Shown: in pieces, positions 1 through 64,000 of the stretch
Layout of the letters: each line of letters starts with the position of its first letter
Position numbering within the stretch: position 1 is the stretch's first letter
NCBI RefSeq assembly: GCF_013367775.1
Contig: NZ_CP055157.1
Span: forward strand, 4,166,001 to 4,230,000
Length of the DNA stretch: 64,000 nucleotides
DNA from: Microbulbifer sp. YPW1
Lineage (GTDB): Bacteria; Pseudomonadota; Gammaproteobacteria; Pseudomonadales; Cellvibrionaceae
Direction of reading: 5' to 3'
The notes under the pieces: model-generated
Databases searched by the model: none
What the model saw: only the letters and a program-made list of their open reading frames with translations
What the model was told of the DNA's origin: nothing
Translations under genes and position numbers: made by a program

Positions 1-643
1 GCATCAGCGTGTACATAAACCAGTTAACAAAAAACAGTTCGACTGCCGCCACGCGGGCATACTGGGGCTTGTAGCCCTTGGTCGGCTTACCAGGCCGCAG
101 GCCAAACAACTTGCGCACCCACAGAATCAGGCGGCAACGCACATCCTGGTTCAGACCCATGTAGATCATCAGCATAAAGCAGAACAGCGTACTGCTCTGC
201 AGGAATACATGCGCCCCCATAAAATAGGGCCGGGGAATCGAGGTGTCACCGGAAAATAATGCTGTGACTTCCGCTTTACCCAGATACTGAATGCCAGCGT
301 CCGTCTGCGCCAGCGCAAAATTATTCTCAGCACCAATAAAGTGCAGGTACATCTCAAACCAGAACACCCAGATCAGTGATCCACCCACAAATCCCATCCA
401 GGTGCCCCGGACCTCATTGTGTTTCAACCCCCTCCACACAATGACCAATCCCAGCAGGCCGATCACAAACGCCACCGCGTATGAGATTGCCATGGGAATG
501 CCCGCATAGATGAGTGTCACCAGGTAGATGTGGGCGATCATTTTTTCCAGCACGATCCATGTCAATGCCAGAAGACCAAGATAGGGAGCACTGTAAATTC
601 GGGATTTTATTCCGGAGGGATATTCAATCGCGGCGACGGCCAT
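1..643 (-). CDS. Membrane protein, partial (C-terminus beyond left edge)
   Basis: An open frame runs from an ATG at 643 to the window edge with no stop, giving at least 213 residues. An AGAGGT ribosome site precedes the ATG. The protein begins MAVAAIEYPSGIKSR and then carries long hydrophobic stretches, for example around LGLLALTWIVLEK, AVAFVIGLLGLVIVW, GSLIWVFWFEMYLHF and LQSSTLFCFMLMIYMG, so at least four or five membrane segments are likely. I do not recognise the family. It lies downstream of the TonB-dependent receptor on the same strand, after a hairpin at 786-808, and may belong to the same uptake or catabolic island. The stretch 644-785 between them shows no gene. Confidence 0.6.
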   Translation of the reverse strand, partial: MAVAAIEYPSGIKSRIYSAPYLGLLALTWIVLEKMIAHIYLVTLIYAGIPMAISYAVAFVIGLLGLVIVWRGLKHNEVRGTWMGFVGGSLIWVFWFEMYLHFIGAENNFALAQTDAGIQYLGKAEVTALFSGDTSIPRPYFMGAHVFLQSSTLFCFMLMIYMGLNQDVRCRLILWVRKLFGLRPGKPTKGYKPQYARVAAVELFFVNWFMYTLM

Positions 644-785
644 TGTCGTTACCTCTTTATCTTTTTACTTATTTTCTAATTTTTCTTAGCGCTATCAGGT
701 CATAGCCACTGCATGTGTTTTTATTTTGCGCAGTATCTCAATGAGCCAAAGCCGCTAAAGCGCACTGTCTTTCTATACGTGAAAC

Positions 786-808
786 GCCCGCGACACAAGG
801 TCGCGGGC
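786..808 (-). terminator. Hairpin after the receptor gene
   Basis: A perfect 9-bp stem (GCCCGCGAC with GTCGCGGGC) closes a 5-nt loop just after the receptor stop codon. Only a short GTTT tail follows on the minus strand, so it is a moderate terminator candidate. Confidence 0.5.
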
Positions 809-819
809 GGCCATTTTCA

Positions 820-3423
820 TCAGAAGTTATAGCTGACCCGCAGGCCCGCTGTGCGCGGTTCCGGCAAGAAGAGCTCAACGGTCTGCGGTGTGATAGCCCC
901 GCCCGGCAGGAAGCCGTAATCCACGTTGCTCAGACCGAACTTGACCTTGTCGTCATCCAGAAGGTTATCGACGTAGAACACCAGGTCGAGGCTGTCGAAC
1001 CGCACCCCACCCTGGAAATCCACCAGCCAATAGGACGGCAGCCAGGCGTTGTTGCCGCGATCCAGGTAACGCTTGGATTCATAACTGCCGATCAGCTCGG
1101 TGAAGTAGCCCGCGCCAGTGGCGAATTCACCGTCGTAGCGGATAGACAACAGCCCGGCGTGTTCGGCGGAGTTCAGGAACTGCGTGCCGGAATAGTCACC
1201 ATCCTCGGTCTGAGTCCACAGTTTGTCGAACGAACTGACGTTACCCACATCGCCTATTGTGAAGTCCTGAACCTCGGTATCGCTCAACACGTAGCTGGCG
1301 CCGAAGGTCCAGTTGGCGGACGGGCGGTAGATCGCGCTCAGCTCCATACCGCGCAGTTCACTCTCCCCTGCGTTGGCAACCGCGGCATTGGTAGTACCGG
1401 TCTGCGGGTCCGTCACAAAATGGGAGATCTGCTGATTGCTGTAATCGTACAGGTAGAAGGCACCGTTCAACTGCAGGCGGTTGTTCAGCAGATTGCTCTT
1501 GAAGCCGGTCTCGTATACCGACAGTTCTTCAGGCTTGTAATCACCACTTGAGATGTCGCCATTGCCATCGGCTGTGGACATACCGCCGGGCTTGAAGCCT
1601 TCCGCGTAGGAGGCATACACCATCAGGTTGTCCATCATCTGCCAGTCCAGGCCTACCCGCGGCACAAAGGAACTGTCTGTGCGGGCGTACGTCTGGTACT
1701 CAGCCGTCGTTGGCATGAACGTCATCGGGTCCAATACCGGGATACCCATCAGGCCATTGAATTGCGTACTCAGCGGCAAGCTGACGTATTCAATATCCTC
1801 TTCAAGGTAGCGCCCTTCCGCCGTCAAACGCCAGTTGTCCGCGAAGTTGTAGTTGATGGAGAATGCGAGAGACACGTGGTCAGTATCACGAGTCATGGGA
1901 ATGGGCAGAGGTGTAGGACCCGTCTGGTGATTCACCAGGCCAAATCCACCCATCCACTGATCGAGGTACGCATCCCAGAATTCTTTACTGACACCGTCGC
2001 GCAGCCACCACTGCTGATCCATGACGGCGTCCATGGTCTCTGTCCAGTAGAGCGCACTGGCAAGCCAATCCACCTTGCCTGCAGTGCCGGTCAAACGAAA
2101 TTCCTGACTGAACTGCTCGACATCGAAGCTGGTGTTACTGTTGGCGTTCACACCGTACTGGGTGTAATCGCCAGGGAAGCCCGGGGGAATAAACATCCCG
2201 GAACCCGGCCCCAGCGTCTCAACCGTGAAATTGGTGCGATCAAAGTCTGACTCCGTCTGGGAGTCGTTGTAATGAACGCCGGTCAGTGACAGGAATTCAA
2301 TGTTGCTGAGATTGTATTTCAGCTCCAGCGTAGAGCTCACAGCGCGCACTTCGGTACCCGCAAAGTCTTTGCCGGTCAGCGGATTGGGAGAGAGATCGAT
2401 CTCGCTTTCGCTCGCGCTACCCAGCTCGCCCACGAGCACGGCACCACAGGCCGCAGGCTGTCCAATCAAATAGCCGTAAGCCGGTGCGGATGCGCAATCT
2501 GCTGCAGTGGTCCCGGTGCCTGCCAGCGGACGAATTTCCGCATTGGGACCAACCGACCCCATCAGGGAAAAATCACCAGGAGCGGAGCCGGTGTGCAGGA
2601 CAGCGTGGCGCTGCACCACTGGGCGCTGGGAATATTCGGCCTCGCTGTACTCACTGCGCCAGTAGGCTGAAAAATCATTATTCGGCGTCCAGTAAACCGC
2701 CGCAGCAATCCCGTCAGAATCAACCGAGCCCAGGTCACCGCCGGTATTGGGGTTCTGGTAGAAGCCGTCGAACTCGGTTCTGGCCACATTCATTGACGCG
2801 GCAAGTACCCCAGGCACGATCGGCAGACTGCCACTGGCCTGGAATTTGTTGTAGCCGGCATCGGTAACGTCCATGGACAAGCGGGTTTCCACCGTATCGC
2901 CAGGGCGCTTGGTGATGTAATTGACCGCACCGGCAAAGGCAGAGCGGCCGTACACCGCACTTTGCGGCCCCTTGACCACCTCGACCCGCTCAAGGTCGAA
3001 CAGGTCCATATTCGGCCCATTGCCGCTACCGCCCGTGGTCATGGATTCCGAAGACACATCCACACCATCAACCAGCAGCGCCACGTTGGAACGACCGCGG
3101 GTACTGGAAAGTCCGCGCAGGGATATCCGGGTATCGTTGGGCATCAGGCCGGTTTCGAAATCTAGCCCGGCAGTGTAGCGGGCAACATCTTCCAGTGCCG
3201 CTATGCCCTTTTCTTCCAGCTGTGCTGCGGTCAGAACGTCCACAGCCACCGGTACGGTTTGCAATGACTCTGCGCGCTTACGCGCCGTCACTACGACTTC
3301 TTCAATCGCAAAGTTATCGCCGCGTAGCGCTTCGACTTCCCGATCCTTATCACTTTGTGCCACAGCGCCCTGCACAGCAACGCAGGTGGCGACAGCGAGA
3401 GAGAGTTGGTTCTTGGTAAACAT
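820..3423 (-). CDS. TonB-dependent outer-membrane receptor
   Basis: The product is an outer-membrane beta-barrel that would import a large ligand using TonB energy. The chosen start (3423) follows a GGAGG site and gives 867 residues beginning with a signal peptide (MFTKNQLSLAVATCVAVQG, cut near AQS); a frame extension to 3522 lacks these properties. The TonB-box/plug entry reads EEVVVTARKRAESLQTVPVA at about residues 40-60, the plug follows (LRGLSSTRGRSNVALLVDGV), and the barrel ends in LRVSYNF with the terminal Phe typical of outer-membrane proteins. Ligand cannot be read from sequence. Its promoter region shares the GATATA/TATAAC motif found elsewhere in the island, which suggests co-regulation and a role in taking up the island's substrate, possibly a tetrapyrrole. 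A siderophore or carbohydrate receptor remains possible. Confidence 0.93.
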   Translation of the reverse strand: MFTKNQLSLAVATCVAVQGAVAQSDKDREVEALRGDNFAIEEVVVTARKRAESLQTVPVAVDVLTAAQLEEKGIAALEDVARYTAGLDFETGLMPNDTRISLRGLSSTRGRSNVALLVDGVDVSSESMTTGGSGNGPNMDLFDLERVEVVKGPQSAVYGRSAFAGAVNYITKRPGDTVETRLSMDVTDAGYNKFQASGSLPIVPGVLAASMNVARTEFDGFYQNPNTGGDLGSVDSDGIAAAVYWTPNNDFSAYWRSEYSEAEYSQRPVVQRHAVLHTGSAPGDFSLMGSVGPNAEIRPLAGTGTTAADCASAPAYGYLIGQPAACGAVLVGELGSASESEIDLSPNPLTGKDFAGTEVRAVSSTLELKYNLSNIEFLSLTGVHYNDSQTESDFDRTNFTVETLGPGSGMFIPPGFPGDYTQYGVNANSNTSFDVEQFSQEFRLTGTAGKVDWLASALYWTETMDAVMDQQWWLRDGVSKEFWDAYLDQWMGGFGLVNHQTGPTPLPIPMTRDTDHVSLAFSINYNFADNWRLTAEGRYLEEDIEYVSLPLSTQFNGLMGIPVLDPMTFMPTTAEYQTYARTDSSFVPRVGLDWQMMDNLMVYASYAEGFKPGGMSTADGNGDISSGDYKPEELSVYETGFKSNLLNNRLQLNGAFYLYDYSNQQISHFVTDPQTGTTNAAVANAGESELRGMELSAIYRPSANWTFGASYVLSDTEVQDFTIGDVGNVSSFDKLWTQTEDGDYSGTQFLNSAEHAGLLSIRYDGEFATGAGYFTELIGSYESKRYLDRGNNAWLPSYWLVDFQGGVRFDSLDLVFYVDNLLDDDKVKFGLSNVDYGFLPGGAITPQTVELFLPEPRTAGLRVSYNF

Positions 3424-3536
3424 GGCCCCTCCAATATTTTTTATTCGATTACCGCTAGTCACCTGGCAAATCGGATACAGCTTCGATCGGCCATCCATTC
3501 GCGAGCGCCGGATGGCGATCACTGAAAAGACATTAT

Positions 3537-3552
3537 GTTATACTTTTATATC
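3537..3552. promoter_or_regulatory. AT-rich operator-like site upstream of the receptor
   Basis: GTTATACTTTTATATC is a near-palindrome of the form GTTATA-N4-TATATC. On the minus strand it sits between a TTGAAA and a CATAAT-like element, so it would overlap the receptor promoter. The same pattern occurs at 23059-23074 and, inverted, at 35481-35496. Confidence 0.45.
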
Positions 3553-3660
3553 TTTTCAAGATTTTTTTGAGCTTGCTGATCCAAAATACAATCTGCCGCG
3601 TACACTGCCCCGTTATGGCCCCAGTTTTGGCTTTCTTTCACCAATTTTGCGCACCATTAT

Positions 3661-4437
3661 CTAGAACTCTTCCAGCAAACGGCCCTTCCCCGTAATGCGA
3701 TCGTCAATGCCACAGGCCCGCAATGCATGCCAGACTGTTGCAATATTGATCGGGATCAGGGGTTTCTGGAGGCAGTGCTCCAGCGTCGGGAATAGATCGA
3801 GGGTAGAGAGGTTGGTACCGCATTGAATGATCGCGTCAACATCATCGCCATCAACTTCCTTCACAGCATCTATGACGTTCGGGATCGAGGTTTCTGCAAT
3901 TGCGGTAGCGGACGGCCGGTTCATTCCCTTGACCTTGACCACCTCGAAACCGATATCTGAGAAGAAACGGCGGACGTTATCGTCCCCAACCTGGGGGTAC
4001 GGCGTGATCACCGAAATGCGCTTGGCGCCGAAGCAGTTTAACGCGTCTTTGGTAGCCCCGGCGCCGGTTGTAAGCCCCAGGTCGCCAATCTGGTCGCGAA
4101 TCTCCCGCTCGAACGCGATATTCCCTTCCAGCCCACCCCAGAAAGTTTCCGCCGACATGCCCAACATGATGTGGGATACCTTGGCCGAAAGAATGTTACG
4201 AATTGATACAGGAATCTCGCCGCGCATGATGTCGAGGAAGCGCTCGAACACGGTGTTTTCGTCATCTCCACTGCGGGAGACCTCATCGGACCAGTTGCGC
4301 AACTCGATCCAGAAGCGAGAGGGATGCCAGGTCACGCCGTCTAGACGTAACTGCTGCAGGTCGTACTCGACCCCGGTGTTGGTGGAGGGAATGATGACGC
4401 CGATCTGCGCTCGGCGGGCGATTTGATAATTATCCAT
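3661..4437 (-). CDS. Maleate isomerase / Asp-Glu racemase-like protein A
   Basis: This 258-residue protein belongs to the Asp/Glu/hydantoin racemase superfamily in the maleate cis-trans isomerase/arylmalonate decarboxylase branch. It has the family start (IGVIIPSTNTGVEYD, residues 12-26) and the second active-site loop IIQCGTNLST with Cys206. The first-loop cysteine normally seen in maleate isomerases is missing: the equivalent segment is GMSAETFWGG (93-102). One cysteine only, in the second loop, resembles arylmalonate decarboxylase more than maleate isomerase, so the reaction may be decarboxylation or a one-base isomerisation of a substituted maleate. It is about 40-45% similar by eye to the paralogue at 5771-6604. 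It has its own Fnr-type promoter (4492-4505) although it lies at the end of the operon. Confidence 0.8.
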   Translation of the reverse strand: MDNYQIARRAQIGVIIPSTNTGVEYDLQQLRLDGVTWHPSRFWIELRNWSDEVSRSGDDENTVFERFLDIMRGEIPVSIRNILSAKVSHIMLGMSAETFWGGLEGNIAFEREIRDQIGDLGLTTGAGATKDALNCFGAKRISVITPYPQVGDDNVRRFFSDIGFEVVKVKGMNRPSATAIAETSIPNVIDAVKEVDGDDVDAIIQCGTNLSTLDLFPTLEHCLQKPLIPINIATVWHALRACGIDDRITGKGRLLEEF

Positions 4438-4463
4438 ATTGACTCCCGGATGTACTTCCAGAA

Positions 4464-4505
4464 GTTATACCGGCCCCTCAGGGGGGCCGGCATGACAATT
4501 ATCAA
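4464..4505 (-). promoter_or_regulatory. Fnr-type box with -10 element
   Basis: ATGACAATTATCAA (4492-4505) matches the Fnr/Anr pattern TTGAY-N4-RTCAA with one end mismatch. On the minus strand a TATAAC hexamer (4464-4469) lies about 31-32 bp downstream of its centre, the spacing of a class II activator site at -41.5. The start codon at 4437 follows. Confidence 0.6.
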
Positions 4506-4510
4506 GAATC

Positions 4511-5719
4511 TCAGGTGACCGCTTGCGAAGAGACAGGCTCTGCAGTCTCTGCCCGCGGAGTGCGTAACATAAAGGCGATCAACAGCAGCAACCCCATCAG
4601 GGCTGCGCCAAGGTAGTAAGGGGAATGGACACCAATACCCGCAAAGGCTGCGCCGGTCAGCGCCGTACCCAGCCCCCGCCCCAGGGTACCCAGTGCATTG
4701 TAAACCCCCATCACGGCCCCCCGATTACCGGCCACCGCTTCCTTCGAGGTCAGTGACTGCATCGAGGTCAACACCAGCGCCGCACCCACCGCCTGCGCCA
4801 CCAGCGCTGCCGCTACCGCGGGCACACTCGCAATTGAGCCCGCCAGGGTCACCAGAATCACGGAGATACCAAATACCACGGCACCGGCCCGCATCAGGCG
4901 GCGCTCACCGAAGGCGCGGGTCAGCGGCCCGATAAGCCCGCCCTGCACGATCACCATGGCAATGCCTGCGGCCAGCAGTACCGGCACCAGGTCCTTGGGC
5001 CCGTGGGCAATGTCCGTGGCATCCGCCCAGATGGGGAACACCGACTCGACAAACCCCGCGGCCAGGTTGTACACCAGAACCGCTGCCAGCAACAGGCAGA
5101 GACTGCGCCGGCCCCCAATCCATGACAGCACTTCCTTCGAGGACGGCGCAGAGCGAGGTTGATCTCCGCCGTCAGGCAGACTTTCCTTCAGGAAAAATAT
5201 CACCACTAGCAGTGCAGCCAGGGACAAACAGCCGGACACCATCGCCGGCAATTGCAGATTGGCATCGGCGAAGCTGTCTCCCGCGAGATAGCCCCCCAGA
5301 GCGGGGCCGACGATGAAACTGATCCCGAACGCCGCCCCCAACATACCCATGGCCTTGGCGCGGTCCTGTTCGGTGGTCACGTCGGCCACATAGGCCTGGG
5401 CAACCGACAGGTTTCCGGCCATCAAGCCACTGAACAGCCTGGACACCGCCACCATCCATACAGCGGTGGCAAACCCCAACAGGACGTAGCCGAAAACGGC
5501 ACCGGCAAGGCTGATCATCAGGATCGGCTTGCGCCCGTAACGGTCACTGAGACGCCCCCACACCGGGGTGGAAAAAAACATCCCGATCACATACAGCGCC
5601 ATACAGAAGGTCGCCATACCGGGGCTCGCCCCCAGCTGCAGCGCGTAATACGCGAGGATCGGCAACATGATGGCAAAGCCGATCATGTCGAGCAGAACAA
5701 TAAACACGGCGATCATCAT
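4511..5719 (-). CDS. MFS transporter
   Basis: A 402-residue major facilitator with about 12 hydrophobic segments. The MFS motif A is present after helix 2 (GRLSDRYGRKP, about residues 58-68). An AGGAGG site precedes the tandem ATGATG start. The overall look is of the TetA/DHA1 drug-proton antiporter type. It sits between two maleate-isomerase-like genes with gaps of about 50-70 bp, so it probably moves a pathway substrate or intermediate, in or out, rather than a drug; that is inference from context. A second MFS gene, of different sequence, lies at 15003. Confidence 0.85.
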   Translation of the reverse strand: MMIAVFIVLLDMIGFAIMLPILAYYALQLGASPGMATFCMALYVIGMFFSTPVWGRLSDRYGRKPILMISLAGAVFGYVLLGFATAVWMVAVSRLFSGLMAGNLSVAQAYVADVTTEQDRAKAMGMLGAAFGISFIVGPALGGYLAGDSFADANLQLPAMVSGCLSLAALLVVIFFLKESLPDGGDQPRSAPSSKEVLSWIGGRRSLCLLLAAVLVYNLAAGFVESVFPIWADATDIAHGPKDLVPVLLAAGIAMVIVQGGLIGPLTRAFGERRLMRAGAVVFGISVILVTLAGSIASVPAVAAALVAQAVGAALVLTSMQSLTSKEAVAGNRGAVMGVYNALGTLGRGLGTALTGAAFAGIGVHSPYYLGAALMGLLLLIAFMLRTPRAETAEPVSSQAVT

Positions 5720-5770
5720 GGTCGCTTCGCCTCCTGGCGATGATTAATACGGGGCCAAGGCAGGTACGGC

Positions 5771-6604
5771 TCAGTGCTCTTCCAGCAACCAGCCCATATT
5801 GTCGAAGCGATCGTGAATACCGCAGCTGCGCAGGGCGTGCCAGCAGGTGGCCACATTGATCGGCAGCACCGGTTTCTGCAGCATTTTTTCCATCGCCGGA
5901 AATACCCCCAGCGTGGAGAGATTGGTCCCCACCTGCACGATGGCATCCACATCGTCGCCGTCGATTTCGCGCACGATATCCAGCACCTGCGGCTCCGGCA
6001 CCAGCGCGATGGCATCGTGGGCGTTGGCACAGCGCAGGCCGACCAGGTGCTTGATACGGTAGCCCGCATCCTCGAAAAACAGGCGCACGTTCTTGTCCCC
6101 TACCGGCTGGTAAGGCGTCAGAATGGAAAGTGTCTTGCCCGAGCCCTCGGGCAGGCCCAGTGCATCGAGTGCCGCAATCACTGCATTGGCTCCGGTAGTC
6201 AGCCCGGTGTCTTCACCCACCAGTTGCTGGATGCGGTCCACAAACCCGTCATTGCCCTGAATCCCGCCCCAGAAGGTTTCCGCGGACATACCCATCATTA
6301 CGTGATCGGGTTTACAGGTCATCAGGCTCTCGATCGAGTCGCCGATGGTCTCGCGCAGCCGTTCCAGGAAGCGCATAAAGTTGGCATCGTCGCTGAGATC
6401 GGGGTGATCGATCATAAATCGGGTGGTATGCCAGGTAACCCCACGTGGCAACAGACGCTGGCAGTCATACTCCACCGAGGTATTGGTGGAGGGAATTACC
6501 ACGCCGATCTTGGCGCGGTGACCAATATAGTTATCGCGATGACCGTTAGTCAGCTGCGAACGCTCACGGGTTTTTGACAGATCGATCTGGGTTGGAAATG
6601 ACAT
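5771..6604 (-). CDS. Maleate isomerase / Asp-Glu racemase-like protein B
   Basis: A 277-residue paralogue of the protein at 3661-4437, sharing IGVVIPSTNTSVEYD (33-47), MGMSAETFWGG (104-114), the ITPY/LTPY region and the WHALRSCGIHDRF end. It carries an N-terminal extension of about 25 residues. Notably both canonical cysteines of the superfamily are absent: the first loop has GMSAET and the second reads IVQVGTNLST, with Val225 where protein A has Cys206. It is therefore unlikely to act by the usual two-cysteine mechanism alone. It could be a partner subunit of protein A, or use other residues. Context (amidase, FAD monooxygenase) suggests a substituted maleate or maleamate ligand. Confidence 0.78.
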   Translation of the reverse strand: MSFPTQIDLSKTRERSQLTNGHRDNYIGHRAKIGVVIPSTNTSVEYDCQRLLPRGVTWHTTRFMIDHPDLSDDANFMRFLERLRETIGDSIESLMTCKPDHVMMGMSAETFWGGIQGNDGFVDRIQQLVGEDTGLTTGANAVIAALDALGLPEGSGKTLSILTPYQPVGDKNVRLFFEDAGYRIKHLVGLRCANAHDAIALVPEPQVLDIVREIDGDDVDAIVQVGTNLSTLGVFPAMEKMLQKPVLPINVATCWHALRSCGIHDRFDNMGWLLEEH

Positions 6605-6672
6605 TCACACACTCTCCGGGCCGAAGACAGAACAGCGGAATAATCCGCTCGTATTCAGGGTTTCCTGGCGCC

Positions 6673-7887
6673 TCACTGAACCGCCAGACTCTCGCGCACG
6701 CAATTGATCATTGACCGCTCCAACAGGAAGGCCCGCGCCCGCTCCGGGTCCGCGGCGGTTTCCATCAGCATCTGCTGACGCTTGCGCTGGATATCGGGAT
6801 CGCGCGCCTCCATCAGTTTTTTGTTTTCGATGGTATGGCGCTGCACAAACTGCACCGCGAGCTCGCGGCGCTGCCGGTCATAGAGGGCAAAAGCCGCTTG
6901 CGGATCCGCGCCTTCCTGAATGACTGCGCGCAGCTTTTCTGCCAGATTGAACGCATCGTGCAGTCCACCGTTCATCCCCATGCCGCCCAGGGGATTGTTG
7001 ATATGGCAGGCATCCCCCACCAGCAACGCACGCCCCTGCACATAGGTCTCGGCCACACGCTGGTTGACCGCGTAAATACTGCGGTGGTGGACGTCGTAGT
7101 CGACACCGCGATCGTGTAAGCGCTTAAGCCGCGACTGCACAAATTCGTCGGAAAGGTAGTAGGCTTCCTCTTCGGCGCTGGCGGGAAATACTGGCACCAG
7201 TACCCGCCAGAGCTTGTCGGTGCGCAGGATTACGCACCACTCTTCCGGGTCCGACACATAGTTTACGTAGGAGAAATCCTCGAATACTTCCTCGAATGGA
7301 AAGCTGGTGCTGACCACGAGGAATTTTTCATCGTAGGTAAACCCCATAAAGCCGATGCCGGAACTTTTGCGCACCACGCTGCGCGCACCCTCGGCGCCAA
7401 TCAGGTAGCTACCCCGCAACTGCTGTTCCGCGCCGTCACTGCTTACGGTTGCGGTGACGCCGTCGGCGTCCTGCGCATAACGCAGCAGCTCGCAGCCGAA
7501 GCGCACTTCCGCGCAGTCGTAGTCTTGCAGAGCCTCACACACAAAACGGGTCAGCTCGTACTGTTCCAGTTGCAGGCGGAAAGGAAACCGGGTTTCGTCG
7601 GCAATCTGTGCCATATCGAAAGTGGCCACTTCTCCGGTAGCGCGATCCCGATACTGGTAGCGGTCGGCATGGAGCCCGCGCGCGAGCATTTTTTCGATAA
7701 TTCCATCACCCAGATCCGCGATCATTTCCAACGACGGCGGGTGAAAAGTTGAGGCGCGCAGATCAATGGGGAGACTTTCGCATTTTTCCAACAGCCGCAC
7801 AGGAATACCCTGCTTGGCAAGCGACAGAGCCAGCACGCAGCCACTAGGGCCGGCACCAGCGATAATCACAGGTTGCTGTGTAGACAT
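6673..7887 (-). CDS. FAD-dependent (group A) monooxygenase
   Basis: A 404-residue single-component flavoprotein hydroxylase of the PHBH fold. The N-terminal dinucleotide motif GAGPSG is at 11-16, the central DG-type motif appears as IGAEGARSVVRK, and the FAD-ribityl GD motif is GDACHINNPLGGMGMNGG at about residue 295. NAD(P)H-driven hydroxylation of an aromatic or heteroaromatic ring (here possibly a pyrrole-derived ring) is the family role. It lies between the isochorismatase-like amidase and maleate-isomerase-like protein B with gaps of 46 and 68 bp, so it is in the same operon. The arrangement recalls nicotinate nicC clusters, but no dihydroxypyridine dioxygenase is present. Confidence 0.88.
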   Translation of the reverse strand: MSTQQPVIIAGAGPSGCVLALSLAKQGIPVRLLEKCESLPIDLRASTFHPPSLEMIADLGDGIIEKMLARGLHADRYQYRDRATGEVATFDMAQIADETRFPFRLQLEQYELTRFVCEALQDYDCAEVRFGCELLRYAQDADGVTATVSSDGAEQQLRGSYLIGAEGARSVVRKSSGIGFMGFTYDEKFLVVSTSFPFEEVFEDFSYVNYVSDPEEWCVILRTDKLWRVLVPVFPASAEEEAYYLSDEFVQSRLKRLHDRGVDYDVHHRSIYAVNQRVAETYVQGRALLVGDACHINNPLGGMGMNGGLHDAFNLAEKLRAVIQEGADPQAAFALYDRQRRELAVQFVQRHTIENKKLMEARDPDIQRKRQQMLMETAADPERARAFLLERSMINCVRESLAVQ

Positions 7888-7933
7888 AACGACTCGCCTA
7901 TCTTCAATAGTATTTCACTGACTGACGGTTTCG

Positions 7934-8554
7934 TCAGACAGTTTCAGCCCGGTTTTCAGGCTGGAATTCTGCTAACAGTCCCAACACGTCCGATAGCGCC
8001 ATTACGTCGGCGTACTTGGCATGCATATCGAATAAATTTGCCCGGTGCGCTTCTGCATTGCGGTCACCCACCGCTTCTTCTGGCACCACTACCGGAAAGT
8101 CGTACTGCAGGCCGTCCACCACCGTTGCGCGCACACAGCCACTGGTAGTGAGACCGGTGACCACCAGCGAGTCCACGCCCTGCTCCCGCAACCAGCTGTC
8201 GAGGTTGGTGCGGTGGAAACTGCTCGCCCACTGCTTGCTGATCACCGGCTCGCCGTCGCGCGGCGCCAAACGCGGGTCGATCTGTACCCACTCCGAATCT
8301 GGCGTGAGCAGGTTGAGGTGTTCGATCCTGTCGCGAAATACCCGCGCCTCGCGATCGTGGTGGTACACCACCGTGGTATACACCACCGGCAATCCCAGGG
8401 CGCGGAAGCGATCCAGCAAAACCCGGTTGGCCTCAACCACGTCAGGACAATCTGTACCGAGTGGACAGCGACTGCTGGTAAAACCCACGACCATATCCAC
8501 CAGCAGCAGCGCCGGGCGCTGGCCGAGACCGAGACTGTTTCGCTCAAGATCCAT
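7934..8554 (-). CDS. Isochorismatase-family amidohydrolase (maleamate amidase-like)
   Basis: A 206-residue cysteine hydrolase with a complete catalytic triad: Asp20 (LLVDMVVGF), Lys107 (ISKQWASSF) and Cys140 (TGLTTSGCVRATVVDG). The TTSGCVRAT signature and the KxxxSSF loop are those of the N-carbamoylsarcosine/maleamate amidohydrolase branch, which release ammonia from a linear amide. In this operon the natural reading is hydrolysis of maleamate or an alkyl-maleamate to the corresponding maleate, feeding the neighbouring maleate-isomerase-like proteins. Substrate identity is inferred from family and context only. Confidence 0.85.
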   Translation of the reverse strand: MDLERNSLGLGQRPALLLVDMVVGFTSSRCPLGTDCPDVVEANRVLLDRFRALGLPVVYTTVVYHHDREARVFRDRIEHLNLLTPDSEWVQIDPRLAPRDGEPVISKQWASSFHRTNLDSWLREQGVDSLVVTGLTTSGCVRATVVDGLQYDFPVVVPEEAVGDRNAEAHRANLFDMHAKYADVMALSDVLGLLAEFQPENRAETV

Positions 8555-8603
8555 GTTCCGCTCGCACCTTTTTTATTGGGTTTATTGGAGGCCAGTGTCT
8601 CCG

Positions 8604-9437
8604 TCAGCCTGCTTTGGCGACGTCGAGAAAAAATGGGCGCAGCAAGTCGGCAACCGCAGCGGGCTGGCGATCGCATACGTAAGTACCCGCGTCCTGCGGC
8701 AGGGTCGCGGCCCTGCCCTCCGACAACAGTCGCACCGACGGGGAAACCGCCGAGCGCAAAACATCCTGACCGCCGGCAAACACCAGTGCAGGACAATGAA
8801 TTACCGCCATCTGTCCGGCAACATCCTGCTCTACCACGGCGCGATAGGACGCCTCGTAATAATCGCCACAGGCAAAGGCGGAAAGGGTCTCCCGCAAGCT
8901 GAGGGCAAGCTCCGCTTCCGGGTCTTTGCCCCGCAACCGCTGCCACATGAGAAGCCAGTGATTGCCATCGGCATCCGCCGGTATGGTTGCCGCAGCCTTG
9001 GGCAGCGCGGCTTTCTGTTCATCGCTCAACAGGGTTGGGCCACTGAGCGCCAGCGCACGCACAAATGCGGGCTGGTCATACGCAAGCTGCACCGCGATTG
9101 CGGCACCGGTGTGATGACCAAAAACCAGTGCCGGGCGATCGAATTGCCCGCTTACTGCGGTGTAGATGGCTTTTGCAAAGCCGGCAATGGACACCACACC
9201 CGGCAGCGGATCACTGCTGCCAAATCCGGGGGTGTCCACCGCCAGTACAAAGAAATCCCGCGCAAGCAGCGGCATCAACCGAACGTACATTGCAGAGCAA
9301 CTGGGCGTCTGGTGCAGTAACAGTAAGAGTGGTCGGTCTTCATCACCGCAGCTGCGAAAATGCAACTGGATAGATTCGCCGTCCACTTCCGCATCGAGAT
9401 AGCCGCGGCGAATGGTGCCGCGCTGCACCGCATTCAC
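8604..9437 (-). CDS. Alpha/beta-hydrolase fold protein with altered triad
   Basis: The start is placed at a GTG overlapping the stop of the upstream aldehyde dehydrogenase (translational coupling), giving 277 residues; a longer frame would lie inside that gene. The fold is recognisable (LLLLLHQTPSCSAMY oxyanion region at 38-51, DTPGFGSSDP, late GGQD acid). The nucleophile elbow, however, reads GHHTG (107-111), so the usual Ser is His109. The C-terminal position where the catalytic His is expected reads GTYVCDRQP. A normal esterase mechanism is therefore doubtful. It may be a lyase, a C-C cleaving enzyme or a cofactor-free oxygenase-like protein. In nicotinate clusters the equivalent position is occupied by the deformylase NicD, which keeps a Ser. 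Confidence 0.75.
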   Translation of the reverse strand: MNAVQRGTIRRGYLDAEVDGESIQLHFRSCGDEDRPLLLLLHQTPSCSAMYVRLMPLLARDFFVLAVDTPGFGSSDPLPGVVSIAGFAKAIYTAVSGQFDRPALVFGHHTGAAIAVQLAYDQPAFVRALALSGPTLLSDEQKAALPKAAATIPADADGNHWLLMWQRLRGKDPEAELALSLRETLSAFACGDYYEASYRAVVEQDVAGQMAVIHCPALVFAGGQDVLRSAVSPSVRLLSEGRAATLPQDAGTYVCDRQPAAVADLLRPFFLDVAKAG

Positions 9438-10876
9438 CGCGGCAGGCTCCCGACATCCGCGCTGATCCACTTCACCTCGGTAAATTCCTCGGTACTGTAG
9501 TGGCCACCGCTCCGCCCCATGCCCGACAGGCCAACGCCGCCAATAGGCGCCAGAGCGTTGCTTTGAAATGTATGCATACCGACATGAACGGCACCGGAAG
9601 CGATGCGTCGGGCCGCATGCAATCCCCATTGCAGGTTGTGCGTCAGCACTGCCGCAGAAAGACCGTATTCGCTGTCGTTGGCGAACTCGATCGCCTGATC
9701 AAGATCGTCTGCGGCCACCACGCTGGTGACCGGGCCGAAACTCTCTTCGCGCCAGGCGCGACTGTTGCGCGGCGGCTCGAGCAGCACCGTCGGCTTTACC
9801 ACCAATCCGGCCAGCTGCTCGCCACCGGTGAGCAACTCAGCGCCGCCGTCGATGGCCTCGCGCACATGCTCCAGCACTTTTTCCACCGCACGCGCATTGA
9901 TCAGTGGCCCGTAAACGGTGCGCTCATCGCGCAGATCGCCGAGATACAGGGATTCCGCTTCCGCTTTTAGCGCAGTGATAAATGGCTGGTAAATTTCCCG
10001 CTCGACCACAATGCGTGAGTTCGCCATACAAATCTGGCCGGCGTGGGTGAATATGCCCTGGGCGGCGATCTTCGCTGCCTGCTGTGGATCTGCGTCCCGC
10101 AGCACCAGCAGCGCACTCTTGCCACCGAGCTCCAGCTGCATACGCCGCATCTTGCCCAGCGCCGACTGCCCCACCGCAATACCGGTCTGCGTGGAGCCGG
10201 TCAGCGCAATACAGCGCACGCGGGGATGATTGATCAGTTCTGCGCCGCATTCGGCACCGTATCCGGTGACCACATTCACCGCCGCCGGCGGTACGCCCGC
10301 ATCCAGTAACAACTGGCCAAACGCCAGCGCCGTCAGCGGTGTTTCCTCTGAGGGTTTGATTACCAGGCTGTTGCCCGCCGCCAATGGGAAAGCACACATT
10401 TTCGTGAGCAGGGAAAGCGGTGCGTTATAGGGTGAAATCACCGCAACCACGCCGAGGGGCTCGCGAAACACCATGGAAATCCGCTGCGGATCATCGTTGG
10501 GAAAGGTTTCCCCGTAAAGGCGGCGAGCCTCGCCAGCGGCGGTGCGCAGAAGGTCGACCGTGTAGGCGATCTCGCCCCGGGCCTTGCTAATGGTGGAACC
10601 GCTCTCGTCGATCAGGGTATCCAGGAATCGCGCGTGACCTTCCCGGGCCACCAGGTCCGCCGCACGCAACAGCGCGGCTTCCCGCTCTGCCGGACGCAAC
10701 CGGTACCAGTCTTCGAAACCGCGGGCCGCCGCGTTTACCGCGCGGTTCACATCGATCGCGCCGGCACGGGGAACTTCCGCCAACACTGCGCCCGTTGCCG
10801 GTGCCGTGACCGCAAACCGGGTACCGCTCTGCGCGGATACCAGCTCGCCGCCGATCAACATTTTTGCGTTTTCCAT
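9434..10876 (-). CDS. NAD(P)-dependent aldehyde dehydrogenase
   Basis: A 480-residue ALDH superfamily enzyme of normal length. The glutamate motif ELGGKSALLV and the catalytic cysteine in GQICMANSR (around residue 285) are both present, and the substrate-entry region SPYNAPLSL lies near 150. It would oxidise an aldehyde to the acid. Candidate substrates in this context are a formyl side chain, a ring-cleavage aldehyde or phytal from phytol; the sequence does not decide. It starts 6 bp after the acyl-CoA-dehydrogenase-like gene and overlaps the next gene by 4 bp, so all three are co-transcribed. Confidence 0.92.
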   Translation of the reverse strand: MENAKMLIGGELVSAQSGTRFAVTAPATGAVLAEVPRAGAIDVNRAVNAAARGFEDWYRLRPAEREAALLRAADLVAREGHARFLDTLIDESGSTISKARGEIAYTVDLLRTAAGEARRLYGETFPNDDPQRISMVFREPLGVVAVISPYNAPLSLLTKMCAFPLAAGNSLVIKPSEETPLTALAFGQLLLDAGVPPAAVNVVTGYGAECGAELINHPRVRCIALTGSTQTGIAVGQSALGKMRRMQLELGGKSALLVLRDADPQQAAKIAAQGIFTHAGQICMANSRIVVEREIYQPFITALKAEAESLYLGDLRDERTVYGPLINARAVEKVLEHVREAIDGGAELLTGGEQLAGLVVKPTVLLEPPRNSRAWREESFGPVTSVVAADDLDQAIEFANDSEYGLSAAVLTHNLQWGLHAARRIASGAVHVGMHTFQSNALAPIGGVGLSGMGRSGGHYSTEEFTEVKWISADVGSLPR

Positions 10877-10882
10877 AATGGT

Positions 10883-12163
10883 TCAGCCCGGCTGTTTTTC
10901 TGCAACGCCAAACAGGTTCTGTTCCGCGCCTTCCACTTCCATCTGTGCCGCCATCAGGCGACCGCGCTCCGCCGGGAAGGCTTGCACAATTCCCATGGCC
11001 AATTCCCGCAGATAGCGCGCCGGATCACCCATGGTTCCGGAAGTACCACTGGCCTTCAGTGCGTTGGTGGCAATACTGAAACCGCATTCGGCCACCACGC
11101 CTTTGCACAGACGCCACTGCTTGACCACTTCATGTTTGGAGGCAATGGGCGGCTCGCTGGTTTCCAACTGCAACTGGCGGCGCAACCACAGGATCGACGT
11201 CTGCAGGTCCACCATCATCTTGCCGATCAGTTCCTGCTGGTAAGGTGCAGTACCGATGGGCTTGCCGGTATCCGCAAACTTTTTCTCGGTCAGGTGTTGC
11301 AACACGGTCTGGTAGGCGGTGTGGGCGGAACCCGCATAGCCACAAACCGCGGCCATCTGGTTGCCGACAAAACTGCCGCGACTCATCTGCATGCAACGGG
11401 TAAACGCGCCGGGAATTGCCAGCGCCAGTTCATCCGGAACAAAATAATTTTCCAGCACAATACCGCCGGAGCTGGTACCGCGCATACCAATCGCATCCCA
11501 GGGTGCGCGCGGACGTACGCCCTCACCATCGCGATCCACAAAAAAGGTGCACAGCCCTTCTGCCGTGTCGTAACCGGCAAGACTGGCGGTCACCAGATAC
11601 TTGTCCGCAACGCCGGTGCCAGTACCGAAAGACTTGACCCCGTTCAGCAGGTAACCGCCTTCGACCTTGCGCGCCTCGGTGCTGATGGTGACCGCGGACT
11701 TTTCCGACTTGACCGATTCGCTGGCAAAGTTGGCAAACCAGAAACCATCGCGCCCCATGCCGTACAGCACCTGCTCGGCAAACCGCCGAACAACCGGGGC
11801 CTCTTCTTCGTCGAACAGGCCCGCTTCCAGTGCCTCCATGGCGAGCAAACCGCGCGATGCAGCACTGCAATGGAAAAAGAACGCGAGTGCGGTCGACGGA
11901 CAGGCGGAACCAATAGCAAAACAGGCCGCTGCGAGATCGCGCAGCCCACCGCCGAGACCGCCATACTGTGTGGGGATAATCAGACCGAGCAGACCCGCCT
12001 CACTGAATTGACGTACGTGCGGCATATGAAACTGGGCATTGGCGTCGACGTCGCGCGCCGCCTCCCGCACCGCCGGCAGTACCGACTCCACCACTTCCGC
12101 ACGAGCGCGCTCGGCCTCGTTCATATCTTCAAGCAGTATTTCACCGGTCAGTTTCATCGCCAT
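10883..12163 (-). CDS. Acyl-CoA dehydrogenase-like flavoprotein (possible group D monooxygenase)
   Basis: A 426-residue protein of the acyl-CoA dehydrogenase fold: an N-terminal helical part (FSEAGLLGLIIPTQYGG), the middle beta domain with the IGMRGTSSGGIVLENYFVP motif, and a C-terminal helical part. I see no clear catalytic Glu in the usual C-terminal place; the region reads KASGTSGTMGDPARYLREL. Flavin-dependent two-component hydroxylases share this fold and lack that Glu, and a flavin reductase partner is encoded at 21352. Either a dehydrogenase acting on a CoA-bound or free acid, or an FADH2-using monooxygenase, is possible. It stands directly after the RCCR-like gene in the operon. Confidence 0.8.
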   Translation of the reverse strand: MAMKLTGEILLEDMNEAERARAEVVESVLPAVREAARDVDANAQFHMPHVRQFSEAGLLGLIIPTQYGGLGGGLRDLAAACFAIGSACPSTALAFFFHCSAASRGLLAMEALEAGLFDEEEAPVVRRFAEQVLYGMGRDGFWFANFASESVKSEKSAVTISTEARKVEGGYLLNGVKSFGTGTGVADKYLVTASLAGYDTAEGLCTFFVDRDGEGVRPRAPWDAIGMRGTSSGGIVLENYFVPDELALAIPGAFTRCMQMSRGSFVGNQMAAVCGYAGSAHTAYQTVLQHLTEKKFADTGKPIGTAPYQQELIGKMMVDLQTSILWLRRQLQLETSEPPIASKHEVVKQWRLCKGVVAECGFSIATNALKASGTSGTMGDPARYLRELAMGIVQAFPAERGRLMAAQMEVEGAEQNLFGVAEKQPG

Positions 12164-12226
12164 CCCCTACCTGTTGATCCCTGTCTTTTTGTTGCGAAAG
12201 TTCCGGCCCACTGGGACCGGGATTTT

Positions 12227-12973
12227 TCACGCATTATTTTTCAGTAGTGCCCGCAGTGCGCTGCCGCTCTCGGCGCCGATAAGACCGCCAATCTGGTTCC
12301 AGACCTTGTCTACCAGCGGGTCGAAAATAATCGCCCGGTTGCGCCGGTCGCGCTCTGCCAGCCGCACACTGTCCACGTCATCCAGCGCCGCGTCACTCAC
12401 ACCTTTTTCCAGCAAGGAGAACCAGTGCTCGAGGTAGGCATCGACGGTGCCGTCGATATTGGCAAATGCTTCTTCAGTTGCGCGGTGCGCCAGCATCCAC
12501 GGTGACATTATTGCCAGCTGGCGAGGATCGAGCTGTGCCTCACTAAGGCCCTCGATCGCGCGGCCAGACTTGCAGGCTTCGGTCAAGGGCGTGAACACCT
12601 CATCCATGTAGGCGAGGTTCGCACCGAGATCCACGCGGGGAATCAGGTCGAGATGAAACGCCCAGTGACCGCCCGCACCCACTGAGTCCAGGGTGAAGTG
12701 CGGCACCGGGCTTTCACCGGGGGTAAAGGCAAACAGCATGTGCGAGTCGAGGCCAATCTGCGGCACCACGATCGTACAGGTGATCATCTGCTGCAGCGGA
12801 CCGCCGGCATAAACCCGGACCTCGCCCACCTTGTCCTGCGCCATGGGCGCATGGCTTTCGAGAGTCATGTAAGGTCCGCCATCGTCTCCCGGAAGCTCGG
12901 TCAGCCCGAGTTTTTCGATGACCCGATCACGGGTTTTGTATGCCAGCGCCTGCGGCCGTGAAGCTGCGCTCAT
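12227..12973 (-). CDS. RCCR / ferredoxin-dependent bilin reductase-fold protein 1
   Basis: This 248-residue protein shows the pattern of the red chlorophyll catabolite reductase/bilin reductase superfamily: LDSHMLFAF (75-83), PHFTLD (91-96), HLDLIPRVDLGANLAYMDE (107-125), SPWMLAHRA (157-165) and ERDRRNRAIIFDP (207-219). The same blocks, in the same order, occur in the more RCCR-like protein at 38282-39091. Family members reduce linear tetrapyrroles without a metal cofactor, using ferredoxin. It is first gene of the long minus-strand operon and is driven by an Fnr-type promoter, so it may act early on a tetrapyrrole substrate. The match was made by eye; sequence divergence from known reductases is large, and a ligand-binding, non-catalytic role cannot be excluded. 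Confidence 0.7.
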   Translation of the reverse strand: MSAASRPQALAYKTRDRVIEKLGLTELPGDDGGPYMTLESHAPMAQDKVGEVRVYAGGPLQQMITCTIVVPQIGLDSHMLFAFTPGESPVPHFTLDSVGAGGHWAFHLDLIPRVDLGANLAYMDEVFTPLTEACKSGRAIEGLSEAQLDPRQLAIMSPWMLAHRATEEAFANIDGTVDAYLEHWFSLLEKGVSDAALDDVDSVRLAERDRRNRAIIFDPLVDKVWNQIGGLIGAESGSALRALLKNNA

Positions 12974-13008
12974 GAAGGACTCCGGACGTTGTTATTCTGT
13001 TGAGTTTG

Positions 13009-13050
13009 ATTGTCGGCAAGTGACGCCGATACCACATTGATAATTCTCAA
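13009..13050 (-). promoter_or_regulatory. Fnr-type box upstream of the long operon
   Basis: TTGATAATTCTCAA (13037-13050) matches TTGAT-N4-RTCAA except one base. A weak -10-like GACAAT (minus strand, 13009-13014) lies about 32 bp downstream of its centre and 36 bp before the start codon at 12973. Confidence 0.55.
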
Positions 13051-13081
13051 TAAGGTCGTATCCAAACATTCTCTGCCAAGA

Positions 13082-14803
13082 CTATTCGGACAATGTCGCG
13101 CTTATTGCCCCGCACAGTTTCCACGGCCGGTTGGCCACCAGGTCGGTGTTGCGGGAAACCTCCTTGTTTTGCGCTGCCGCCGGATACAAGGTCACTTCCA
13201 GCAACTTGTCACCGGCCGGCAAACGACAGCACTCAGGCTGGCTCAGCAACCCATCGAAGGGTCGCTCCTGCCACGGTGTCATCACAGTAAAGTCTCGCTG
13301 CAACGCCGTGGCAAAACCCTGCCCCAGCGGCGAGCCGATAGCGGCAACCAGCAAGTTGATGCGATTTTCCGCGGAGCGCTCCAGCAGCCCGGTACGCAAC
13401 TCCCAAGCTTCCACCGGCTCCAGCGGCACTACCGCGGTATCGACGCCCGCCATCGCCAGCAAGCGGAAGCTCTCGGGGTAGATACTGTCGTCGGAGGTCA
13501 TTACCGCGAGACGCCCAAACGGCAGCTCTACACTCTCAAACCCTTGCGCTGGCGCCGACCAGGCATAGCGCGCGCTGGAGTGCACCTGCCCCTGGGACAG
13601 CAGCACACCCTCCGCACCAATCACCAGTGCAGAGTAACGGGACTCTCCGTCCTCGCCGCGCACCGGCAACGAGGTGACCACGAAACTGTCTGCCGTGCAG
13701 CAATGACGCAAGGTTTCAATGGCTTCACCGGCAAAGTCCAGCGCGGCGGGCAGGTCTGCCGCAATGGCTTGCGCATCCAGCAACGGCGGCACCGCGACCA
13801 ACACGGCGCCACCGGAGATGGCCTCCGCTACCAGGGAGCGCGCCTCGCGCAATCCATCCCGCCCAATCAACTGCGGATCGACCACCGCTGCGGCAAGCTC
13901 GGATGCGCCCTTCCATGCAGGGTAAGACTGGTTCGCGGGATCCTCGGCGATCGCCCGGTAGAGTTCCGGACGGCGGCTGGCAATCACATCGGTACCGTCG
14001 GCGCGATGCTTGTCATCGGCTGCAGAGGGATCGATATCCGCATAGACCACCTCCTCCTTATCCGTAGAGGCACAAGCCAGTACAGTGCCGTCCGGTGCAA
14101 CGATCTGGCTCTCACCCGCGCCATTGAGAAACTTCAGTGGAATCCCGGTTGCCTCACTGATCGGTACCAGAATCGGTTCTGGCACCAGTGGCCCTACCTT
14201 GTTGGCCGCAACGATGAACACCCGGCTTTCCGGCGCGCGTACAGGAACGTGCAGTGACCCCTCGTCACTGGCAAAGGAATTCAGGCTGTTGCAGAGCACC
14301 TGTGCGCCGCGCAGTGCCAGGGTGCGGGGAGGCTCATTGATCACCCCATCCATACAGGAATAGAGACCCAACCGCCCCAGTGATGTTTCCACCACCGGTC
14401 CCGGAGTACGCGCGGGCTGCAGGAAATCATTCTCGTGACCGATATAGATTTGCTTGGTATTGTCCGCGAGCAACTGCCCTTGCGGGGAGTACAGCAGGCT
14501 GGAACCCGTGATGGAGCCGTCGTCCCGCAACACGGTACAGTTAACCACCACGTGCAGGTTCAGCGCTTTGGCTTTGGCGGCAACCGCCGCCAGAAAGGGG
14601 CCATCAAGGGTCACCGACACGGCCGCGCAGTGTTCCTGATTTTCGTACCAGGAGAGGTGGTTACAGAATTCCGGCAGCACGACCAGGTCCGGGCTTCCCT
14701 CCGCCGCCCGGTCCAGCATGCGCAACACCGTCGCCAGGTTTTCATCAACGTCGGTACCAATGTGAAACTGCGCCGCGGCCACGCGGATGCTTCTATTGCT
14801 CAT
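13082..14803 (-). CDS. Tandem carbon-nitrogen hydrolase (nitrilase superfamily)
   Basis: The start at 14803 follows a GGAGGTGG site and gives 573 residues, about twice a normal nitrilase domain. The first half has the Glu-Lys-Cys triad: Glu45 (VVLPEFCNH), Lys117 (NTKQIY) and Cys150 (LYSCMDGVI). The second half (about 310-573) repeats the fold but the equivalent of the cysteine reads MTSDDSIYPE, so it looks catalytically dead. The family cleaves nitriles or amides, releasing ammonia. In this island it could open an imide-derived amide or remove an amide side chain. It is divergent from the MFS gene at 15003, with a shared AT-rich inverted repeat between them. Confidence 0.82.
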   Translation of the reverse strand: MSNRSIRVAAAQFHIGTDVDENLATVLRMLDRAAEGSPDLVVLPEFCNHLSWYENQEHCAAVSVTLDGPFLAAVAAKAKALNLHVVVNCTVLRDDGSITGSSLLYSPQGQLLADNTKQIYIGHENDFLQPARTPGPVVETSLGRLGLYSCMDGVINEPPRTLALRGAQVLCNSLNSFASDEGSLHVPVRAPESRVFIVAANKVGPLVPEPILVPISEATGIPLKFLNGAGESQIVAPDGTVLACASTDKEEVVYADIDPSAADDKHRADGTDVIASRRPELYRAIAEDPANQSYPAWKGASELAAAVVDPQLIGRDGLREARSLVAEAISGGAVLVAVPPLLDAQAIAADLPAALDFAGEAIETLRHCCTADSFVVTSLPVRGEDGESRYSALVIGAEGVLLSQGQVHSSARYAWSAPAQGFESVELPFGRLAVMTSDDSIYPESFRLLAMAGVDTAVVPLEPVEAWELRTGLLERSAENRINLLVAAIGSPLGQGFATALQRDFTVMTPWQERPFDGLLSQPECCRLPAGDKLLEVTLYPAAAQNKEVSRNTDLVANRPWKLCGAISATLSE

Positions 14804-14875
14804 TTTGTAATCCACCTCCAGGACTAGCTGCTCCCCGCCCAATGCGGAAGCACCGCCCAGTTATCCTCATGCATT

Positions 14876-14901
14876 TGATATAAACTACTATCATTATATC
14901 A
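14876..14901. promoter_or_regulatory. AT-rich inverted repeat between divergent promoters
   Basis: TGATATAA and TTATATCA form a perfect 8-bp inverted repeat separated by 10 nt, in the space between the nitrilase and MFS genes. The half-site GATATA is the one seen at 3537, 23059 and 35481. Confidence 0.45.
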
Positions 14902-15002
14902 TTTCGACAATAATCCAAATAAGATCCTGCATCGTAATACCAGACTCAACGCTCATCTCAGATAACAAAAACGCATTTATTGCGCACCAGGGAGACACAG
15001 CC

Positions 15003-16328
15003 ATGGCCAGTCAACAGGAACGTAGGTTTCTCGGCCTGAATCTCGCAGAGAACGTCAGCGGCCCGAATGTGCTGACTTTTTATTTCGCCTGCCTCGCCGC
15101 CATCATGTTCGCCTCGTTCATTCCCCAGAGCCAGCCGTTTCTGCTGACAGAATTCCTCGGTATTCCGCAGGAGCGGCACGGGATGGTCAGCGGGCTACTG
15201 AACTTCTGGGCAGAAATTGCCATCATCATTGCGGTCGCCATTTTCGGCCCGCTCTCGGACCGCTTTGGCCGCCGCCCGGTCACCGGGCTTGGCTTCCTGC
15301 TGATGTCGGTCGGTATCGCGCTCTACCCTCACGCCACCAATATCAGTGAGTTACTGGCGATGCGCCTGGCCTATGCGGTCGGGCTTGCCGCAGTGACCAC
15401 CACTATCGTCGCCCTGGTCGCCGATTACGTGCGGGATGAAAGCCGGGGCCGCGCCACCGGTCTTCAGGGGGTGATGAACGGTGTAGGTGCAATGATCTGT
15501 GTGTTCCTGCTCCTGCAGTTGCCAGCCATCCTCCAGAGCAGTGGCGCCACTGCCCACGAAGCGGGCATCCAGACTTACAGCCTGGTGGCTGCAATCTCCT
15601 TCATCACCGGCCTGCTGATGTTTGTCGGCCTCAAGCCCGGCAGCCGCGCACCGAGTGAACATAGTGAGAGCCTGCTGGTCATCGCCCGCAACGGCCTGCA
15701 CGCTGCACGGGATCCGCGCATCGCACTCGCCTACGGCGCCTCGTTTGTAGCCCGCGGCAACCTGATGATCGTCGGCACCTTCTTTACCCTATGGGTGACC
15801 AACTACGGCACTGCGGAAATGGGAATGAGCCGCGCCGACGCGCTGGCCCGTGCAGGCATGATCGTGGGCATAGCCCAGGGCTGTGCCCTGCTGGGCGCTC
15901 CCCTGTTCGGCATCATGGCTGACAAGATCACCCGGGTGCGCGCACTGATCATCGCCCTGCTGGTGTCCGCCATTGGCTACGGCTCAACCATATTTATCAC
16001 CGACCCCTTTACCCCCGGCATGATTCTGTGCGCGGTACTGATCGGCCTCGGAGAAATCGGCTGTATCATCACCAGCGGTGTGCTGGTCGCGCAGCAGGCC
16101 CCCGAATCCCACCGCGGGGCAGTCATCGGCTTCTTCACACTTTCCGGTGCGGTGGGCATTCTGGTGGCGAGCGTGGTGGGCGGCTATCTGTTCGATGCCT
16201 GGCGCGAATCAGGCCCCTTCGTCTTTTTCAGTATTGTCGCCGCCCTCGTACTGGTGTGGGCGATCATCCTCGAACGCCGCTCCGCAGGCCACGAGGCACA
16301 ATCACCACTGGTGGTCGATGTCGCGTAA
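15003..16328 (+). CDS. MFS transporter
   Basis: A 441-residue transporter with about 12 hydrophobic segments. The ATG at 15003 is preceded by GGAGACAC. The motif A loop reads GPLSDRFGRRP (about residues 83-93). It differs clearly from the MFS protein at 4511. The second half contains GIAQGCALLGAPLFGIMADK, repeating the motif. Context suggests transport of a catabolic substrate, an intermediate or a product of the island. A strong terminator follows the stop codon. Confidence 0.85.
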   Translation: MASQQERRFLGLNLAENVSGPNVLTFYFACLAAIMFASFIPQSQPFLLTEFLGIPQERHGMVSGLLNFWAEIAIIIAVAIFGPLSDRFGRRPVTGLGFLLMSVGIALYPHATNISELLAMRLAYAVGLAAVTTTIVALVADYVRDESRGRATGLQGVMNGVGAMICVFLLLQLPAILQSSGATAHEAGIQTYSLVAAISFITGLLMFVGLKPGSRAPSEHSESLLVIARNGLHAARDPRIALAYGASFVARGNLMIVGTFFTLWVTNYGTAEMGMSRADALARAGMIVGIAQGCALLGAPLFGIMADKITRVRALIIALLVSAIGYGSTIFITDPFTPGMILCAVLIGLGEIGCIITSGVLVAQQAPESHRGAVIGFFTLSGAVGILVASVVGGYLFDAWRESGPFVFFSIVAALVLVWAIILERRSAGHEAQSPLVVDVA

Positions 16329-16354
16329 GCGGTACCGAGAGGTATATCCAACGC

Positions 16355-16385
16355 AAAAAAAAAGCCCGCAATCGCGGGCTTTTTT
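16355..16385. terminator. Bidirectional intrinsic terminator
   Basis: GCCCGC-AATC-GCGGGC stem-loop (16364-16379) flanked by an A run on the left and six T on the right; it can end the MFS transcript and the opposing transcript from 17085. Confidence 0.9.
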
Positions 16386-16413
16386 ATGTTTGGGCTGCAA
16401 GCCGGCGAGGCCA

Positions 16414-17085
16414 TCAAACCGCTGTTAACGACTCCGGCCGTTCAATATCGCCGGGTTTCCCAACCGCATTGAGGGTAACCCACAGGCTGAACACAAAAAA
16501 AAGCTCAGCACTGTTGCCCACCACAAAACCCCACTCGCGCCCCGCACTGAAGCCATTGAGCAGAAAAATCTGCAGGGCCCCAAGGAATAACCAAGGCCAC
16601 TGCGCTACCCGCCACAACCAGATACCGGCGACAACCACAACGATATTAACCGCAATGGTAGCGAGCGGAAGCTGGGCATCAGCAGCGACCAGTCGGGGGT
16701 AGTAATCGGCCGCCACCAGATCGAGTGCAGCGAGGTCGGTGACATAGCCATAGCCAATGGCAATACCCGCCAGAGCCCAACCGAGACGCGGCAGCCAGGT
16801 TCGCAAACGTTCGCCGCTTACATGCTCCTTCAGCACATGCGCAATAAATACCAGCAGCAACGGAAGCAGGATCGCATGCACCCAGAAACGCAGCGCACTC
16901 ATCAACTGATATAGAGGCAGCTCTATCATCAGTGGACCCAGCGCAATCACCAGATTATCGAATGCCAACGCCAACAGCAGGCAGCGCAGAAACCCCACAG
17001 GAAAACCCGCGCCGGGTTGCCGCAGACTCCATATCAACAATCCCAGATGGGCCAGGGAAAATACGAAAAATACAGAACCGAGCAT
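16414..17085 (-). CDS. Uncharacterised integral membrane protein
   Basis: A 223-residue protein with six or so hydrophobic segments (for example VFFVFSLAHLGLLIW at 5-19, LRCLLLALAFDNLVIALG, ILLPLLLVFIAHVL, LPLATIAVNIVVVVAGIWL and FFVFSLWVTLNAVG). No enzyme motif is visible. It follows the SDR gene by 36 bp on the same strand, so the two are probably co-transcribed. A membrane partner for an enzyme that meets a hydrophobic, membrane-soluble substrate such as chlorophyll would fit, but that is speculation. Confidence 0.75.
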   Translation of the reverse strand: MLGSVFFVFSLAHLGLLIWSLRQPGAGFPVGFLRCLLLALAFDNLVIALGPLMIELPLYQLMSALRFWVHAILLPLLLVFIAHVLKEHVSGERLRTWLPRLGWALAGIAIGYGYVTDLAALDLVAADYYPRLVAADAQLPLATIAVNIVVVVAGIWLWRVAQWPWLFLGALQIFLLNGFSAGREWGFVVGNSAELFFVFSLWVTLNAVGKPGDIERPESLTAV

Positions 17086-17121
17086 GTGGCCTCCGTTTCT
17101 TTACATGACTGCGCGTTATCT

Positions 17122-17928
17122 TCAGGCAGGGCTCGAGTCGTAAGCCGCAAACAAATCGCGCTTGTTGAAGCCTGCCGTGAGGAATCGCCAGAAGGCCTTG
17201 CGCCCGGTCAACCAGGCAACGCGGCTACCGCTTTTCTGCGCACTCAGCACACCGCGCACAAGATACGGGGTTACGGTGTCGACGGTGTCCCCCAGAATAT
17301 TGAGAATCTTGCGGGTTTTCTGCCACTCGCTCGACGTGAGATCGTAATCACCGATCAGAAGATCCGTCACCACGATGCCCGGGCTCAGCGTATTGACCTG
17401 CACCGCCGTCCCCTTCACTTCTTTCTGCAGCGCCTTGTTGAGATAATTGAGCGCGCGCTTGGTGGCTCCGTAAGCTGCCATGCCCGGTGCGGTCTGGCCC
17501 GTACTGCCGAACCCTTCCATATTCCAGATCTGGCCGTGACCCTGTTGCTGCATACCCGCCAGGGCCACCTTGCAGGCCAGCAGCAGCCCGGTGAGGTTGG
17601 TGTCGACGATACGACGCAGGTCATCGGCAGACTGCTCTGCCAGCGGCTTGCGCACAATGCTCATACCGGCATTATTGATCCAGTAATCTACCGGCCCGCG
17701 TTCGCTGGCAAATGCCCACAATTCAGACAGCTCCTGCTCGGACGTGATGTCACAGCGCAGCCCCGCCACCGCGTCGGCACCGTATTTCGCCTGCAGCCCC
17801 ACAACGGCTTCATCCACCTTGTCCTGCGAGCGCGCACTGACAATAACCCGACAGCCGCTGGCCAGAAAATTTTCAGCCAGTCCGCGGCCTATGCCGCGGG
17901 TACTTCCTGTAATCACAACCGTTTTCAT
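17122..17928 (-). CDS. SDR oxidoreductase resembling chlorophyll b reductase (NOL/NYC1)
   Basis: The start at 17928 follows a GGAGGGG site and gives 268 residues. It is a classical short-chain dehydrogenase: TGSTRGIG (7-14), WINNAG (83-88) and Tyr153-xxx-Lys157. Beyond the generic SDR pattern it shares with plant NOL/NYC1 the segments VVITGSTRG, FL-SG-RVIV-RS, CDI, WINNAG, I(W/F)NM(E/D)G-GS-G, LSPG-V-T-LL and a C-terminal block (SRVAWLTGRKAFWRFLTAG) past the core fold. NOL/NYC1 reduce the C7-formyl of chlorophyll b using NADPH. In a cluster with chlorophyllase-like and RCCR-like genes this match is meaningful. I recall the plant sequences from memory, so the assignment should be tested by profile search. 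Confidence 0.75.
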   Translation of the reverse strand: MKTVVITGSTRGIGRGLAENFLASGCRVIVSARSQDKVDEAVVGLQAKYGADAVAGLRCDITSEQELSELWAFASERGPVDYWINNAGMSIVRKPLAEQSADDLRRIVDTNLTGLLLACKVALAGMQQQGHGQIWNMEGFGSTGQTAPGMAAYGATKRALNYLNKALQKEVKGTAVQVNTLSPGIVVTDLLIGDYDLTSSEWQKTRKILNILGDTVDTVTPYLVRGVLSAQKSGSRVAWLTGRKAFWRFLTAGFNKRDLFAAYDSSPA

Positions 17929-17996
17929 CAAATCCCCTCCTCTTTGCAAAGCTGGATATCGAGCGACAGCACTAGCTGCCCCCGCAATTTTGAGCT

Positions 17997-18010
17997 ATTG
18001 TTATAACATT
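17997..18010. promoter_or_regulatory. AT-rich palindrome between divergent genes
   Basis: The 10-bp palindrome TGTTATAACA (17999-18008) lies between the SDR gene and the gene at 18040. It contains the GTTATA half-site of the recurring island motif. Confidence 0.35.
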
Positions 18011-18039
18011 GACACTTTTATTGCAAGACGATACCCAAA

Positions 18040-18684
18040 ATGCCCGAAACCCTTGCCGACAACCCCGTTTCCACCGACAGCTACCCCACCTTCCCCATCG
18101 GCTCCGTGGGCTACAACCTGATGATGATGCGCGGGACCTGGCACGACCAGGTAGAGCTGTTCCACCTCGATGGCCGCCCCCTGGAAGACGATACTGCCGC
18201 GGGCAGTGGCACACCGGGCCCGAGCCCGTTCGACAATCTGGTCTACCTGGATTTCGACGGCCACCGGCTGCAACTGACCAATGTGCACTTTCGCGGCCGC
18301 ACACCCACCGCAAAAACCTTTACCGGCCAGCTGCGCGACAACCTGCTGGTGTTTGATCCGCTGGGACCGGGCGCCTATGAAAACGTCGGCGTCTCCGGCG
18401 GTGTCGGCATTCTCACGTTCAACGCGTTGCGCCTGGACGAAGCCTGCAACGTGTACATGGAACCGGACTTCATCATGCTCACCGCACCCGGCCAGCGCGT
18501 GCGGCATACCGTGCTTTACCGGGATGGCGTCGCCACGCGCACGCTGACTGCCCGCGGTGTGCGACTATCGCCGACCTGCGACCGGCGCCATGCACTGGAC
18601 CCCCGCGGCCTGGAGGGCCCGGTGCATGAAGCTCCGTTCAGCGCCTCCATCTGGCAGCATCTTGTGCAGTCCCCCGCAGAATGA
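18040..18684 (+). CDS. Uncharacterised protein, possible calycin-like fold
   Basis: A 214-residue protein without signal peptide or membrane segments. It opens with a conserved-looking block GTWHDQVELFHLDG (about residues 32-45) that resembles GEWHGIPSLFEADG in the protein at 20391. Later segments alternate short beta-prone strings (VYLDFDGHRLQLTNVHF, GVGILTFNALRLDE). This is the look of a lipocalin/DUF3598-like beta-barrel, a fold used for bilin binding by cyanobacterial CpcS/CpeT-type proteins. I cannot name a function. It is divergent from the SDR gene. Confidence 0.6.
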   Translation: MPETLADNPVSTDSYPTFPIGSVGYNLMMMRGTWHDQVELFHLDGRPLEDDTAAGSGTPGPSPFDNLVYLDFDGHRLQLTNVHFRGRTPTAKTFTGQLRDNLLVFDPLGPGAYENVGVSGGVGILTFNALRLDEACNVYMEPDFIMLTAPGQRVRHTVLYRDGVATRTLTARGVRLSPTCDRRHALDPRGLEGPVHEAPFSASIWQHLVQSPAE

Positions 18685-18715
18685 TGCCGAGCTCGATGCT
18701 TACTTTGATACCCGC

Positions 18716-18757
18716 TTGATAATTGTCATCCACTGCTGAAATACACCTTTTTATGCT
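18716..18757 (+). promoter_or_regulatory. Fnr-type box with -10 element
   Basis: TTGATAATTGTCAT (18716-18729) fits TTGAT-N4-RTCAA but for the last base. A TATGCT hexamer at 18752-18757 is centred about 32 bp downstream. The rubredoxin reductase start (18827) follows. Confidence 0.6.
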
Positions 18758-18826
18758 GTACGCCTCACCCCCGGCAAACTGCCGGGGCTAACCGACAACA
18801 AAGTAATAACGATCGGGAAGCGACAC

Positions 18827-20278
18827 ATGCAGGAGTATCGAATCTGGGAATGCCTGGTTTGCGGCTGGGTTTACGACGAGTCGAAAGGCGCACCGGAAGA
18901 TGGCATTCCACCGGGCACCCGCTGGGAAGACATTCCCAAAGACTGGCAGTGCCCGGAGTGCGGTGTGGGCAAGGACGACTTCGAGATGATCGAGGTTCGC
19001 CGCATTGCCGCCGAGACTGATGAAGGCTCGGCTTCCCCGGCAGCGGAAGAGCCAGCAACGGAAGAGCAAGCAGTGCCCTCTCCCATTGCGGCATCACTGG
19101 CAGTGGATCACGCGCGCGCACCGGTGGTTATCGTCGGTACCGGTCTCGCCGGCTACCATCTGGCCAGAGAGTTCCGCAAGCTGGACCAGCAAACACCCCT
19201 GATCATGATTTCCGCCGACGATGGCGCGCACTACTCCAAGCCACAACTGAGTACGGCGTTCCACAAACAGCGCTCACCCGAGCAGCTGGTTGGCAACAGC
19301 GCACGAGAAATGGCCGAGTCCCTCGGTGCACAGATTCTTACCTTTACCCAGGTCACGGCCATCGACAGCGCCACCAATACACTGACCCTGCAAACCGGCA
19401 CGCGCGAACAGCGGCTGCCTTACGGCAAGCTGGTACTGGCGCTGGGCTCCGACCCCATCGAAGTACCGGTCGCGGGTGCGGCACAGGGGTGTGCCTTCAG
19501 CATCAATGACCTGCAGGACTTCCAGCGCTTTTACACCGCACTGCCCGGTGCGCGCTCCGTGCTGGTGATCGGCGGTGGCCTGATCGGCTGCGAATACGCG
19601 AACGACCTGATCCAGTCGGGATTCGAGGTGCATGTAGTCGAACCACAGGCACAGGTGCTCGGCAACCTGGTACCAGAGGCCGCGGGCCGCCTGGTGGAGA
19701 AATCCCTGGCGGACGCGGGGGTGCAATTCCATCTGGGAACGACCGTGGAGCTCTTAGACTATGCGGACGGCGGCATCCATGCCAGCTTGGCCGACGGCCG
19801 CGAGCTCCAGGTAGACCGGGTCATCAGTGCCATTGGCGTGCGCCCGCGCATCGCACTGGCATCGCGCAATGGCATCCACACCGCCCGCGGCATTGTGACC
19901 GACCGGTACCTGGCCACCAGCGCCGAATCGATTTATGCCCTTGGAGACTGCGCGGAAGTAGACGGGCACAATCTGTGTTACGTGGCACCACTGCTGGCCG
20001 GCGCACGGGCACTGGCACAAACCCTGGCGGGTAGCCCAACCCCGGTGCGTTACGGCAATATGCCGGTCAGCATCAAGACCACCCTGTGCCCGGTGACCAC
20101 CTCGCCCCCTCCGCGGGATGCAGAGGGCGAGTGGCAGTATGAACGCAACGATACCCAGGGCGTTGCCGCCCGCTTTATTGACCGCAACGGGCGGCTGCTG
20201 GGCTTCTCCCTTGCAGGGGACGCCAGCAAACAGGCCGCCGCGCTTAGCGAACAGACCGTGCCTGTCATGGAGAATTGA
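18827..20278 (+). CDS. Rubredoxin-NAD(P)H:rubredoxin reductase fusion
   Basis: A 483-residue electron-transfer protein. Residues 1-55 are a complete rubredoxin: Cys9, Cys12 (ECLVCGWVY) and Cys42, Cys45 (QCPECGVG). After a Glu/Ala-rich linker (about 60-95) comes a FAD/NAD(P)H reductase with [16 protein letters not shown], a second dinucleotide site ([15 protein letters not shown]) and the FAD-binding [11 protein letters not shown]. It should pass electrons from NAD(P)H to rubredoxin and then to an oxygenase or reductase. No AlkB-type hydroxylase is nearby, so the partners may be the RCCR-fold reductases, which need one-electron donors, or an oxygenase encoded elsewhere. It has its own Fnr-type promoter. 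Confidence 0.92.
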
Positions 20279-20390
20279 TATTTGGCAAGGCACGCAGGTA
20301 TCTGCAGGTTAGGATGACCAGCAGATATCGTCGAATAATGTCCATGCGCAACGAGATGAACGCGCATGACGCAGAACCGGTAGAACATGT

Positions 20391-21362
20391 ATGAGCAACG
20401 ATAAAAAACCCAGTAACTGGCAAAAAGCGATTGAAGGCGAATGGCACGGCATCCCGTCCCTGTTCGAGGCCGACGGCACCCACGTGGGGTACAACAAGGT
20501 CAGCCGTGCCAGCGAATTCGAAGATGGTCGCACCACCTACTGGATGAACACCCGCTTCGATGCCACCGGCCCGCTGAATGACCGCTTCGAAATCGGTACC
20601 CCGTTCCGCTTTGGCGTCATCGATTCGGACCAGGACCGTATCTATACCGGGCCGGACTTTATCGGCAGCGGTCGCCCTTACGGTCTGCTGGTGGACTCCA
20701 ACTATTTCTCGCCGGGCTGGAACGTCAACCTGCGCACCATGAACCACGTGGTGCCGGAACTGGGTATCCAGGTGTATTCCTCGCAGCTGTTTGAGGCGGA
20801 CACACTGGTGGGCGTTTTCAATGGTCTCTATGTGGTCACCCAGGACCACGAAACCAACCCGGCCACCAAGAAGCGCGTCGAAGCCTTCCTGGAAAAAGAA
20901 AAGCAGGACGCCAAGCGTCCGTTCAACCTGCCGGTCAAACACGCGGGCACCTTCTCCGGTCGTTTCGAGGTGTATAACGACAAACAGGAGCTGGTTGGCC
21001 ACAACGATGTGGTCATTCATCACAAGCCTCTCAACCTGCTGCACTCGGAGCAGACTATCGAGATCAGCGGTGTGGTGAATGCCAAGTGGACCGCGATGCG
21101 CACCCGCACCGGCAACCATCACCAGTACCACGGCCCCGACATGTTCGGCAATGGCATGTCGTACGGACGCTACCTCTACTCCGTGCGTCACGTCTTCGGC
21201 GAAGCCTTCAAACTCTGGTCGCGGGAAACCCAGGTGGACGAGGATTACACCCTGGTGTGCGCCTGGCAGTTCATGCAGTCACAGAAAGAAAAATACACCA
21301 CCTTCGGCGTGCTGCGCTGGGAACAGGGTGACCTGATACTGGGAGCAAACCATGTCGATTGA
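20391..21362 (+). CDS. Uncharacterised two-domain protein, possible calycin-like fold
   Basis: A 323-residue cytosolic protein of unknown function. It begins SNWQKAIEGEWHGIPSLF, with a WH-G motif and following beta-rich pattern similar to DUF3598-type cyanobacterial proteins and to the protein at 18040. A second similar half seems to begin near residue 180 (HAGTFSGRFEVYNDKQELVG). Lipocalin-like proteins of this kind bind hydrophobic ligands or bilins, so a tetrapyrrole-binding or isomerase role is possible but not shown. Its 3' end overlaps the flavin reductase start by 11 bp, implying coupled translation. Confidence 0.65.
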   Translation: MSNDKKPSNWQKAIEGEWHGIPSLFEADGTHVGYNKVSRASEFEDGRTTYWMNTRFDATGPLNDRFEIGTPFRFGVIDSDQDRIYTGPDFIGSGRPYGLLVDSNYFSPGWNVNLRTMNHVVPELGIQVYSSQLFEADTLVGVFNGLYVVTQDHETNPATKKRVEAFLEKEKQDAKRPFNLPVKHAGTFSGRFEVYNDKQELVGHNDVVIHHKPLNLLHSEQTIEISGVVNAKWTAMRTRTGNHHQYHGPDMFGNGMSYGRYLYSVRHVFGEAFKLWSRETQVDEDYTLVCAWQFMQSQKEKYTTFGVLRWEQGDLILGANHVD

Positions 21363-21885
21363 AGCGGAACTGCTTAGAACCCCTTTAACTACCGCACCAA
21401 GTACGCAGCAGCACGCCCTTGAGCCACTGCAGCTGCGCCAGGTATTCGGTCAGTTCGCCACCGGCGTAACCATTATCACCACGGGCAACGAAGCCGGTGA
21501 GCCGGTGGGCATGACCGCAAGCAGTTTTAATACGGTTTCCCTCGAGCCGCCGCTGATTCTCTGGTGTATCGGAAAAAATGCCGGTTGCTTCGACGCTTTC
21601 AATCACTGTGAACACTTTGCGATTCATGTGCTGAGTGAAGAGCAGGAAGCGCTCTCAACGCTGTTCGCCAAGCGCGGCGTTGACCGTTTCGCGAGCGTGG
21701 ATTACCAGACAAACAGCAACGGCGTTCCGCTCCTGCAAAAATTCTGCGCGCGCCTGCAATGCAGCGTTGCCGCGCGCTACGATGGCGGCGACCACCTGAT
21801 CATGGTCGGCAGAGTTGAGACCATGCACTCACAGGATCGCACACCGCTGATCTTTCACCGCGGCCGTTACGCGCGTATTGCGTGA
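21352..21885 (+). CDS. Flavin reductase-like (FMN-binding split barrel) protein
   Basis: A 177-residue protein with the HpaC/flavin reductase signature: LRQVFGQFATGVTIITT (about 28-44), GMTASSFNTVSLEPPLI and HFAIHVLSEEQ. Such enzymes reduce FMN or FAD with NAD(P)H and hand it to a separate monooxygenase. The best partner in the window is the acyl-CoA-dehydrogenase-like protein at 10883. The gene overlaps the preceding uncharacterised gene and is followed by a strong terminator. Confidence 0.88.
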   Translation: MSIEAELLRTPLTTAPSTQQHALEPLQLRQVFGQFATGVTIITTGNEAGEPVGMTASSFNTVSLEPPLILWCIGKNAGCFDAFNHCEHFAIHVLSEEQEALSTLFAKRGVDRFASVDYQTNSNGVPLLQKFCARLQCSVAARYDGGDHLIMVGRVETMHSQDRTPLIFHRGRYARIA

Positions 21886-21913
21886 TACTAGTTTTCTCTT
21901 GATGTGAAACTTT

Positions 21914-21940
21914 GCCGGCGGGATTACCGCCGGCTTTTTT
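21914..21940 (+). terminator. Intrinsic terminator
   Basis: GCCGGCGG-GATTA-CCGCCGGC stem-loop followed by six T, 29 bp after the flavin reductase stop. Confidence 0.93.
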
Positions 21941-21953
21941 ATTTCTCACAGAC

Positions 21954-22006
21954 AAAAAAATGCCGCGCAATTTACCGAAGACCAGTGTCTTCACAATCGC
22001 GCGGCA
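21954..22006 (-). terminator. Intrinsic terminator for the lyase gene
   Basis: TGCCGCGC (21961-21968) pairs with GCGCGGCA (21999-22006), enclosing a second stem GAAGAC-CAGT-GTCTTC. A run of seven A on the left gives a U tract on the minus strand. Confidence 0.85.
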
Positions 22007-22029
22007 CCTGGCAGTCATTCAGAAAACCA

Positions 22030-22989
22030 TCAGGCCATTTCCGGCTGCGCAACCTGTGCGCGCTGAAACCCCTTGGGCAGTCCCGCATCCGGCACAAAAC
22101 CGTAAAGCGGCTCGTCCGGCAGTGCTGAAGCGAGAATCTCGCGCGCTGCAATCAACTTGTCGAAGTCCACTCCGGTGCGGTAACCCATGGCCTCCAGCAA
22201 AAATACCAGGTCTTCGGTAACAATATTGCCGCTGGCACCCGGGGCAAACGGACAACCGCCAATTCCACCCATGGAGGCATCCACCGTTGTAATGCCTTCC
22301 TCTACCGCCGCCAGTACATTGGCCAGCCCCTGGCCGCGGGTGTTGTGCAGGTGTATCCCGTGCAGCGCGTCGCGCCCCAGGTGCTCCCAGACCCGACGAA
22401 TCACCCGTCGCACCTGTACCGGGTTGCCGTAACCGGTGGTATCCGACAGGCCGATCTCATCGCAGCCAGCTTCCAGCAACGCCTCTCCCAGTCGCAGCAC
22501 CGCATCTTCCGCTACCGGACCTTCCAGGGTGCAGCCGAAACAGGTGGAGAGACTGCCCTCAAAACTTGGCCGCTGCGCCGCCGGCAACTCGTTAAGCAAA
22601 GCGCGGATTCCGCGCACCTCTTCCAGCACCTGCTGGTGGGTCCGGCGCAGGTTCTTCAGGCTGTGGGTTTCACTGACCGACAGAGGAATTGTCAGTTTGT
22701 GCGCACCGGCCGCCACTGCATTCTGTGCGCCGCGCAAATTGGGCACCAGCACCGCTACCGCAAGCCCGGGGATGGTGCGCGCAAACTGTACGATCTCCGC
22801 GGTGTCCGCCAGCTGCGGCAGTACTTTTGCCGGCACAAAGGAACCGACTTCAATTTCCTGCAGACCGGAGGCGGCAAGCGCCGCGATCCAGCGCTTCTTG
22901 TCCGCGGTCGGCATGATACGGCTGATACTCTGCAGGCCGTCTCGAGGGCCTACCTCACTGATCTCGATATCGATATCACTCACTCGCAC
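22030..22989 (-). CDS. HMG-CoA lyase-like (DRE-TIM) enzyme
   Basis: A 319-residue TIM-barrel lyase of normal family length. It has EVGPRDGLQS (12-21), the metal-site HLHNTRGQG and the HMG-CoA lyase signature GIGGCPFAPGASGN with its active-site cysteine. Family members split 3-hydroxy-3-methylglutaryl-CoA or related 3-hydroxyacyl-CoA thioesters such as citramalyl-type compounds. It is divergent from a class III CoA-transferase at 23126, so a CoA-transfer followed by aldol cleavage of an alkylmalate is the likely pair of steps, yielding pyruvate or an oxoacid plus an acyl-CoA. Confidence 0.9.
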   Translation of the reverse strand: MRVSDIDIEISEVGPRDGLQSISRIMPTADKKRWIAALAASGLQEIEVGSFVPAKVLPQLADTAEIVQFARTIPGLAVAVLVPNLRGAQNAVAAGAHKLTIPLSVSETHSLKNLRRTHQQVLEEVRGIRALLNELPAAQRPSFEGSLSTCFGCTLEGPVAEDAVLRLGEALLEAGCDEIGLSDTTGYGNPVQVRRVIRRVWEHLGRDALHGIHLHNTRGQGLANVLAAVEEGITTVDASMGGIGGCPFAPGASGNIVTEDLVFLLEAMGYRTGVDFDKLIAAREILASALPDEPLYGFVPDAGLPKGFQRAQVAQPEMA

Positions 22990-23058
22990 ACCCTCTTCTG
23001 TTTGCGCTTGGGTTCACCTTGGCCAACCCGGCGAGCGAACTCGTCGGCTTGACCTATT

Positions 23059-23074
23059 GTTATATTATTATATC
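23059..23074. promoter_or_regulatory. AT-rich operator-like site
   Basis: GTTATATTATTATATC has the GTTATA-N4-TATATC form. It lies just after a TTGACC -35-like element (23050-23055) and ahead of a TATCAT -10-like element for the CoA-transferase gene, so a protein bound here would block the promoter. Confidence 0.45.
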
Positions 23075-23125
23075 ATATCAACCAGTAGCTGCACGGATAA
23101 AGCATTTCAGTGGAGAGCCCAGTCA

Positions 23126-24337
23126 ATGGCGCATCAGGAAGTATTGCCGCTCGCCGGCATCAAGGTTGTCGAATTCACCCATATGGTCATGGGGCCCGCC
23201 GCCGGCGGCATCCTCGCCGACCTGGGCGCAGAGGTCACCAAGGTCGAGCCCTTTCAGGGGGACAACACCCGCCGCCTACAGGGCTCAGGCGCGGGGTACT
23301 TTGCCATGTACAACCGCAACAAGCGCAGCCTGGCACTGGACCTGAAATCCCCGGAGGGCCGCGATCTCGCCCTGCAACTGGTGGGTGAAGCGGATGTGGT
23401 GATCGAGAATTTCCGCCACGGCGCCATGGATAAGCTTGGCTTCGGTTACCCGGCGCTAAGCGCGCGCAACCCGGGCCTGATCTACTGCTCCCTCAAAGGG
23501 TTTCTCAGCGGCCCCTACGAGCACCGCACCGCGCTGGATGAAGTGACCCAGATGATGGGCGGCCTCGCCTATATGACCGGCCTGCCCGACCGTCCACTGC
23601 GCGCCGGATCTTCGGTCATTGATATCACCGGGGGCATGTTCGGAGTCATTGCAATTCTCTCTGCACTGCAGCAGCGCCACAATACCGGGCGCGGCCAGCA
23701 CGTAACCAGCTCCCTGTTCGAGACGACCGCATTCCTGGTCGGCCAGCATATGGCGCAGCAGGCCGTAACCGGAGAGGAACCACCGCCCATGTCCGTGCGC
23801 CGCAGCGCCTGGTCGGTTTACGACATCTTCCACAGCGCCGAAGGTGACCGCATTTTCGTCGGCGTTGTCAGCGACACCCTGTGGCGGGCCTTTTGCGCGG
23901 AGTTTGAACTGACGGAATTTGCCGCCGACTCGAGCCTCGACAGCAATGCCGGTCGCGTCGCCGCCAGGGGCCGGATTCTGCCGCAGATCAGTGCGCTGTT
24001 CGCCAGTTTGCCAAAAGACGAGCTGGAATCGCGGCTGGATCGCGCCGGCATTCCCTTTGCCCCGATCAACAAACCCGCCGATCTGTTCGACGACCCCCAC
24101 CTAAACGCCGCCGGCGGACTGGTGGAAGTGACCCTGGAGAACGGTGTGCGCGCACGCCTGCCAGCACTACCCGTGGAGTTCGACGGGCACCGCCCCGGCC
24201 TGCGCCGGGACCTGCCGAAGGCCGGCGAACACAGCGCTGAGGTGGCGCGCTCACTGGGTCTGAGCGAGGGCCAGATCGAGGCCCTGATGGAACACGGGGT
24301 GCTGCGGGGTAGCCGCGTTGAAGCGACAGAAAGCTGA
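23126..24337 (+). CDS. Class III (CaiB/BaiF) CoA-transferase
   Basis: The ATG at 23126 gives 403 residues; an upstream frame extension covers the divergent promoter and is not coding. The N-terminal PLAGIKVVEFTHMVMGPAA and ADLGAEVTKVEP are the family hallmark, and the catalytic aspartate is Asp166 (GSSVIDITGG). The enzyme moves CoA from a donor such as succinyl-CoA to a carboxylic acid. Next to an HMG-CoA-lyase-like gene it probably activates an itaconate-, citramalate- or alkylmalate-like acid. Substrate is inferred. Confidence 0.92.
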   Translation: MAHQEVLPLAGIKVVEFTHMVMGPAAGGILADLGAEVTKVEPFQGDNTRRLQGSGAGYFAMYNRNKRSLALDLKSPEGRDLALQLVGEADVVIENFRHGAMDKLGFGYPALSARNPGLIYCSLKGFLSGPYEHRTALDEVTQMMGGLAYMTGLPDRPLRAGSSVIDITGGMFGVIAILSALQQRHNTGRGQHVTSSLFETTAFLVGQHMAQQAVTGEEPPPMSVRRSAWSVYDIFHSAEGDRIFVGVVSDTLWRAFCAEFELTEFAADSSLDSNAGRVAARGRILPQISALFASLPKDELESRLDRAGIPFAPINKPADLFDDPHLNAAGGLVEVTLENGVRARLPALPVEFDGHRPGLRRDLPKAGEHSAEVARSLGLSEGQIEALMEHGVLRGSRVEATES

Positions 24338-24410
24338 CCGCGACCGACATAGACAGCCGGCACCTTTGCGATTAGTCTGCTGGAAGATCAAATTCTGAGG
24401 ACAGGCCCCA

Positions 24411-25100
24411 GTGAACAGCCCTGCGCTGAAACCTCCGGAAACGTTTTTCCATTCCAAGCTGTTTCGCGGCCTCGGCAGCGCGGAGCTGGCAGAGCTGACT
24501 ACCATCTGCCAGCGTCGCCGCCTGCCGTCCGGCGAACAGCTGATCCGCCAGTACAGTACGGCGCAGCACGTGTATGTGGTGGTCGCCGGCACCCTGATGA
24601 TCGAGCGCCTGTCGCGCTCTGGTCGGCGCCAGGTCATCGCGTTTTCCTACCCCGGTGACTATATCGGCTTCACCAATACCGAGGACTACGAGTACAGCGT
24701 GGTCTGCCTGCGCGAGGCCGAGTTACAGGTGTTCCCGCGCCGGGAATTCCTGACCCTGGTGGACCGCTTCCCTGCCCTCAAGGCCAACGCCCGTCAGGTG
24801 GGAGGCAATGTACTGGCCCAGACCCTGGACCAGCTGTTTGCCCTCGGTCAGAAAAAGGCCCACGAGCGCCTGTGTTTCCTACTGGCCCAGATCGGTCGCC
24901 GCCAGTGCGGCGCGCAGAACGCCGATATCGAGCTGATCATGAGCCGCCAGGATATCGCCGACTATCTGGGACTGACCATTGAGACCGTAAGCCGCGCCTT
25001 TGCGCGCTTGAAGTCCATGCAGTTGATCGAAATTGTGAGCGCACATCGTATCCGCGTGCTCGACCGCAGCGTACTCGAGGAACTGGCCAGCGTGCACTGA
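24411..25100 (+). CDS. Crp/Fnr-family transcription regulator
   Basis: A 229-residue activator starting at GTG (24411). The N-terminal cyclic-nucleotide-type beta roll covers about 15-110 and is joined by a long helix to a winged helix-turn-helix (SRQDIADYLGLTIETVSRAF, 178-197). The recognition helix contains ETVSR (191-195), matching the E--SR of Fnr/Anr that reads TTGAT. The four Fe-S cysteines of Fnr are absent (only Cys33 is near the N-terminus), so it does not sense oxygen that way and may bind another effector, possibly heme-like as Dnr does. Six TTGAY-N4-RTCAA sites in the island are its probable targets. Confidence 0.9.
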   Translation: MNSPALKPPETFFHSKLFRGLGSAELAELTTICQRRRLPSGEQLIRQYSTAQHVYVVVAGTLMIERLSRSGRRQVIAFSYPGDYIGFTNTEDYEYSVVCLREAELQVFPRREFLTLVDRFPALKANARQVGGNVLAQTLDQLFALGQKKAHERLCFLLAQIGRRQCGAQNADIELIMSRQDIADYLGLTIETVSRAFARLKSMQLIEIVSAHRIRVLDRSVLEELASVH

Positions 25101-25145
25101 TCGCTGGCTGCTCCGCAAAATCTCTCCAACCTCCCCTGCTTCCGT

Positions 25146-25171
25146 CCCGTACAGGTCCGCGCCTGTACGGG
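25146..25171 (+). terminator. Hairpin after the regulator gene
   Basis: A perfect 10-bp stem (CCCGTACAGG with CCTGTACGGG, 6-nt loop) 45 bp after the stop codon. No T tract follows, so it may end transcription weakly or insulate the next promoter. Confidence 0.5.
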
Positions 25172-25182
25172 TGCTGCGCAAG

Positions 25183-25223
25183 TTGACAATTATCATGGGC
25201 ACTTTATGCCGCGCCGCTAGACT
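25183..25223 (+). promoter_or_regulatory. Fnr-type box with -10 element
   Basis: TTGACAATTATCAT (25183-25196) is followed by a TAGACT hexamer (25218-25223) centred exactly 31 bp from the box centre. The methyltransferase start codon is at 25256. Confidence 0.65.
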
Positions 25224-25255
25224 AGCGAAAATTCTCGCAATTTGCGGAGCTAGCC

Positions 25256-26443
25256 ATGGCAGAGACAGATCGGCAGGTGCCGCCCGCCTGGAACGCGGTT
25301 GGGCGCCACGGTGTATTCCCGGAAGCCAGTCACGATGAAATCGCGCGCTTCAATTTTCTCACCAACCTGAATATGCACCTGGCATCCCGGGTCCTCCCCG
25401 GTGTGCGCAAGGCGTATGAAAGCCGGGTGGAAAACGGTTCCGCACCCGCCAACCGCCGCGAAGTGGGCGAGCTGCTTAAGCGCGAGCCCACCTACCAGCT
25501 GTGGAGCAGCCTGCGCCGCAACACCATGGAAATGCGTCAGCAGAACAGCCGCGCCATGGTGTTTCGCCAGCTGCCAGAACTGGTGGAAAAAGCCCGGCAA
25601 CTGAACCGCGACAGCAACAAACTTCAGCTGGATGCCTCAGTGGAAATCCCCCGCTATGTCAGCGCCGTGGATACCCATTGCATGCCCGGCAGCTACCATA
25701 CCGAGTACTGCGAGGACGATATCGCCGCGGGCGCCAACTACGACAGCGGTATTTTTGTGACCACCGCCGGTATGCTCGGCCGCTACAGTGACGGCGGCGG
25801 CCAGGCACTGGTGGAGTGGCTGCGGGAAGAAGCCAAATCCGGCTTCCGCCCCAAGCGCATTCTGGATATTGGCTGTACCGTCGGCCACAACATCGTACCG
25901 CTGGCGCAGGCCTTCCCGGAGTCCGAGATCGTCGCCATCGATGTTTCCGCGCCGGTACTGCGTTACGCCCATGCGCGGGCGCGTTCGCTGGGCATCGACA
26001 ATATCACCTTCCGCCAGGAAAACGCCGAAGCCATTGCCGCGGAAGATGGTAGTTTTGACCTGATCATCACCTCCATGTTTCTGCACGAAACCTCGAGCCG
26101 CGCGCTGCCACGCATTCTCGCGGAAACCCATCGACTCCTCGCCGATGGCGGCAAGGCGATACACATCGAACAACCCCAGTTCACCCCGGAAATGCCCCCC
26201 TACGAGCAGTTCATGCGCGACTGGGATACCCGCAACAACAATGAGCCTTTCTGGGGCACGTTGCACGATCTGGATCTGTTCGAAGCGATGGAAAAAGCGG
26301 GATTTGCGCGGGAAAACATTACCACCCGCGGCCTGTTTGCGGTGGTGGATGAAACCCTGTTCCCCAGTGCCGCGAAAGCCGCTGAGGACAGCGAAGACTA
26401 CGGACGCAAACCAGCCTGGCACACCTACATCGCCAGTAAATAG
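25256..26443 (+). CDS. SAM-dependent class I methyltransferase with extra N-terminal domain
   Basis: A 395-residue protein. The C-terminal half is a Rossmann methyltransferase: motif I ILDIGCTVGHN (about 201-211), acidic end of beta-2 in IVAIDVSAPVLRYA and the post-motif region FDLIITSMFLHE. The first about 190 residues form a separate, mainly helical region I do not recognise. The family methylates small molecules or carboxylates. In plant chlorophyll breakdown no methyltransferase is needed, so this could protect or detoxify an intermediate, or use the fold for another reaction. It begins an Fnr-controlled unit with the small gene at 26482. Confidence 0.82.
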   Translation: MAETDRQVPPAWNAVGRHGVFPEASHDEIARFNFLTNLNMHLASRVLPGVRKAYESRVENGSAPANRREVGELLKREPTYQLWSSLRRNTMEMRQQNSRAMVFRQLPELVEKARQLNRDSNKLQLDASVEIPRYVSAVDTHCMPGSYHTEYCEDDIAAGANYDSGIFVTTAGMLGRYSDGGGQALVEWLREEAKSGFRPKRILDIGCTVGHNIVPLAQAFPESEIVAIDVSAPVLRYAHARARSLGIDNITFRQENAEAIAAEDGSFDLIITSMFLHETSSRALPRILAETHRLLADGGKAIHIEQPQFTPEMPPYEQFMRDWDTRNNNEPFWGTLHDLDLFEAMEKAGFARENITTRGLFAVVDETLFPSAAKAAEDSEDYGRKPAWHTYIASK

Positions 26444-26481
26444 CGGTTAACCGCAACGCAAGCATCAAGCGGAGAAATGCC

Positions 26482-26877
26482 ATGACATTTGACCCGATCG
26501 ACATGGCGGGCAACAAGGCCCGGGGCAAACGCCCGGTCTTTTTCAAGGATACGGATACCGACCGACTGCTGTCGATTCTGATGGCCGTTGCCGGGGAATT
26601 GGCGGTCGCCCGCGAGCGCGTCGACACCCTGGAGCGCTTACTGGAAGCCCGTGGCATTCTTGAGCGCGCTGAGATTGAAGGCTACGAACCAGACACCGCT
26701 GCGGCGCGCGAGCGCGGGCTCTGGCACCAGGAATTTATCGCGCGCATCCTGCGGGTTATCCAGCAGGAAATCGAACAGTTCGACGAGGATCGCGAGGCAC
26801 AGCAACAGGCACGCAAGGAAAATGTCAGTGCGACCACCGAGCTTGAGGAGCTTATTGAGGAGTTGGCGACCAGCTGA
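26482..26877 (+). CDS. Small coiled-coil protein of unknown function
   Basis: A 131-residue acidic protein, 38 bp after the methyltransferase and preceded by a GGAG site. From about residue 30 it is nearly all helical with heptad-like stretches (GELAVARERVDTLERLLEAR) and a Glu/Gln-rich end (EELIEELATS). No catalytic motif is visible. It is probably co-translated with the methyltransferase and may be a partner or scaffold. Its stop lies 5 bp from the stop of the convergent enoyl-CoA hydratase gene. Confidence 0.7.
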   Translation: MTFDPIDMAGNKARGKRPVFFKDTDTDRLLSILMAVAGELAVARERVDTLERLLEARGILERAEIEGYEPDTAAARERGLWHQEFIARILRVIQQEIEQFDEDREAQQQARKENVSATTELEELIEELATS

Positions 26878-26882
26878 GCCCG

Positions 26883-27704
26883 TTACTTTTCGGGCCAGCG
26901 AAATCCCGGGCGGCGCCGCTCCAGAAAAGCTGCACTGCCCTCTTTGAAGTCGTCACCAGAAAAAGCGTCATCAAACGCCTGCTGCAACGTCTCTACACCC
27001 GATTCCAATTCCGCCCCGTTCCCGCCCAGATAACCCAGCGTGGCCTTGGTCCAGCGCAGGGAGTACTGGGAGTTTTGCAGCAGGCTCTGCACCAGCTCAC
27101 CCTGCACCGCTTCCACATCCGCCCCTTCGGCAAGGTGCTGCACCAGTCCGATCTGTTGCGCCCGCGCTGCAGATACCGGTAAACCCGTCAGCAACAAATC
27201 CCGTGCATTGGCCGCGCCAACCACATTGACCAACCGCCGGGTGTCCAGCAGGCTGTAGAGAATTCCGAGCTTTGCCGGTGTAATAGCAAAGGTCGCCGCA
27301 CTGTCTGCCAGGCGAATATCACAGGCCAGCGCCAGGCCACAACCGCCCCCATAACAGGCACCGCGAATGACCGCCAACGTTGGGCGCGGCAACTGCTCCA
27401 GTTGCAACTGGACATCGCGAATCAGTGTATTCTGCCGGCGCATTTCTGCCGGATCCTCCATTGCAGCCGCCAGTTCATCGATATTGGCACCGGCACAGAA
27501 TGCCCGTTCGCCAGCACCGGTGAGTAACACCGCGCGGATACTGTTGTCGGTCGCCACGCGATCCAGTGTATCCGACAACTGTTCCCACATGGCTACGGTC
27601 ATGGCGTTGCGCTGCGCGGGATTGTCGATAGTGATCCGAGCCAGTCCGCCTTCGACGGCAAAGCCGATATGCGCTGTCGCTGCCTGAGCTGCTTCCGTTG
27701 TCAT
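26883..27704 (-). CDS. Enoyl-CoA hydratase/isomerase family protein
   Basis: The start at 27704 follows a GGGGAG site and gives 273 residues; a longer frame to 27824 would overlap the amidase end. Crotonase features are present: NPAQRNAMT (about 28-36), the oxyanion-hole AFCAGANIDELAA and RGACYGGGCGLALACD. The Glu pair of hydratases is not obvious: the second position reads TPAKLGILYS, so it may be an isomerase or another crotonase-type enzyme. It is the last gene of the 35426-26883 unit and would process a CoA thioester made by the ligase at 29120. Confidence 0.88.
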   Translation of the reverse strand: MTTEAAQAATAHIGFAVEGGLARITIDNPAQRNAMTVAMWEQLSDTLDRVATDNSIRAVLLTGAGERAFCAGANIDELAAAMEDPAEMRRQNTLIRDVQLQLEQLPRPTLAVIRGACYGGGCGLALACDIRLADSAATFAITPAKLGILYSLLDTRRLVNVVGAANARDLLLTGLPVSAARAQQIGLVQHLAEGADVEAVQGELVQSLLQNSQYSLRWTKATLGYLGGNGAELESGVETLQQAFDDAFSGDDFKEGSAAFLERRRPGFRWPEK

Positions 27705-27726
27705 ACTGTTTTCTCCCCGTCCATCA

Positions 27727-29091
27727 TCACGCCATTTCATGGCTCGAATTGGATTTACAGAGCAGCCACGCTTCAAGCGCAACACAGGTATCCAGCAAGG
27801 TGGTTTCGGCACCAGCCCTGGCAATGATCTGCACCCCGAACGGCAAGCCCTCGCTGGATATTCCCAGCGGGATACTCACCGCCGCCAGCCCCGCCATATT
27901 CACACACGCGGTGAGATTGGCCTGATTGACCGGGGCCGCCTGGCTAAACGGAAATGCGGTCTGCGATGTGGTCGGTGTCAGTAAAAAGTCCGCGCCCTGC
28001 AACTGCGTATTCAGCCAGTTGGCCGCCGCTTCCACTACATCCTCGGCTCGTACCAGATCCGGTGCGCTGCGCGCTGCGCCCCATTTCAGCAGACGCTGTA
28101 ATTCTTCGGAAAAAAGTGCCGGGCGCCGGGACAATTTTCCAGCGAAAGTCACATTGGCCTCCGCTTCGCACATCAATAGCCCGGCGCGGCGGATGGCCGA
28201 AAAATCCGCATCGGCAAATTTTCGCTGAAGCTGGATTGAACCGGGTAGTGTCGCGACAAACTGCTGGAATGCGGTAGCAATGTCGGCATCCACACCCAGT
28301 GGCTCGCAATCGGCTACAAGTGCCCAGCGTGTCGATGCCAGGTCCGCGGGCCCAACAAGGCGGTCTTCGCGAGCCGTCTGCCGCAGCAGAGGCCACAGGC
28401 CACGCAGATCCCGACTCGAGCGCGCCAGCGGCCCGAGAGTGTCCAGCCGCCGGGACAATCGGGTGACACCCTGGGCGCTTACTGAACCCCGCCCCGGTTT
28501 GAGCCCACTGACGCCACAGTAACTGGCCGGTATACGCACCGAGCCCATGGTGTCGGTTCCCAACGAAAAGGCACAGAGCCCCGCAGCCACCGCCGCCGCC
28601 GAGCCACCACTGGAGCCTCCGGGGGTATAGCCTTCGCGCAACGGGTTTTCACAACGCCCCCAGTGGGGGTTGTCGTTGGTGGCGCCGAGGGCGATCTCGT
28701 GCATGTTCAGTTTACCCAGCGGGATCAGCCCGGCGCTGCGTAACCGAGCCACCGCCTCCGCATCCCCTTCGGAAGTTGGGGCATCGCCGCGATAGCCAAG
28801 CCCATTGGCTGTGGGCATCCCCTTTACCGCAATATTGTCCTTTACCGCAAAGGTGAGACCATCAAAGCTGGACAACAGGTTGCCTGCTTTGCGACGCGCA
28901 TCGGACGCACGCGCTGCGCGCATCGCAGACTCACGATCGACGAACACATAGGCATTCAACCTGCTATGGGTCTGTTCGATGGCGGCCAGGGAGTGCGCCG
29001 TGAGTTGCTCGCTGGAGCACTCACCGCGCTGTAAACGTTGCGCCAGAGCGGTGGCATCCTCGTGCAAGTGGCTGTCGCTGAGCTTAAGCAT
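27727..29091 (-). CDS. Amidase signature family amidase
   Basis: A 454-residue amidase with the full Ser-cisSer-Lys set: Lys84 (FAVKDNIAVKG), the GGSSGGS loop (158-164) and nucleophile Ser184 in GTDTMGSVRIPAS. It would hydrolyse an amide with release of ammonia. With the isochorismatase-like and nitrilase genes it makes three C-N hydrolases in the island, pointing to a nitrogenous, probably ring-derived amide or imide substrate. It lies 28 bp after the CoA ligase and 22 bp before the hydratase gene. Confidence 0.9.
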   Translation of the reverse strand: MLKLSDSHLHEDATALAQRLQRGECSSEQLTAHSLAAIEQTHSRLNAYVFVDRESAMRAARASDARRKAGNLLSSFDGLTFAVKDNIAVKGMPTANGLGYRGDAPTSEGDAEAVARLRSAGLIPLGKLNMHEIALGATNDNPHWGRCENPLREGYTPGGSSGGSAAAVAAGLCAFSLGTDTMGSVRIPASYCGVSGLKPGRGSVSAQGVTRLSRRLDTLGPLARSSRDLRGLWPLLRQTAREDRLVGPADLASTRWALVADCEPLGVDADIATAFQQFVATLPGSIQLQRKFADADFSAIRRAGLLMCEAEANVTFAGKLSRRPALFSEELQRLLKWGAARSAPDLVRAEDVVEAAANWLNTQLQGADFLLTPTTSQTAFPFSQAAPVNQANLTACVNMAGLAAVSIPLGISSEGLPFGVQIIARAGAETTLLDTCVALEAWLLCKSNSSHEMA

Positions 29092-29119
29092 GAGTAATCT
29101 CCCGGAAATTGCCGCCAGT

Positions 29120-30520
29120 TCAATCGAAACGTCGGTCGATCAGGCGCAGGGGTTTCTGGCGCCGGTCAATTTCGGTCCACTTGGCGGTCGCTCCCGCGGC
29201 CACCGGCTCCACCCCCACCTCGATACCCAGCTTGCGCTTGAGCAGGTCCGCACAGCGCGCGGCAATTGCAGGATGCTCATCCACGGCTGCCCCGAATTCC
29301 ACCAGTACCGTCATGGTCTCGCGGCCAGCATCATCGCGCTCGGCGATACACACGTATTCACCGGTAAAACTGTCCAGTTCCGCCAGCATGTCGCCGATAC
29401 CATGGGGGTACACATTGATCCCGCGCAGCTTGACCATGTTGTCGGAGCGGCCGAGAAATCCGCGAATACGCTTGAACGGCAGGCCAAACGGATTTTCCCC
29501 GGGAATTTCCGCCGTGATGTCACAGGTATTGAATCGAATCACCGGGTAGATATCGTCCTTGTACAGGCAGGTAACCACCATGTTGCCGCTATCCCCCGCG
29601 GCCACCGGTTGCCCGCTGTCGACGTCGAGCAATTCCAGATAGTGGGCGTCTTCCCACACATACAGACCATTCTGGTCCGGCCCCTCGGCGGCGATGCAGC
29701 CGGTATCCGCCACGCCGTACCAGTCGTAAAGCTTTACACCACCCCAGGCCTCGCTCAATGCAGCGCGGGTTTCCTGCCCCAGGTGGCCGATGATCATATC
29801 GATCTGCAAGTCCTCGCCCGGTGTCATGCCCTGCTCCCGGGCGACACTGGCGAGCTTCTTGATGTAGTCCGCAAAACCCACCAGCACATTCACACCGAAA
29901 TCCCGCATCAGCTGCACCTGCTGGGCGGAGCGGGTTTCAAGGCCAGTGCCGGCAGACAGGAACATCGCATTGGTATAGCGGGTAACCGCCTCGCGAATAT
30001 AGTGGCCGCCGTTGATCATGCCGTGGCCGTAGGTGGACTGCACCGTTGCGCCGGGCTTGAGCCCCATAAAGCGGTAGGCCCGCGCCACCAGCATGGCCTG
30101 GATCTCGCGTCCACGCGGGCCGAAGATAATCGGCTGCGGTCTGCCGGTGGTGCCACTGGTGGTATGGAACACCACCGGCGGCCGCTGCTCCGGCGCCAAT
30201 CCTTCGAGCCCGCTGAAATCACCAATCGGCGGAAACTGCTCCACGCTTTGCATGATGTCAGACTTGGAAAATACCGGCAGTTTTTCGATGTCGTCGAGAC
30301 TGCGAATATCGCCGGGTTCAATCCCGGCCTCGCCCCACAAACGCTGGTAGAAAGGGATCTGCCAACCGCGCGCCATCAACTTGAGAAACCGCTGGTTTTG
30401 CAGCTCCCTCAGTGCGTCCCGCGACATACCAGCGTAGGTTTCCAGAAATGCGTCCCCCAGCGGGTAATCCGCCAGCGCCTGCTGCACATCAAAACTCTCG
30501 AAATAACTTGGGTAAGGCAT
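29120..30520 (-). CDS. Phenylacetate-CoA ligase-like AMP-forming acyl-CoA synthetase
   Basis: A 466-residue adenylate-forming ligase of PaaK type and length. The ATP-loop HTTSGTTGRPQPIIF is around residue 134, followed by YGVADTGCIAAEGPD (adenine binding) and the C-terminal hinge/lid GRSDNMVKLRGINVYP. It converts a free acid to its CoA thioester with ATP. The substrate is not shown; candidates are side-chain or ring-derived acids, or phytenic acid. It is in the operon with MmgE/PrpD and LeuCD-like genes. Confidence 0.88.
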   Translation of the reverse strand: MPYPSYFESFDVQQALADYPLGDAFLETYAGMSRDALRELQNQRFLKLMARGWQIPFYQRLWGEAGIEPGDIRSLDDIEKLPVFSKSDIMQSVEQFPPIGDFSGLEGLAPEQRPPVVFHTTSGTTGRPQPIIFGPRGREIQAMLVARAYRFMGLKPGATVQSTYGHGMINGGHYIREAVTRYTNAMFLSAGTGLETRSAQQVQLMRDFGVNVLVGFADYIKKLASVAREQGMTPGEDLQIDMIIGHLGQETRAALSEAWGGVKLYDWYGVADTGCIAAEGPDQNGLYVWEDAHYLELLDVDSGQPVAAGDSGNMVVTCLYKDDIYPVIRFNTCDITAEIPGENPFGLPFKRIRGFLGRSDNMVKLRGINVYPHGIGDMLAELDSFTGEYVCIAERDDAGRETMTVLVEFGAAVDEHPAIAARCADLLKRKLGIEVGVEPVAAGATAKWTEIDRRQKPLRLIDRRFD

Positions 30521-30597
30521 GAAAAACTGCGCTCGCTTACTGTGGCTATCAAAAATAAATTGGGTTAGTGCTTTATTGTTGTTGGGCCGTTTTCATT

Positions 30598-31992
30598 TCA
30601 GGTCACAGCCTCGATCGCCTGCGGCTTGGCAGCCAACAGCGCGGTTAGTTCGGTAATGGATTCCAGCTGTTCCAGACCCTCGACGCGGGCAATGATCGCG
30701 CGCGATGATTCGCCGTCGAACGGTGTCCGTGCAGAGGCGAGACAACGCTGGAATTTGACCAATTGTCTCGGCCGCGCCAACGGATTGTCCGGATGGCCGA
30801 GAATCGCGGTCAGCATCTGGCGGTACTCGGTGCCGCACTTGAGACGCACGCTGACAGTTTGCGGCGCCAGTGCATTGGGATCGTCACAGTCCGACGGCGC
30901 CATGCTGATACGCGCAGCCAGGGCCCGACGCTGCGGGTCCGCCAGTGCGGCGGGATCGAAATCCTCCACCCCCACATCCCCGTGTAACAGCAGGGTCGCC
31001 GCCACATAACCGATACACAGCCGCGCATAGTTCACGCTCATCTTCGGCTGCACGGGTCTGTCCACCAGGCGCCGCACCAGGGGCGGCGCCTCGATGCGTA
31101 CCCACTCGATATCAGAGGCTGCAAAGCCGTGTGCACTGCGCAGCTGCATCAGTGCATCGAGAGTGCCGTGCGCGGCGCGCCCGGTGGGAAATGGTTTGTG
31201 GCTGACCCGACCGATCTGCCACTCCCGGCCAAGCCGGGAAAACGCATCGGCGGCGTTACCGTCCGATTCCATGATTGAGAAGTAGCCAAATTCACCGCGC
31301 AAAAATGCGCGCGGCCCGGTCAGGCCGAACCCGGCCATATCCGCCGCGGTAATGGCATTGCGCGCATTGAAGGCCACCTGCATGGGCAGTACCGCCACCC
31401 CCTCGGTGTGCGCCTGCATGGTGCCGCCGGTCTGGCTGTAGGCGATGGACATGGCCTGCAGGATTTGCTCGCGGTCGTAACCGCGCAACCTGGCGAGACC
31501 GGCGGCCGCACCGATACAGCCCGCGGTACCGGGGCGGAAAAAACGCATGGGCTTGCTGGCACTCATACCAAGCACCGTGGCCACGTCTACCGCCAGAGCG
31601 ACCGCGAGTATCAGCGAGCGGCCATCGGACTTGCGCGCTTCGGCTTCCGCCAGCAGTGCGGACAGGATCACCGCCATCGGGTGGACCACCGCGCGCTCGT
31701 GCACACAGTCGAATTCCTGGCTGTGAATCTGATAGGCGTTCACCATCGCAGCGTGGGCTACCGGCAGGCGCGCCTCGGTTCCCCACACACTGGCGGTACG
31801 CTGGCCGTCTGCGGTGCCCCACTCGCTGGCGGACGCCAATAGCGCTTGCGATAACCCAAGACGCGAACCGCTGATACCGACCCCAATGGAATCGAGAATG
31901 AACGTTTTGCAGGCTTCTACGGCCGCGTCATCGAGATGGTGAAATTGCACCCCGGCGACATGCTCCACCAGCTGCCATTCATACTCAGACAC
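30598..31992 (-). CDS. MmgE/PrpD family protein 1
   Basis: A 464-residue member of the 2-methylcitrate dehydratase/cis-aconitate decarboxylase family. Seen features: the N-terminal SIGVGISGSRLGLSQ, the helical-domain segment HSQEFDCVHERAVVHPMAVI (about 91-110), AYSQTGGTMQAHTEG and the lid-domain HKPFPTGRAAHGTLDAL. Family reactions are dehydration, decarboxylation or epimerisation of tricarboxylate-like or dicarboxylate acids. It overlaps the second copy by 8 bp. Divergence between the two suggests different steps or a heteromer. Confidence 0.88.
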   Translation of the reverse strand: MSEYEWQLVEHVAGVQFHHLDDAAVEACKTFILDSIGVGISGSRLGLSQALLASASEWGTADGQRTASVWGTEARLPVAHAAMVNAYQIHSQEFDCVHERAVVHPMAVILSALLAEAEARKSDGRSLILAVALAVDVATVLGMSASKPMRFFRPGTAGCIGAAAGLARLRGYDREQILQAMSIAYSQTGGTMQAHTEGVAVLPMQVAFNARNAITAADMAGFGLTGPRAFLRGEFGYFSIMESDGNAADAFSRLGREWQIGRVSHKPFPTGRAAHGTLDALMQLRSAHGFAASDIEWVRIEAPPLVRRLVDRPVQPKMSVNYARLCIGYVAATLLLHGDVGVEDFDPAALADPQRRALAARISMAPSDCDDPNALAPQTVSVRLKCGTEYRQMLTAILGHPDNPLARPRQLVKFQRCLASARTPFDGESSRAIIARVEGLEQLESITELTALLAAKPQAIEAVT

Positions 31993-33346
31993 GGTGCATC
32001 CCCAGTGCGCGCAGCGCGTTAAAAAGGTTGCCGAGATCTTTTTCCTTGACCAGGTTCAACCCGATCTCAATCACATCTTCCGCAGACTCCGCGCTGACAC
32101 CGCCGGCAGTAAACAGGGTGCGCGCCTTGTCGATAATATCTGCCTGCGACAGCGGCCATTCCGGGTCACCCCACGCGTTTCGCAGCGCCACTTCACGCAC
32201 ACTGTCATCCTGAAAAGTGACCTGGGCGCTGGCACCAAAATGGCCGGGATAGGCACGCTGGTGCTCGTCGTCTTCCTGCAATACAACTTTGTTGCGTAGT
32301 GCCACCACTTCCGGCTTGTGCAGGTACGCTTCCTCAAAGTGCGCGATCTCCGGCTTGCCATACAACACCGTAACCGCAACACAATGCTGGACGCTGAAAC
32401 GCGCCTCCGCCGGTGATTCCGGATGCGGCCGGTCGCAGAACAGCAATGCATCGGAGTAGCTGCCAATCTGCAGGGTGCGAACGTCGGCAGCGGAGATATC
32501 ACCCAGTGCACGCACAGCATCGATCGCCGGATGGGTGTGGCGGCAGGCCGGCCAGGGTTTGAAACTGCATTGGAAAATCAGCCAGTTGTCGGCGGCGTTG
32601 TCGATCACCGCCAGCGGCATTGCCCGCGGCGATGTCGCGGCAAAAAAGCCCTGGGTACCTTCCAGCAAGGTCGACGGCCCACGCAGATTACTGGCTGCAA
32701 GCAGTGCCGCCTGCACCCCGGCGTGGCCTGCAGCGGCGTTGTGCAGATGCTTGGTATCTACCGCCTCGTGCCGCATTTGCCAGAAGCCACCGGTGCGGCT
32801 ACCAGCGTTGGCCAGCGCCCATACGGTCTGCTCCGGATCGAGGGCCAGCAGTTTTGCCGCGGCTGCCGCAGCGCCAAAGCTGCCGCAACTTGAAGTGTTG
32901 TGATACAGCGCGTAATGATCCCGCCCCAGGGCGCGACCAATGCGGATCATTGCCTCGTAGCCCACCACAATGGCTTCGAGCAATGCCTGAGGTGTTGCCT
33001 GTACCATTTCCGCGGTCGCCAACGCCGCTGGGATAATCACCGGACCCGGGTGCAGTGTTGACGTGCGGTGAAGGTCATCCATCTCGGCAATACTGCCCAG
33101 CGCGCCGTGGTACTGCAGTGCGTCCTGCCAGTTGCGGTCAATCCCGTTTAGGCTCCAGCTTTCACCTGCCCCACTCCACTGCACCAGGTAATTACGCAGT
33201 TTTGCCGCCACATCGCTGCGCGTGCCGTAAACCGCGCAGCCCAGCCAGTCGAGCAGGTGCTGTTGCGCCCGCTCCAGGGTTGCGCCATCAATATCACGCT
33301 CCAGCAGGGTCACCAGCTGTTGCAGCAGCGTCGGGGGAAACTTCAC
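31985..33346 (-). CDS. MmgE/PrpD family protein 2
   Basis: A 453-residue paralogue of the preceding protein, with LLDWLGCAVYG (28-38), the substrate-region MDDLHRTSTLHPGPVIIPA, VWALANAGSRTGGFWQMRHE and CSFKPWPACRHTHPAIDAV. Like other family members it should act on a methyl- or alkyl-substituted di- or tricarboxylic acid. It overlaps leuD-like by 4 bp and copy 1 by 8 bp, so the four genes from 35426 to 30598 are translationally linked and very likely act in sequence. Confidence 0.88.
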   Translation of the reverse strand: MKFPPTLLQQLVTLLERDIDGATLERAQQHLLDWLGCAVYGTRSDVAAKLRNYLVQWSGAGESWSLNGIDRNWQDALQYHGALGSIAEMDDLHRTSTLHPGPVIIPAALATAEMVQATPQALLEAIVVGYEAMIRIGRALGRDHYALYHNTSSCGSFGAAAAAAKLLALDPEQTVWALANAGSRTGGFWQMRHEAVDTKHLHNAAAGHAGVQAALLAASNLRGPSTLLEGTQGFFAATSPRAMPLAVIDNAADNWLIFQCSFKPWPACRHTHPAIDAVRALGDISAADVRTLQIGSYSDALLFCDRPHPESPAEARFSVQHCVAVTVLYGKPEIAHFEEAYLHKPEVVALRNKVVLQEDDEHQRAYPGHFGASAQVTFQDDSVREVALRNAWGDPEWPLSQADIIDKARTLFTAGGVSAESAEDVIEIGLNLVKEKDLGNLFNALRALGMHRV

Positions 33347-33993
33347 GGTAAAACTCCTTCCACACTTTCTTCCAGCGGTGCATAGGCCCAGCGGTACTCT
33401 TCGCGCCGTTTCTGCTCGAATGCATTGATTTCCTTGTGCTGCTGCAGGGTCAGCGCGATGGAGTCGAGGCCATTCAACAGCAGGTAGCGCGCGCTCTCAT
33501 CCAGCGAAAATGACCACTGCAGGTCTCCGCATTGCACCAGACATGCCTGTAAATCGATGGTGATCCTGTTTTCCTGCGGGTCCTGCTGCACATGCTCCGC
33601 CAGTAGCGCAATGTCGCCTTCATCGAGACGAACCGGCAGCACGCCATTGCGGATACAGTTGGTGTGAAAGATGGCCCCAAAGCCACTGGCAATGACCGCG
33701 CGAATACCGTACTCCGCCAACGCCCACACCGCGTGCTCCCGGGAGGAGCCGCAACCGAAATTGTCCAGCGCGAGAATGACGGATGCACCCTGGTATTCAG
33801 GCTGGTTCAATACAAATGCCGGATTGATTTCACGGCTGCCAGGCAAGGTGTAGCGCCAGCCGGCAAACAGACCTTCACCGAGGCCGCGCTTGGAAACCCG
33901 CTTCATTTCCCGCGACGGAATAATCGCATCGGTGTCGATGTTGCGTCGCAGCAGCGGCGCCGCGATACCGGTGTGTTTTACAAAGGGCTTCAT
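33343..33993 (-). CDS. Aconitase-family hydratase small subunit (LeuD-like)
   Basis: A 216-residue swivel-domain subunit with RRNIDTDAIIPSREMK (16-31), the NFGCGSSREHA loop (about 78-88) that binds substrate carboxylate, and FGAIFHTNCIRNG. It pairs with the large subunit encoded immediately upstream (4-bp overlap). The true leucine-pathway isomerase is possible, but neither leuA nor leuB is near, and the setting favours a (de)hydratase for an alkylmaleate or citraconate-like acid, as with dimethylmaleate hydratase of nicotinate fermenters. Confidence 0.9.
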   Translation of the reverse strand: MKPFVKHTGIAAPLLRRNIDTDAIIPSREMKRVSKRGLGEGLFAGWRYTLPGSREINPAFVLNQPEYQGASVILALDNFGCGSSREHAVWALAEYGIRAVIASGFGAIFHTNCIRNGVLPVRLDEGDIALLAEHVQQDPQENRITIDLQACLVQCGDLQWSFSLDESARYLLLNGLDSIALTLQQHKEINAFEQKRREEYRWAYAPLEESVEGVLP

Positions 33994-35426
33994 GCAATCA
34001 GTGACTCGCTGTTGACCAGTGTCTCGGCGGAAGTGATATACCCGGCGACTGCCGACGCCGCCACGGTGGACGGGCTGGCCAGATGGGTACGGGTATTGGG
34101 ACCCTGACGCCCCTCGAAGTTGCGATTGGTGCTGGAAATCACGCGCTGGTATTCACCGAAGGTTTCACCCCCGGCGTAAAAGCACATGGAGCAGCCGGAG
34201 TCCCGCCATTCAAAACCCGCATCGGTAAAAATCCGATCCAGCCCTTCTTGCTCCGCCTGTCGTTTTACCCGGCGCGACCCGGGCACCACCACACCACGCA
34301 CGCCGGGCGCAATATGTCGCCCGCGCACCACCGCCGCGGCGGCACGCAGGTCACTGATACGGCTGTTGGTACAGGAGCCGATAAATGCCGCATTCACTGC
34401 AATATCCGCAATCGCCTGCCCGGGCTCCAATGCCTGGTAATCGAGCGCGCGCTGGGCGGCTTCCCGGCGGTGGGGCTCGGTAAATGCCGCTGGGTCGGGG
34501 ACACGCTGATGCAGCCCGACCACCTGTTCCGGGCTGGTGCCCCAGGTCACCATGGGCTCAATGGCGCTGCCGTCGATAATCAGTTCGCGATCAAATTCCG
34601 CGTTGTCATCACTGCGCAACGTGCGCCAGTAGCTGCACGCGTCCTCCCAGTGCTGGCCTTTGGGCGCAAAATCCCGGGCCGCGAAATAGGATTCGACTTT
34701 TTCATCCGGGGCGATGATCGCGGTGAACGCAGAAAACTCCACCGCCATATTGCACAGGGTCAACCGGGCCTCGGCGGACAACTGGCTGATGACCGAACCG
34801 CTGAACTCCACTGCAAACCCCGCCCCGCCATTGGTGCCAAAGCGGGCAATCAGGTGCAGTATCAGGTCCTTGGCCGTCACACCGGGGCGCAGTCGACCAT
34901 CGACAACCACGCGCATGTTCTTCGGCTTGCGCACCCGCAGCGTGCCGGTGGCGAGGGCGTGTTCGGCCTCACTGGACCCGATCCCCCAGGCCAGGGCACC
35001 AATGCCACCGAGGCTGCAGGTGTGGCTGTCCGGGCACACCAGGGACAGACCAGGTAGCACCAGCCCCTGCTCGGGAGAAATCACATGGACAATCCCCTGA
35101 TCTTCGTCATCCACGTCGAACAGGCGGATATTCGCGGCGCGGGTCTCACTGCGGGTGGCGACAATAAAGTCGGTACCGGAGGGCATCAGTGTTTTGTCGC
35201 CGCGACCGGGGAAGGTATCGACAATATGATCCATGGTGCAGAACACCCGGCGCGCATCCCTAACCGCGTAACCGGCAGAGTGCAGACTCTGCAGCGCAAT
35301 CGACCCGGTTCTCTCGTGCAGAAAGACCCGGTCGAGATAGATCAGAGTTTCGCCACTGTCGAGATCACACACGGTGTGATCCGACCACAACTTGTCGAAC
35401 AGCGTACTTGCACCGGATATCGCCAT
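33990..35426 (-). CDS. Aconitase-family hydratase large subunit (LeuC-like)
   Basis: A 478-residue Fe-S dehydratase. The 4Fe-4S ligands are Cys352 (FIGSCTNSRISDL), Cys412 and Cys415 (SGCSMCFYAG). The early signature VCPDSHTCSLGGIGALAWG (130-148) and the late SSTNRNFEGRQGPNTRTHLA are also complete. Together with the small subunit it should interconvert a cis-unsaturated dicarboxylate and its hydroxy acid. It is the first gene of a unit that runs to 26883, with the AT-rich operator-like site 55-70 bp upstream. Confidence 0.92.
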   Translation of the reverse strand: MAISGASTLFDKLWSDHTVCDLDSGETLIYLDRVFLHERTGSIALQSLHSAGYAVRDARRVFCTMDHIVDTFPGRGDKTLMPSGTDFIVATRSETRAANIRLFDVDDEDQGIVHVISPEQGLVLPGLSLVCPDSHTCSLGGIGALAWGIGSSEAEHALATGTLRVRKPKNMRVVVDGRLRPGVTAKDLILHLIARFGTNGGAGFAVEFSGSVISQLSAEARLTLCNMAVEFSAFTAIIAPDEKVESYFAARDFAPKGQHWEDACSYWRTLRSDDNAEFDRELIIDGSAIEPMVTWGTSPEQVVGLHQRVPDPAAFTEPHRREAAQRALDYQALEPGQAIADIAVNAAFIGSCTNSRISDLRAAAAVVRGRHIAPGVRGVVVPGSRRVKRQAEQEGLDRIFTDAGFEWRDSGCSMCFYAGGETFGEYQRVISSTNRNFEGRQGPNTRTHLASPSTVAASAVAGYITSAETLVNSESLIA

Positions 35427-35480
35427 AATTCCTGCCCTCCTGTACCCTGCGATCAGGCCAGATCTTTTATCTCATCAATT

Positions 35481-35496
35481 GATATATTATTATAAC
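35481..35496. promoter_or_regulatory. AT-rich operator-like site between divergent genes
   Basis: GATATATTATTATAAC is the reverse-oriented form of the sites at 3537 and 23059 (GATATA-N4-TATAAC), midway between the LeuC-like gene and the VOC gene. Confidence 0.45.
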
Positions 35497-35528
35497 ATTA
35501 GATCTTTGAGAACAGTGATTTGCCAACA

Positions 35529-36413
35529 ATGAGCATTACCGAGACAAAAATCGCACTTGGCCCCTGCACCATCGCCACCCTGGCCAGCCCCAATGCAGCG
35601 GTACTGGTGGACCAGTACTGCAGCCACCTGCAGTGCCAGGTGCTGGCCAGCGAAACGCTTACCGCGGCGGCAGCCGGGCAATGGGGCTGCCCCGGCCTCG
35701 CCGGCACACGCTACTGGCTGCTCGGCAATATCCACGGGCGGCCGTGGTTGCGTATTGTTGAAGACGCGCAAGCACAGCCAATCGCGCCCCTTTCCCGCGC
35801 GGGCTGGATGTCACTGGAAGTGCTGGTGGAAGATCCGGATGCGCTGGCGGACACCCTCGCGTCGTCCCCCTTCGAGGTACTGCGCCCTGCCGCCGACCTG
35901 GAGCTCAGCGACAAGATCCGTGCGGTGCAGGTACAGGGGCCCTGCGGTGAACTGCTGTATCTGACCCGGATCGCCGACGAAGTGCCGCCGTTCCAGCTGC
36001 CACAGGCGCAGTGCGCCGTCGACCACCTGTTTATTCCGGTGCTGGCGAGCCGCGACCGCAGCGCTGCCCTCACCCTTTACGAGGAGCTGGCGCAGCACCA
36101 AGGTCTCAGCTTCGACACCAAGGTTACGGTGGTCAACCAGCTGCGCGGACTGCCACTGGAACAACAACACCCTCTCGCCACCCTGCAACTGGCAGACAAC
36201 ACCCTGATCGAAATCGACCAGCTCGGCGACCTTGCCGAGGCACCTCGTCAGGACAATTCCCTGGGGGGTGGTATCGCCATGGTCAGCTTTGAGATTGACC
36301 GTCTGCCAGCGGGAGCGAAGGCGCACTGCCATGGTGAAGCGCCCTACCAGGGGCGGCGCAGCTGCACGATTTACGGCCACGACGGCGAACGCATCGAACT
36401 GATCGAGCGCTGA
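35529..36413 (+). CDS. VOC/glyoxalase-fold protein
   Basis: The ATG at 35529 is preferred to a TTG 9 bp earlier; 294 residues. Two or more beta-alpha-beta modules are suggested by LEVLVEDPDALADTLASS followed by GPCGELLYLTRI, then VDHLFIPVLASRDRSAALTLYEEL and SLGGGIAMVSFEIDRLP. The vicinal oxygen chelate fold covers extradiol dioxygenases, lyases, epimerases and binding proteins. Metal ligands cannot be assigned by eye. As the first gene of the plus-strand block ending with the RCCR homologue, it could be a ring-processing or C-C cleaving enzyme. Confidence 0.62.
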   Translation: MSITETKIALGPCTIATLASPNAAVLVDQYCSHLQCQVLASETLTAAAAGQWGCPGLAGTRYWLLGNIHGRPWLRIVEDAQAQPIAPLSRAGWMSLEVLVEDPDALADTLASSPFEVLRPAADLELSDKIRAVQVQGPCGELLYLTRIADEVPPFQLPQAQCAVDHLFIPVLASRDRSAALTLYEELAQHQGLSFDTKVTVVNQLRGLPLEQQHPLATLQLADNTLIEIDQLGDLAEAPRQDNSLGGGIAMVSFEIDRLPAGAKAHCHGEAPYQGRRSCTIYGHDGERIELIER

Positions 36414-36479
36414 TTAACGCGCACTCGCGAATCAATATCGCACCCGAACAAACAATAAGACTGTAAAAAAGAGATTCCT

Positions 36480-37253
36480 ATGCCCTACCGCACTATCCGA
36501 GGACAAATCCGCTACACCAGCCGCAAACCCGACCGCCTGGGTCAGGAGCGCGGTCGCGAGTTTTTCAGTATTACCCAGCAGGCGGACGGCAATGACGTAT
36601 TGCAGGCCCACTGCGAAATCGACGACGCCCCCAGCGTCACCCGCGATATTGTGCAGGCACTGCGACACTCGGATTCGGCGCCGCTGGACTGCTCGGTGCG
36701 CCTCACCGTGGGCGACCGCTTCGAGGGCACCGGCTGGTTCCGCTTTACCGACAAAGTGGCGGAGTGTGAAACCTTCAACCATCGCGACGGGCGCATCAGC
36801 CAACGCATCGAACTGGACGCACCGGTGCAGTGGATGCAGTGCCACCCGATCGCCGGCGACGGCCTGCTGATGCGGCTTTACGATCTCTCAAAAGGCCCCG
36901 GCAAACAGCATTTCCCGCACATGATGCTGTCGTCACCGGATCACCGCGGTGCCACCGGCCCGCTGCTGTTCAAGATGGGCTTTTCCCTGGTGTATGTGGG
37001 CGAAACAGACATCACTGTGGAAGCCGGCACCTTCCGCGCGCGCCATTTCCAGGTGACCGACACCGCCGCCGACCTGCCGGAAGAGCACCCGCCCTACAAC
37101 GTGTGGTGCACCGCCGATGACGACTGCCTGCTGCTGCGCGCCGAGGTAGAGGGATATATGCTGACCCGCTACGAACTGGCGGACGTGCAGTATTTCGAAT
37201 CCCGCGATGGGGTGACCAGCGCACAACAGCCAGCGACGGAAGCGGCTATCTGA
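36480..37253 (+). CDS. Uncharacterised protein (beta-rich)
   Basis: A 257-residue protein without signal peptide or membrane segment. The pattern is of repeated beta strands, for example CSVRLTVGDRFEGTGWFRF, VQWMQCHPIAGDGLLMRLYD and DITVEAGTFRARHFQV. It recalls DUF3108-like or DUF6134-like barrels but I am not certain. It lies 66 bp after the VOC gene and just before an Fnr-type promoter. A ligand-binding or isomerase role in the pathway is possible; no catalytic motif is visible. Confidence 0.6.
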   Translation: MPYRTIRGQIRYTSRKPDRLGQERGREFFSITQQADGNDVLQAHCEIDDAPSVTRDIVQALRHSDSAPLDCSVRLTVGDRFEGTGWFRFTDKVAECETFNHRDGRISQRIELDAPVQWMQCHPIAGDGLLMRLYDLSKGPGKQHFPHMMLSSPDHRGATGPLLFKMGFSLVYVGETDITVEAGTFRARHFQVTDTAADLPEEHPPYNVWCTADDDCLLLRAEVEGYMLTRYELADVQYFESRDGVTSAQQPATEAAI

Positions 37254-37273
37254 CGCCAACCCCGGGGCCGGAA

Positions 37274-37314
37274 TTGACAATGGTCAATGCGGCCCCTCCC
37301 GCCTCGCCTAGTAT
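37274..37314 (+). promoter_or_regulatory. Fnr-type box with -10 element
   Basis: TTGACAATGGTCAA (37274-37287) has perfectly symmetric half-sites. TAGTAT (37309-37314) is centred exactly 31 bp downstream of the box centre. This is the cleanest class II arrangement in the window; the next start codon is at 37352. Confidence 0.72.
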
Positions 37315-37351
37315 CGGATGGGATAACCAAACCACCCGGCGGGAGACAATA

Positions 37352-38218
37352 ATGAAAATACTGATACTGGGCATGGGCCATGTGGGCAAGGCCCTCAGCA
37401 GCCGGCTCCGCGAGCAAGGTCACCAGATCATCGGCACCACCACCACCCCGGAAAAAGTCGACGCACTGAAACCGTTTGCCGATGAAGTCGTGGTACTGAA
37501 AGGCCACGAATCCGAGAAGGTCGCGGAGGCTGCACAAGGGGCCGACCTGATCGTGGTCACCGTCGCACCCAACGTAAGAAATACCCGCACCCCGGAAGAG
37601 CGCCACCAGCACTACCGCCAGGCTTTAGTCGAAACCTGCGCAAGCGCGGCCGCCAGCTGTGAGCGATTGATCTTCCTGTCGTCTTTCTCTGTGTACGGCG
37701 ACGGTGGTGAAGGCGAAGCCCCCATCTCTGAAGAAACCCCCACCAGCAACCACGAGGAACCCTCCTCCCTGTACTACCAGCAGGCGGAAAAGGAAATTCT
37801 TTCCCGCAGCGGGGGCTGTGTATTGCGCTTCCCCGATATGTACGGCGCACCGGGTGACCTGAGCTTCCCCGAGCGGGTAAAGCTGGCGCACTCCTATTTC
37901 GGCGGCAAGGCGCTGTTCGGTGCCGATGCCCTGCTCTACGCAATTCACTTCGAAGACGTGGTCAGCGCTGTGGCCCACGCCATTGAGCACGACCTCAGCG
38001 GCACCTTCAATGTATGTGACAACGAACGTATCCCCGCCACCAATGCGCGCGTGTTCGATGCCATCTGCGACGCAGAGGGCTTGACCCGGCTGGAATTTCT
38101 CAACCAGATCAAGGCACCCAACCGCAGGATCTCGGCAGACAAGATCTACAACACCGGTTACCGCGTTGCCCACGGCGATCCCAATGCCGCTTACCTGCAA
38201 CAGGGCGAACCCGCCTGA
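37352..38218 (+). CDS. NAD(P)-binding epimerase/dehydratase-like protein (extended SDR)
   Basis: The ATG at 37352 follows GGGAG and gives 288 residues; a TTG 78 bp upstream lies within the Fnr box and is not a start. The N-terminal MKILILGMGHVGKAL is a Rossmann entry, VYGDGGEGE and YYQQAEKEIL (Tyr-x4-Lys) resemble the SDR active site. Overall it looks like YeeZ-type or atypical extended SDRs. It immediately precedes the RCCR homologue (63 bp) under the same Fnr-type promoter, so a reductive or epimerising step on the same intermediate is plausible. Confidence 0.82.
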   Translation: MKILILGMGHVGKALSSRLREQGHQIIGTTTTPEKVDALKPFADEVVVLKGHESEKVAEAAQGADLIVVTVAPNVRNTRTPEERHQHYRQALVETCASAAASCERLIFLSSFSVYGDGGEGEAPISEETPTSNHEEPSSLYYQQAEKEILSRSGGCVLRFPDMYGAPGDLSFPERVKLAHSYFGGKALFGADALLYAIHFEDVVSAVAHAIEHDLSGTFNVCDNERIPATNARVFDAICDAEGLTRLEFLNQIKAPNRRISADKIYNTGYRVAHGDPNAAYLQQGEPA

Positions 38219-38281
38219 CGCACGAACGACAACTCCAACAACAATAACCAACAGTCACCTGAGTGATTAACGAGGCGAGCT

Positions 38282-39091
38282 ATGCATTCTGATACGAAAA
38301 CCATCGACCAGTTTCTGTCTGAAAACCCCAACGTGGACGTCAGCAAAGCGTGGGAGCGCTGCTGGGGTATTCTCACCGATGTTAAGCAGACCATTGCCAG
38401 CCGCTTTACCGGACTGGAACTGGAACCCTCCTGCCACGACCGCGAGTACTACACCTCTCCCAACGGCGAATTTGAAGGCTCCTTCCAGGCCTGGAGCGGC
38501 GGTGACTGCGAGTGGCTGGTGAACTCCTGGCTGGGCAATCGCAAGGCCAGCATCCTCGATATGAACGCCACCGCGTACCTGGGCCAGAAGACCGATGTAC
38601 CGCACTTCGTAATGGTCTTCGGCACCATCCCCAAGCTGTTTTTCTATTTCGACTTTATGCCGCGCCGCAACCTGCTGGTGGACAGTAACTACCTCGACAA
38701 GTATTACGCGCCCATCAATGACGAATACCTGGCCCTGCGCGGTCACAAGAACTTCCAGTGGTCCGTGAGCCACGGTCCGTACATGCGCGCACTGATCAAC
38801 CCGTCCACCCAGAGCCTGATGGGCGACCTGAACGACGAGAATATCGACATCCTCGAAAACTATGCCCGCAGCATGCTCAATCACTGGCTGCGCTGGTACG
38901 ACGAAGCCGAACCGCTGGCAGAAAGCGAGCGCGCTACCCTGCAGCGCGACGATCACCAACTGCGCCGCCTGTGTTACGAGCGCGACCCGATGAACAAACT
39001 GGCAACCAAGGTATTCGGGGAAGAAGGTGTGCAGCAGATGCTGACCCTGCGTATGGGTGAGGGTCAGATGCGCCGCGCGTTAGAAGTGTGA
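38282..39091 (+). CDS. Red chlorophyll catabolite reductase (RCCR) homologue
   Basis: A 269-residue protein. By comparison with plant RCCR as I know it, the order and spacing of conserved blocks agree: PHFVM (107-111, plant PNFVV), FDFMPRRNLLVDSNYLDKYY (123-142, plant LDLPHRKDLVLNPDYLKEYY), SHGPYMRALINPS (163-175), ENYARSMLNHWLRW, RDDHQLRRLCYERDP (222-236, plant RDKSFRRKS) and FGEEG (245-249, plant FGEE). RCCR reduces the ring-opened red chlorophyll catabolite to a primary fluorescent catabolite with ferredoxin electrons. It has no plastid or export signal, so it acts in the cytoplasm. It closes an Fnr-controlled pair of genes. Substrate could be another bilin. Confidence 0.82.
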   Translation: MHSDTKTIDQFLSENPNVDVSKAWERCWGILTDVKQTIASRFTGLELEPSCHDREYYTSPNGEFEGSFQAWSGGDCEWLVNSWLGNRKASILDMNATAYLGQKTDVPHFVMVFGTIPKLFFYFDFMPRRNLLVDSNYLDKYYAPINDEYLALRGHKNFQWSVSHGPYMRALINPSTQSLMGDLNDENIDILENYARSMLNHWLRWYDEAEPLAESERATLQRDDHQLRRLCYERDPMNKLATKVFGEEGVQQMLTLRMGEGQMRRALEV

Positions 39092-39117
39092 GTTGAAGTA
39101 TCTGGTGAGAAGTAACT

Positions 39118-39140
39118 TCAGGCCTGGCTCCCAGGCCTGA
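39118..39140. terminator. Bidirectional hairpin between convergent genes
   Basis: TCAGGCCTGG-CTC-CCAGGCCTGA, a perfect 10-bp stem with a 3-nt loop between the stop codons of convergent genes. No U tract on either side. Confidence 0.55.
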
Positions 39141-39154
39141 GGACCTATCCCGGC

Positions 39155-39859
39155 TTACTCCTGTAGCGATGGCGCTTGCGCCTCTCCCTGCAGGAGTTTG
39201 GCCAGATATTCCGGTGCAATCATGGTGCAGTAGTGGGTACCCATAAAACTGCCCGGTACCGGCATAAAACGGCGGTACTCCACGTGCAGTGACTTGGTGC
39301 GCAGCTTCAGGGTTTCATCCTCACTGTAGGCCACCTGATAAAATTCTGGACGCAGCCAGAAAGGCCCGATAAATACGCTTTCCTCCTCGGCCAGGGCAAC
39401 GCGCTCCCGGGGCAGAGTTGTCGCCCCCTGCTCTTCCAGCGCCCGGTAGACATCATCCAGCATACGCGCCTGCCACTTCTGGCATTCGCGGTCTTCCTCG
39501 GCAATGGTAAGTTCACTGGTGGACGCATGGGCGGTGCGGATACGCTCGGCGGTTTTCATTTTGCAGGCCACGGTCACCGGAAATTCGGCACGTTCGCCAT
39601 CGGCAAACTGGTAGCCAACATACTGGTGCGTGGTCAGCGGTTGCGCCAGCGCCTTGGATTTTTTAAACGTGTTCCAGTAGGTACCTTCCTCGTACAACAC
39701 ATTGTCTACGGCCAGATCGGTACCGGCGATAAACTGCTGAACACGCCCGCAGAAAGCGTCGTCCGTGGACAGCGGATAGGCATCGGTTGCAGCCGATTGC
39801 ACGGTGGCGGCCATCCCGAACAGTAGCGGGACAAACGCAAGGGTAGGAAATGCTCTCAC
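39155..39859 (-). CDS. Exported protein of unknown function
   Basis: A 234-residue protein with a signal peptide (MRAFPTLAFVPLLFGMAA, cut near VQSA). It has four or five cysteines (FCGRV, ACKMK, RECQKW, HYCTMI), fitting periplasmic disulfides. The rest is mixed helix and strand with no motif I know. It is convergent with the RCCR gene and divergent from the chlorophyllase-like gene, so it may be unrelated to the island or a periplasmic accessory. Confidence 0.7.
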   Translation of the reverse strand: MRAFPTLAFVPLLFGMAATVQSAATDAYPLSTDDAFCGRVQQFIAGTDLAVDNVLYEEGTYWNTFKKSKALAQPLTTHQYVGYQFADGERAEFPVTVACKMKTAERIRTAHASTSELTIAEEDRECQKWQARMLDDVYRALEEQGATTLPRERVALAEEESVFIGPFWLRPEFYQVAYSEDETLKLRTKSLHVEYRRFMPVPGSFMGTHYCTMIAPEYLAKLLQGEAQAPSLQE

Positions 39860-39959
39860 TCTTTATACTCCCAGGCAGGGGGTTAAATTTATCATGCTTA
39901 CACGGTACGCATGGTCAGAAGTTCCAGATCATGGATACCCCAACTGCTGATCGCATGAA

Positions 39960-40001
39960 TTGACAATTATCAATCCGCGGCCCCGAGTGGCTCGCTAACC
40001 T
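39960..40001 (+). promoter_or_regulatory. Fnr-type box with -10 element
   Basis: TTGACAATTATCAA (39960-39973), the closest match to the Fnr consensus in the window, with TAACCT (39996-40001) centred about 32 bp downstream. It precedes the chlorophyllase-like gene at 40054. Confidence 0.68.
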
Positions 40002-40053
40002 CAAATCAGAAAGCCATCCCGCATTTTCAGATAACGATACCAGGCAAATCTCC

Positions 40054-41034
40054 ATGTACATGACCCGCTGTCTTTTCGATGCCTTCAAAGTAGATGCCCT
40101 GCAGCCTCCTTACGATACAGGCATCGCCAGGATCTACTACCCCGCCCAGTACGGGGACTCCTTTGAAGAGCGCAATACCGGTGCCGTACCCGTGGATGAA
40201 TCGCTGGCACCCTGCCCGGTACTGATCCTGTTTCACGGTATCAATATCGACCCCGCCGGCTACCGGTGGCTGGCGGAATCCCTGGCGGCCTCCGGCATTG
40301 TCACGGTCACCTACCAGCTGGTCGCCGAAGAAATGCCCGGCTACGTAGCCGCTACGCCCGGGATCGAACTGCAATCACTGACCCCAGACCAGTTTGGCAA
40401 GCAGCCCTCGGCACTCGCCATGCCCGCCATCCTGACCATGCTGGAACGCCTCAACGGCAGCGGGTTACTGGCCGGCAAGCTCGACTTGGATCGCCTGGCA
40501 TTTGGCGGCCACAGTGCCGGTGGCACCCTCGCCCTGTTGAATGCCAACCCAAGCTGGTTCCCGGGGTTGCGTGCGGTCTTTTCCTATGGCGCCCACACCG
40601 GTGCCTCAACCCTCCTCGGCTGGCCGGAAGAAACCCTGCTGCCTGTGAGCGAAGACATCCCGGTATTGTTGATTGGCGGCGAGCAGGACGGCTGTATCGC
40701 CCACAGTGCCCACCGCTATGGATCCAGCAATGCCAGCGCCACCGCCCGCATCGAACAGACTTTTGGCCAGGCGGTTCCCGAAAACGGCGGCAACAATACC
40801 CTGCTGCTGCTGAATGATGCCAATCACTTTTCGATCTGTTTCCCCGCAGACGATACCTGCGGGCGCAGCTACATCGACCTTCCCGCGGGATCCGGGCAAG
40901 GGCGCGATACTGCCGGCCAGGCCATTGGCAGTTTTCTCAAGGGGTTTCTCTGTGATGATCAGGAGGCCAGAACGGCCTTTCAGGAGCTGAGTGGCGCAAA
41001 CCACGAGCAGATCAGCAAATTGCTGCGCAAGTAA
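40054..41034 (+). CDS. Chlorophyllase-like alpha/beta hydrolase
   Basis: A 326-residue hydrolase with a complete triad: Ser154 in GGHSAGG (151-157), Asp212 (GGEQDGC) and His258 (NDANHFS). The PVLILFHGINIDPAGYRWLAESLAASG segment (55-81) and the position of the nucleophile elbow match the chlorophyllase/PET-hydrolase-like group, where chlorophyllase carries GHSRGG. Chlorophyllase removes phytol from chlorophyll. No signal peptide is seen, so action would be cytoplasmic. The gene is under an Fnr-type promoter and next to the RCCR gene, which raises the chance of a chlorophyll-related role; other ester substrates are possible. Confidence 0.75.
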   Translation: MYMTRCLFDAFKVDALQPPYDTGIARIYYPAQYGDSFEERNTGAVPVDESLAPCPVLILFHGINIDPAGYRWLAESLAASGIVTVTYQLVAEEMPGYVAATPGIELQSLTPDQFGKQPSALAMPAILTMLERLNGSGLLAGKLDLDRLAFGGHSAGGTLALLNANPSWFPGLRAVFSYGAHTGASTLLGWPEETLLPVSEDIPVLLIGGEQDGCIAHSAHRYGSSNASATARIEQTFGQAVPENGGNNTLLLLNDANHFSICFPADDTCGRSYIDLPAGSGQGRDTAGQAIGSFLKGFLCDDQEARTAFQELSGANHEQISKLLRK

Positions 41035-41281
41035 TCGAGGGAATAAGAAAGAATTTCAGAAACTACAGCCGCGGGAGCTGTCCCACTCCCGCGCTGCCTT
41101 TCTGGTTTGTTGTTTGCTGTCAAAGCGGTCGGCGGACTTTGCCCGCACATGGGCGCCGCCTTTGCGCAACAGCGGATTTTGCGCGACCGGGTTGCCCGGC
41201 GCGCGCCGTTCTTTTGCGGAAATTTTGATAGAAATTTTCCGCTCAGATTTTCTCTTCAATAAACTCTCCTTAAATCCATCT

Positions 41282-42490
41282 TCAGCCCTTGATACAGATC
41301 ACCTGTTTCAGAGTGTGTACCACATCCACCAAGTCGCGCTGGTTCTCCATGACCTGATCGATATCTTTATAGGCCGCAGGAATCTCGTCGATCACGCCCT
41401 TGTCCTTGCGGCACTGCACACCGCGGGTCTGGGCCTCCAGATCGTCGCGGGTAAAGCGCTTGCGCGCCGCAGTACGGCTCATGCGTCGCCCTGCCCCGTG
41501 GGCACAGGAGCAGAAAGATTCCGCATTGCCGAGGCCACGCACGATATAGGAGCGCGCGCCCATGGACCCGGGAATAATACCCAGCTGGTCTTTCTGCGCG
41601 CTGATCGCCCCTTTCCGGGTAACGAATACATCGCGACCAAAGTGCTGCTCCCGCACCACATAGTTGTGGTGACAGTTGATCGCCTCGGACTCCAGCGTAA
41701 ACGGCGGCAGCTCTTGCTGCAGCACACCGACAACCAGCTTCATCATCTCCTGCCGGTTCACCCGCGCGTATTCCTGGGCCCAGTGCACGGCTTCGATATA
41801 GTCATCGAAGTGTCCATTGCCTTCACTGAAGTACGCCAGGTCGCGGTCCGGAAGATTATGCATATGCCCTTCCATATCCCGCTTGGCCAACTGGATAAAG
41901 TGTTGCCCGATGGCATTGCCGATACCCCGGCTACCGGAGTGCAACATGATCCATACCCGGTTGTTCTCATCGAGACAGATCTCGATAAAGTGGTTGCCCC
42001 CGCCCAGGGTACCCAGCTGGGTGACCCAGGTTTCCTGCGGACTGCGCAGCTTTTTCAGCAGCTGCGGGTGCTTCGCGAACAACAGATCCGCCCCGGATGC
42101 CAGCTTCCTGGCCGCCGCCTCCCGGGCACTCACCCGCTTGTGACGACCAAACCCCACCGGCACGCGACGCTCGATGGCATCCCGCAGTGGCTTTAGGTTA
42201 TCCGGCAGCTGATTGGCATGCAGGGAGGTGCGCACCGCATTCATACCACAGCCGATATCGACTCCCACCGCCGCCGGAATAATCGCGCCCACCGTCGGGA
42301 TAACAGACCCCACGGTGGCACCAATTCCCATATGCACATCCGGCATCGCCGCCACATGGGAGTGAATGATGGGCAGTTGGGCAATGTTTTTAAGTTGTTG
42401 CAATGCGGCGTTTTCCACGTCCTGCGTGTAAATCTTTACCGGCACCGTGCCGGCGCTCGCATTGCTGTTGAGTAACATTTTTACAGGCAT
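41282..42490 (-). CDS. rtcB: RNA-splicing ligase RtcB
   Basis: A 402-residue RtcB, the GTP- and Mn-dependent ligase joining 2',3'-cyclic phosphate (or 3'-phosphate) and 5'-OH RNA ends. The metal cysteine is Cys81 (VGVDIGCGM), the GGGNHF motif is at 163-168, and the guanylylated histidine is His331 in CAHGAGRRMSR. Length and motifs match the short RtcB group. No rtcA, rtcR or archease is in the window. Upstream on the same strand are a terminated hairpin leader, a 96-residue protein and a tRNA-like gene, which may be linked to its function. The 247 bp between it and the chlorophyllase-like gene hold hairpins (about 41073-41095 and 41215-41241) but no gene. Confidence 0.95.
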   Translation of the reverse strand: MPVKMLLNSNASAGTVPVKIYTQDVENAALQQLKNIAQLPIIHSHVAAMPDVHMGIGATVGSVIPTVGAIIPAAVGVDIGCGMNAVRTSLHANQLPDNLKPLRDAIERRVPVGFGRHKRVSAREAAARKLASGADLLFAKHPQLLKKLRSPQETWVTQLGTLGGGNHFIEICLDENNRVWIMLHSGSRGIGNAIGQHFIQLAKRDMEGHMHNLPDRDLAYFSEGNGHFDDYIEAVHWAQEYARVNRQEMMKLVVGVLQQELPPFTLESEAINCHHNYVVREQHFGRDVFVTRKGAISAQKDQLGIIPGSMGARSYIVRGLGNAESFCSCAHGAGRRMSRTAARKRFTRDDLEAQTRGVQCRKDKGVIDEIPAAYKDIDQVMENQRDLVDVVHTLKQVICIKG

Positions 42491-42548
42491 AACTCGTCCC
42501 TGGATTTCTCCACGTAGTTTTTCAATTACCTTTCAGAATAGCCGGGAA

Positions 42549-42580
42549 GAAAAATAAAAAGCCCCGGCAATAGCCAGGGC
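42549..42580 (-). terminator. Intrinsic terminator upstream of rtcB
   Basis: GCCCTGGC-TATT-GCCGGGGC (minus strand, one G-U pair) followed by a TTTTTATTTTT tract, about 60 bp before the rtcB start codon. Confidence 0.85.
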
Positions 42581-42640
42581 TTCAGAGAGATCTGGCTTGA
42601 AAGGCGGTATCACCTTTCAAGCGCGAGCACATGAAAGGCC
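42549..42640 (-). ncRNA. Terminated hairpin leader or small RNA upstream of rtcB
   Basis: On the minus strand a 9-bp stem CTTGAAAGG/CCTTTCAAG (42596-42621) is followed by an intrinsic terminator at 42549-42580. An upstream CCTTTCA (42632-42638) can pair instead with TGAAAGG of that stem, so two mutually exclusive folds exist, as in attenuators. Further upstream an AGGAG site precedes a three-codon frame (ATG AAA TGC stop, near 42681-42670). It could be an attenuator for rtcB or a separate small RNA. The rest of 42491-42804 shows nothing coding. Confidence 0.5.
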
Positions 42641-42804
42641 GTTCAGTAAGAACTTGGTTTGTAACTCCGATTTAGCATTTCATGGCTCCTGTTCTGTGTG
42701 TGAATGAATTGCTGCAAAGGATATTGTCTTAATTTTCTGTGTCAACTGTTTCTGACTTATTTAAGCAGGGCTTTACCTTGTCCGCCCATTGCGCTACCGG
42801 CGCT

Positions 42805-43095
42805 TTACATTTTCATAAATGTCACACGATCGGCCGTGCGATACCCACGGGCGAGCAGGTAATGCATCGCCAGCTGTCGCTCCATGGGCGCCACCTGATT
42901 GATGACCACCTGCATCGGCAAGCGGTGACGGCCATTGCACCACGCCAGAAACCCAATCAGGTTCTCGCGGCTGGGCGCCGGCTGTATCACCTGCAGGATG
43001 GAAATCGGGTATTCGCGCATAAAGCGCTTTGCGTTCACATAATTCGTTACAGAAAGGCCCGCACCGTGGTCACGTGCACCGATAATCAAGCGCAT
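42805..43095 (-). CDS. Small protein of unknown function next to rtcB
   Basis: A 96-residue protein starting 18 bp after the 3' end of the tRNA-like gene, with a GAGGTG ribosome site. It reads as a normal soluble small protein (for example RFMREYPISILQVIQP at 24-39 and RQLAMHYLLARGYRTADRV near the end). I do not recognise a family. Its place between tRNA-like RNA and rtcB on the same strand suggests a role in RNA repair or RNA binding, which is inference only. The opposite-strand frame here lacks a ribosome site. Confidence 0.6.
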   Translation of the reverse strand: MRLIIGARDHGAGLSVTNYVNAKRFMREYPISILQVIQPAPSRENLIGFLAWCNGRHRLPMQVVINQVAPMERQLAMHYLLARGYRTADRVTFMKM

Positions 43096-43112
43096 AAAGG
43101 CACCTCGCTATG

Positions 43113-43190
43113 TGGTGATCCCGGCCGGGTCTGAACCGGTAACCACAAGCCTCAAACGCCTGCACCCTGGTCCTGTCGAGCTACGGAATC
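43113..43190 (-). tRNA. Aberrant tRNA-Gln(TTG)-like gene with encoded CCA
   Basis: A 78-nt sequence on the minus strand folds as a cloverleaf. The acceptor GATTCCG pairs with CGGGATC (one G-U), then A73 and CCA. The D stem is GCTC/GGGT (two G-U) with GG in the loop. The anticodon stem is CAGGC/GCTTG (one G-U) with loop GTTTGAG, anticodon TTG. The T stem is ACCGG/CCGGC with one A-C mismatch. The T loop TTCAGAC has G where A58 is invariant. The many wobbles and the altered T loop make it unlike a standard tRNA-Gln. It may be a degenerate tRNA, a tRNA mimic or a decoy or substrate linked to RtcB. Confidence 0.6.
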
Positions 43191-43204
43191 CTATTAAATA
43201 AAAA

Positions 43205-43302
43205 GGCGATTACAGCGTGGAACCGTCGGGGCACTCACTCCGCACCCAGATCGGGACCTGCCTGGCACGCTGCCACCACTAGAGCAGGCAATCCTAATCG
43301 CC
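43205..43302 (-). ncRNA. Candidate structured RNA with closed terminal stem
   Basis: The ends of this 98-nt segment pair perfectly over 8 bp (GGCGATTA with TAATCGCC). On the minus strand a TTTTTATTT tract follows directly. Inside, CCTGC/GCAGG encloses TGGCA-GCG-TGCCA. The shape (closed end stem, branched interior, U-rich tail) is that of a small RNA, recalling bacterial Y RNAs that accompany rtcB in some genomes. No homology is claimed. Confidence 0.4.
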
Positions 43303-43337
43303 AGATCCGCGTTGAAGAGACGCGGCCCTCTATCTGG
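43301..43337. other. Bulged hairpin
   Basis: CCAGAT (43301-43306) pairs with ATCTGG (43332-43337) around CCGCGT-TGAAGAG-ACGCGG, with a 6-nt bulge. The 7-nt loop and 6-bp stem resemble an anticodon arm. It abuts the 98-nt structured segment. Confidence 0.35.
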
Positions 43338-43364
43338 TTGGTGACATAGACATGGCTACCGCCA

Positions 43365-43404
43365 TAAAAAAACCCGGATGGCGGAATTCGCCAACCGGGT
43401 TTTC
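43365..43404. terminator. Bidirectional intrinsic terminator
   Basis: AACCCGG-A-TGGCG-GAATT-CGCCA-A-CCGGGTT, with seven A on the left (U tract for minus transcripts) and four T on the right. It implies that a minus-strand transcript from the 43405-44000 region ends here. Confidence 0.8.
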
Positions 43405-43982
43405 TCACACGCAGTGTTCAAAAGTCCGATTGGCACGCAGCCGACCGGACAGGCCGAACTACGTTTTCATGTACTCACCAAAATTTTCATCTGCATGTAT
43501 CTGCAGATCCAACGACGGCCAACGCAAGGCGCTCCTCAGCAAGGCACAGGCACCCCGCTCGCACCCAATGCTCTTGGGTGTGCCGATCGCGGCCTTATGG
43601 CGGTTGAGGTTTAACATTTCAGTTACCTATCGTTGGTGCCGTAGTGCGGCACAAGTGCTCTCAAAAAATTCAGCGAACTTACTCATCAAATTCTTATTTA
43701 AAACTATCACGAAAAACTCTATTTGCAAGATTAAAATTTATATTTTTCCTATATTTTTCAATGACTTACACATATTCCAGGCGATCGATTACCTACCGTG
43801 AATTCGGCATAAAAAGCTGGGTATGGAAACCGGTCGCAGCGCAAATTCATACGCTTAGTGCTTTCTCGTATTCAATCTTTTGCTCATCGTCCTTCCTTGT
43901 GATCTATCAGAAATGGCCTCGAAATGAAGTCCCACAAACAGTTCCTGGGCACACTCATCAGCCACAATCCGGAGAGACCGGA
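43405..43982. other. Non-coding stretch with hairpins
   Basis: No convincing protein gene. Small hairpins are visible (GCACCCA/TGGGTGTGC near 43560-43585; ATCTGCA/TGCAGAT near 43491-43512). From about 43660 to 43780 the sequence turns AT-rich. A minus-strand transcript ending at the 43365 terminator would cover it. Confidence 0.4.
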
Positions 43983-44015
43983 AATAAAAAACCCCCGGAG
44001 GCGAACCTGCGGGGG
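43983..44015 (-). terminator. Intrinsic terminator downstream of the giant gene
   Basis: CCCCCG (43992-43997) pairs with CGGGGG (44010-44015) around an AGG/CCT inner stem. On the minus strand TTTTTTATTT follows. Confidence 0.85.
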
Positions 44016-44145
44016 CTGTTGAAGGCCGTTTCCGAAAGGCTCGCGCCTCCCGGGTCTCAGGAGGCAGTCAGGACAGATTTTTCTCCACATGAACAAACCA
44101 CGCCCGCGTCCCCTGTGGGGCGGCGCAATCGGTGTGGTTTGAAAC
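44016..44145 (-). ncRNA. Structured segment before the terminator (3' UTR or small RNA)
   Basis: CAAACCAC (44094-44101) and GTGGTTTG (44134-44141) form a perfect 8-bp stem enclosing a CCCC/GGGG hairpin. GCCTCC/GGAGGC follows nearer the terminator. Either a 3' UTR of the giant gene ending at 44232 or a separate small RNA. No protein frame here is convincing. Confidence 0.3.
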
Positions 44146-44231
44146 ACTTGGTAATCTAGTCACGTAGGTCTCCTGAACTATTGATGAATTTTAGACCGCA
44201 AAGTGCAGCTTGCAATATTCAATGTTACCAC

Positions 44232-44999
44232 TCAAGGGGCAATTGTGTTGTCCTTGTTACAACTGCCATCCGCACAGGGTGGCGGCTCACAGCGCAGCGT
44301 TTCTACGCCGCCACCGATCGGCGAGTAACCTCCGCCGTAGCCACCACCACTGCCGACGCCTCCGCCGTAGTAGTAACTGCTACCACCGCCAGTACTACAG
44401 GAACCATACGAAGCCGTCGCCCAGCGCGTCGAGGTACCACCCGGTACAACCTGCCCATTCGCACACTGGCTCTGGTAACTCACCTGGTACTGGAAGCTGT
44501 AACTGCCACAGCCAGCACCGGTGGCATCACCCTCTTCACTCGGGTTGAAGTCTCTAAGCGCGGTGATCCGGTACGGGATGTACACCACATCCCCTGCTTC
44601 CAGGGTGTCCGGTACTTCGGCGAGGAACTCGAACGCGACGACGTCGTTGCCCGTGGGCAGTTTGTTGCTGACGTTGTCGGCGCGGATCAGGCCGTAGTTG
44701 GTGAGGCTCAGTTCTCCGGTAAACACGTCGCCCTTTTGCATGTCGGGCAGGGTGATGCTGAGCGGATCGAGCATCACCACGGCGACCGGAACCTGGGTTT
44801 CGAAGGTGGCTTCGAGTTTGATCTCGTAGCGGTCTTGCAGGTTGATCTCGTTCACTTGCCATTCGACGTTGATGATCTGGTTCATCAGGAACACGTCTTC
44901 GGCGACGGTGATGCCGGGTTTGACCCACAGGCGGCCGGAGACGCTTTCATGATCGAAGGCGGTAACCCGGTAGCTGTAGCGGCCGGCGGGCAGGTTCGA
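44232..44999 (-). CDS. Giant secreted Ig/FN3 protein, C-terminal segment (after frameshift 2)
   Basis: The last about 255 residues of the giant protein whose upstream parts are at 44947-48423 and 48366-55484. The sequence is in a different frame from the middle part; the natural junction is ALL...NLPAGRYSYRV near 44995-45000. It contains beta-rich Ig-like modules (GRLWVKPGITVAEDVFLMN, ITLPDMQKGDVFTGELSLTN) and a striking Gly/Tyr/Ser tail (SSYYYGGGVGSGGGYGGGY) ending with three cysteines. A start codon at 45260 exists but the residues before the junction are low-quality frame translation, so this segment is not an independent gene. Confidence 0.7.
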   Translation of the reverse strand, partial: SNLPAGRYSYRVTAFDHESVSGRLWVKPGITVAEDVFLMNQIINVEWQVNEINLQDRYEIKLEATFETQVPVAVVMLDPLSITLPDMQKGDVFTGELSLTNYGLIRADNVSNKLPTGNDVVAFEFLAEVPDTLEAGDVVYIPYRITALRDFNPSEEGDATGAGCGSYSFQYQVSYQSQCANGQVVPGGTSTRWATASYGSCSTGGGSSYYYGGGVGSGGGYGGGYSPIGGGVETLRCEPPPCADGSCNKDNTIAP

Positions 45000-47900
45000 G
45001 CAGGGCTTCGCCGTTGGCGTCGCTGTTGATGGTGCGGGTTTCCGACAGGACCTGTTCGTTCTGCAGTTCGATCTTGGCACCTTGCAGGCCGGGGATGAGC
45101 TGGTTGTTTTCTCCCAGGGTGGCGGTGTAGATGTCGCTGATATGGAAGAAGGCGTCGCCCATTTCGGAGGTGACGACGGCGATGTAGACGGGCACGCTGA
45201 AGCGGTGGCCGCCGTCGCCGCTGATCTGCAGTTTGAAGCTGTAGTTGCCCTGGGCAACACCGGTGCCCGGGGCGACGCTCAGGCTGAGGTCGCGGCTGTC
45301 GCCGATGCCGAGGTCGCCGAGGCTGGTGGTGCCGTTGAGGCTGAGCCAGCCGGGGGCGGGATTGCCTTCGTCGTCGACCAGTTCGAGGCTGGCATTGCGC
45401 AGGACGTCGAAGCCGGTGTTGCTGAGGGTGAAGGTCTCTGTGGCGCTGTCACCCAGCAGTACACCGGTGTCGATGAACGACGGCTTGGCGGTGATCACCG
45501 GGCGGCTTTCCGAGAGGGTGTACTCGACAGCGATGTTTTCCAGCACCTGTTCGCTACCGTTGACGTCGGCGAGGACCTGGAAGTACAGGAAGCCGTTTTC
45601 CGGGGCGAGGTTGTCGCCACTCACGGTGAGGTTGATGACGCCTTTGACCTGGGGAGCCAGGTTGATGACGGCACCGAGATCCAGGTGGATGCCTCCGGGG
45701 ATCTGTACTTGCTCGTCACCGGGGGCGGCGACGGAGACCAGGCGCACGTTGGCGAGGTCACTGCCATAACCGGCTTTGACGGTGACGGGGACGACCTGGT
45801 TGTAGTTGCGCGGTACGCGGATGTTGACCTGGGTCGGGGTCACTGCGGAGGTAAGTACGCTGAACGCGCCCTGGTTGGGTCGCGCGAGGCTGTCCGGGTG
45901 GATGACGGAGACGCGCCAGGTACCGCTCTGCCCTTGCGGGTCGAAGGTGTAGCTGAAGCGGCCGTCGCTGCCGGCGATGACGGAGGCCTGGCGTTCGAAG
46001 CCGCGCAGTTCCATGACCAGGGTCAGCGGGACATTGCCGGTGGCGGTGTCGCTGTCCCGGTCGATGGCCTGGCCGGTGAAGGTGACGGTGTCTTCGGCGG
46101 TGTAGATCTCCGCAGGGGCGACGCTATCCAGGGTGCCGTAGTAGGCGGTCTCCTGCAGGGAGGCCTGGGTGCGGGTGCCGTTGCCGTCGATGATCACTTC
46201 GGTGGTTTTGCCGGTGTGATAACGGAAGTGGTCTACCTCCAGGGCGACGGTGACGAGATCCGGGGCCGCTGCCGGTACCGGGACTTCGATCCAGTCGGAG
46301 ACGAAGCTTTCTCCCGGTTGCAGCCGGGCGACGGTTGCTCCGCTGGCGACGGTGATGACGTCGCCGGTGTACTGCTGCACGTCTTGCAGGGTGAGCAGGT
46401 TGCCGTCGGCGTCTTCGAGGCGGATGCGGATCTCATCAGACGCGGTCTTGCCGTTGTTGCGGGCCATCAGTAGTTCAGTCTCAACCAAGGAGGTGTTCTC
46501 CAGGGTGAAGCGGAACTTGCCAAGGCCACCGCGATAGACGGTGTCGGACTCCAGCGACAGGCGCAGGGCGGCGTCGCCGACCATGACCTGATCCTGGGCG
46601 TGGATGAACACGGTCTCACCGGGCAGCGGCGACTGCTCGAGGCGCAGCTGGATATCGCTGAGGGTATCCAGTTTGGCGTAGCCGCCGATAACGATGGGCA
46701 CTTCGACGATGCCGCCGGCGGCGACACTGAAGCTGGCGGACTGGTGTTCGCGATTGGTGCCGTTGTCGCTGACGGTGGCGAACAGCTTGAGACCGGCAAC
46801 ATCGGCGCTGCCACGGTTCTGTACGCGGAAGCGCACTTCATTCATAACGCCGCGTTCCAGTACGGACTGGCCGTCGGCCGGTTCGATCACGGCGACGGAG
46901 AGTGCGGGCAGCAGCAGGCTGTGGCCGATGCTGGTGGCACCCTGGTCGTCTTCGGCGATGACGGTGTAACGGCGTTCGGCGGTGACGCCCTGGGCACCGG
47001 CAGTGAAGCCTTCATCCACGAAGGTGGTGGGGTTGCTGCTGTGGGGGATCAGTGCGCTGGTGATCTCCTGCAGGTTCTCTGCCCCCTCACCCACTTCTCC
47101 GGTGCCGCCTACATAGACCCGGTAGCCGGCAATGGCGGCACCGCTGTGCTGCCACTGCAGTTGCGGGCTGCCGTCGGCATTGATGGTGATGCTGAGGTCG
47201 CTCACCGGCAGCAGGCCGAAGTTGAGGTAGGCGGTGTCGCTGGGCGCGGACTCGTTGCCGGCTTCGTCCAGTGCGGTAATCGCATAGGCGTGCTGGCTCT
47301 CACTGGGGTTGGCATCCAGGGCGATGGGCTCGGGGATACCAGTCTGCAGCGGGATAACGTTCTGCAGTTCTTCCGCGGTGACGTTCACCCCTTCCCCAAC
47401 ACCGAGGCGGTAGAGGTTGTAGGTGAGTGCGGCGCCCTCTTCTGTATTGCCTTCGGCGTCTACGCTGGGTGCACTCCAGGTGGCAACGATGCCGGCACCG
47501 TTCAGCTCCAGGGCCAGGTCAGCCGGCGCGGCCGGGGCGATGCTGTCGGCGCTGACCGCGACCGGTGCACTCAGGGCACTGACGGCGATCTGGTCGTTAC
47601 TGCGGCGCTCACTGGCGATGGCGTAGTAGTACTGGCCATCGCTGGGAAGCTGGTCTGTGGTCTGGGTCTCGGACAGGCGCGCCAGTTCGGTGAACTCGGT
47701 GTCACTCTCGGCGCGGCGGTACAGGACGTAACGTGCCTCTTCGACCGGATCCCACTCGAGGGCAACGCCGGCGTTGGGCTGGGCCACCGCCTTGAGGTTC
47801 TGCGGGATGTCCAGCGGTGGCAGGTCGCCCTGGTACACCTGGAAGGCATTGCGCACGCGCACTTTGTTGCCGAGGTTATCCAGATCGTCGGCGGCCTGAT

Positions 47901-48423
47901 AGCTGAAGCTGAGGCTTTCCACACTGGGGTTACCCGCGTCGTCCTGGCCGGCGCTGGTGGGTAGCGTGAAGCTGCCCACCCACAGGGGCTCGCCTTCGAG
48001 GGACTGGGCATCGCGGGTCAGGCTGATGCCGGTGCTGTACTCGGCGATGGCGATGTTGTCGAGCTGCGGGATCAGCGTGGGCTGGGCGCCGGGCTTCACT
48101 TCATCGTTCAGTTTGGCGACCACTTCCACCAGCAACCCATTCTGTTCATCCACCTGCAGGGGTTCACCGGGGTTGAGGGTCAGTGCGATCACTTCCGGTC
48201 CCTTGGCGTCGATCAACAGGGTGCCGCCCTGTTCGATGGTGGTGCCGCGGTTGCCGACGTCGTCGTGGGCGGACATCACGGCATACGCGGTGCCCGAGAG
48301 CATGCCGGGCTCGATGACGAAGCTGCCGGTATACAGGGTGTCGTCACTGTAGTCTTTGCTCAGCTCTACCGTGAGCGGGACTCCGCCTTCCGGTACCAGG
48401 GCAAAGTAGGGTTGGTTGCGCAG
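44947..48423 (-). CDS. Giant secreted Ig/FN3 protein, middle segment (between frameshifts)
   Basis: About 1140 residues continuing the protein at 48366-55484 in another frame from about 48423. Repeated FN3- and Ig-like modules are visible (IPQNLKAVAQPNAGVALEWDP; PLPVSDLSI-type starts; SIADGQ-type loops; FTLSNTGFDVLRNASLELVD; NYSFKLQISGDGGHRFSV). Such repeats form extended surface rods. An ATG at 48303 could start translation, but codons before it (TVELSKDYSDDTLYTGSF) are clearly part of the same module. The frame ends at 44947 after running out of register at about 45000. Confidence 0.75.
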   Translation of the reverse strand: MRNQPYFALVPEGGVPLTVELSKDYSDDTLYTGSFVIEPGMLSGTAYAVMSAHDDVGNRGTTIEQGGTLLIDAKGPEVIALTLNPGEPLQVDEQNGLLVEVVAKLNDEVKPGAQPTLIPQLDNIAIAEYSTGISLTRDAQSLEGEPLWVGSFTLPTSAGQDDAGNPSVESLSFSYQAADDLDNLGNKVRVRNAFQVYQGDLPPLDIPQNLKAVAQPNAGVALEWDPVEEARYVLYRRAESDTEFTELARLSETQTTDQLPSDGQYYYAIASERRSNDQIAVSALSAPVAVSADSIAPAAPADLALELNGAGIVATWSAPSVDAEGNTEEGAALTYNLYRLGVGEGVNVTAEELQNVIPLQTGIPEPIALDANPSESQHAYAITALDEAGNESAPSDTAYLNFGLLPVSDLSITINADGSPQLQWQHSGAAIAGYRVYVGGTGEVGEGAENLQEITSALIPHSSNPTTFVDEGFTAGAQGVTAERRYTVIAEDDQGATSIGHSLLLPALSVAVIEPADGQSVLERGVMNEVRFRVQNRGSADVAGLKLFATVSDNGTNREHQSASFSVAAGGIVEVPIVIGGYAKLDTLSDIQLRLEQSPLPGETVFIHAQDQVMVGDAALRLSLESDTVYRGGLGKFRFTLENTSLVETELLMARNNGKTASDEIRIRLEDADGNLLTLQDVQQYTGDVITVASGATVARLQPGESFVSDWIEVPVPAAAPDLVTVALEVDHFRYHTGKTTEVIIDGNGTRTQASLQETAYYGTLDSVAPAEIYTAEDTVTFTGQAIDRDSDTATGNVPLTLVMELRGFERQASVIAGSDGRFSYTFDPQGQSGTWRVSVIHPDSLARPNQGAFSVLTSAVTPTQVNIRVPRNYNQVVPVTVKAGYGSDLANVRLVSVAAPGDEQVQIPGGIHLDLGAVINLAPQVKGVINLTVSGDNLAPENGFLYFQVLADVNGSEQVLENIAVEYTLSESRPVITAKPSFIDTGVLLGDSATETFTLSNTGFDVLRNASLELVDDEGNPAPGWLSLNGTTSLGDLGIGDSRDLSLSVAPGTGVAQGNYSFKLQISGDGGHRFSVPVYIAVVTSEMGDAFFHISDIYTATLGENNQLIPGLQGAKIELQNEQVLSETRTINSDANGEALLEPARRPLQLPGYRLRS

Positions 48424-51400
48424 GGCTCATCGAACTGCACTTCGAGTTCAACGGTGCCCGGAGCGTGGCGGCCGGTGGCCGTATCCACTATGCCATTGGA
48501 CTGATAAGTGATGTTCAGGGCGTGGGGGCCTTCGCTGTCAGCAATGGCTTCAACCACGCTGGACAGGGCACTTTCCGTGGCGGCTTCGTTGACGGCGGTA
48601 ACGGCATAGAAGTAATGCCCGTCTTCCGCCGGCAGGTCGCTGAACCTGGGTTCGCTCAGCAGCTGGCTGTTGAGCTTCTGCGCCTGCTGCGGGTTGCCGA
48701 AGGTGGCTACTGCACGATACACGTTGTAGCCAGTAATGGTGTTGTTGGCATCGCTGCTTTCCACCAGATCCCAGGACAGGGAGATCTGTCCCAGCTCCCG
48801 CTCGATGGCGGCCAGGTTGGCCGGCGCATCCGGGATCGAGGTGTTGAGCTCGATGGTGCGCGCGGCACTGTGCGGGCCGAAGCCACCACTGCGGTTGGGA
48901 TACTCCGCCGCGGCGGTGATGCTGTTCGCACCCTCTTCCAGGGTTACCTCGATCTGGAACTTGCCATAGCTGTTCACCAACTGCAGGTCCGCGGCGGGAG
49001 TGCCATCGCGATACAGCTGCACCTGGGTGCCCTTCTCCGCATTACCCTGGATCAGAACCAGCGGCTGGTTGCTGATGCTGCCGTCCACCGGGGCGGTGAT
49101 CTGCGGGGCGGCCGGTGGCGCCAGCAGTACCTCGAAGGTGTACTGGCCGATGGTGCTGTTTTCCCACACATCGAAGACTTTAACCGTGAGGGCGTGATCG
49201 CCATCGGTCAGCGTCTGCAATGTGAGGTTGCGACCGAAGGCACCATTGCTGGCGGCGTACTCGGTGCCGAGCAAGGTACCGTCCACGAAGAACTCGACGC
49301 GGGCAATGTCCGAGTCATCGCTGGCGGTGATCTCGAAGCGACCGTCCTGGGACAGCTGCGGTGCGGCGGCCAGGTCGAACTGGTCACTACCCTGCTGGTA
49401 GTGCGCGGCCTCGATCACCGGACCTTCGGTATCGGCTACCGGGGTAACAGCCACCGGGGTGACCTGCGGATCGCTGCCACCGGAGAGGTTGATCGCCGTT
49501 ACTGCCACGTAATAGGTGGTGCCGTTCTTCAGGCCGGCCAGGGACCAGGTGTGCTCGCTGTCCGCAGCGCTGCCTTTGCTCTGGACCTTCTTCGCCTGCA
49601 GGCCCTCCACCGAACTGAAGTTGGCCTCCTGCACATACACGGCGTAGTTCTTCAGCAGGTTGTAAGGAGCAACGCTGGACCAGGTAATGGCGGCCTGGCT
49701 GCTCTTCGGTTCTGCGGTAACGGTGGCCGGGTTCGGCAACAGGGTGGTGCCGGCATCGGTCACACCGTTAGAGGTATTACCGGCGGCATCGTAAGCGTAC
49801 ACGCGGATCGGATACGAGGTGGCCGGGTTGAGACCGGAGACCTGGTACTGTACCACGGCCGCGGGATCGGACAGGGATGCCAGCGGGATATCATCGATAC
49901 GCCCGTCAGCGTCATCCACGAACGCCACTTTATAACCGGCCAGATCACCATCGCTGTTGGCAGATGGGTTCCAGCGCAGGGACAGGCTATCTGCGCCCGG
50001 CTCTACAATCAGGTTGGCGATCTCATCCGGCGCCTGCACATCTACCGGCACCGCAGAGGCAGACACAACCGCGGGGTTAAACAACGCCTGGGTGTCGTAG
50101 GCGACCACGGCAAAGTGCGCTTCGGTGGCGCGCGGCAAACCCTCCACACGGAACTGCTTGGTGCCCTGCCCCACTACGGCTACCGGGGTTTTACCCGCGA
50201 TATCGGTAAAAGCGGACGCACTCTGATAGATACGGTACTCGTCGATATCGTTGCCGTTGGTGAACTCGTCGTAACTACTCCAATCCAGCAACAGGTCCGT
50301 ACCGCGGCCATTGGGATCGATCGACAGCGCGACCTGCCCCGGCGGGTTGTTATCGTAGCGGATCGAGGCGGAAGTGGGCGCACTCTCGTTACCCGCCGCA
50401 TCGCGCACCACAAACTCGATGGTGTTATCGCCCTGCAACAGCGCCACCTGTTTACTCCAGGTGGTCGCCGCCGACTCAATCACTTCGAGACTGCCATTAA
50501 CCAGTACCGCACTGCCGGCTTCTTTAGAACCGCTGAAGGCCTGGGCATTAACAGTAGTAATAGACGGATACTCGCCCAGCACCGTGGGTGCCGGTGGGGT
50601 GTAATCCAGTACGAAGTTATAGGTCTTCTGGGTGGACAGGTTGCCGAGCTTGTCCGCGATGCGGGCAACGATCTGGTACTCGCCGTCTAGGAATGGGGCA
50701 TCCGGGGTGAATTGCACCTGGCCTTCGTAGAGGGCGACGGAGCCGGACAGGGCTACGCCGTTGCGTTTTACGGTCAGGGTGCTGGCTTCGAGGTCTATGC
50801 CGCTGCCAGTTTCGGTAACTACCAAGGCGACAACCACCGGCGCTACATTGTATAGGCCGTTCGGATACGCGCTCACAATTTCTGGGGCTGTACTATCAAT
50901 ATCAAAAAGTACGGTAACCGACTCAGATACATTACCACTTAAATCTACAGCGGTAACTGAAATCGAGGAACTCCCCTCTGCCACCCGATAAGTCCCCGAC
51001 CAACTACCACTGCCAATAGAAATAAATTCAAAACCATCAATCCAAATAGCCGAATTTTCCTCACGCTCACCAGACAATACGACGTCGCGCGAATTAAAAA
51101 TGTTTACTTCAGGCGACACCAACTGATCAATAACAGGCTCAGCGGGAACCGTTGTATCGACCGTAAAGGTAAAAGTGTATTTATCGTCTATTGGCTCAAG
51201 TTCAATACCGTCTTGGTCTTGATCCATACCCAAGCCATTGCTCCCAAAAATATTGGGCCCAATGGTAAATGTATAGGCACCTTCCAATAAAGGCTCTCCC
51301 AGAAGGACCTTGAACTGTGAGATGCTGATAGGGTCAATGCCGATAATAGGCACCGAAAAACCTGAACTATCCAGGACCTCAAAATCATCGACGCCTACTG

Positions 51401-54400
51401 AACTAAAATCGATTCCCGATCCAAACCTGACGCCAAAAGAATCCAGATTACGATTTACATTGGTGCCAATATCCAGCGACCGAACAACTGGCGCCGAAGA
51501 CAAAATATACACACTGCCATCTTGTCCACCTTTAGCGGAGCTATTAGCGGAACCACCACTAGCGGAAATCAAACCAAGATCAAAGTCCTCATTTACACCG
51601 TAATACAGTGCAATGCAACCGCCGCCACCACCATAATAACTAGAACTATTACCGCCATCACCGCCATTCGCAGCGATATATCCTGCTCCAGACAAAGTAT
51701 TCGTAGTAATCCATATAGAACCACCACTTGGGCCACCATATGAAACTGGAGTTTGCCCGCTAGCAACTATCGCACCATCGATAGCCGCCTCGCCTACAAC
51801 CAATTTAACAGAGCCACCACCACGTACCGACGCCGAGCGGGAACTGCCAAAATTAGTAGGTTCTTCGATATTTTCATAAATTGGTGGGTTATCCCAACCT
51901 CCACCGGCACCACAGTTACTCGCGCCATAGTAGTCGCTAAATGAAGATCCAAAACCGCGACCAGTCACATCAATTTTTGAATCCGCATCTATATTTAACT
52001 GGTTAACGATCCAATTAAGCCCTATGAACGGTTCTTCCACATCTTGCTCAACTGGTTCGTGCTGCAACACCCCCCCTTCTACAAGCGATACATTTTCCCA
52101 AGCCTCACTAGGCTTAGATTTAGGAGCCGCATAAAAGCTTAATACCCCGCCGACACCATTTCCATCAACAATTAAATTACGCCCAACAGCTTCATCACCG
52201 TTATTTAAAGAGGCGACATCCAAAACAGCATCAGCTAGTACAACTTCTAGCGTTGTATTATTTTTAATAGGCCCGCGTAGAAGTGACTTCTCATCATCTT
52301 CTGGCGTCCCAAGAATACGAACAATCGACTCCCCTGAAGTGATATCTTTCCAGTAAATAGTACCTGCACCGCCTGTGGGCTTACTTGAACTGTAGGATGC
52401 ACCGCCTATTGCAGAAACATTATCCAGACTAAACCCGTTATTAGCCGCATAATAGACGGCTATTCGGCCACCGGCGCCACCTTGATAACTGGTGCTTCCA
52501 CCACTTGCTCCACCCTTTGCCGAAATAACACCAGTACCCGACAAAGTGTTTACAATCAACCAAATGGACCCACCACTGGCACCGCCGTAAGAACTGGGCT
52601 TCTGACCATCCGCGATTATTGTCCCATCAATAACAGCCTCTACCGCCTGAATTTTAATCGCGCCGCCACCCCGCACGGTGGCGCGTGACGAACTACCGAG
52701 GCTAGTCGGTTCCTCGAAACTACCATAAGTAGAATCACTACTTCTTCCAGCTCCAGCCCCCCCATGGCTAGCACCAAGGTAACTATTAACAGTGGTAGTG
52801 AGACCTCGTCCGGTGATATCGATTTTTGAGTTTGCATCTATGCTCAACTGCCCAACAACCCAGTCAAGCCCAATGTAAGGTCCGCTCTCATCTGGGTTTA
52901 CAACCTCATGCGTCAAGTTTCCACCATTAAATATGGTGACACTTTCCCATGACTCAGCGGGATGTGATAAAGGAGACGGGAAAAGGCTCAAAGTACCAGC
53001 ATCTATGATGACATTCCGTCCTGTCGCTTCACTGCTATTATCTATAGAAGCCTTATCCAGAGCCACATCGGCCAATACAACCTCTAACGTCGTATTGTTT
53101 TTTATGGGGCCGCGCAGAAGCGACTTCTCATCATCTTCTGGCGTCCCGAGAATACGAACAATCGACTCCCCTGAAGTGATATCTTTCCAGTAAATAGTAC
53201 CTGCACCGCCTGTGGGCTTACTTGAACTGTAGGATGCACCGCCTATTGCAGAAACATTATCCAGACTAAACCCGTTATTAGCCGCATAATAGACGGCTAT
53301 TCGGCCACCGGCGCCACCTTGATAACTGGTGCTTCCACCACTTGCTCCACCCTTTGCCGAAATAACACCAGTACCTGACAAAGTGTTTACAATCAACCAA
53401 ATGGACCCGCCACTGGCACCGCCGTATGAACTGGGCTTCTGACCATCCGCGATTATTGTCCCATCAATAACAGCCTCTACCGCCTGAATTTTAATCGCGC
53501 CGCCACCCCGCACGGTGGCGCGTGACGAACTACCGAGGCTAGTCGGTTCCTCGAAACTACCATAAGTAGAATCACTACTTCTTCCAGCTCCAGCCCCCCC
53601 ATGGCTAGCACCAAGGTAACTATTAACAGTGGTAGTGAGACCTCGTCCGGTGATATCGATTTTTGAGTTTGCATCTATGCTCAACTGCCCAACAACCCAG
53701 TCAAGCCCAATGTAAGGTCCGCTCTCATCTGGGTTTACAACCTCATGCGTCAAGTTTCCACCATTAAATATGGTGACACTTTCCCATGACTCAGCGGGAT
53801 GTGATAAAGGAGACGGGAAAAGGCTCAAAGTACCAGCATCTATGATGACATTCCGTCCTGTCGCTTCACTGCTATTATCTATAGAAGCCTTATCCAGAGC
53901 CACATCGGCCAATACAACCTCTAACGTCGTATTGTTTTTTATGGGGCCGCGCAGAAGCGACTTCTCATCATCTTCTGGCGTCCCGAGAATACGAACAATC
54001 GACTCCCCTGAAGTGATATCTTTCCAGTAAATAGTACCTGCACCGCCTGTGGGCTTACTTGAACTGTAGGATGCACCGCCTATTGCAGCGACATTATCCA
54101 GGCTAAACCCGTTATTAGCCGTATAATAGACGGCTATTCGGCCTCCAGCCCCACCGTAATAGCTAGAACTATTACCGCTCGGCCCTCCATTTGCGGACAA
54201 AGAGCCAGTGCCCGACAGGGTATTCACCAGTAGCCATATCGAACCACCACTAGCACCACCATATGAAGTCGGCTTCTCACCATTTGCGACAATAGCACCA
54301 TCGATAACTGCCTCATCCGCTTGCAGCTTAACTACTCCGCCACCTCTCACTGCACTATTAGATGAACGCCCGAAACTGGTCGGCTCTTCGAAACTACCAT

Positions 54401-55484
54401 AGGTAGAGTCAGCCTTTCTCCCACCGCCAGCACCACCGTGACTAGCGCCATAAGAAGTACTACTTGAAGTAGCCAGCCCTCTGCCAGACACATCGATCAC
54501 CGAGCCGGAAGATAGTCTGAAAAACTCTTCAACATGAAGATCTAACCCGACCTCGGCAGAGTGAGTTACCTTACCTCCATTCACTATCTCCAGTCGCTTG
54601 AATTTATGAGTCCCATCCATGGTTACTACAGCACCATCAACGACGATCTCTGCTCCTTCGTACTCCATATCCGATGAAGAAATATGAAAGTCCTCGGAAA
54701 AAACTACCGGCTCAGGGGAAGGCCCGGATGCACCTGTAGCGTATTGCGCAGAAAGTTCCTCCGCTGAAAGCACGCGATCATAAATTACGGCATCTGCAAA
54801 TTGTCCGTTTAGACGACTAACTTCCCAACCTTCAGCGCCCACATTGAAGTTCGTCTCTGACGAGGCAATAAAATGATTGGAATCCTGGTCGATAAGCACC
54901 CCGTTCCTATACAGCTTTGCTTCGTTTGCATCTGCGGTAACAGCCAGATAGTTCCAGACACCAGGCACAACGGGTTGATTATCGGAAAGTAGTACGGCAC
55001 CACTATCACTTAGAAACGTAAAATGATTGGCTTTCTGCTGGGCACCCGATTCAAAACCCTTATCAACACCTGCCACATAAAGACTAAAAGGGGTATCCTC
55101 GAGAGCTTCCGCGCCCTGGTGAAAGATAACTTGCCTCCCCCCCAAGGACTCGACTTTCACCCAAATACCAAATGAGAAAACACTTTCAAACGGGTGTACG
55201 TCAGAATCAAAATAGAATGAATCATATAGATCATTCGTGGAGGCGGCGTATTTTATATTTAACCCGGTATCAACCCGAACAGTCAGATCATTTTCATATA
55301 GGCGCGGAAGGTTACCCATAACCTCCTGATAGCTAGAGGTTTCAGTTGGCCAATACGCAATTGGACCAGAAGAAACTATCAAATCCCGATATGGATCCGA
55401 CCCTTGAGCAAGAGCAAAGCAACTGACAAACAAACCCAGAGCTGCAAGAACTTCCGATAAACGCCTCGAAAAACTACCCACCAC
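48366..55484 (-). CDS. Giant secreted LamG/Gly-rich/Ig protein, N-terminal segment
   Basis: A GTG at 55484 or 55481 starts a signal peptide (FSRRLSEVLAALGLFVSCFA); a TTG at 55523 is the frame limit. A LamG-like concanavalin domain (about 25-240, IAYWPTE...FGIWVKVE...FADAVIYDR) comes first. Four Gly/Ser-rich repeats of about 279 residues follow (each with GASHGGAG, GGAIKI, SYGGASGGSIWL, GGAGRIAVYY-like strings), then many Ig/FN3-like modules. Two middle repeats are almost identical in DNA. The frame stops at 48366 because one base is missing near 48423-48425 (GGG on the plus strand, four needed). GC is lower in 50900-55500 than in flanking genes. Likely an adhesin or surface-fibre protein. Confidence 0.82.
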   Translation of the reverse strand: MVGSFSRRLSEVLAALGLFVSCFALAQGSDPYRDLIVSSGPIAYWPTETSSYQEVMGNLPRLYENDLTVRVDTGLNIKYAASTNDLYDSFYFDSDVHPFESVFSFGIWVKVESLGGRQVIFHQGAEALEDTPFSLYVAGVDKGFESGAQQKANHFTFLSDSGAVLLSDNQPVVPGVWNYLAVTADANEAKLYRNGVLIDQDSNHFIASSETNFNVGAEGWEVSRLNGQFADAVIYDRVLSAEELSAQYATGASGPSPEPVVFSEDFHISSSDMEYEGAEIVVDGAVVTMDGTHKFKRLEIVNGGKVTHSAEVGLDLHVEEFFRLSSGSVIDVSGRGLATSSSTSYGASHGGAGGGRKADSTYGSFEEPTSFGRSSNSAVRGGGVVKLQADEAVIDGAIVANGEKPTSYGGASGGSIWLLVNTLSGTGSLSANGGPSGNSSSYYGGAGGRIAVYYTANNGFSLDNVAAIGGASYSSSKPTGGAGTIYWKDITSGESIVRILGTPEDDEKSLLRGPIKNNTTLEVVLADVALDKASIDNSSEATGRNVIIDAGTLSLFPSPLSHPAESWESVTIFNGGNLTHEVVNPDESGPYIGLDWVVGQLSIDANSKIDITGRGLTTTVNSYLGASHGGAGAGRSSDSTYGSFEEPTSLGSSSRATVRGGGAIKIQAVEAVIDGTIIADGQKPSSYGGASGGSIWLIVNTLSGTGVISAKGGASGGSTSYQGGAGGRIAVYYAANNGFSLDNVSAIGGASYSSSKPTGGAGTIYWKDITSGESIVRILGTPEDDEKSLLRGPIKNNTTLEVVLADVALDKASIDNSSEATGRNVIIDAGTLSLFPSPLSHPAESWESVTIFNGGNLTHEVVNPDESGPYIGLDWVVGQLSIDANSKIDITGRGLTTTVNSYLGASHGGAGAGRSSDSTYGSFEEPTSLGSSSRATVRGGGAIKIQAVEAVIDGTIIADGQKPSSYGGASGGSIWLIVNTLSGTGVISAKGGASGGSTSYQGGAGGRIAVYYAANNGFSLDNVSAIGGASYSSSKPTGGAGTIYWKDITSGESIVRILGTPEDDEKSLLRGPIKNNTTLEVVLADAVLDVASLNNGDEAVGRNLIVDGNGVGGVLSFYAAPKSKPSEAWENVSLVEGGVLQHEPVEQDVEEPFIGLNWIVNQLNIDADSKIDVTGRGFGSSFSDYYGASNCGAGGGWDNPPIYENIEEPTNFGSSRSASVRGGGSVKLVVGEAAIDGAIVASGQTPVSYGGPSGGSIWITTNTLSGAGYIAANGGDGGNSSSYYGGGGGCIALYYGVNEDFDLGLISASGGSANSSAKGGQDGSVYILSSAPVVRSLDIGTNVNRNLDSFGVRFGSGIDFSSVGVDDFEVLDSSGFSVPIIGIDPISISQFKVLLGEPLLEGAYTFTIGPNIFGSNGLGMDQDQDGIELEPIDDKYTFTFTVDTTVPAEPVIDQLVSPEVNIFNSRDVVLSGEREENSAIWIDGFEFISIGSGSWSGTYRVAEGSSSISVTAVDLSGNVSESVTVLFDIDSTAPEIVSAYPNGLYNVAPVVVALVVTETGSGIDLEASTLTVKRNGVALSGSVALYEGQVQFTPDAPFLDGEYQIVARIADKLGNLSTQKTYNFVLDYTPPAPTVLGEYPSITTVNAQAFSGSKEAGSAVLVNGSLEVIESAATTWSKQVALLQGDNTIEFVVRDAAGNESAPTSASIRYDNNPPGQVALSIDPNGRGTDLLLDWSSYDEFTNGNDIDEYRIYQSASAFTDIAGKTPVAVVGQGTKQFRVEGLPRATEAHFAVVAYDTQALFNPAVVSASAVPVDVQAPDEIANLIVEPGADSLSLRWNPSANSDGDLAGYKVAFVDDADGRIDDIPLASLSDPAAVVQYQVSGLNPATSYPIRVYAYDAAGNTSNGVTDAGTTLLPNPATVTAEPKSSQAAITWSSVAPYNLLKNYAVYVQEANFSSVEGLQAKKVQSKGSAADSEHTWSLAGLKNGTTYYVAVTAINLSGGSDPQVTPVAVTPVADTEGPVIEAAHYQQGSDQFDLAAAPQLSQDGRFEITASDDSDIARVEFFVDGTLLGTEYAASNGAFGRNLTLQTLTDGDHALTVKVFDVWENSTIGQYTFEVLLAPPAAPQITAPVDGSISNQPLVLIQGNAEKGTQVQLYRDGTPAADLQLVNSYGKFQIEVTLEEGANSITAAAEYPNRSGGFGPHSAARTIELNTSIPDAPANLAAIERELGQISLSWDLVESSDANNTITGYNVYRAVATFGNPQQAQKLNSQLLSEPRFSDLPAEDGHYFYAVTAVNEAATESALSSVVEAIADSEGPHALNITYQSNGIVDTATGRHAPGTVELEVQFDEPCATNPTLPWYRKAESRSR
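52293..53966 (-). repeat. Near-identical 837-bp tandem duplication inside the giant gene
   Basis: Two consecutive 837-bp units (about 52293-53129 and 53130-53966) differ at only a handful of positions. A third, partial copy continues to about 54110 before diverging. 837 bp is 279 codons, so the frame is kept. The outer copies of the same protein repeat (51500-52290 and 54110-54650) are much more diverged. Confidence 0.9.
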
Positions 55485-55637
55485 AATCCCTTTTTTAATA
55501 CAGGCACACTCGAAACTGTACAATCAGCGTCGATCGTGCTCACTTTAAATTCGTAATTTTTCCGATATAAACTTTGCAATGCGAATCACAGCAAGGTCAG
55601 GAGCGCCCCACCAGAAGCACTCCTACTGAACAATACC

Positions 55638-58600
55638 CTACTGCCATGCAAGCTGAATTGCCTCAGCGACCTGAGCCTGCTGCTCTGCATCAAGATTGAT
55701 CACACCCGCCACTGGAATGCCGATAGACATCAGGGTATTGGCAAGAGCATCTATCTTATCGAATGGCAGAAGCGCACCAGATTCGGTTGAAATCGCTTCA
55801 ATTCGATTATCGAGCGATTGCCAGTTAACGATTTTTATTGTCTCTGGCCCGGCGAGAAGATAGATATCAAGGTGAGAACCATTTCTAACGATCCAGACAT
55901 CCTCAGGCGTGATGGCGCCCTCGAGGTATAGGGTGTCGCCCTCACTTGATCCGGAGTCGCGGATAGAATCGGCACCGTCTCCACGGGCAAAGATATAGAT
56001 ATCCGCACCGGCATTTCCGTACAACGTATCAGTGCCTTCACCACCGCGAATGGTGTCGTCGCCAGGAGACCCTAATACCGTATCATTGCCTTTAGCCGCA
56101 TCAATTTCGGCGATACCCAGGAGCTCTGTGGTAGAGAAGTCCAAGGTGTTGTTCCCCGTCGTGCCTTGAATAATGTCCTGACCACCATTGCCATTGATTC
56201 TCTCGACGGTACTGGCACCTGCGTAGGCGGCCAACCGAATGAGATCACTACCAGTGGTGCCAAGCACTTCATCTATACCGTCACCACCTGCATAGCGATC
56301 GTACCCGGTATCTCCCGCTGTAATCAGGAATATATCGTCGCCTCCCTCACCATAGAGATTGTCGCTCCCCAGACCGCCCTCGATTGTGTCGCTTACCCCA
56401 GTTCCGTAAACGGTATCGTTACCAGACTGGGTAGCAATCAGGGAGATATTTACCAACGAGGTGTTACGGAAATCGAAGGTATTGTTTGCGCTGCTGCCCA
56501 CAATACGGTTGCTTCCGTCTTTACCATCAATGACTTCAACGGTCGCATTACCGGAGAAAGCACTGAGCCGGAAATCATCGTCTCCATCAGTACCCTGCAG
56601 GGTGTCATTACCCTCTCCACCTTCATAGCGGTCGTAACTCGTGTCTCCGGCGGTGTGAATAAAGATATCGTCGCCAGCATTGCCATACAGTTGATCGCTA
56701 CCTGTACCGCCAACAATCACATCATTACCCGATGTACCTTTTACGGTGTCATTCCCTGCGCCGGCATCTATCTCGGATATATTCAGAATTTCGGCACTGG
56801 AGAAGTCCAGTGTGTTATTGGCACTGTTGGACAGGATTCGGTTTACACCCAACTTCCCGTCGATGCGTTCAACGGTCGCTGCGCCGCTAAATGCACTGAA
56901 CAGCATGTCATCATCACCGTCTGTACCCAGCAGTTGGTCAAAACCTTCACCTCCGCTATAGCGATCACTTCCGGTATCGCCCTCTGTAAACAGGAACGTA
57001 TCGTCCCCGCTACCGCCGTCTAGATAGTCACTACCTAGCCCGCCAATAATGGTGTCAGCTGCACTGCTACCGTAAACGGTGTCATTGCCCGCACCAGCAT
57101 CGATAGAGCTGATACCGATCAACTGAGTGCTGGAGAAATCCAGCGTGTTATTGGCCGAGGTCGCGAGAATGATGTCGGTTCCACCATTACCATCCACGAT
57201 CTCAACGGATGCCTCTCCGGCAAATGCGCTGAAGCGGAATATGTCGTCGCCGGGTGTTCCCCGCAAGGAATCGATGCCAGTGCCGCCACGGTAGCTATCG
57301 AAACCGGTATCGCCTTCGGTAAGAAGGAACAGATCATCCCCTGCTTCGCCGTATACGTTGTCACTACCTACTCCGCCCTCGATGACATCCGCCAGGTCAG
57401 TGCCGTAGATGGTGTCATTGCCAGCAGCAGCATCAATCAGCGCAATACTTACCAGCTCTGTGCCGCGGAAATCCAGGGTGTTATTGGCACTGTTTGCCCG
57501 GAGGGTATTACTCCCCGCACCGCCATCAATTCTCTCAACTCGCGCATTGCCGCTGAACGCAGAGAGCCTCAGTACATCGTCATCTGCCGTAGCCAGTAAG
57601 GTGTCAAACCCATCGCCACCTTCGTAGCGGTCATATCCGGAATCACCAGCAGTGGCTACGAACACATCGTCCCCATCATTGCCGTAGAGCTTGTCGGACC
57701 CAATACCACCAATAATTCTGTCAGCGCCATCTGTACCGTAAACCGTATCGTTACCAGCCCCCATATCAATCTCAGCGATATTGAGCAGTTGAGTCTCACT
57801 GAAATCAAAGGTGTTATTAGCTGTCGACGCAACTATTCGATTGGTGCCAGAACCGCCATCAATAATTTCTACGCGACCATTGCCGCTAAAGACACTGAGA
57901 CGAATTTCATCATCGCCATCGGTACCGAGCAGGCGATCGATGCCCTCGCCGCCTTGATAATGGTCGAAGCCAGTATCGCCCTCTGTTACGTGGAAGGTAT
58001 CTGCCCCGCCATTACCATAAATCAGGTCCGAACCCTCTCCACCAATAATGATGTCAGCGGATTCAGAGCCTTTAACGGTATCATTCCCTTTACCGGCATC
58101 AATGGAGTCGATGGACACAAGCTGGGTTTCTGAGAAATCCAGGGTGTTGTTAGCACTGTTCGCCAGGATTCGGTTCATGCCGCCGCCACCATCGATCACT
58201 TCCACGCGTGCATTACCACTGAACACACTCAACCGGATAGTGTCGTCGGCAGTCGTACCCAAAATCCAGTCGTCACCTGCACCGCCATCGTACCGCTCAA
58301 ATCCTGTGTCTCCCGGAGTGAGCAGGAATCGATCATCCCCACCCTCACCATAGAGCTTGTCGCTACCCATACCGCCGATAATGGTGTCCGCAGTACTGGA
58401 GCCGTAGATCGTATCGTTGCCTGCCGCACCATCAATACGTGAAATATTGATCAGGCTGATGTCACGAAAATCCAGCGTGTTATTGGCGCTATTGGCGAGG
58501 ATCTGGTTAACACCGGCGCCGCCATCAATCGCCTCGACGCGGGCGTTACCGCTGAAAACACTGAAGCGGAACCAGTCATCTCCGTCACTACCGATCACCT

Positions 58601-61600
58601 GGTCAAAACCAGTGCCCCCCTCAACCCGGTCGTATCCCGAATCATTCCCCTCAATAATAAAGATATCGTCACCCGCATTGCCGTAAAGCTTGTCACTTCC
58701 GGTATTGCCGATGATCTTGTCATTAGAAGAGCTACCGTAAATGGTGTCGTTACCAGCGAGGCCGTCGATAAAATCAATATTGACCAGTTCGGTATTGGAG
58801 AAGTCCAGCGTGTTGTGTGCACTGGTGCCGTAGATGGCATTGAAACCCGTACTGCCGTCGATACGCTCCACTGTGGCGGCACCACTGAATACACTCAGGC
58901 GAATGGCGTCGTCACCGCCGCCACCAACAATCTGGTCAAAGCCATCACCACCCTCGATACGATCGGCATGCCCATCATTACCTTCGATAACAAAGGTATC
59001 GTTACCGGCCTCACCGTACAGCTTATCGGTACCGGCGCCGCCAATAATGACGTCGTCGCCATCGCCGCCGAAGATCGTATCGTTGCCGGACTTACCGTCG
59101 ATGGTATCGGCACCTTCTGTGCCCTGCAGGGTATTGTGACCGCTATCGCCCTCGACATTGGTAAGGGAATCACCCGACTGAATGCTCCAGGCGAATTTTG
59201 CAAAATCCACCGTCTGAGAAGCCGGATGGCGGATTACCAGAGCCTCATTACCCTGCGCGCTCGCACCGGCAGCAATGTTCGCGAAGGCCTGCGTACCACC
59301 GCTGATAACACTCGCCGAATAGTTCAGGTCCGGTGAAGGCAGCAGTGTGAGTGTCGCACTGGCATCTACCAGGCCCACTCCGGTGTTATTCAAGGTCACC
59401 AGATAATGTGAATCCACGTCTGTTCCCCCGGCTACAGGCACATCCTGTTCCAGGGCGTATTGACAGATAAACAGCGTCTGTCCGGCCACTTCACTATCCG
59501 CATTGACCAACTCAATGCTATCCAGCAGGTATCCGCTATAAGCAGAGTCATCACTCTGAGCCGGCTGAAAAACCAGGTTAAACGGGCGGTTGCCATCCAC
59601 TTCACAATCATCGACACCTTGCAACTGAACGGTCTGCGGAGTGTTCCAGTTGTCCGCGGTAAACTGCAGATAGTTCTCACCTAAAAGGCGGGCTTCACTG
59701 GTGTCAGATACCGACACATTCAGAGTCAGGCTGGTGCCAGCCTGCAGCGGCTGGTCCAGCACCACGTCTACCGCTGCGATTACCGTGCCCGCCTCATCGG
59801 TCAGGAGGTCGGTTGTCGGCGTCGCAGTAATGCGTTTGGTCTGTGACGGCACCACGATATTGCAGCAGCCGTCGGCCACCACCGTGCTTTCGCCATCGGT
59901 AATTTCCAGCTGCAGGCTGTAATTGCCGGGCAACAGGCCGGATGCATCCCAGAGATACTGGTCTCCGGCACCATCTGCGTCTTCGGCGATATCCTCTGCG
60001 ATCAGGGTGCGTCCGCTACCTTCGTAGAGGTAGTAAATAGATACACTCGCGCTACTATCCGGGTCTGCGTCCTGCCACTGAATGAGGATTTCCGGCTCAG
60101 CCAATGTGATTTCACTGTCTGGCAGGACCAGGGAAATGGTCGGCGCATCATTAATGCCGTTTTCGTTGACCGCGAACGTATTGACGTCAGTCCAGTCGCT
60201 AACGCCACCATTGCCGTCTTCCGCACTCGCGCGCCAGTAATAATGGGTGTTGTCATCGAAGTCGAAACCCGGCGTCCACTGGGTGCCCGCCTGCAACTGG
60301 CTGGCCACCAGCAAAGTTAGTGCGGCATCGGAGTAAACCTCAAACCGGTACTGCACCGTATCGCCGTCCGGGTCAATCACGGGGTTAACTTCAAACAGTG
60401 GACGCAGCGTCTCGACCACGGCACTGTCGCCGGGGTTTTGCAGGCTGGGGGTCGGCGGCGCGGCGTTGCCAGCATTCACGCTGAAACTGGCGGTTACCCA
60501 ATCGCTATCCACAGCACCGTCACTCACCTTGGCGCGCCAGTAATAGGTGGTGTCTTCCTGCAGCCCTTCCACCGTCCAAGCAGTTTCCTGCGCGGTTTCC
60601 GCAACCGGACCGGATGACAGCTTGCCAGCACTGTCGAAACTCGACAGGGTGTCCACTTCAAAGTGATAAGTGAGTGGTTGTTGCTCGGGGTCAATGCCAT
60701 TGCGTACCCGCAAGGCCACACCGTTGTTCGGCAACCACCCCTGCAGGGCACCGCTTGGAGCGACGACAGTTGGCGCTACCGGTTTGTTATTCTGGGTACT
60801 GACCAGGAAGGTACCAATAGCGCTATCGGTTCGCGCGCCGTGCGCATCCTGCACCCAGGCGTTCCACACATAGGCATTGTCTTCTTGTAGCGGATTGGGG
60901 ACCTGCCATTTGGTCTGGAAGTTACCACCGGGCAACAGGCCGGATACCTGGGCGATGGGGTTTTCCAGATCCGACTCGTGGAACAGGTCAAAACCATAGG
61001 AGAGCGTATCGCGGTCCAGATCCACTGCGTGGGCGACCACCAGTGTGGGGCGCAGGTCCGCGACGATGGCGTTGACCGCCGGCGCTACAATGGCCGCGGC
61101 ACCGGGTGCATCGTTGGCAGTGTTGACAAAGAAGCGACTCGCCTGCCATTCCGAGGCAACCGGCACGTCTCCGCTGCCCTCTACCACCTGGGTGATGGCC
61201 CGAGCACGCCAGTAATAGAGAGTGTTATCGGCAAAGGCCTTGCCCGATAGCAGGTCTGTATTGGCCACCGTCCAGCTGGTCGTCGCCGAGCCCTCGGCCT
61301 GAGTTGATTCGGCCACCTTGTCGAGCATCGCCTCGTCCGCGTAAACCTCGAACTGGTAGGCAACGATCATTTCCGGTGCGTGTTCGCCGTTAGTAATGGT
61401 GAGGGTCGGCAGCAAACTGCTGGCGCCGTTAAGCACTTCACCGTCGTATACCGGGCTGGCAATTTGCGGTGCACCCGGAGCCACCTCCGGCACCGTGGGA
61501 TCACTGCCGACTTCTTCTTCCTGGGCATCGGTACGGCCATCCTCGTCGTAGTCGCCGGTACCGTCCCGGTCCAGGTTGCCGAAGTGTTCCATCTCCCAGG

Positions 61601-63275
61601 CGTCACTCAGACCATCGCCATCGGTATCATCCGCCGGGTTGACCGCGATATTGACGGCACGCTGGCTCGAGAGTTCGCCGTCCGTTGCGGTAAAGCTGAC
61701 AACATAATTGCCCGCCTGACCGATGGCTGGCTGCCAGCGGAAGATGCCGGTGCCATCTCCGCCGTCGTTAAAAGTGGCACCCGCAGGAAGACTGGTTGCA
61801 CTGAGTTGCGGCACGGTGCCGTTGGGATCTGATGACTGCACCAGAAAGCCGACCTGGCTGCCCTCGTGGGTGCTGCGGTCCAGAATCGCCTGGATCACCG
61901 GGGCCTGGGGCACCGCGCTGGCATCCACGAAATACAGGGTGTAACTGCCGGTACTACCGAAGTCGAACACATTGAGATAGTGATTGAAGTCGACCTTGTT
62001 TTCCGCACGCTCTTTCGAGGTCCAATAATTGGCAGCATCCAGCTGTTTACCATCATCACGCACGACTTTGTGCAGCACCTTGGCTCCGCCATAAGGATCC
62101 GCCACTTTCACAAAACCGAAGCCCGCCTCCGCTGCGCCGAACAACACTCGAGTACCGCCACTCTCGCTACCCAGGCTGTAGCTGAGCGCCAAAACCTCGG
62201 CGCAGCTTTTGCACAGCGCCAGATCGGCACCGGTATTCTGGCTTTCGTACACGTAATAATTACCGTCAGTGCCGTAGGCCAGGAAGTCTGGTACGGCGTC
62301 ACGCCCGGCGAGGTCTACTTTTACATCCCGCACCAGCAGGTGGGCATTGGTGGCTTCAATCAGGGAGGTCAATTCACCGCCGAGTTCATCGGCGTGAGTA
62401 AAGCTGGCATTAAACGAGGTAAATTTACCGGAGAGCGTGGACTCCATGATCCAGCGGCCGGCTTTCATGCCATTGGGATCGATTTCACCAAAGTCGATCA
62501 GCAGGCTGGGCTGTGCGGCCTGGTTTTCGACGAAGCTTTTGGTAATGGTAAAGTCGATTGCCAGGCCCTGCTCGTTATCGACAATTCTGGGCTGGGCCGA
62601 CTCGATTTTGACCTTGTTGGCGGCGCCGTAGCCGCTGTTATCGATACGGACACCCAGGGTATAGGGTTCCGGGGGTTCAATTTCAGTCGTAAACGCATCG
62701 TCACCGACGACCTCTTCGGTGAGGAAGTAATCCAGAGTCAGCAGTGGCTGGGGTTTTACCACAATGGAATCCGGGGCTACTTCCACTACCTCCTCCTTAC
62801 CACCGTAGCTGTAGGAGAGTGTGGCGCCTACGAAGTACAGCTCGCCGTTATCTGTCTCACCGGCGGCGTTGGCGGTGGGGACAATCAACCAGCGGAACTC
62901 GCCCACGTTGCCGGCATTGATCACCGCATCGGTCACCTCGCCGTTATCTCCGGTCACCAGGGAATTAACGCTCTGGGTATCGTCGATACGGATAAAGAAG
63001 GCCGCATCACTGGCGGAGGTGTCCGAGGTAGCGGTCACGCTATTGCCATCGGCATCTGCGAAATTCACCGAGATGGCGATATCCTCAATGGAATAGGTAT
63101 CCAGGCTATTGGTAATGCGCATGATCGCCTCAAAGCCCTGACGCTCCAGCGTCAGTTCCTGAAGAATCTCGATACGCACCTCAGCGCAGAGCGCCTCTTC
63201 CTGAGCTGTGGCGACAGCCGGCACACCCAGTGTGCAGATCCAAAACGCCGCCAGAATCCCCCAACGCTGCAACAT
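55638..63275 (-). CDS. Giant secreted RTX-type protein with cadherin/FN3-like modules
   Basis: The ATG at 63275 (TAGGAATC before it) gives about 2545 residues with a Sec signal peptide (MLQRWGILAAFWICTLGVPA, cut near TAQEE). An N-terminal beta region (to about 470) is followed by a putative Ig domain, a thrombospondin-3-like Ca site (DTDGDGLSDAWEMEHFGN, DYDEDGRTDAQEEE), and several FN3-like modules with YYWRA repeats. From about 1450 come RTX nonapeptides (GGDGDDVIIGGAGTDKLYG) and nine units of about 111 residues, each with GNDTIYG, SVFSGNARVE and NTLDF strings. A final RTX C-terminal domain (IRDSGSSEGDTLYLEGAI) closes it. Sec signal plus RTX is unusual, since RTX proteins normally leave by type I secretion. 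Confidence 0.88.
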   Translation of the reverse strand: MLQRWGILAAFWICTLGVPAVATAQEEALCAEVRIEILQELTLERQGFEAIMRITNSLDTYSIEDIAISVNFADADGNSVTATSDTSASDAAFFIRIDDTQSVNSLVTGDNGEVTDAVINAGNVGEFRWLIVPTANAAGETDNGELYFVGATLSYSYGGKEEVVEVAPDSIVVKPQPLLTLDYFLTEEVVGDDAFTTEIEPPEPYTLGVRIDNSGYGAANKVKIESAQPRIVDNEQGLAIDFTITKSFVENQAAQPSLLIDFGEIDPNGMKAGRWIMESTLSGKFTSFNASFTHADELGGELTSLIEATNAHLLVRDVKVDLAGRDAVPDFLAYGTDGNYYVYESQNTGADLALCKSCAEVLALSYSLGSESGGTRVLFGAAEAGFGFVKVADPYGGAKVLHKVVRDDGKQLDAANYWTSKERAENKVDFNHYLNVFDFGSTGSYTLYFVDASAVPQAPVIQAILDRSTHEGSQVGFLVQSSDPNGTVPQLSATSLPAGATFNDGGDGTGIFRWQPAIGQAGNYVVSFTATDGELSSQRAVNIAVNPADDTDGDGLSDAWEMEHFGNLDRDGTGDYDEDGRTDAQEEEVGSDPTVPEVAPGAPQIASPVYDGEVLNGASSLLPTLTITNGEHAPEMIVAYQFEVYADEAMLDKVAESTQAEGSATTSWTVANTDLLSGKAFADNTLYYWRARAITQVVEGSGDVPVASEWQASRFFVNTANDAPGAAAIVAPAVNAIVADLRPTLVVAHAVDLDRDTLSYGFDLFHESDLENPIAQVSGLLPGGNFQTKWQVPNPLQEDNAYVWNAWVQDAHGARTDSAIGTFLVSTQNNKPVAPTVVAPSGALQGWLPNNGVALRVRNGIDPEQQPLTYHFEVDTLSSFDSAGKLSSGPVAETAQETAWTVEGLQEDTTYYWRAKVSDGAVDSDWVTASFSVNAGNAAPPTPSLQNPGDSAVVETLRPLFEVNPVIDPDGDTVQYRFEVYSDAALTLLVASQLQAGTQWTPGFDFDDNTHYYWRASAEDGNGGVSDWTDVNTFAVNENGINDAPTISLVLPDSEITLAEPEILIQWQDADPDSSASVSIYYLYEGSGRTLIAEDIAEDADGAGDQYLWDASGLLPGNYSLQLEITDGESTVVADGCCNIVVPSQTKRITATPTTDLLTDEAGTVIAAVDVVLDQPLQAGTSLTLNVSVSDTSEARLLGENYLQFTADNWNTPQTVQLQGVDDCEVDGNRPFNLVFQPAQSDDSAYSGYLLDSIELVNADSEVAGQTLFICQYALEQDVPVAGGTDVDSHYLVTLNNTGVGLVDASATLTLLPSPDLNYSASVISGGTQAFANIAAGASAQGNEALVIRHPASQTVDFAKFAWSIQSGDSLTNVEGDSGHNTLQGTEGADTIDGKSGNDTIFGGDGDDVIIGGAGTDKLYGEAGNDTFVIEGNDGHADRIEGGDGFDQIVGGGGDDAIRLSVFSGAATVERIDGSTGFNAIYGTSAHNTLDFSNTELVNIDFIDGLAGNDTIYGSSSNDKIIGNTGSDKLYGNAGDDIFIIEGNDSGYDRVEGGTGFDQVIGSDGDDWFRFSVFSGNARVEAIDGGAGVNQILANSANNTLDFRDISLINISRIDGAAGNDTIYGSSTADTIIGGMGSDKLYGEGGDDRFLLTPGDTGFERYDGGAGDDWILGTTADDTIRLSVFSGNARVEVIDGGGGMNRILANSANNTLDFSETQLVSIDSIDAGKGNDTVKGSESADIIIGGEGSDLIYGNGGADTFHVTEGDTGFDHYQGGEGIDRLLGTDGDDEIRLSVFSGNGRVEIIDGGSGTNRIVASTANNTFDFSETQLLNIAEIDMGAGNDTVYGTDGADRIIGGIGSDKLYGNDGDDVFVATAGDSGYDRYEGGDGFDTLLATADDDVLRLSAFSGNARVERIDGGAGSNTLRANSANNTLDFRGTELVSIALIDAAAGNDTIYGTDLADVIEGGVGSDNVYGEAGDDLFLLTEGDTGFDSYRGGTGIDSLRGTPGDDIFRFSAFAGEASVEIVDGNGGTDIILATSANNTLDFSSTQLIGISSIDAGAGNDTVYGSSAADTIIGGLGSDYLDGGSGDDTFLFTEGDTGSDRYSGGEGFDQLLGTDGDDDMLFSAFSGAATVERIDGKLGVNRILSNSANNTLDFSSAEILNISEIDAGAGNDTVKGTSGNDVIVGGTGSDQLYGNAGDDIFIHTAGDTSYDRYEGGEGNDTLQGTDGDDDFRLSAFSGNATVEVIDGKDGSNRIVGSSANNTFDFRNTSLVNISLIATQSGNDTVYGTGVSDTIEGGLGSDNLYGEGGDDIFLITAGDTGYDRYAGGDGIDEVLGTTGSDLIRLAAYAGASTVERINGNGGQDIIQGTTGNNTLDFSTTELLGIAEIDAAKGNDTVLGSPGDDTIRGGEGTDTLYGNAGADIYIFARGDGADSIRDSGSSEGDTLYLEGAITPEDVWIVRNGSHLDIYLLAGPETIKIVNWQSLDNRIEAISTESGALLPFDKIDALANTLMSIGIPVAGVINLDAEQQAQVAEAIQLAWQ

Positions 63276-63347
63276 GATTCCTATTCCTAATGGTCGTAAT
63301 GCTTTCATTTAATTATTTATTCGCCCGGCTGCCGTAGCCGTCCGACG

Positions 63348-64000
63348 TCAATCTATTTCCATTCGCGGCCGTCCGGGCCGGCGATGCTCAACTCGGAGCC
63401 CTATCCTGCGCTCGATCTCATCGACAAACCGGCTATTACCAGTCAGTTGGTTGCGAGACCAGGCCTCACTCAAGAAAGCCAGCTCGTCCGACGACACGCA
63501 GGCTTTTACAAATTCTTTATACGCTGCCACCCGCTCTGCACCACTGCGCCCGAGTCGCTGCAGCTCTGTGTGGCTGTCGAGTACAAAATTCAAATCAGCC
63601 CCAACCCGCTCGCGATAGCTGGACCACTTGTATTGTCGTGGCCCGCGCACCATACCGGCGCGCACCGGGTTCAGCTCGATATACCGGCAACAAGCCAGAA
63701 AATACGACTCGGCCTGAACCACGCTCGCCTTGAAGCGCCCTTCCCACAGGGAACCTCGGCGACCTTCCAGCTTGTTTACATAAGCCGCCTGCCGACCGGC
63801 AACCCGCTTCATCAACAATGAAATCGATTCCGCCCGATCCCCCGGCTCCACCAGCAGGTGGACATGGTTGGTCATCAAACACCAGGCATACAACTTGATC
63901 CCCAACTTATCCTTCCACTCGAACAAGTTGTCCCGGTAATACTGATAATCTTCATCCGCAAGAAACACCGCCTCGCGATTGTGCCCACGCTGCACAACAT
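63348..64000 (-). mobile_element. REP-associated (RAYT) Y1 transposase, partial at right edge
   Basis: A TnpA_REP/IS200-like HUH nuclease with the metal-binding MTNHVHLLVEP motif and the downstream helix containing Tyr (MKRVAGRQAAYVNK). GSLWEGRFKAS and RYIELNPVRAGMV are typical of RAYTs. The frame stays open to the window end: codons before the first GTG read VVQRGHNREAVF, which fits the family's usual HHVVQRGHNR, so the N-terminus lies beyond 64000. No REP palindromes or other transposon ends are visible near it, so it is probably a domesticated single-copy RAYT. Confidence 0.88.

Follow-up and report, generated by a model that had tools for sequence, protein, structure and literature searches.

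A gene island of ~66 kb in the marine bacterium Microbulbifer sp. YPW1 (contig positions 4141264 to about 4207034) probably codes for a catabolic pathway acting on external chlorophyll-derived tetrapyrroles, either pheophorbide- or chlorophyllide-like pigments or their linear bilins. The initial annotation had proposed a chlorophyll/phyllobilin degradation island from the window, which is the 64,000-nt stretch of NZ_CP055157.1 that was analyzed (4,166,001-4,230,000, forward strand). Its central claim holds, and the gene island exceeds what was stated. About 25 kb are located upstream of the window and were therefore invisible to that annotation; they carry a third RCCR relative, a Rieske oxygenase, and imidase-like and maleamidase-like hydrolases. 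The genes within the window are (window coordinates, strand, assignment):

820..3522, minus: TonB-dependent receptor (PF00593, 130.8 bits; PF07715), candidate for large-pigment uptake
3661..4437, minus: AMD1, AMDase/maleate-isomerase-like (PF17645, 62.5 bits)
4511..5719, minus: MFS transporter (PF07690)
5771..6604, minus: AMD2, maleate-isomerase-like (PF17645; PDB maleate isomerase 2xed, 2.2e-9)
6673..7887, minus: FADmo, FAD-dependent monooxygenase (PF01494, 203 bits)
7934..8554, minus: ISO2, isochorismatase-type hydrolase (PF00857, 134.8 bits), candidate maleamate amidase
8604..9629, minus: ABH1, alpha/beta hydrolase (PF00561); longest open frame, with the true start probably inside it
9434..10876, minus: ALDH2, aldehyde dehydrogenase (PF00171)
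10883..12163, minus: ACADmo, acyl-CoA-dehydrogenase fold (PF02771, PF02770), dehydrogenase or flavin monooxygenase; HsaA, PigA and FadE16 models all score below cut-off
12227..12973, minus: RCCR3, RCCR/bilin-reductase fold (profile-profile match, AlphaFold model)
13082..14842, minus: CNh2, double carbon-nitrogen hydrolase (PF00795, two stretches)
15003..16328, plus: MFS3 transporter (PF07690)
17122..17949, minus: SDR, conserved-core gene (PF00106, 140 bits)
18040..18684, plus: u214, conserved protein without NCBIfam match
18827..20278, plus: rubredoxin/rubredoxin-reductase fusion (PF00301, PF07992, PF18113), candidate electron donor
20391..21362, plus: u323, double beta-barrel of the BFA1/DUF3598 fold (fold search), candidate pigment carrier
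21352..21885, plus: flavin reductase (PF01613)
22030..22989, minus: HMGL2, HMG-CoA-lyase-like (PF00682; NF004283, 284 bits, cut-off 246)
23126..24337, plus: CoA-transferase family III (PF02515, 381.6 bits), start set by inspection
24411..25100, plus: Crp/Fnr-type regulator (PF13545, PF00027)
26883..27824, minus: enoyl-CoA hydratase family (PF00378)
27727..29091, minus: amidase (PF01425; AtzE-like models, below cut-off)
29120..30520, minus: PaaK-like CoA ligase (PF14535)
30598..33346, minus: two MmgE/PrpD-family proteins (PF03972)
33343..35426, minus: LeuD- and LeuC-like hydratase (PF00694, PF00330)
35520..38218, plus: VOC297, u257 and an NAD-epimerase-like gene, one unit with RCCR1
38282..39091, plus: RCCR1, RCC-reductase-family protein (PF06405)
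40054..41034, plus: ABH2, PETase/cutinase-like serine hydrolase, conserved-core gene; chlorophyllase match sub-threshold

Gene spacing is operon-like in the minus-strand block 3661-14842 (gaps of 6-108 nt, one overlap) and in two further blocks, 26883-35426 and 35520-39091. The NAD-epimerase-like gene is also found next to RCCR1 or the SDR of RCCR1 in six other genomes. Pfam searches bore out the positions given for the TonB receptor, two AMDase/maleate-isomerase-like proteins, the FAD monooxygenase, the isochorismatase-type hydrolase, the aldehyde dehydrogenase, the acyl-CoA-dehydrogenase-like protein, the double CN-hydrolase, HMGL, the family III CoA-transferase, the amidase, two MmgE/PrpD proteins and LeuC/LeuD. 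As an observation, the initial annotation thus stood for these catabolic genes, the operon-like spacing, the RCCR homologue and the RCCR-fold protein, and was not borne out for the NOL/NYC1 and chlorophyllase labels.

The predicted catabolism of a bilin-type tetrapyrrole is well supported, because a single island encodes three RCCR/FDBR-family proteins, a conserved Rieske oxygenase where plants have PAO, and u323, a double-barrel protein with the BFA1/DUF3598 fold, because no heme oxygenase was detected in the host, and because RCCR and u323 co-occur exactly across 390 genomes. This part of the earlier interpretation survives; chlorophyll as the specific substrate is what we infer, and of the four plant families that had been named, two found no support at family level.

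RCCR1, a putative RCC reductase by family, matches PF06405 (RCC reductase) with 55.6 bits, the curated cut-off being 24.9, and Arabidopsis RCCR (PDB 3agb_A) with E=2.9e-11. It has 431 relatives, and in a rough tree plant RCCR groups with bacterial RCCR1 (support 85/93) on a long branch. RCCR2, the third relative, is encoded 5.6 kb upstream of the window and reaches 50 bits against PF06405. RCCR3, taken on its own, has no Pfam match (PF06405 included), and an 8-member profile found no match among PDB sequences. However, 23 of the 36 members of its family match PF06405 at E<=1 (best 5.4e-5), and the profile-profile alignment to RCCR-type proteins covers 224 columns (probability 99.0, E=6.1e-18; unrelated control, probability 0.1). 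The AlphaFold model (pLDDT 95.5) has Arabidopsis RCCR as its top PDB structure match. Profiles and model thus agree in pointing to the RCCR/FDBR superfamily fold for RCCR3, as had been proposed.

RCCR3 resembles the ferredoxin-dependent bilin reductases (PebA, PebB, PcyA, HY2) in fold and in Asp96 and Asp222, which correspond to the catalytic pair Asp-99/Asp-219 of GtPEBB and are kept in 36/36 relatives (mapped by eye through alignments). It differs from them by its gene context, by an identity of only ~15-17% in structural matches, and by the lack of a heme oxygenase match in most cluster genomes tested (12/16). In RCCR-type proteins, the alignment position of GtPEBB Asp-99 and Arabidopsis RCCR Glu154 is Ala (21/22) or Val (1/22), while that of Asp291 is kept in 22/22 RCCR-type proteins and 13/13 RCCR1 proteins. 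Glu154 and Asp291 are presumably the carboxylates with roles in RCC reductase, and this pair is incomplete in RCCR-type proteins.

In an alternative reading, the substrates would be bilins of heme or algal origin (biliverdin, bilirubin, phycobilins) in place of chlorophyll, and the Rieske enzyme would act on a linear bilin, by modification or cleavage, without opening a ring. We consider this unlikely. RCCR-type and RCCR1 profiles match RCCR far better than bilin reductases (RCCR-type profile: Arabidopsis RCCR 1.8e-19, GtPebB 1.1e-4), and 12 of the 16 cluster genomes, the own among them, gave no match to heme oxygenase (PF01126). The conserved Rieske oxygenase is also foreign to bilin metabolism, from which we know of no such enzyme. 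Pre-PcyA bilin clusters of non-photosynthetic bacteria likewise are conserved clusters of heterotrophs with a bilin-reductase-fold gene; in the available part of PMC10151467, heme oxygenase, V4R, Fe-S and globin genes are their typical content, where the island has Rieske, RCCR, SDR and hydrolase genes. Heme oxygenase, which accompanies the reductase in such a cluster, was found in 4/16 cluster genomes here and not in the own genome.

The core of the island, made up of a Rieske oxygenase, RCCR-family reductases, a serine hydrolase, an SDR and u323, is shared by Gammaproteobacteria, Chloroflexi and Actinobacteria; the suggested search for the same gene set in other genomes thus recovered much of it in very distant bacteria. 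In a set of 390 genomes from the order, the 12 with PF06405 are exactly the 12 with u323. A Rieske oxygenase is encoded at 30/31 actinobacterial, 10/11 chloroflexal and 23/34 gammaproteobacterial u323 loci, and lies ~44 kb from u323 in the own genome. An RCCR-type gene over threshold was found near u323 at only 3/11 Chloroflexi loci. Photosynthetic reaction centres were not found in any of the 16 cluster genomes, host included (positive control detected), and Stay-Green dechelatase was not found in 16 genomes, in a search without a positive-control match.

All 20 core Rieske proteins have the Rieske domain (PF00355) and VanA_C, 17/20 have weak KshA_C matches, and none matches the PaO C-terminal domain (PF08417) at E<=1. 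The SDR (17122), conserved beside Rieske/RCCR genes in other genomes, had been called NOL/NYC1-like; it matches generic SDR models and names only, and none of the 120 relatives listed, out of 6242, carries the NOL/NYC1 name. ABH2, taken for a chlorophyllase, scores 15.2 bits against PF07224 (cut-off 26); at E<=0.1, 12 of its 19 relatives match Chlorophyllase (best 1e-7) and 16 PETase. u323 has no Pfam or NCBIfam match; it shares the fold of BFA1/DUF3598 double-barrel proteins at 8-12% identity and differs from them by its gene context.

These VanA-type Rieske proteins with weak KshA_C matches, the missing Glu154-type carboxylate, and SDR, ACAD/HsaA-like and flavin-reductase genes known from sterol degradation would fit a steroid-like, aromatic or N-heterocyclic substrate, with the RCCR fold re-used. 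This is improbable: three proteins have a fold whose characterized members, among the listed matches, act on tetrapyrroles, every PF06405 genome among the 390 also has u323, and no ring-cleaving extradiol dioxygenase family was seen among the window genes scanned (Pfam).

For chlorophyll-derived pigments, substrate and every reaction are inferred from the observed gene families, folds, co-occurrence and gene order. The TonB receptor and MFS transporters would take up the pigment, ABH2 would hydrolyze a side-chain ester, and a side-chain carbonyl would be reduced by the SDR. The Rieske oxygenase would do what PAO does in plants and open the macrocycle. The resulting bilin may be reduced by RCCR-type reductases and RCCR3, with the rubredoxin/rubredoxin-reductase fusion as electron donor; u323 may carry the hydrophobic intermediate. 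Cleavage of the bilin by flavin and acyl-CoA-dehydrogenase-type oxygenases would follow and yield monopyrrole imides (alkylmaleimides). These may be converted to central metabolites by, in turn, PuuE-like imidases, isochorismatase-type maleamate amidases, a maleate isomerase or LeuCD hydratase, the CoA-transferase, and HMGL/methylisocitrate-lyase-like enzymes.

A maleimide lower pathway had been suggested before; its families are present, its reactions are all predicted, and it is plausible from sequence. It is strengthened by the PuuE-family imidase-like and maleamidase-like genes upstream of the window. AMD2 is a candidate maleate cis-trans isomerase by its match to solved enzymes (2xed, 2.2e-9; 4fq5, 3.9e-7). 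For ISO1, N-carbamoylsarcosine amidohydrolase is almost as good a match as 4l07. The imidase occurs in 12/12 RCCR genomes versus 13/378 others; at 5/10 Chloroflexi loci, a hydantoinase/allantoinase-type hydrolase takes its place. Nicotinate/nicotine degradation proceeds via a maleamate pathway with an isochorismatase-type amidase and a maleate isomerase; the island shares these families and adds imidase-like, LeuCD, CoA-transferase and lyase genes, possibly for substituted maleates.

The plant PAO/RCCR route is regarded as detoxification, and the 13 genomes with imidase and no RCCR would suit upper genes that destroy phototoxic chlorins beside lower hydrolases and lyases that serve other compounds, neighbors by chance; this is very unlikely, given uptake (TonB, MFS) and lyase genes within the same island, the imidase in all 12 RCCR genomes, and LeuC in 9/11 and HMGL in 10/11 Chloroflexi loci with the core. 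RCC is described as phototoxic in the accessible part of PMC2716323.

The island resembles the plant PAO/RCCR (phyllobilin) pathway in combining an RCCR-family reductase and a Rieske oxygenase with a serine hydrolase and an SDR. It differs by its VanA-type Rieske protein without PaO domain and the lost Glu154-type carboxylate, and adds the candidate carrier u323, a CN-hydrolase, a lower pathway, two or three RCCR-family proteins and bacterial operons. Counted against the chlorophyll-derived reading were these two differences, the missing Stay-Green dechelatase, the unsupported Chlorophyllase/NOL labels, the few Chloroflexi RCCR-type genes, imidase without RCCR, the ISO1 ambiguity and the Rieske-u323 distance. 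It is tempting to speculate that one core serves a complete aerobic pathway from chlorophyll tetrapyrrole to central metabolites in heterotrophs of three phyla, with plant PAO/RCCR as a truncated relative; we rate this at slightly below an even chance.

We know of no bacterial gene set for which mineralization of chlorophyll has been demonstrated. The initial annotation knew of no characterized bacterial pathway of this layout, and a full-text literature search likewise found none published. Chlorophyll turnover is put at about a billion tons per year in the available part of PMC12930011. Because much of the core recurs in very distant bacteria, the island may represent an undescribed microbial route of green-pigment recycling. 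If so, each step gets a testable prediction, with cloneable candidates in genera that have named strains (Microbulbifer, Parahaliea, Litorivivens, Nocardia, Actinomadura). u323 with PF06405 would serve as a presence/absence marker, and metagenomes from blooms, sediments and litter could be screened for the genes. The finding would also bear on the origin of plant RCCR.

Pfam and NCBIfam scans bore out the gene families named in the initial annotation, except those proposed for 17122 and 40054. The RCCR homologue at 38282 (RCCR1, 38282-39091, plus strand) scores 55.6 bits (cut-off 24.9), matches Arabidopsis RCCR at 2.9e-11 and shares 94% identity with a protein of Microbulbifer sp., which places the host in that genus or near it. 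The second RCCR-fold protein (RCCR3, 12227-12973, minus strand) gave nothing when searched alone against Pfam and NCBIfam, nor did its 8-member profile against PDB sequences, a result overturned by later matches; profile-profile comparison, the PF06405 (RCC reductase family) matches of its relatives and structure matches rule out an unrelated protein. The product at 17122 had been called a NOL/NYC1-like chlorophyll b reductase. This label was dropped, as the scans detected only a generic short-chain dehydrogenase/reductase (SDR). The chlorophyllase label for the serine hydrolase at 40054 (ABH2) was also given up: it reaches only 15.2 bits for Chlorophyllase (cut-off 26), and among 19 relatives (E<=0.1), PETase is matched by 16 and Chlorophyllase by 12. 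The best PDB matches of its profile are polyester hydrolases.

A search of the genome (4.58 Mb, single contig), of which the window covers G000:C1:4166001-4230000, found another RCCR gene (RCCR2) 5.6 kb upstream of the window. The island spans about 66 kb, from 4141264 to about 4207034, and is partly built as two paralogous sets.

Features of the island upstream of the window (G000:C1, contig of the host genome)
From family scans:
G000:C1:4141264-4142442, Rieske oxygenase
CitE-like protein
Three PuuE-type hydrolases with a polysaccharide-deacetylase fold
Isochorismatase-type hydrolase (ISO1)
Second double CN-hydrolase
RCCR2
Methylisocitrate-lyase-like enzyme
HMGL
CoA-transferase
Named from translations by eye:
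Further CoA-transferases a and b
Acyl-CoA dehydrogenase, GntR, GST
Two SDRs, MFS1, ALDH1

An RtcB-family ligase gene (41282-42490) and a tRNA-Gln gene (43113-43190) flank the downstream end. Because the RtcB gene sits at the opposite end of the island in another genome of the order (G229), insertion on the tRNA side or an inversion is possible. The minus strand further downstream (44947-63308) encodes three giant proteins of 1118, 2385 and 2556 aa that carry fn3/Ig-like and RTX calcium-binding repeats, and an IS200-like transposase adjoins them at 63348.

Twelve of the 390 genomes of the order, from 7 of 142 genera, encode a PF06405 protein (controls 0/14). A search for u323, a 323-aa double-barrel protein (20391-21362, plus strand), returned exactly the same 12 genomes; the co-occurrence probability of 4.6e-23 assumes independent genomes and is too small given their relatedness. 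Within the genus, three genomes have both and seven have neither. Sixty proteins of the host were used to search 40 stretches surrounding RCCR genes in the remaining 11 genomes. Nearly the whole island is present in G229 (53-98% identity; mem223 was not found). In G383, AMD1, SDR, Rieske, RCCR-type, ABH2, u323 and AMD2 genes form a compact group (AMD1 and AMD2: AMDase/maleate-isomerase-like), and an epimerase-like gene is grouped with an SDR and RCCR1 in six genomes. In G068 and G174, the neighbourhood of the RCCR genes contains few island genes and u323 is distant from the RCCR genes, so that co-occurrence is without proximity. In G174 (G174:C2:2336870-2338447), u323 is in three pieces alongside an incomplete, stop-containing RCCR match, probably a decayed copy of the core (Rieske, RCCR-family, ABH2, SDR and u323).

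A pattern search of GTDB species genomes for u323, which has no family hit, gave 76 loci, distributed over the Gammaproteobacteria, Chloroflexi and Actinobacteria. Neighbouring genes were counted with models built from the island, at thresholds that we set. Within the fetched stretches, a match above threshold was missing in 7/76 loci for the RCCR family and in 13/76 for Rieske, six of the latter being Microbulbifer loci (L070-L075). All 24 actinobacterial loci with full flanks have RCCR-type, RCCR3, Rieske, ABH2, SDR, CN-hydrolase and AMD genes, by inspection mostly in the order CNh2 (double CN-hydrolase)-RCCR-ABH2-Rieske-RCCR3-u323-SDR-AMD2; LeuC and PuuE-like genes are in none (0/24 each). 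L115, titled as a Bifidobacterium breve MAG, has the actinobacterial core version with a u323 49% identical, like acAMD-type records; this species label looks wrong. The 11 Chloroflexi loci have RCCR3 (11), Rieske (10), ABH2 (10), SDR (8), LeuC (9) and HMGL (10), an RCCR-type gene in only three, and neither AMD nor PuuE-like genes. A protein at L112:5458-6315, with relatives in 8/10 Chloroflexi loci, has no family hit and by eye shares the motif YHGPDxxGxG with u323; these operons may thus hold several carriers of the u323 fold. The gammaproteobacterial group, comprising every locus not assigned to the other two by record title, has any RCCR-family gene in 29/34, Rieske in 23/34 and ABH2 in 21/34.

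Among the candidates for the lower pathway, AMD2 is similar to solved maleate isomerases (2.2e-9). ISO1 matches 4l07 (1.2e-26), a maleamate amidase of Pseudomonas putida S16; N-carbamoylsarcosine amidohydrolase is nearly equal (7.7e-26). The candidate imidase is PuuE-like (PuuE allantoinase, 1.3e-20), and a passage of PMC3084791 terms the substrate of that allantoinase a small cyclic imide. Its gene is linked to RCCR genomes (12/12) and is not exclusive to them (13/378 others). Five of ten Chloroflexi loci have in its place a dihydropyrimidinase/allantoinase-type hydrolase, below model cut-offs; reference titles in PMC9863593 indicate that this family includes imidases acting on maleimide. The LeuCD, CoA-transferase, HMGL and methylisocitrate-lyase-like enzymes would fit a route from alkylmaleate via alkylmalate to lyase products.

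RCCR works together with PAO, the plant pheophorbide a oxygenase. Four findings were counted in favour of a substrate of the chlorophyll type: the match of the RCCR-type profile to Arabidopsis RCCR (1.8e-19; GtPebB, 1.1e-4), the grouping of the reductases with a Rieske oxygenase, and the heme oxygenase and reaction-centre results given below. Others were counted against it. The PaO domain is in none of 20 core Rieske proteins, so the PAO family label was rejected (best PDB relatives: SxtDIOX and NdmA), and RCCR-type proteins have lost the Glu154-type carboxylate, Glu154 and Asp291 being carboxylates with an ascribed role in Arabidopsis RCCR. The Stay-Green result below was also listed on this side. 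External bilins, e.g. phycobilins, are a possible substrate. Supply by the host's own heme oxygenase was rejected, since none was found in its genome (present in 4/16 cluster genomes). Turnover of the host's own photosystems was dismissed, the photosynthetic reaction centre being in 0/16 cluster genomes with the control detected. Stay-Green protein (0/16) is uninformative because its control was silent as well.

No bacterial chlorophyll-catabolic gene cluster was among the top matches listed from the open-licence full-text literature. Cyanobacterial RCCR-like genes were reported in 2009 (PMC2716323). Rockwell et al. (PMC10151467) took sequences related to RCCR as their outgroup; the pre-PcyA clusters in that study typically carry a heme oxygenase and so differ from the island. 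In a rough tree, plant RCCR groups with bacterial RCCR1 (support 85/93, long branch), a placement that is only a hint, since two very long rows were entered as fragments. We rate the island as a new bacterial form of a pathway of the PAO/RCCR kind, with a putative substrate.
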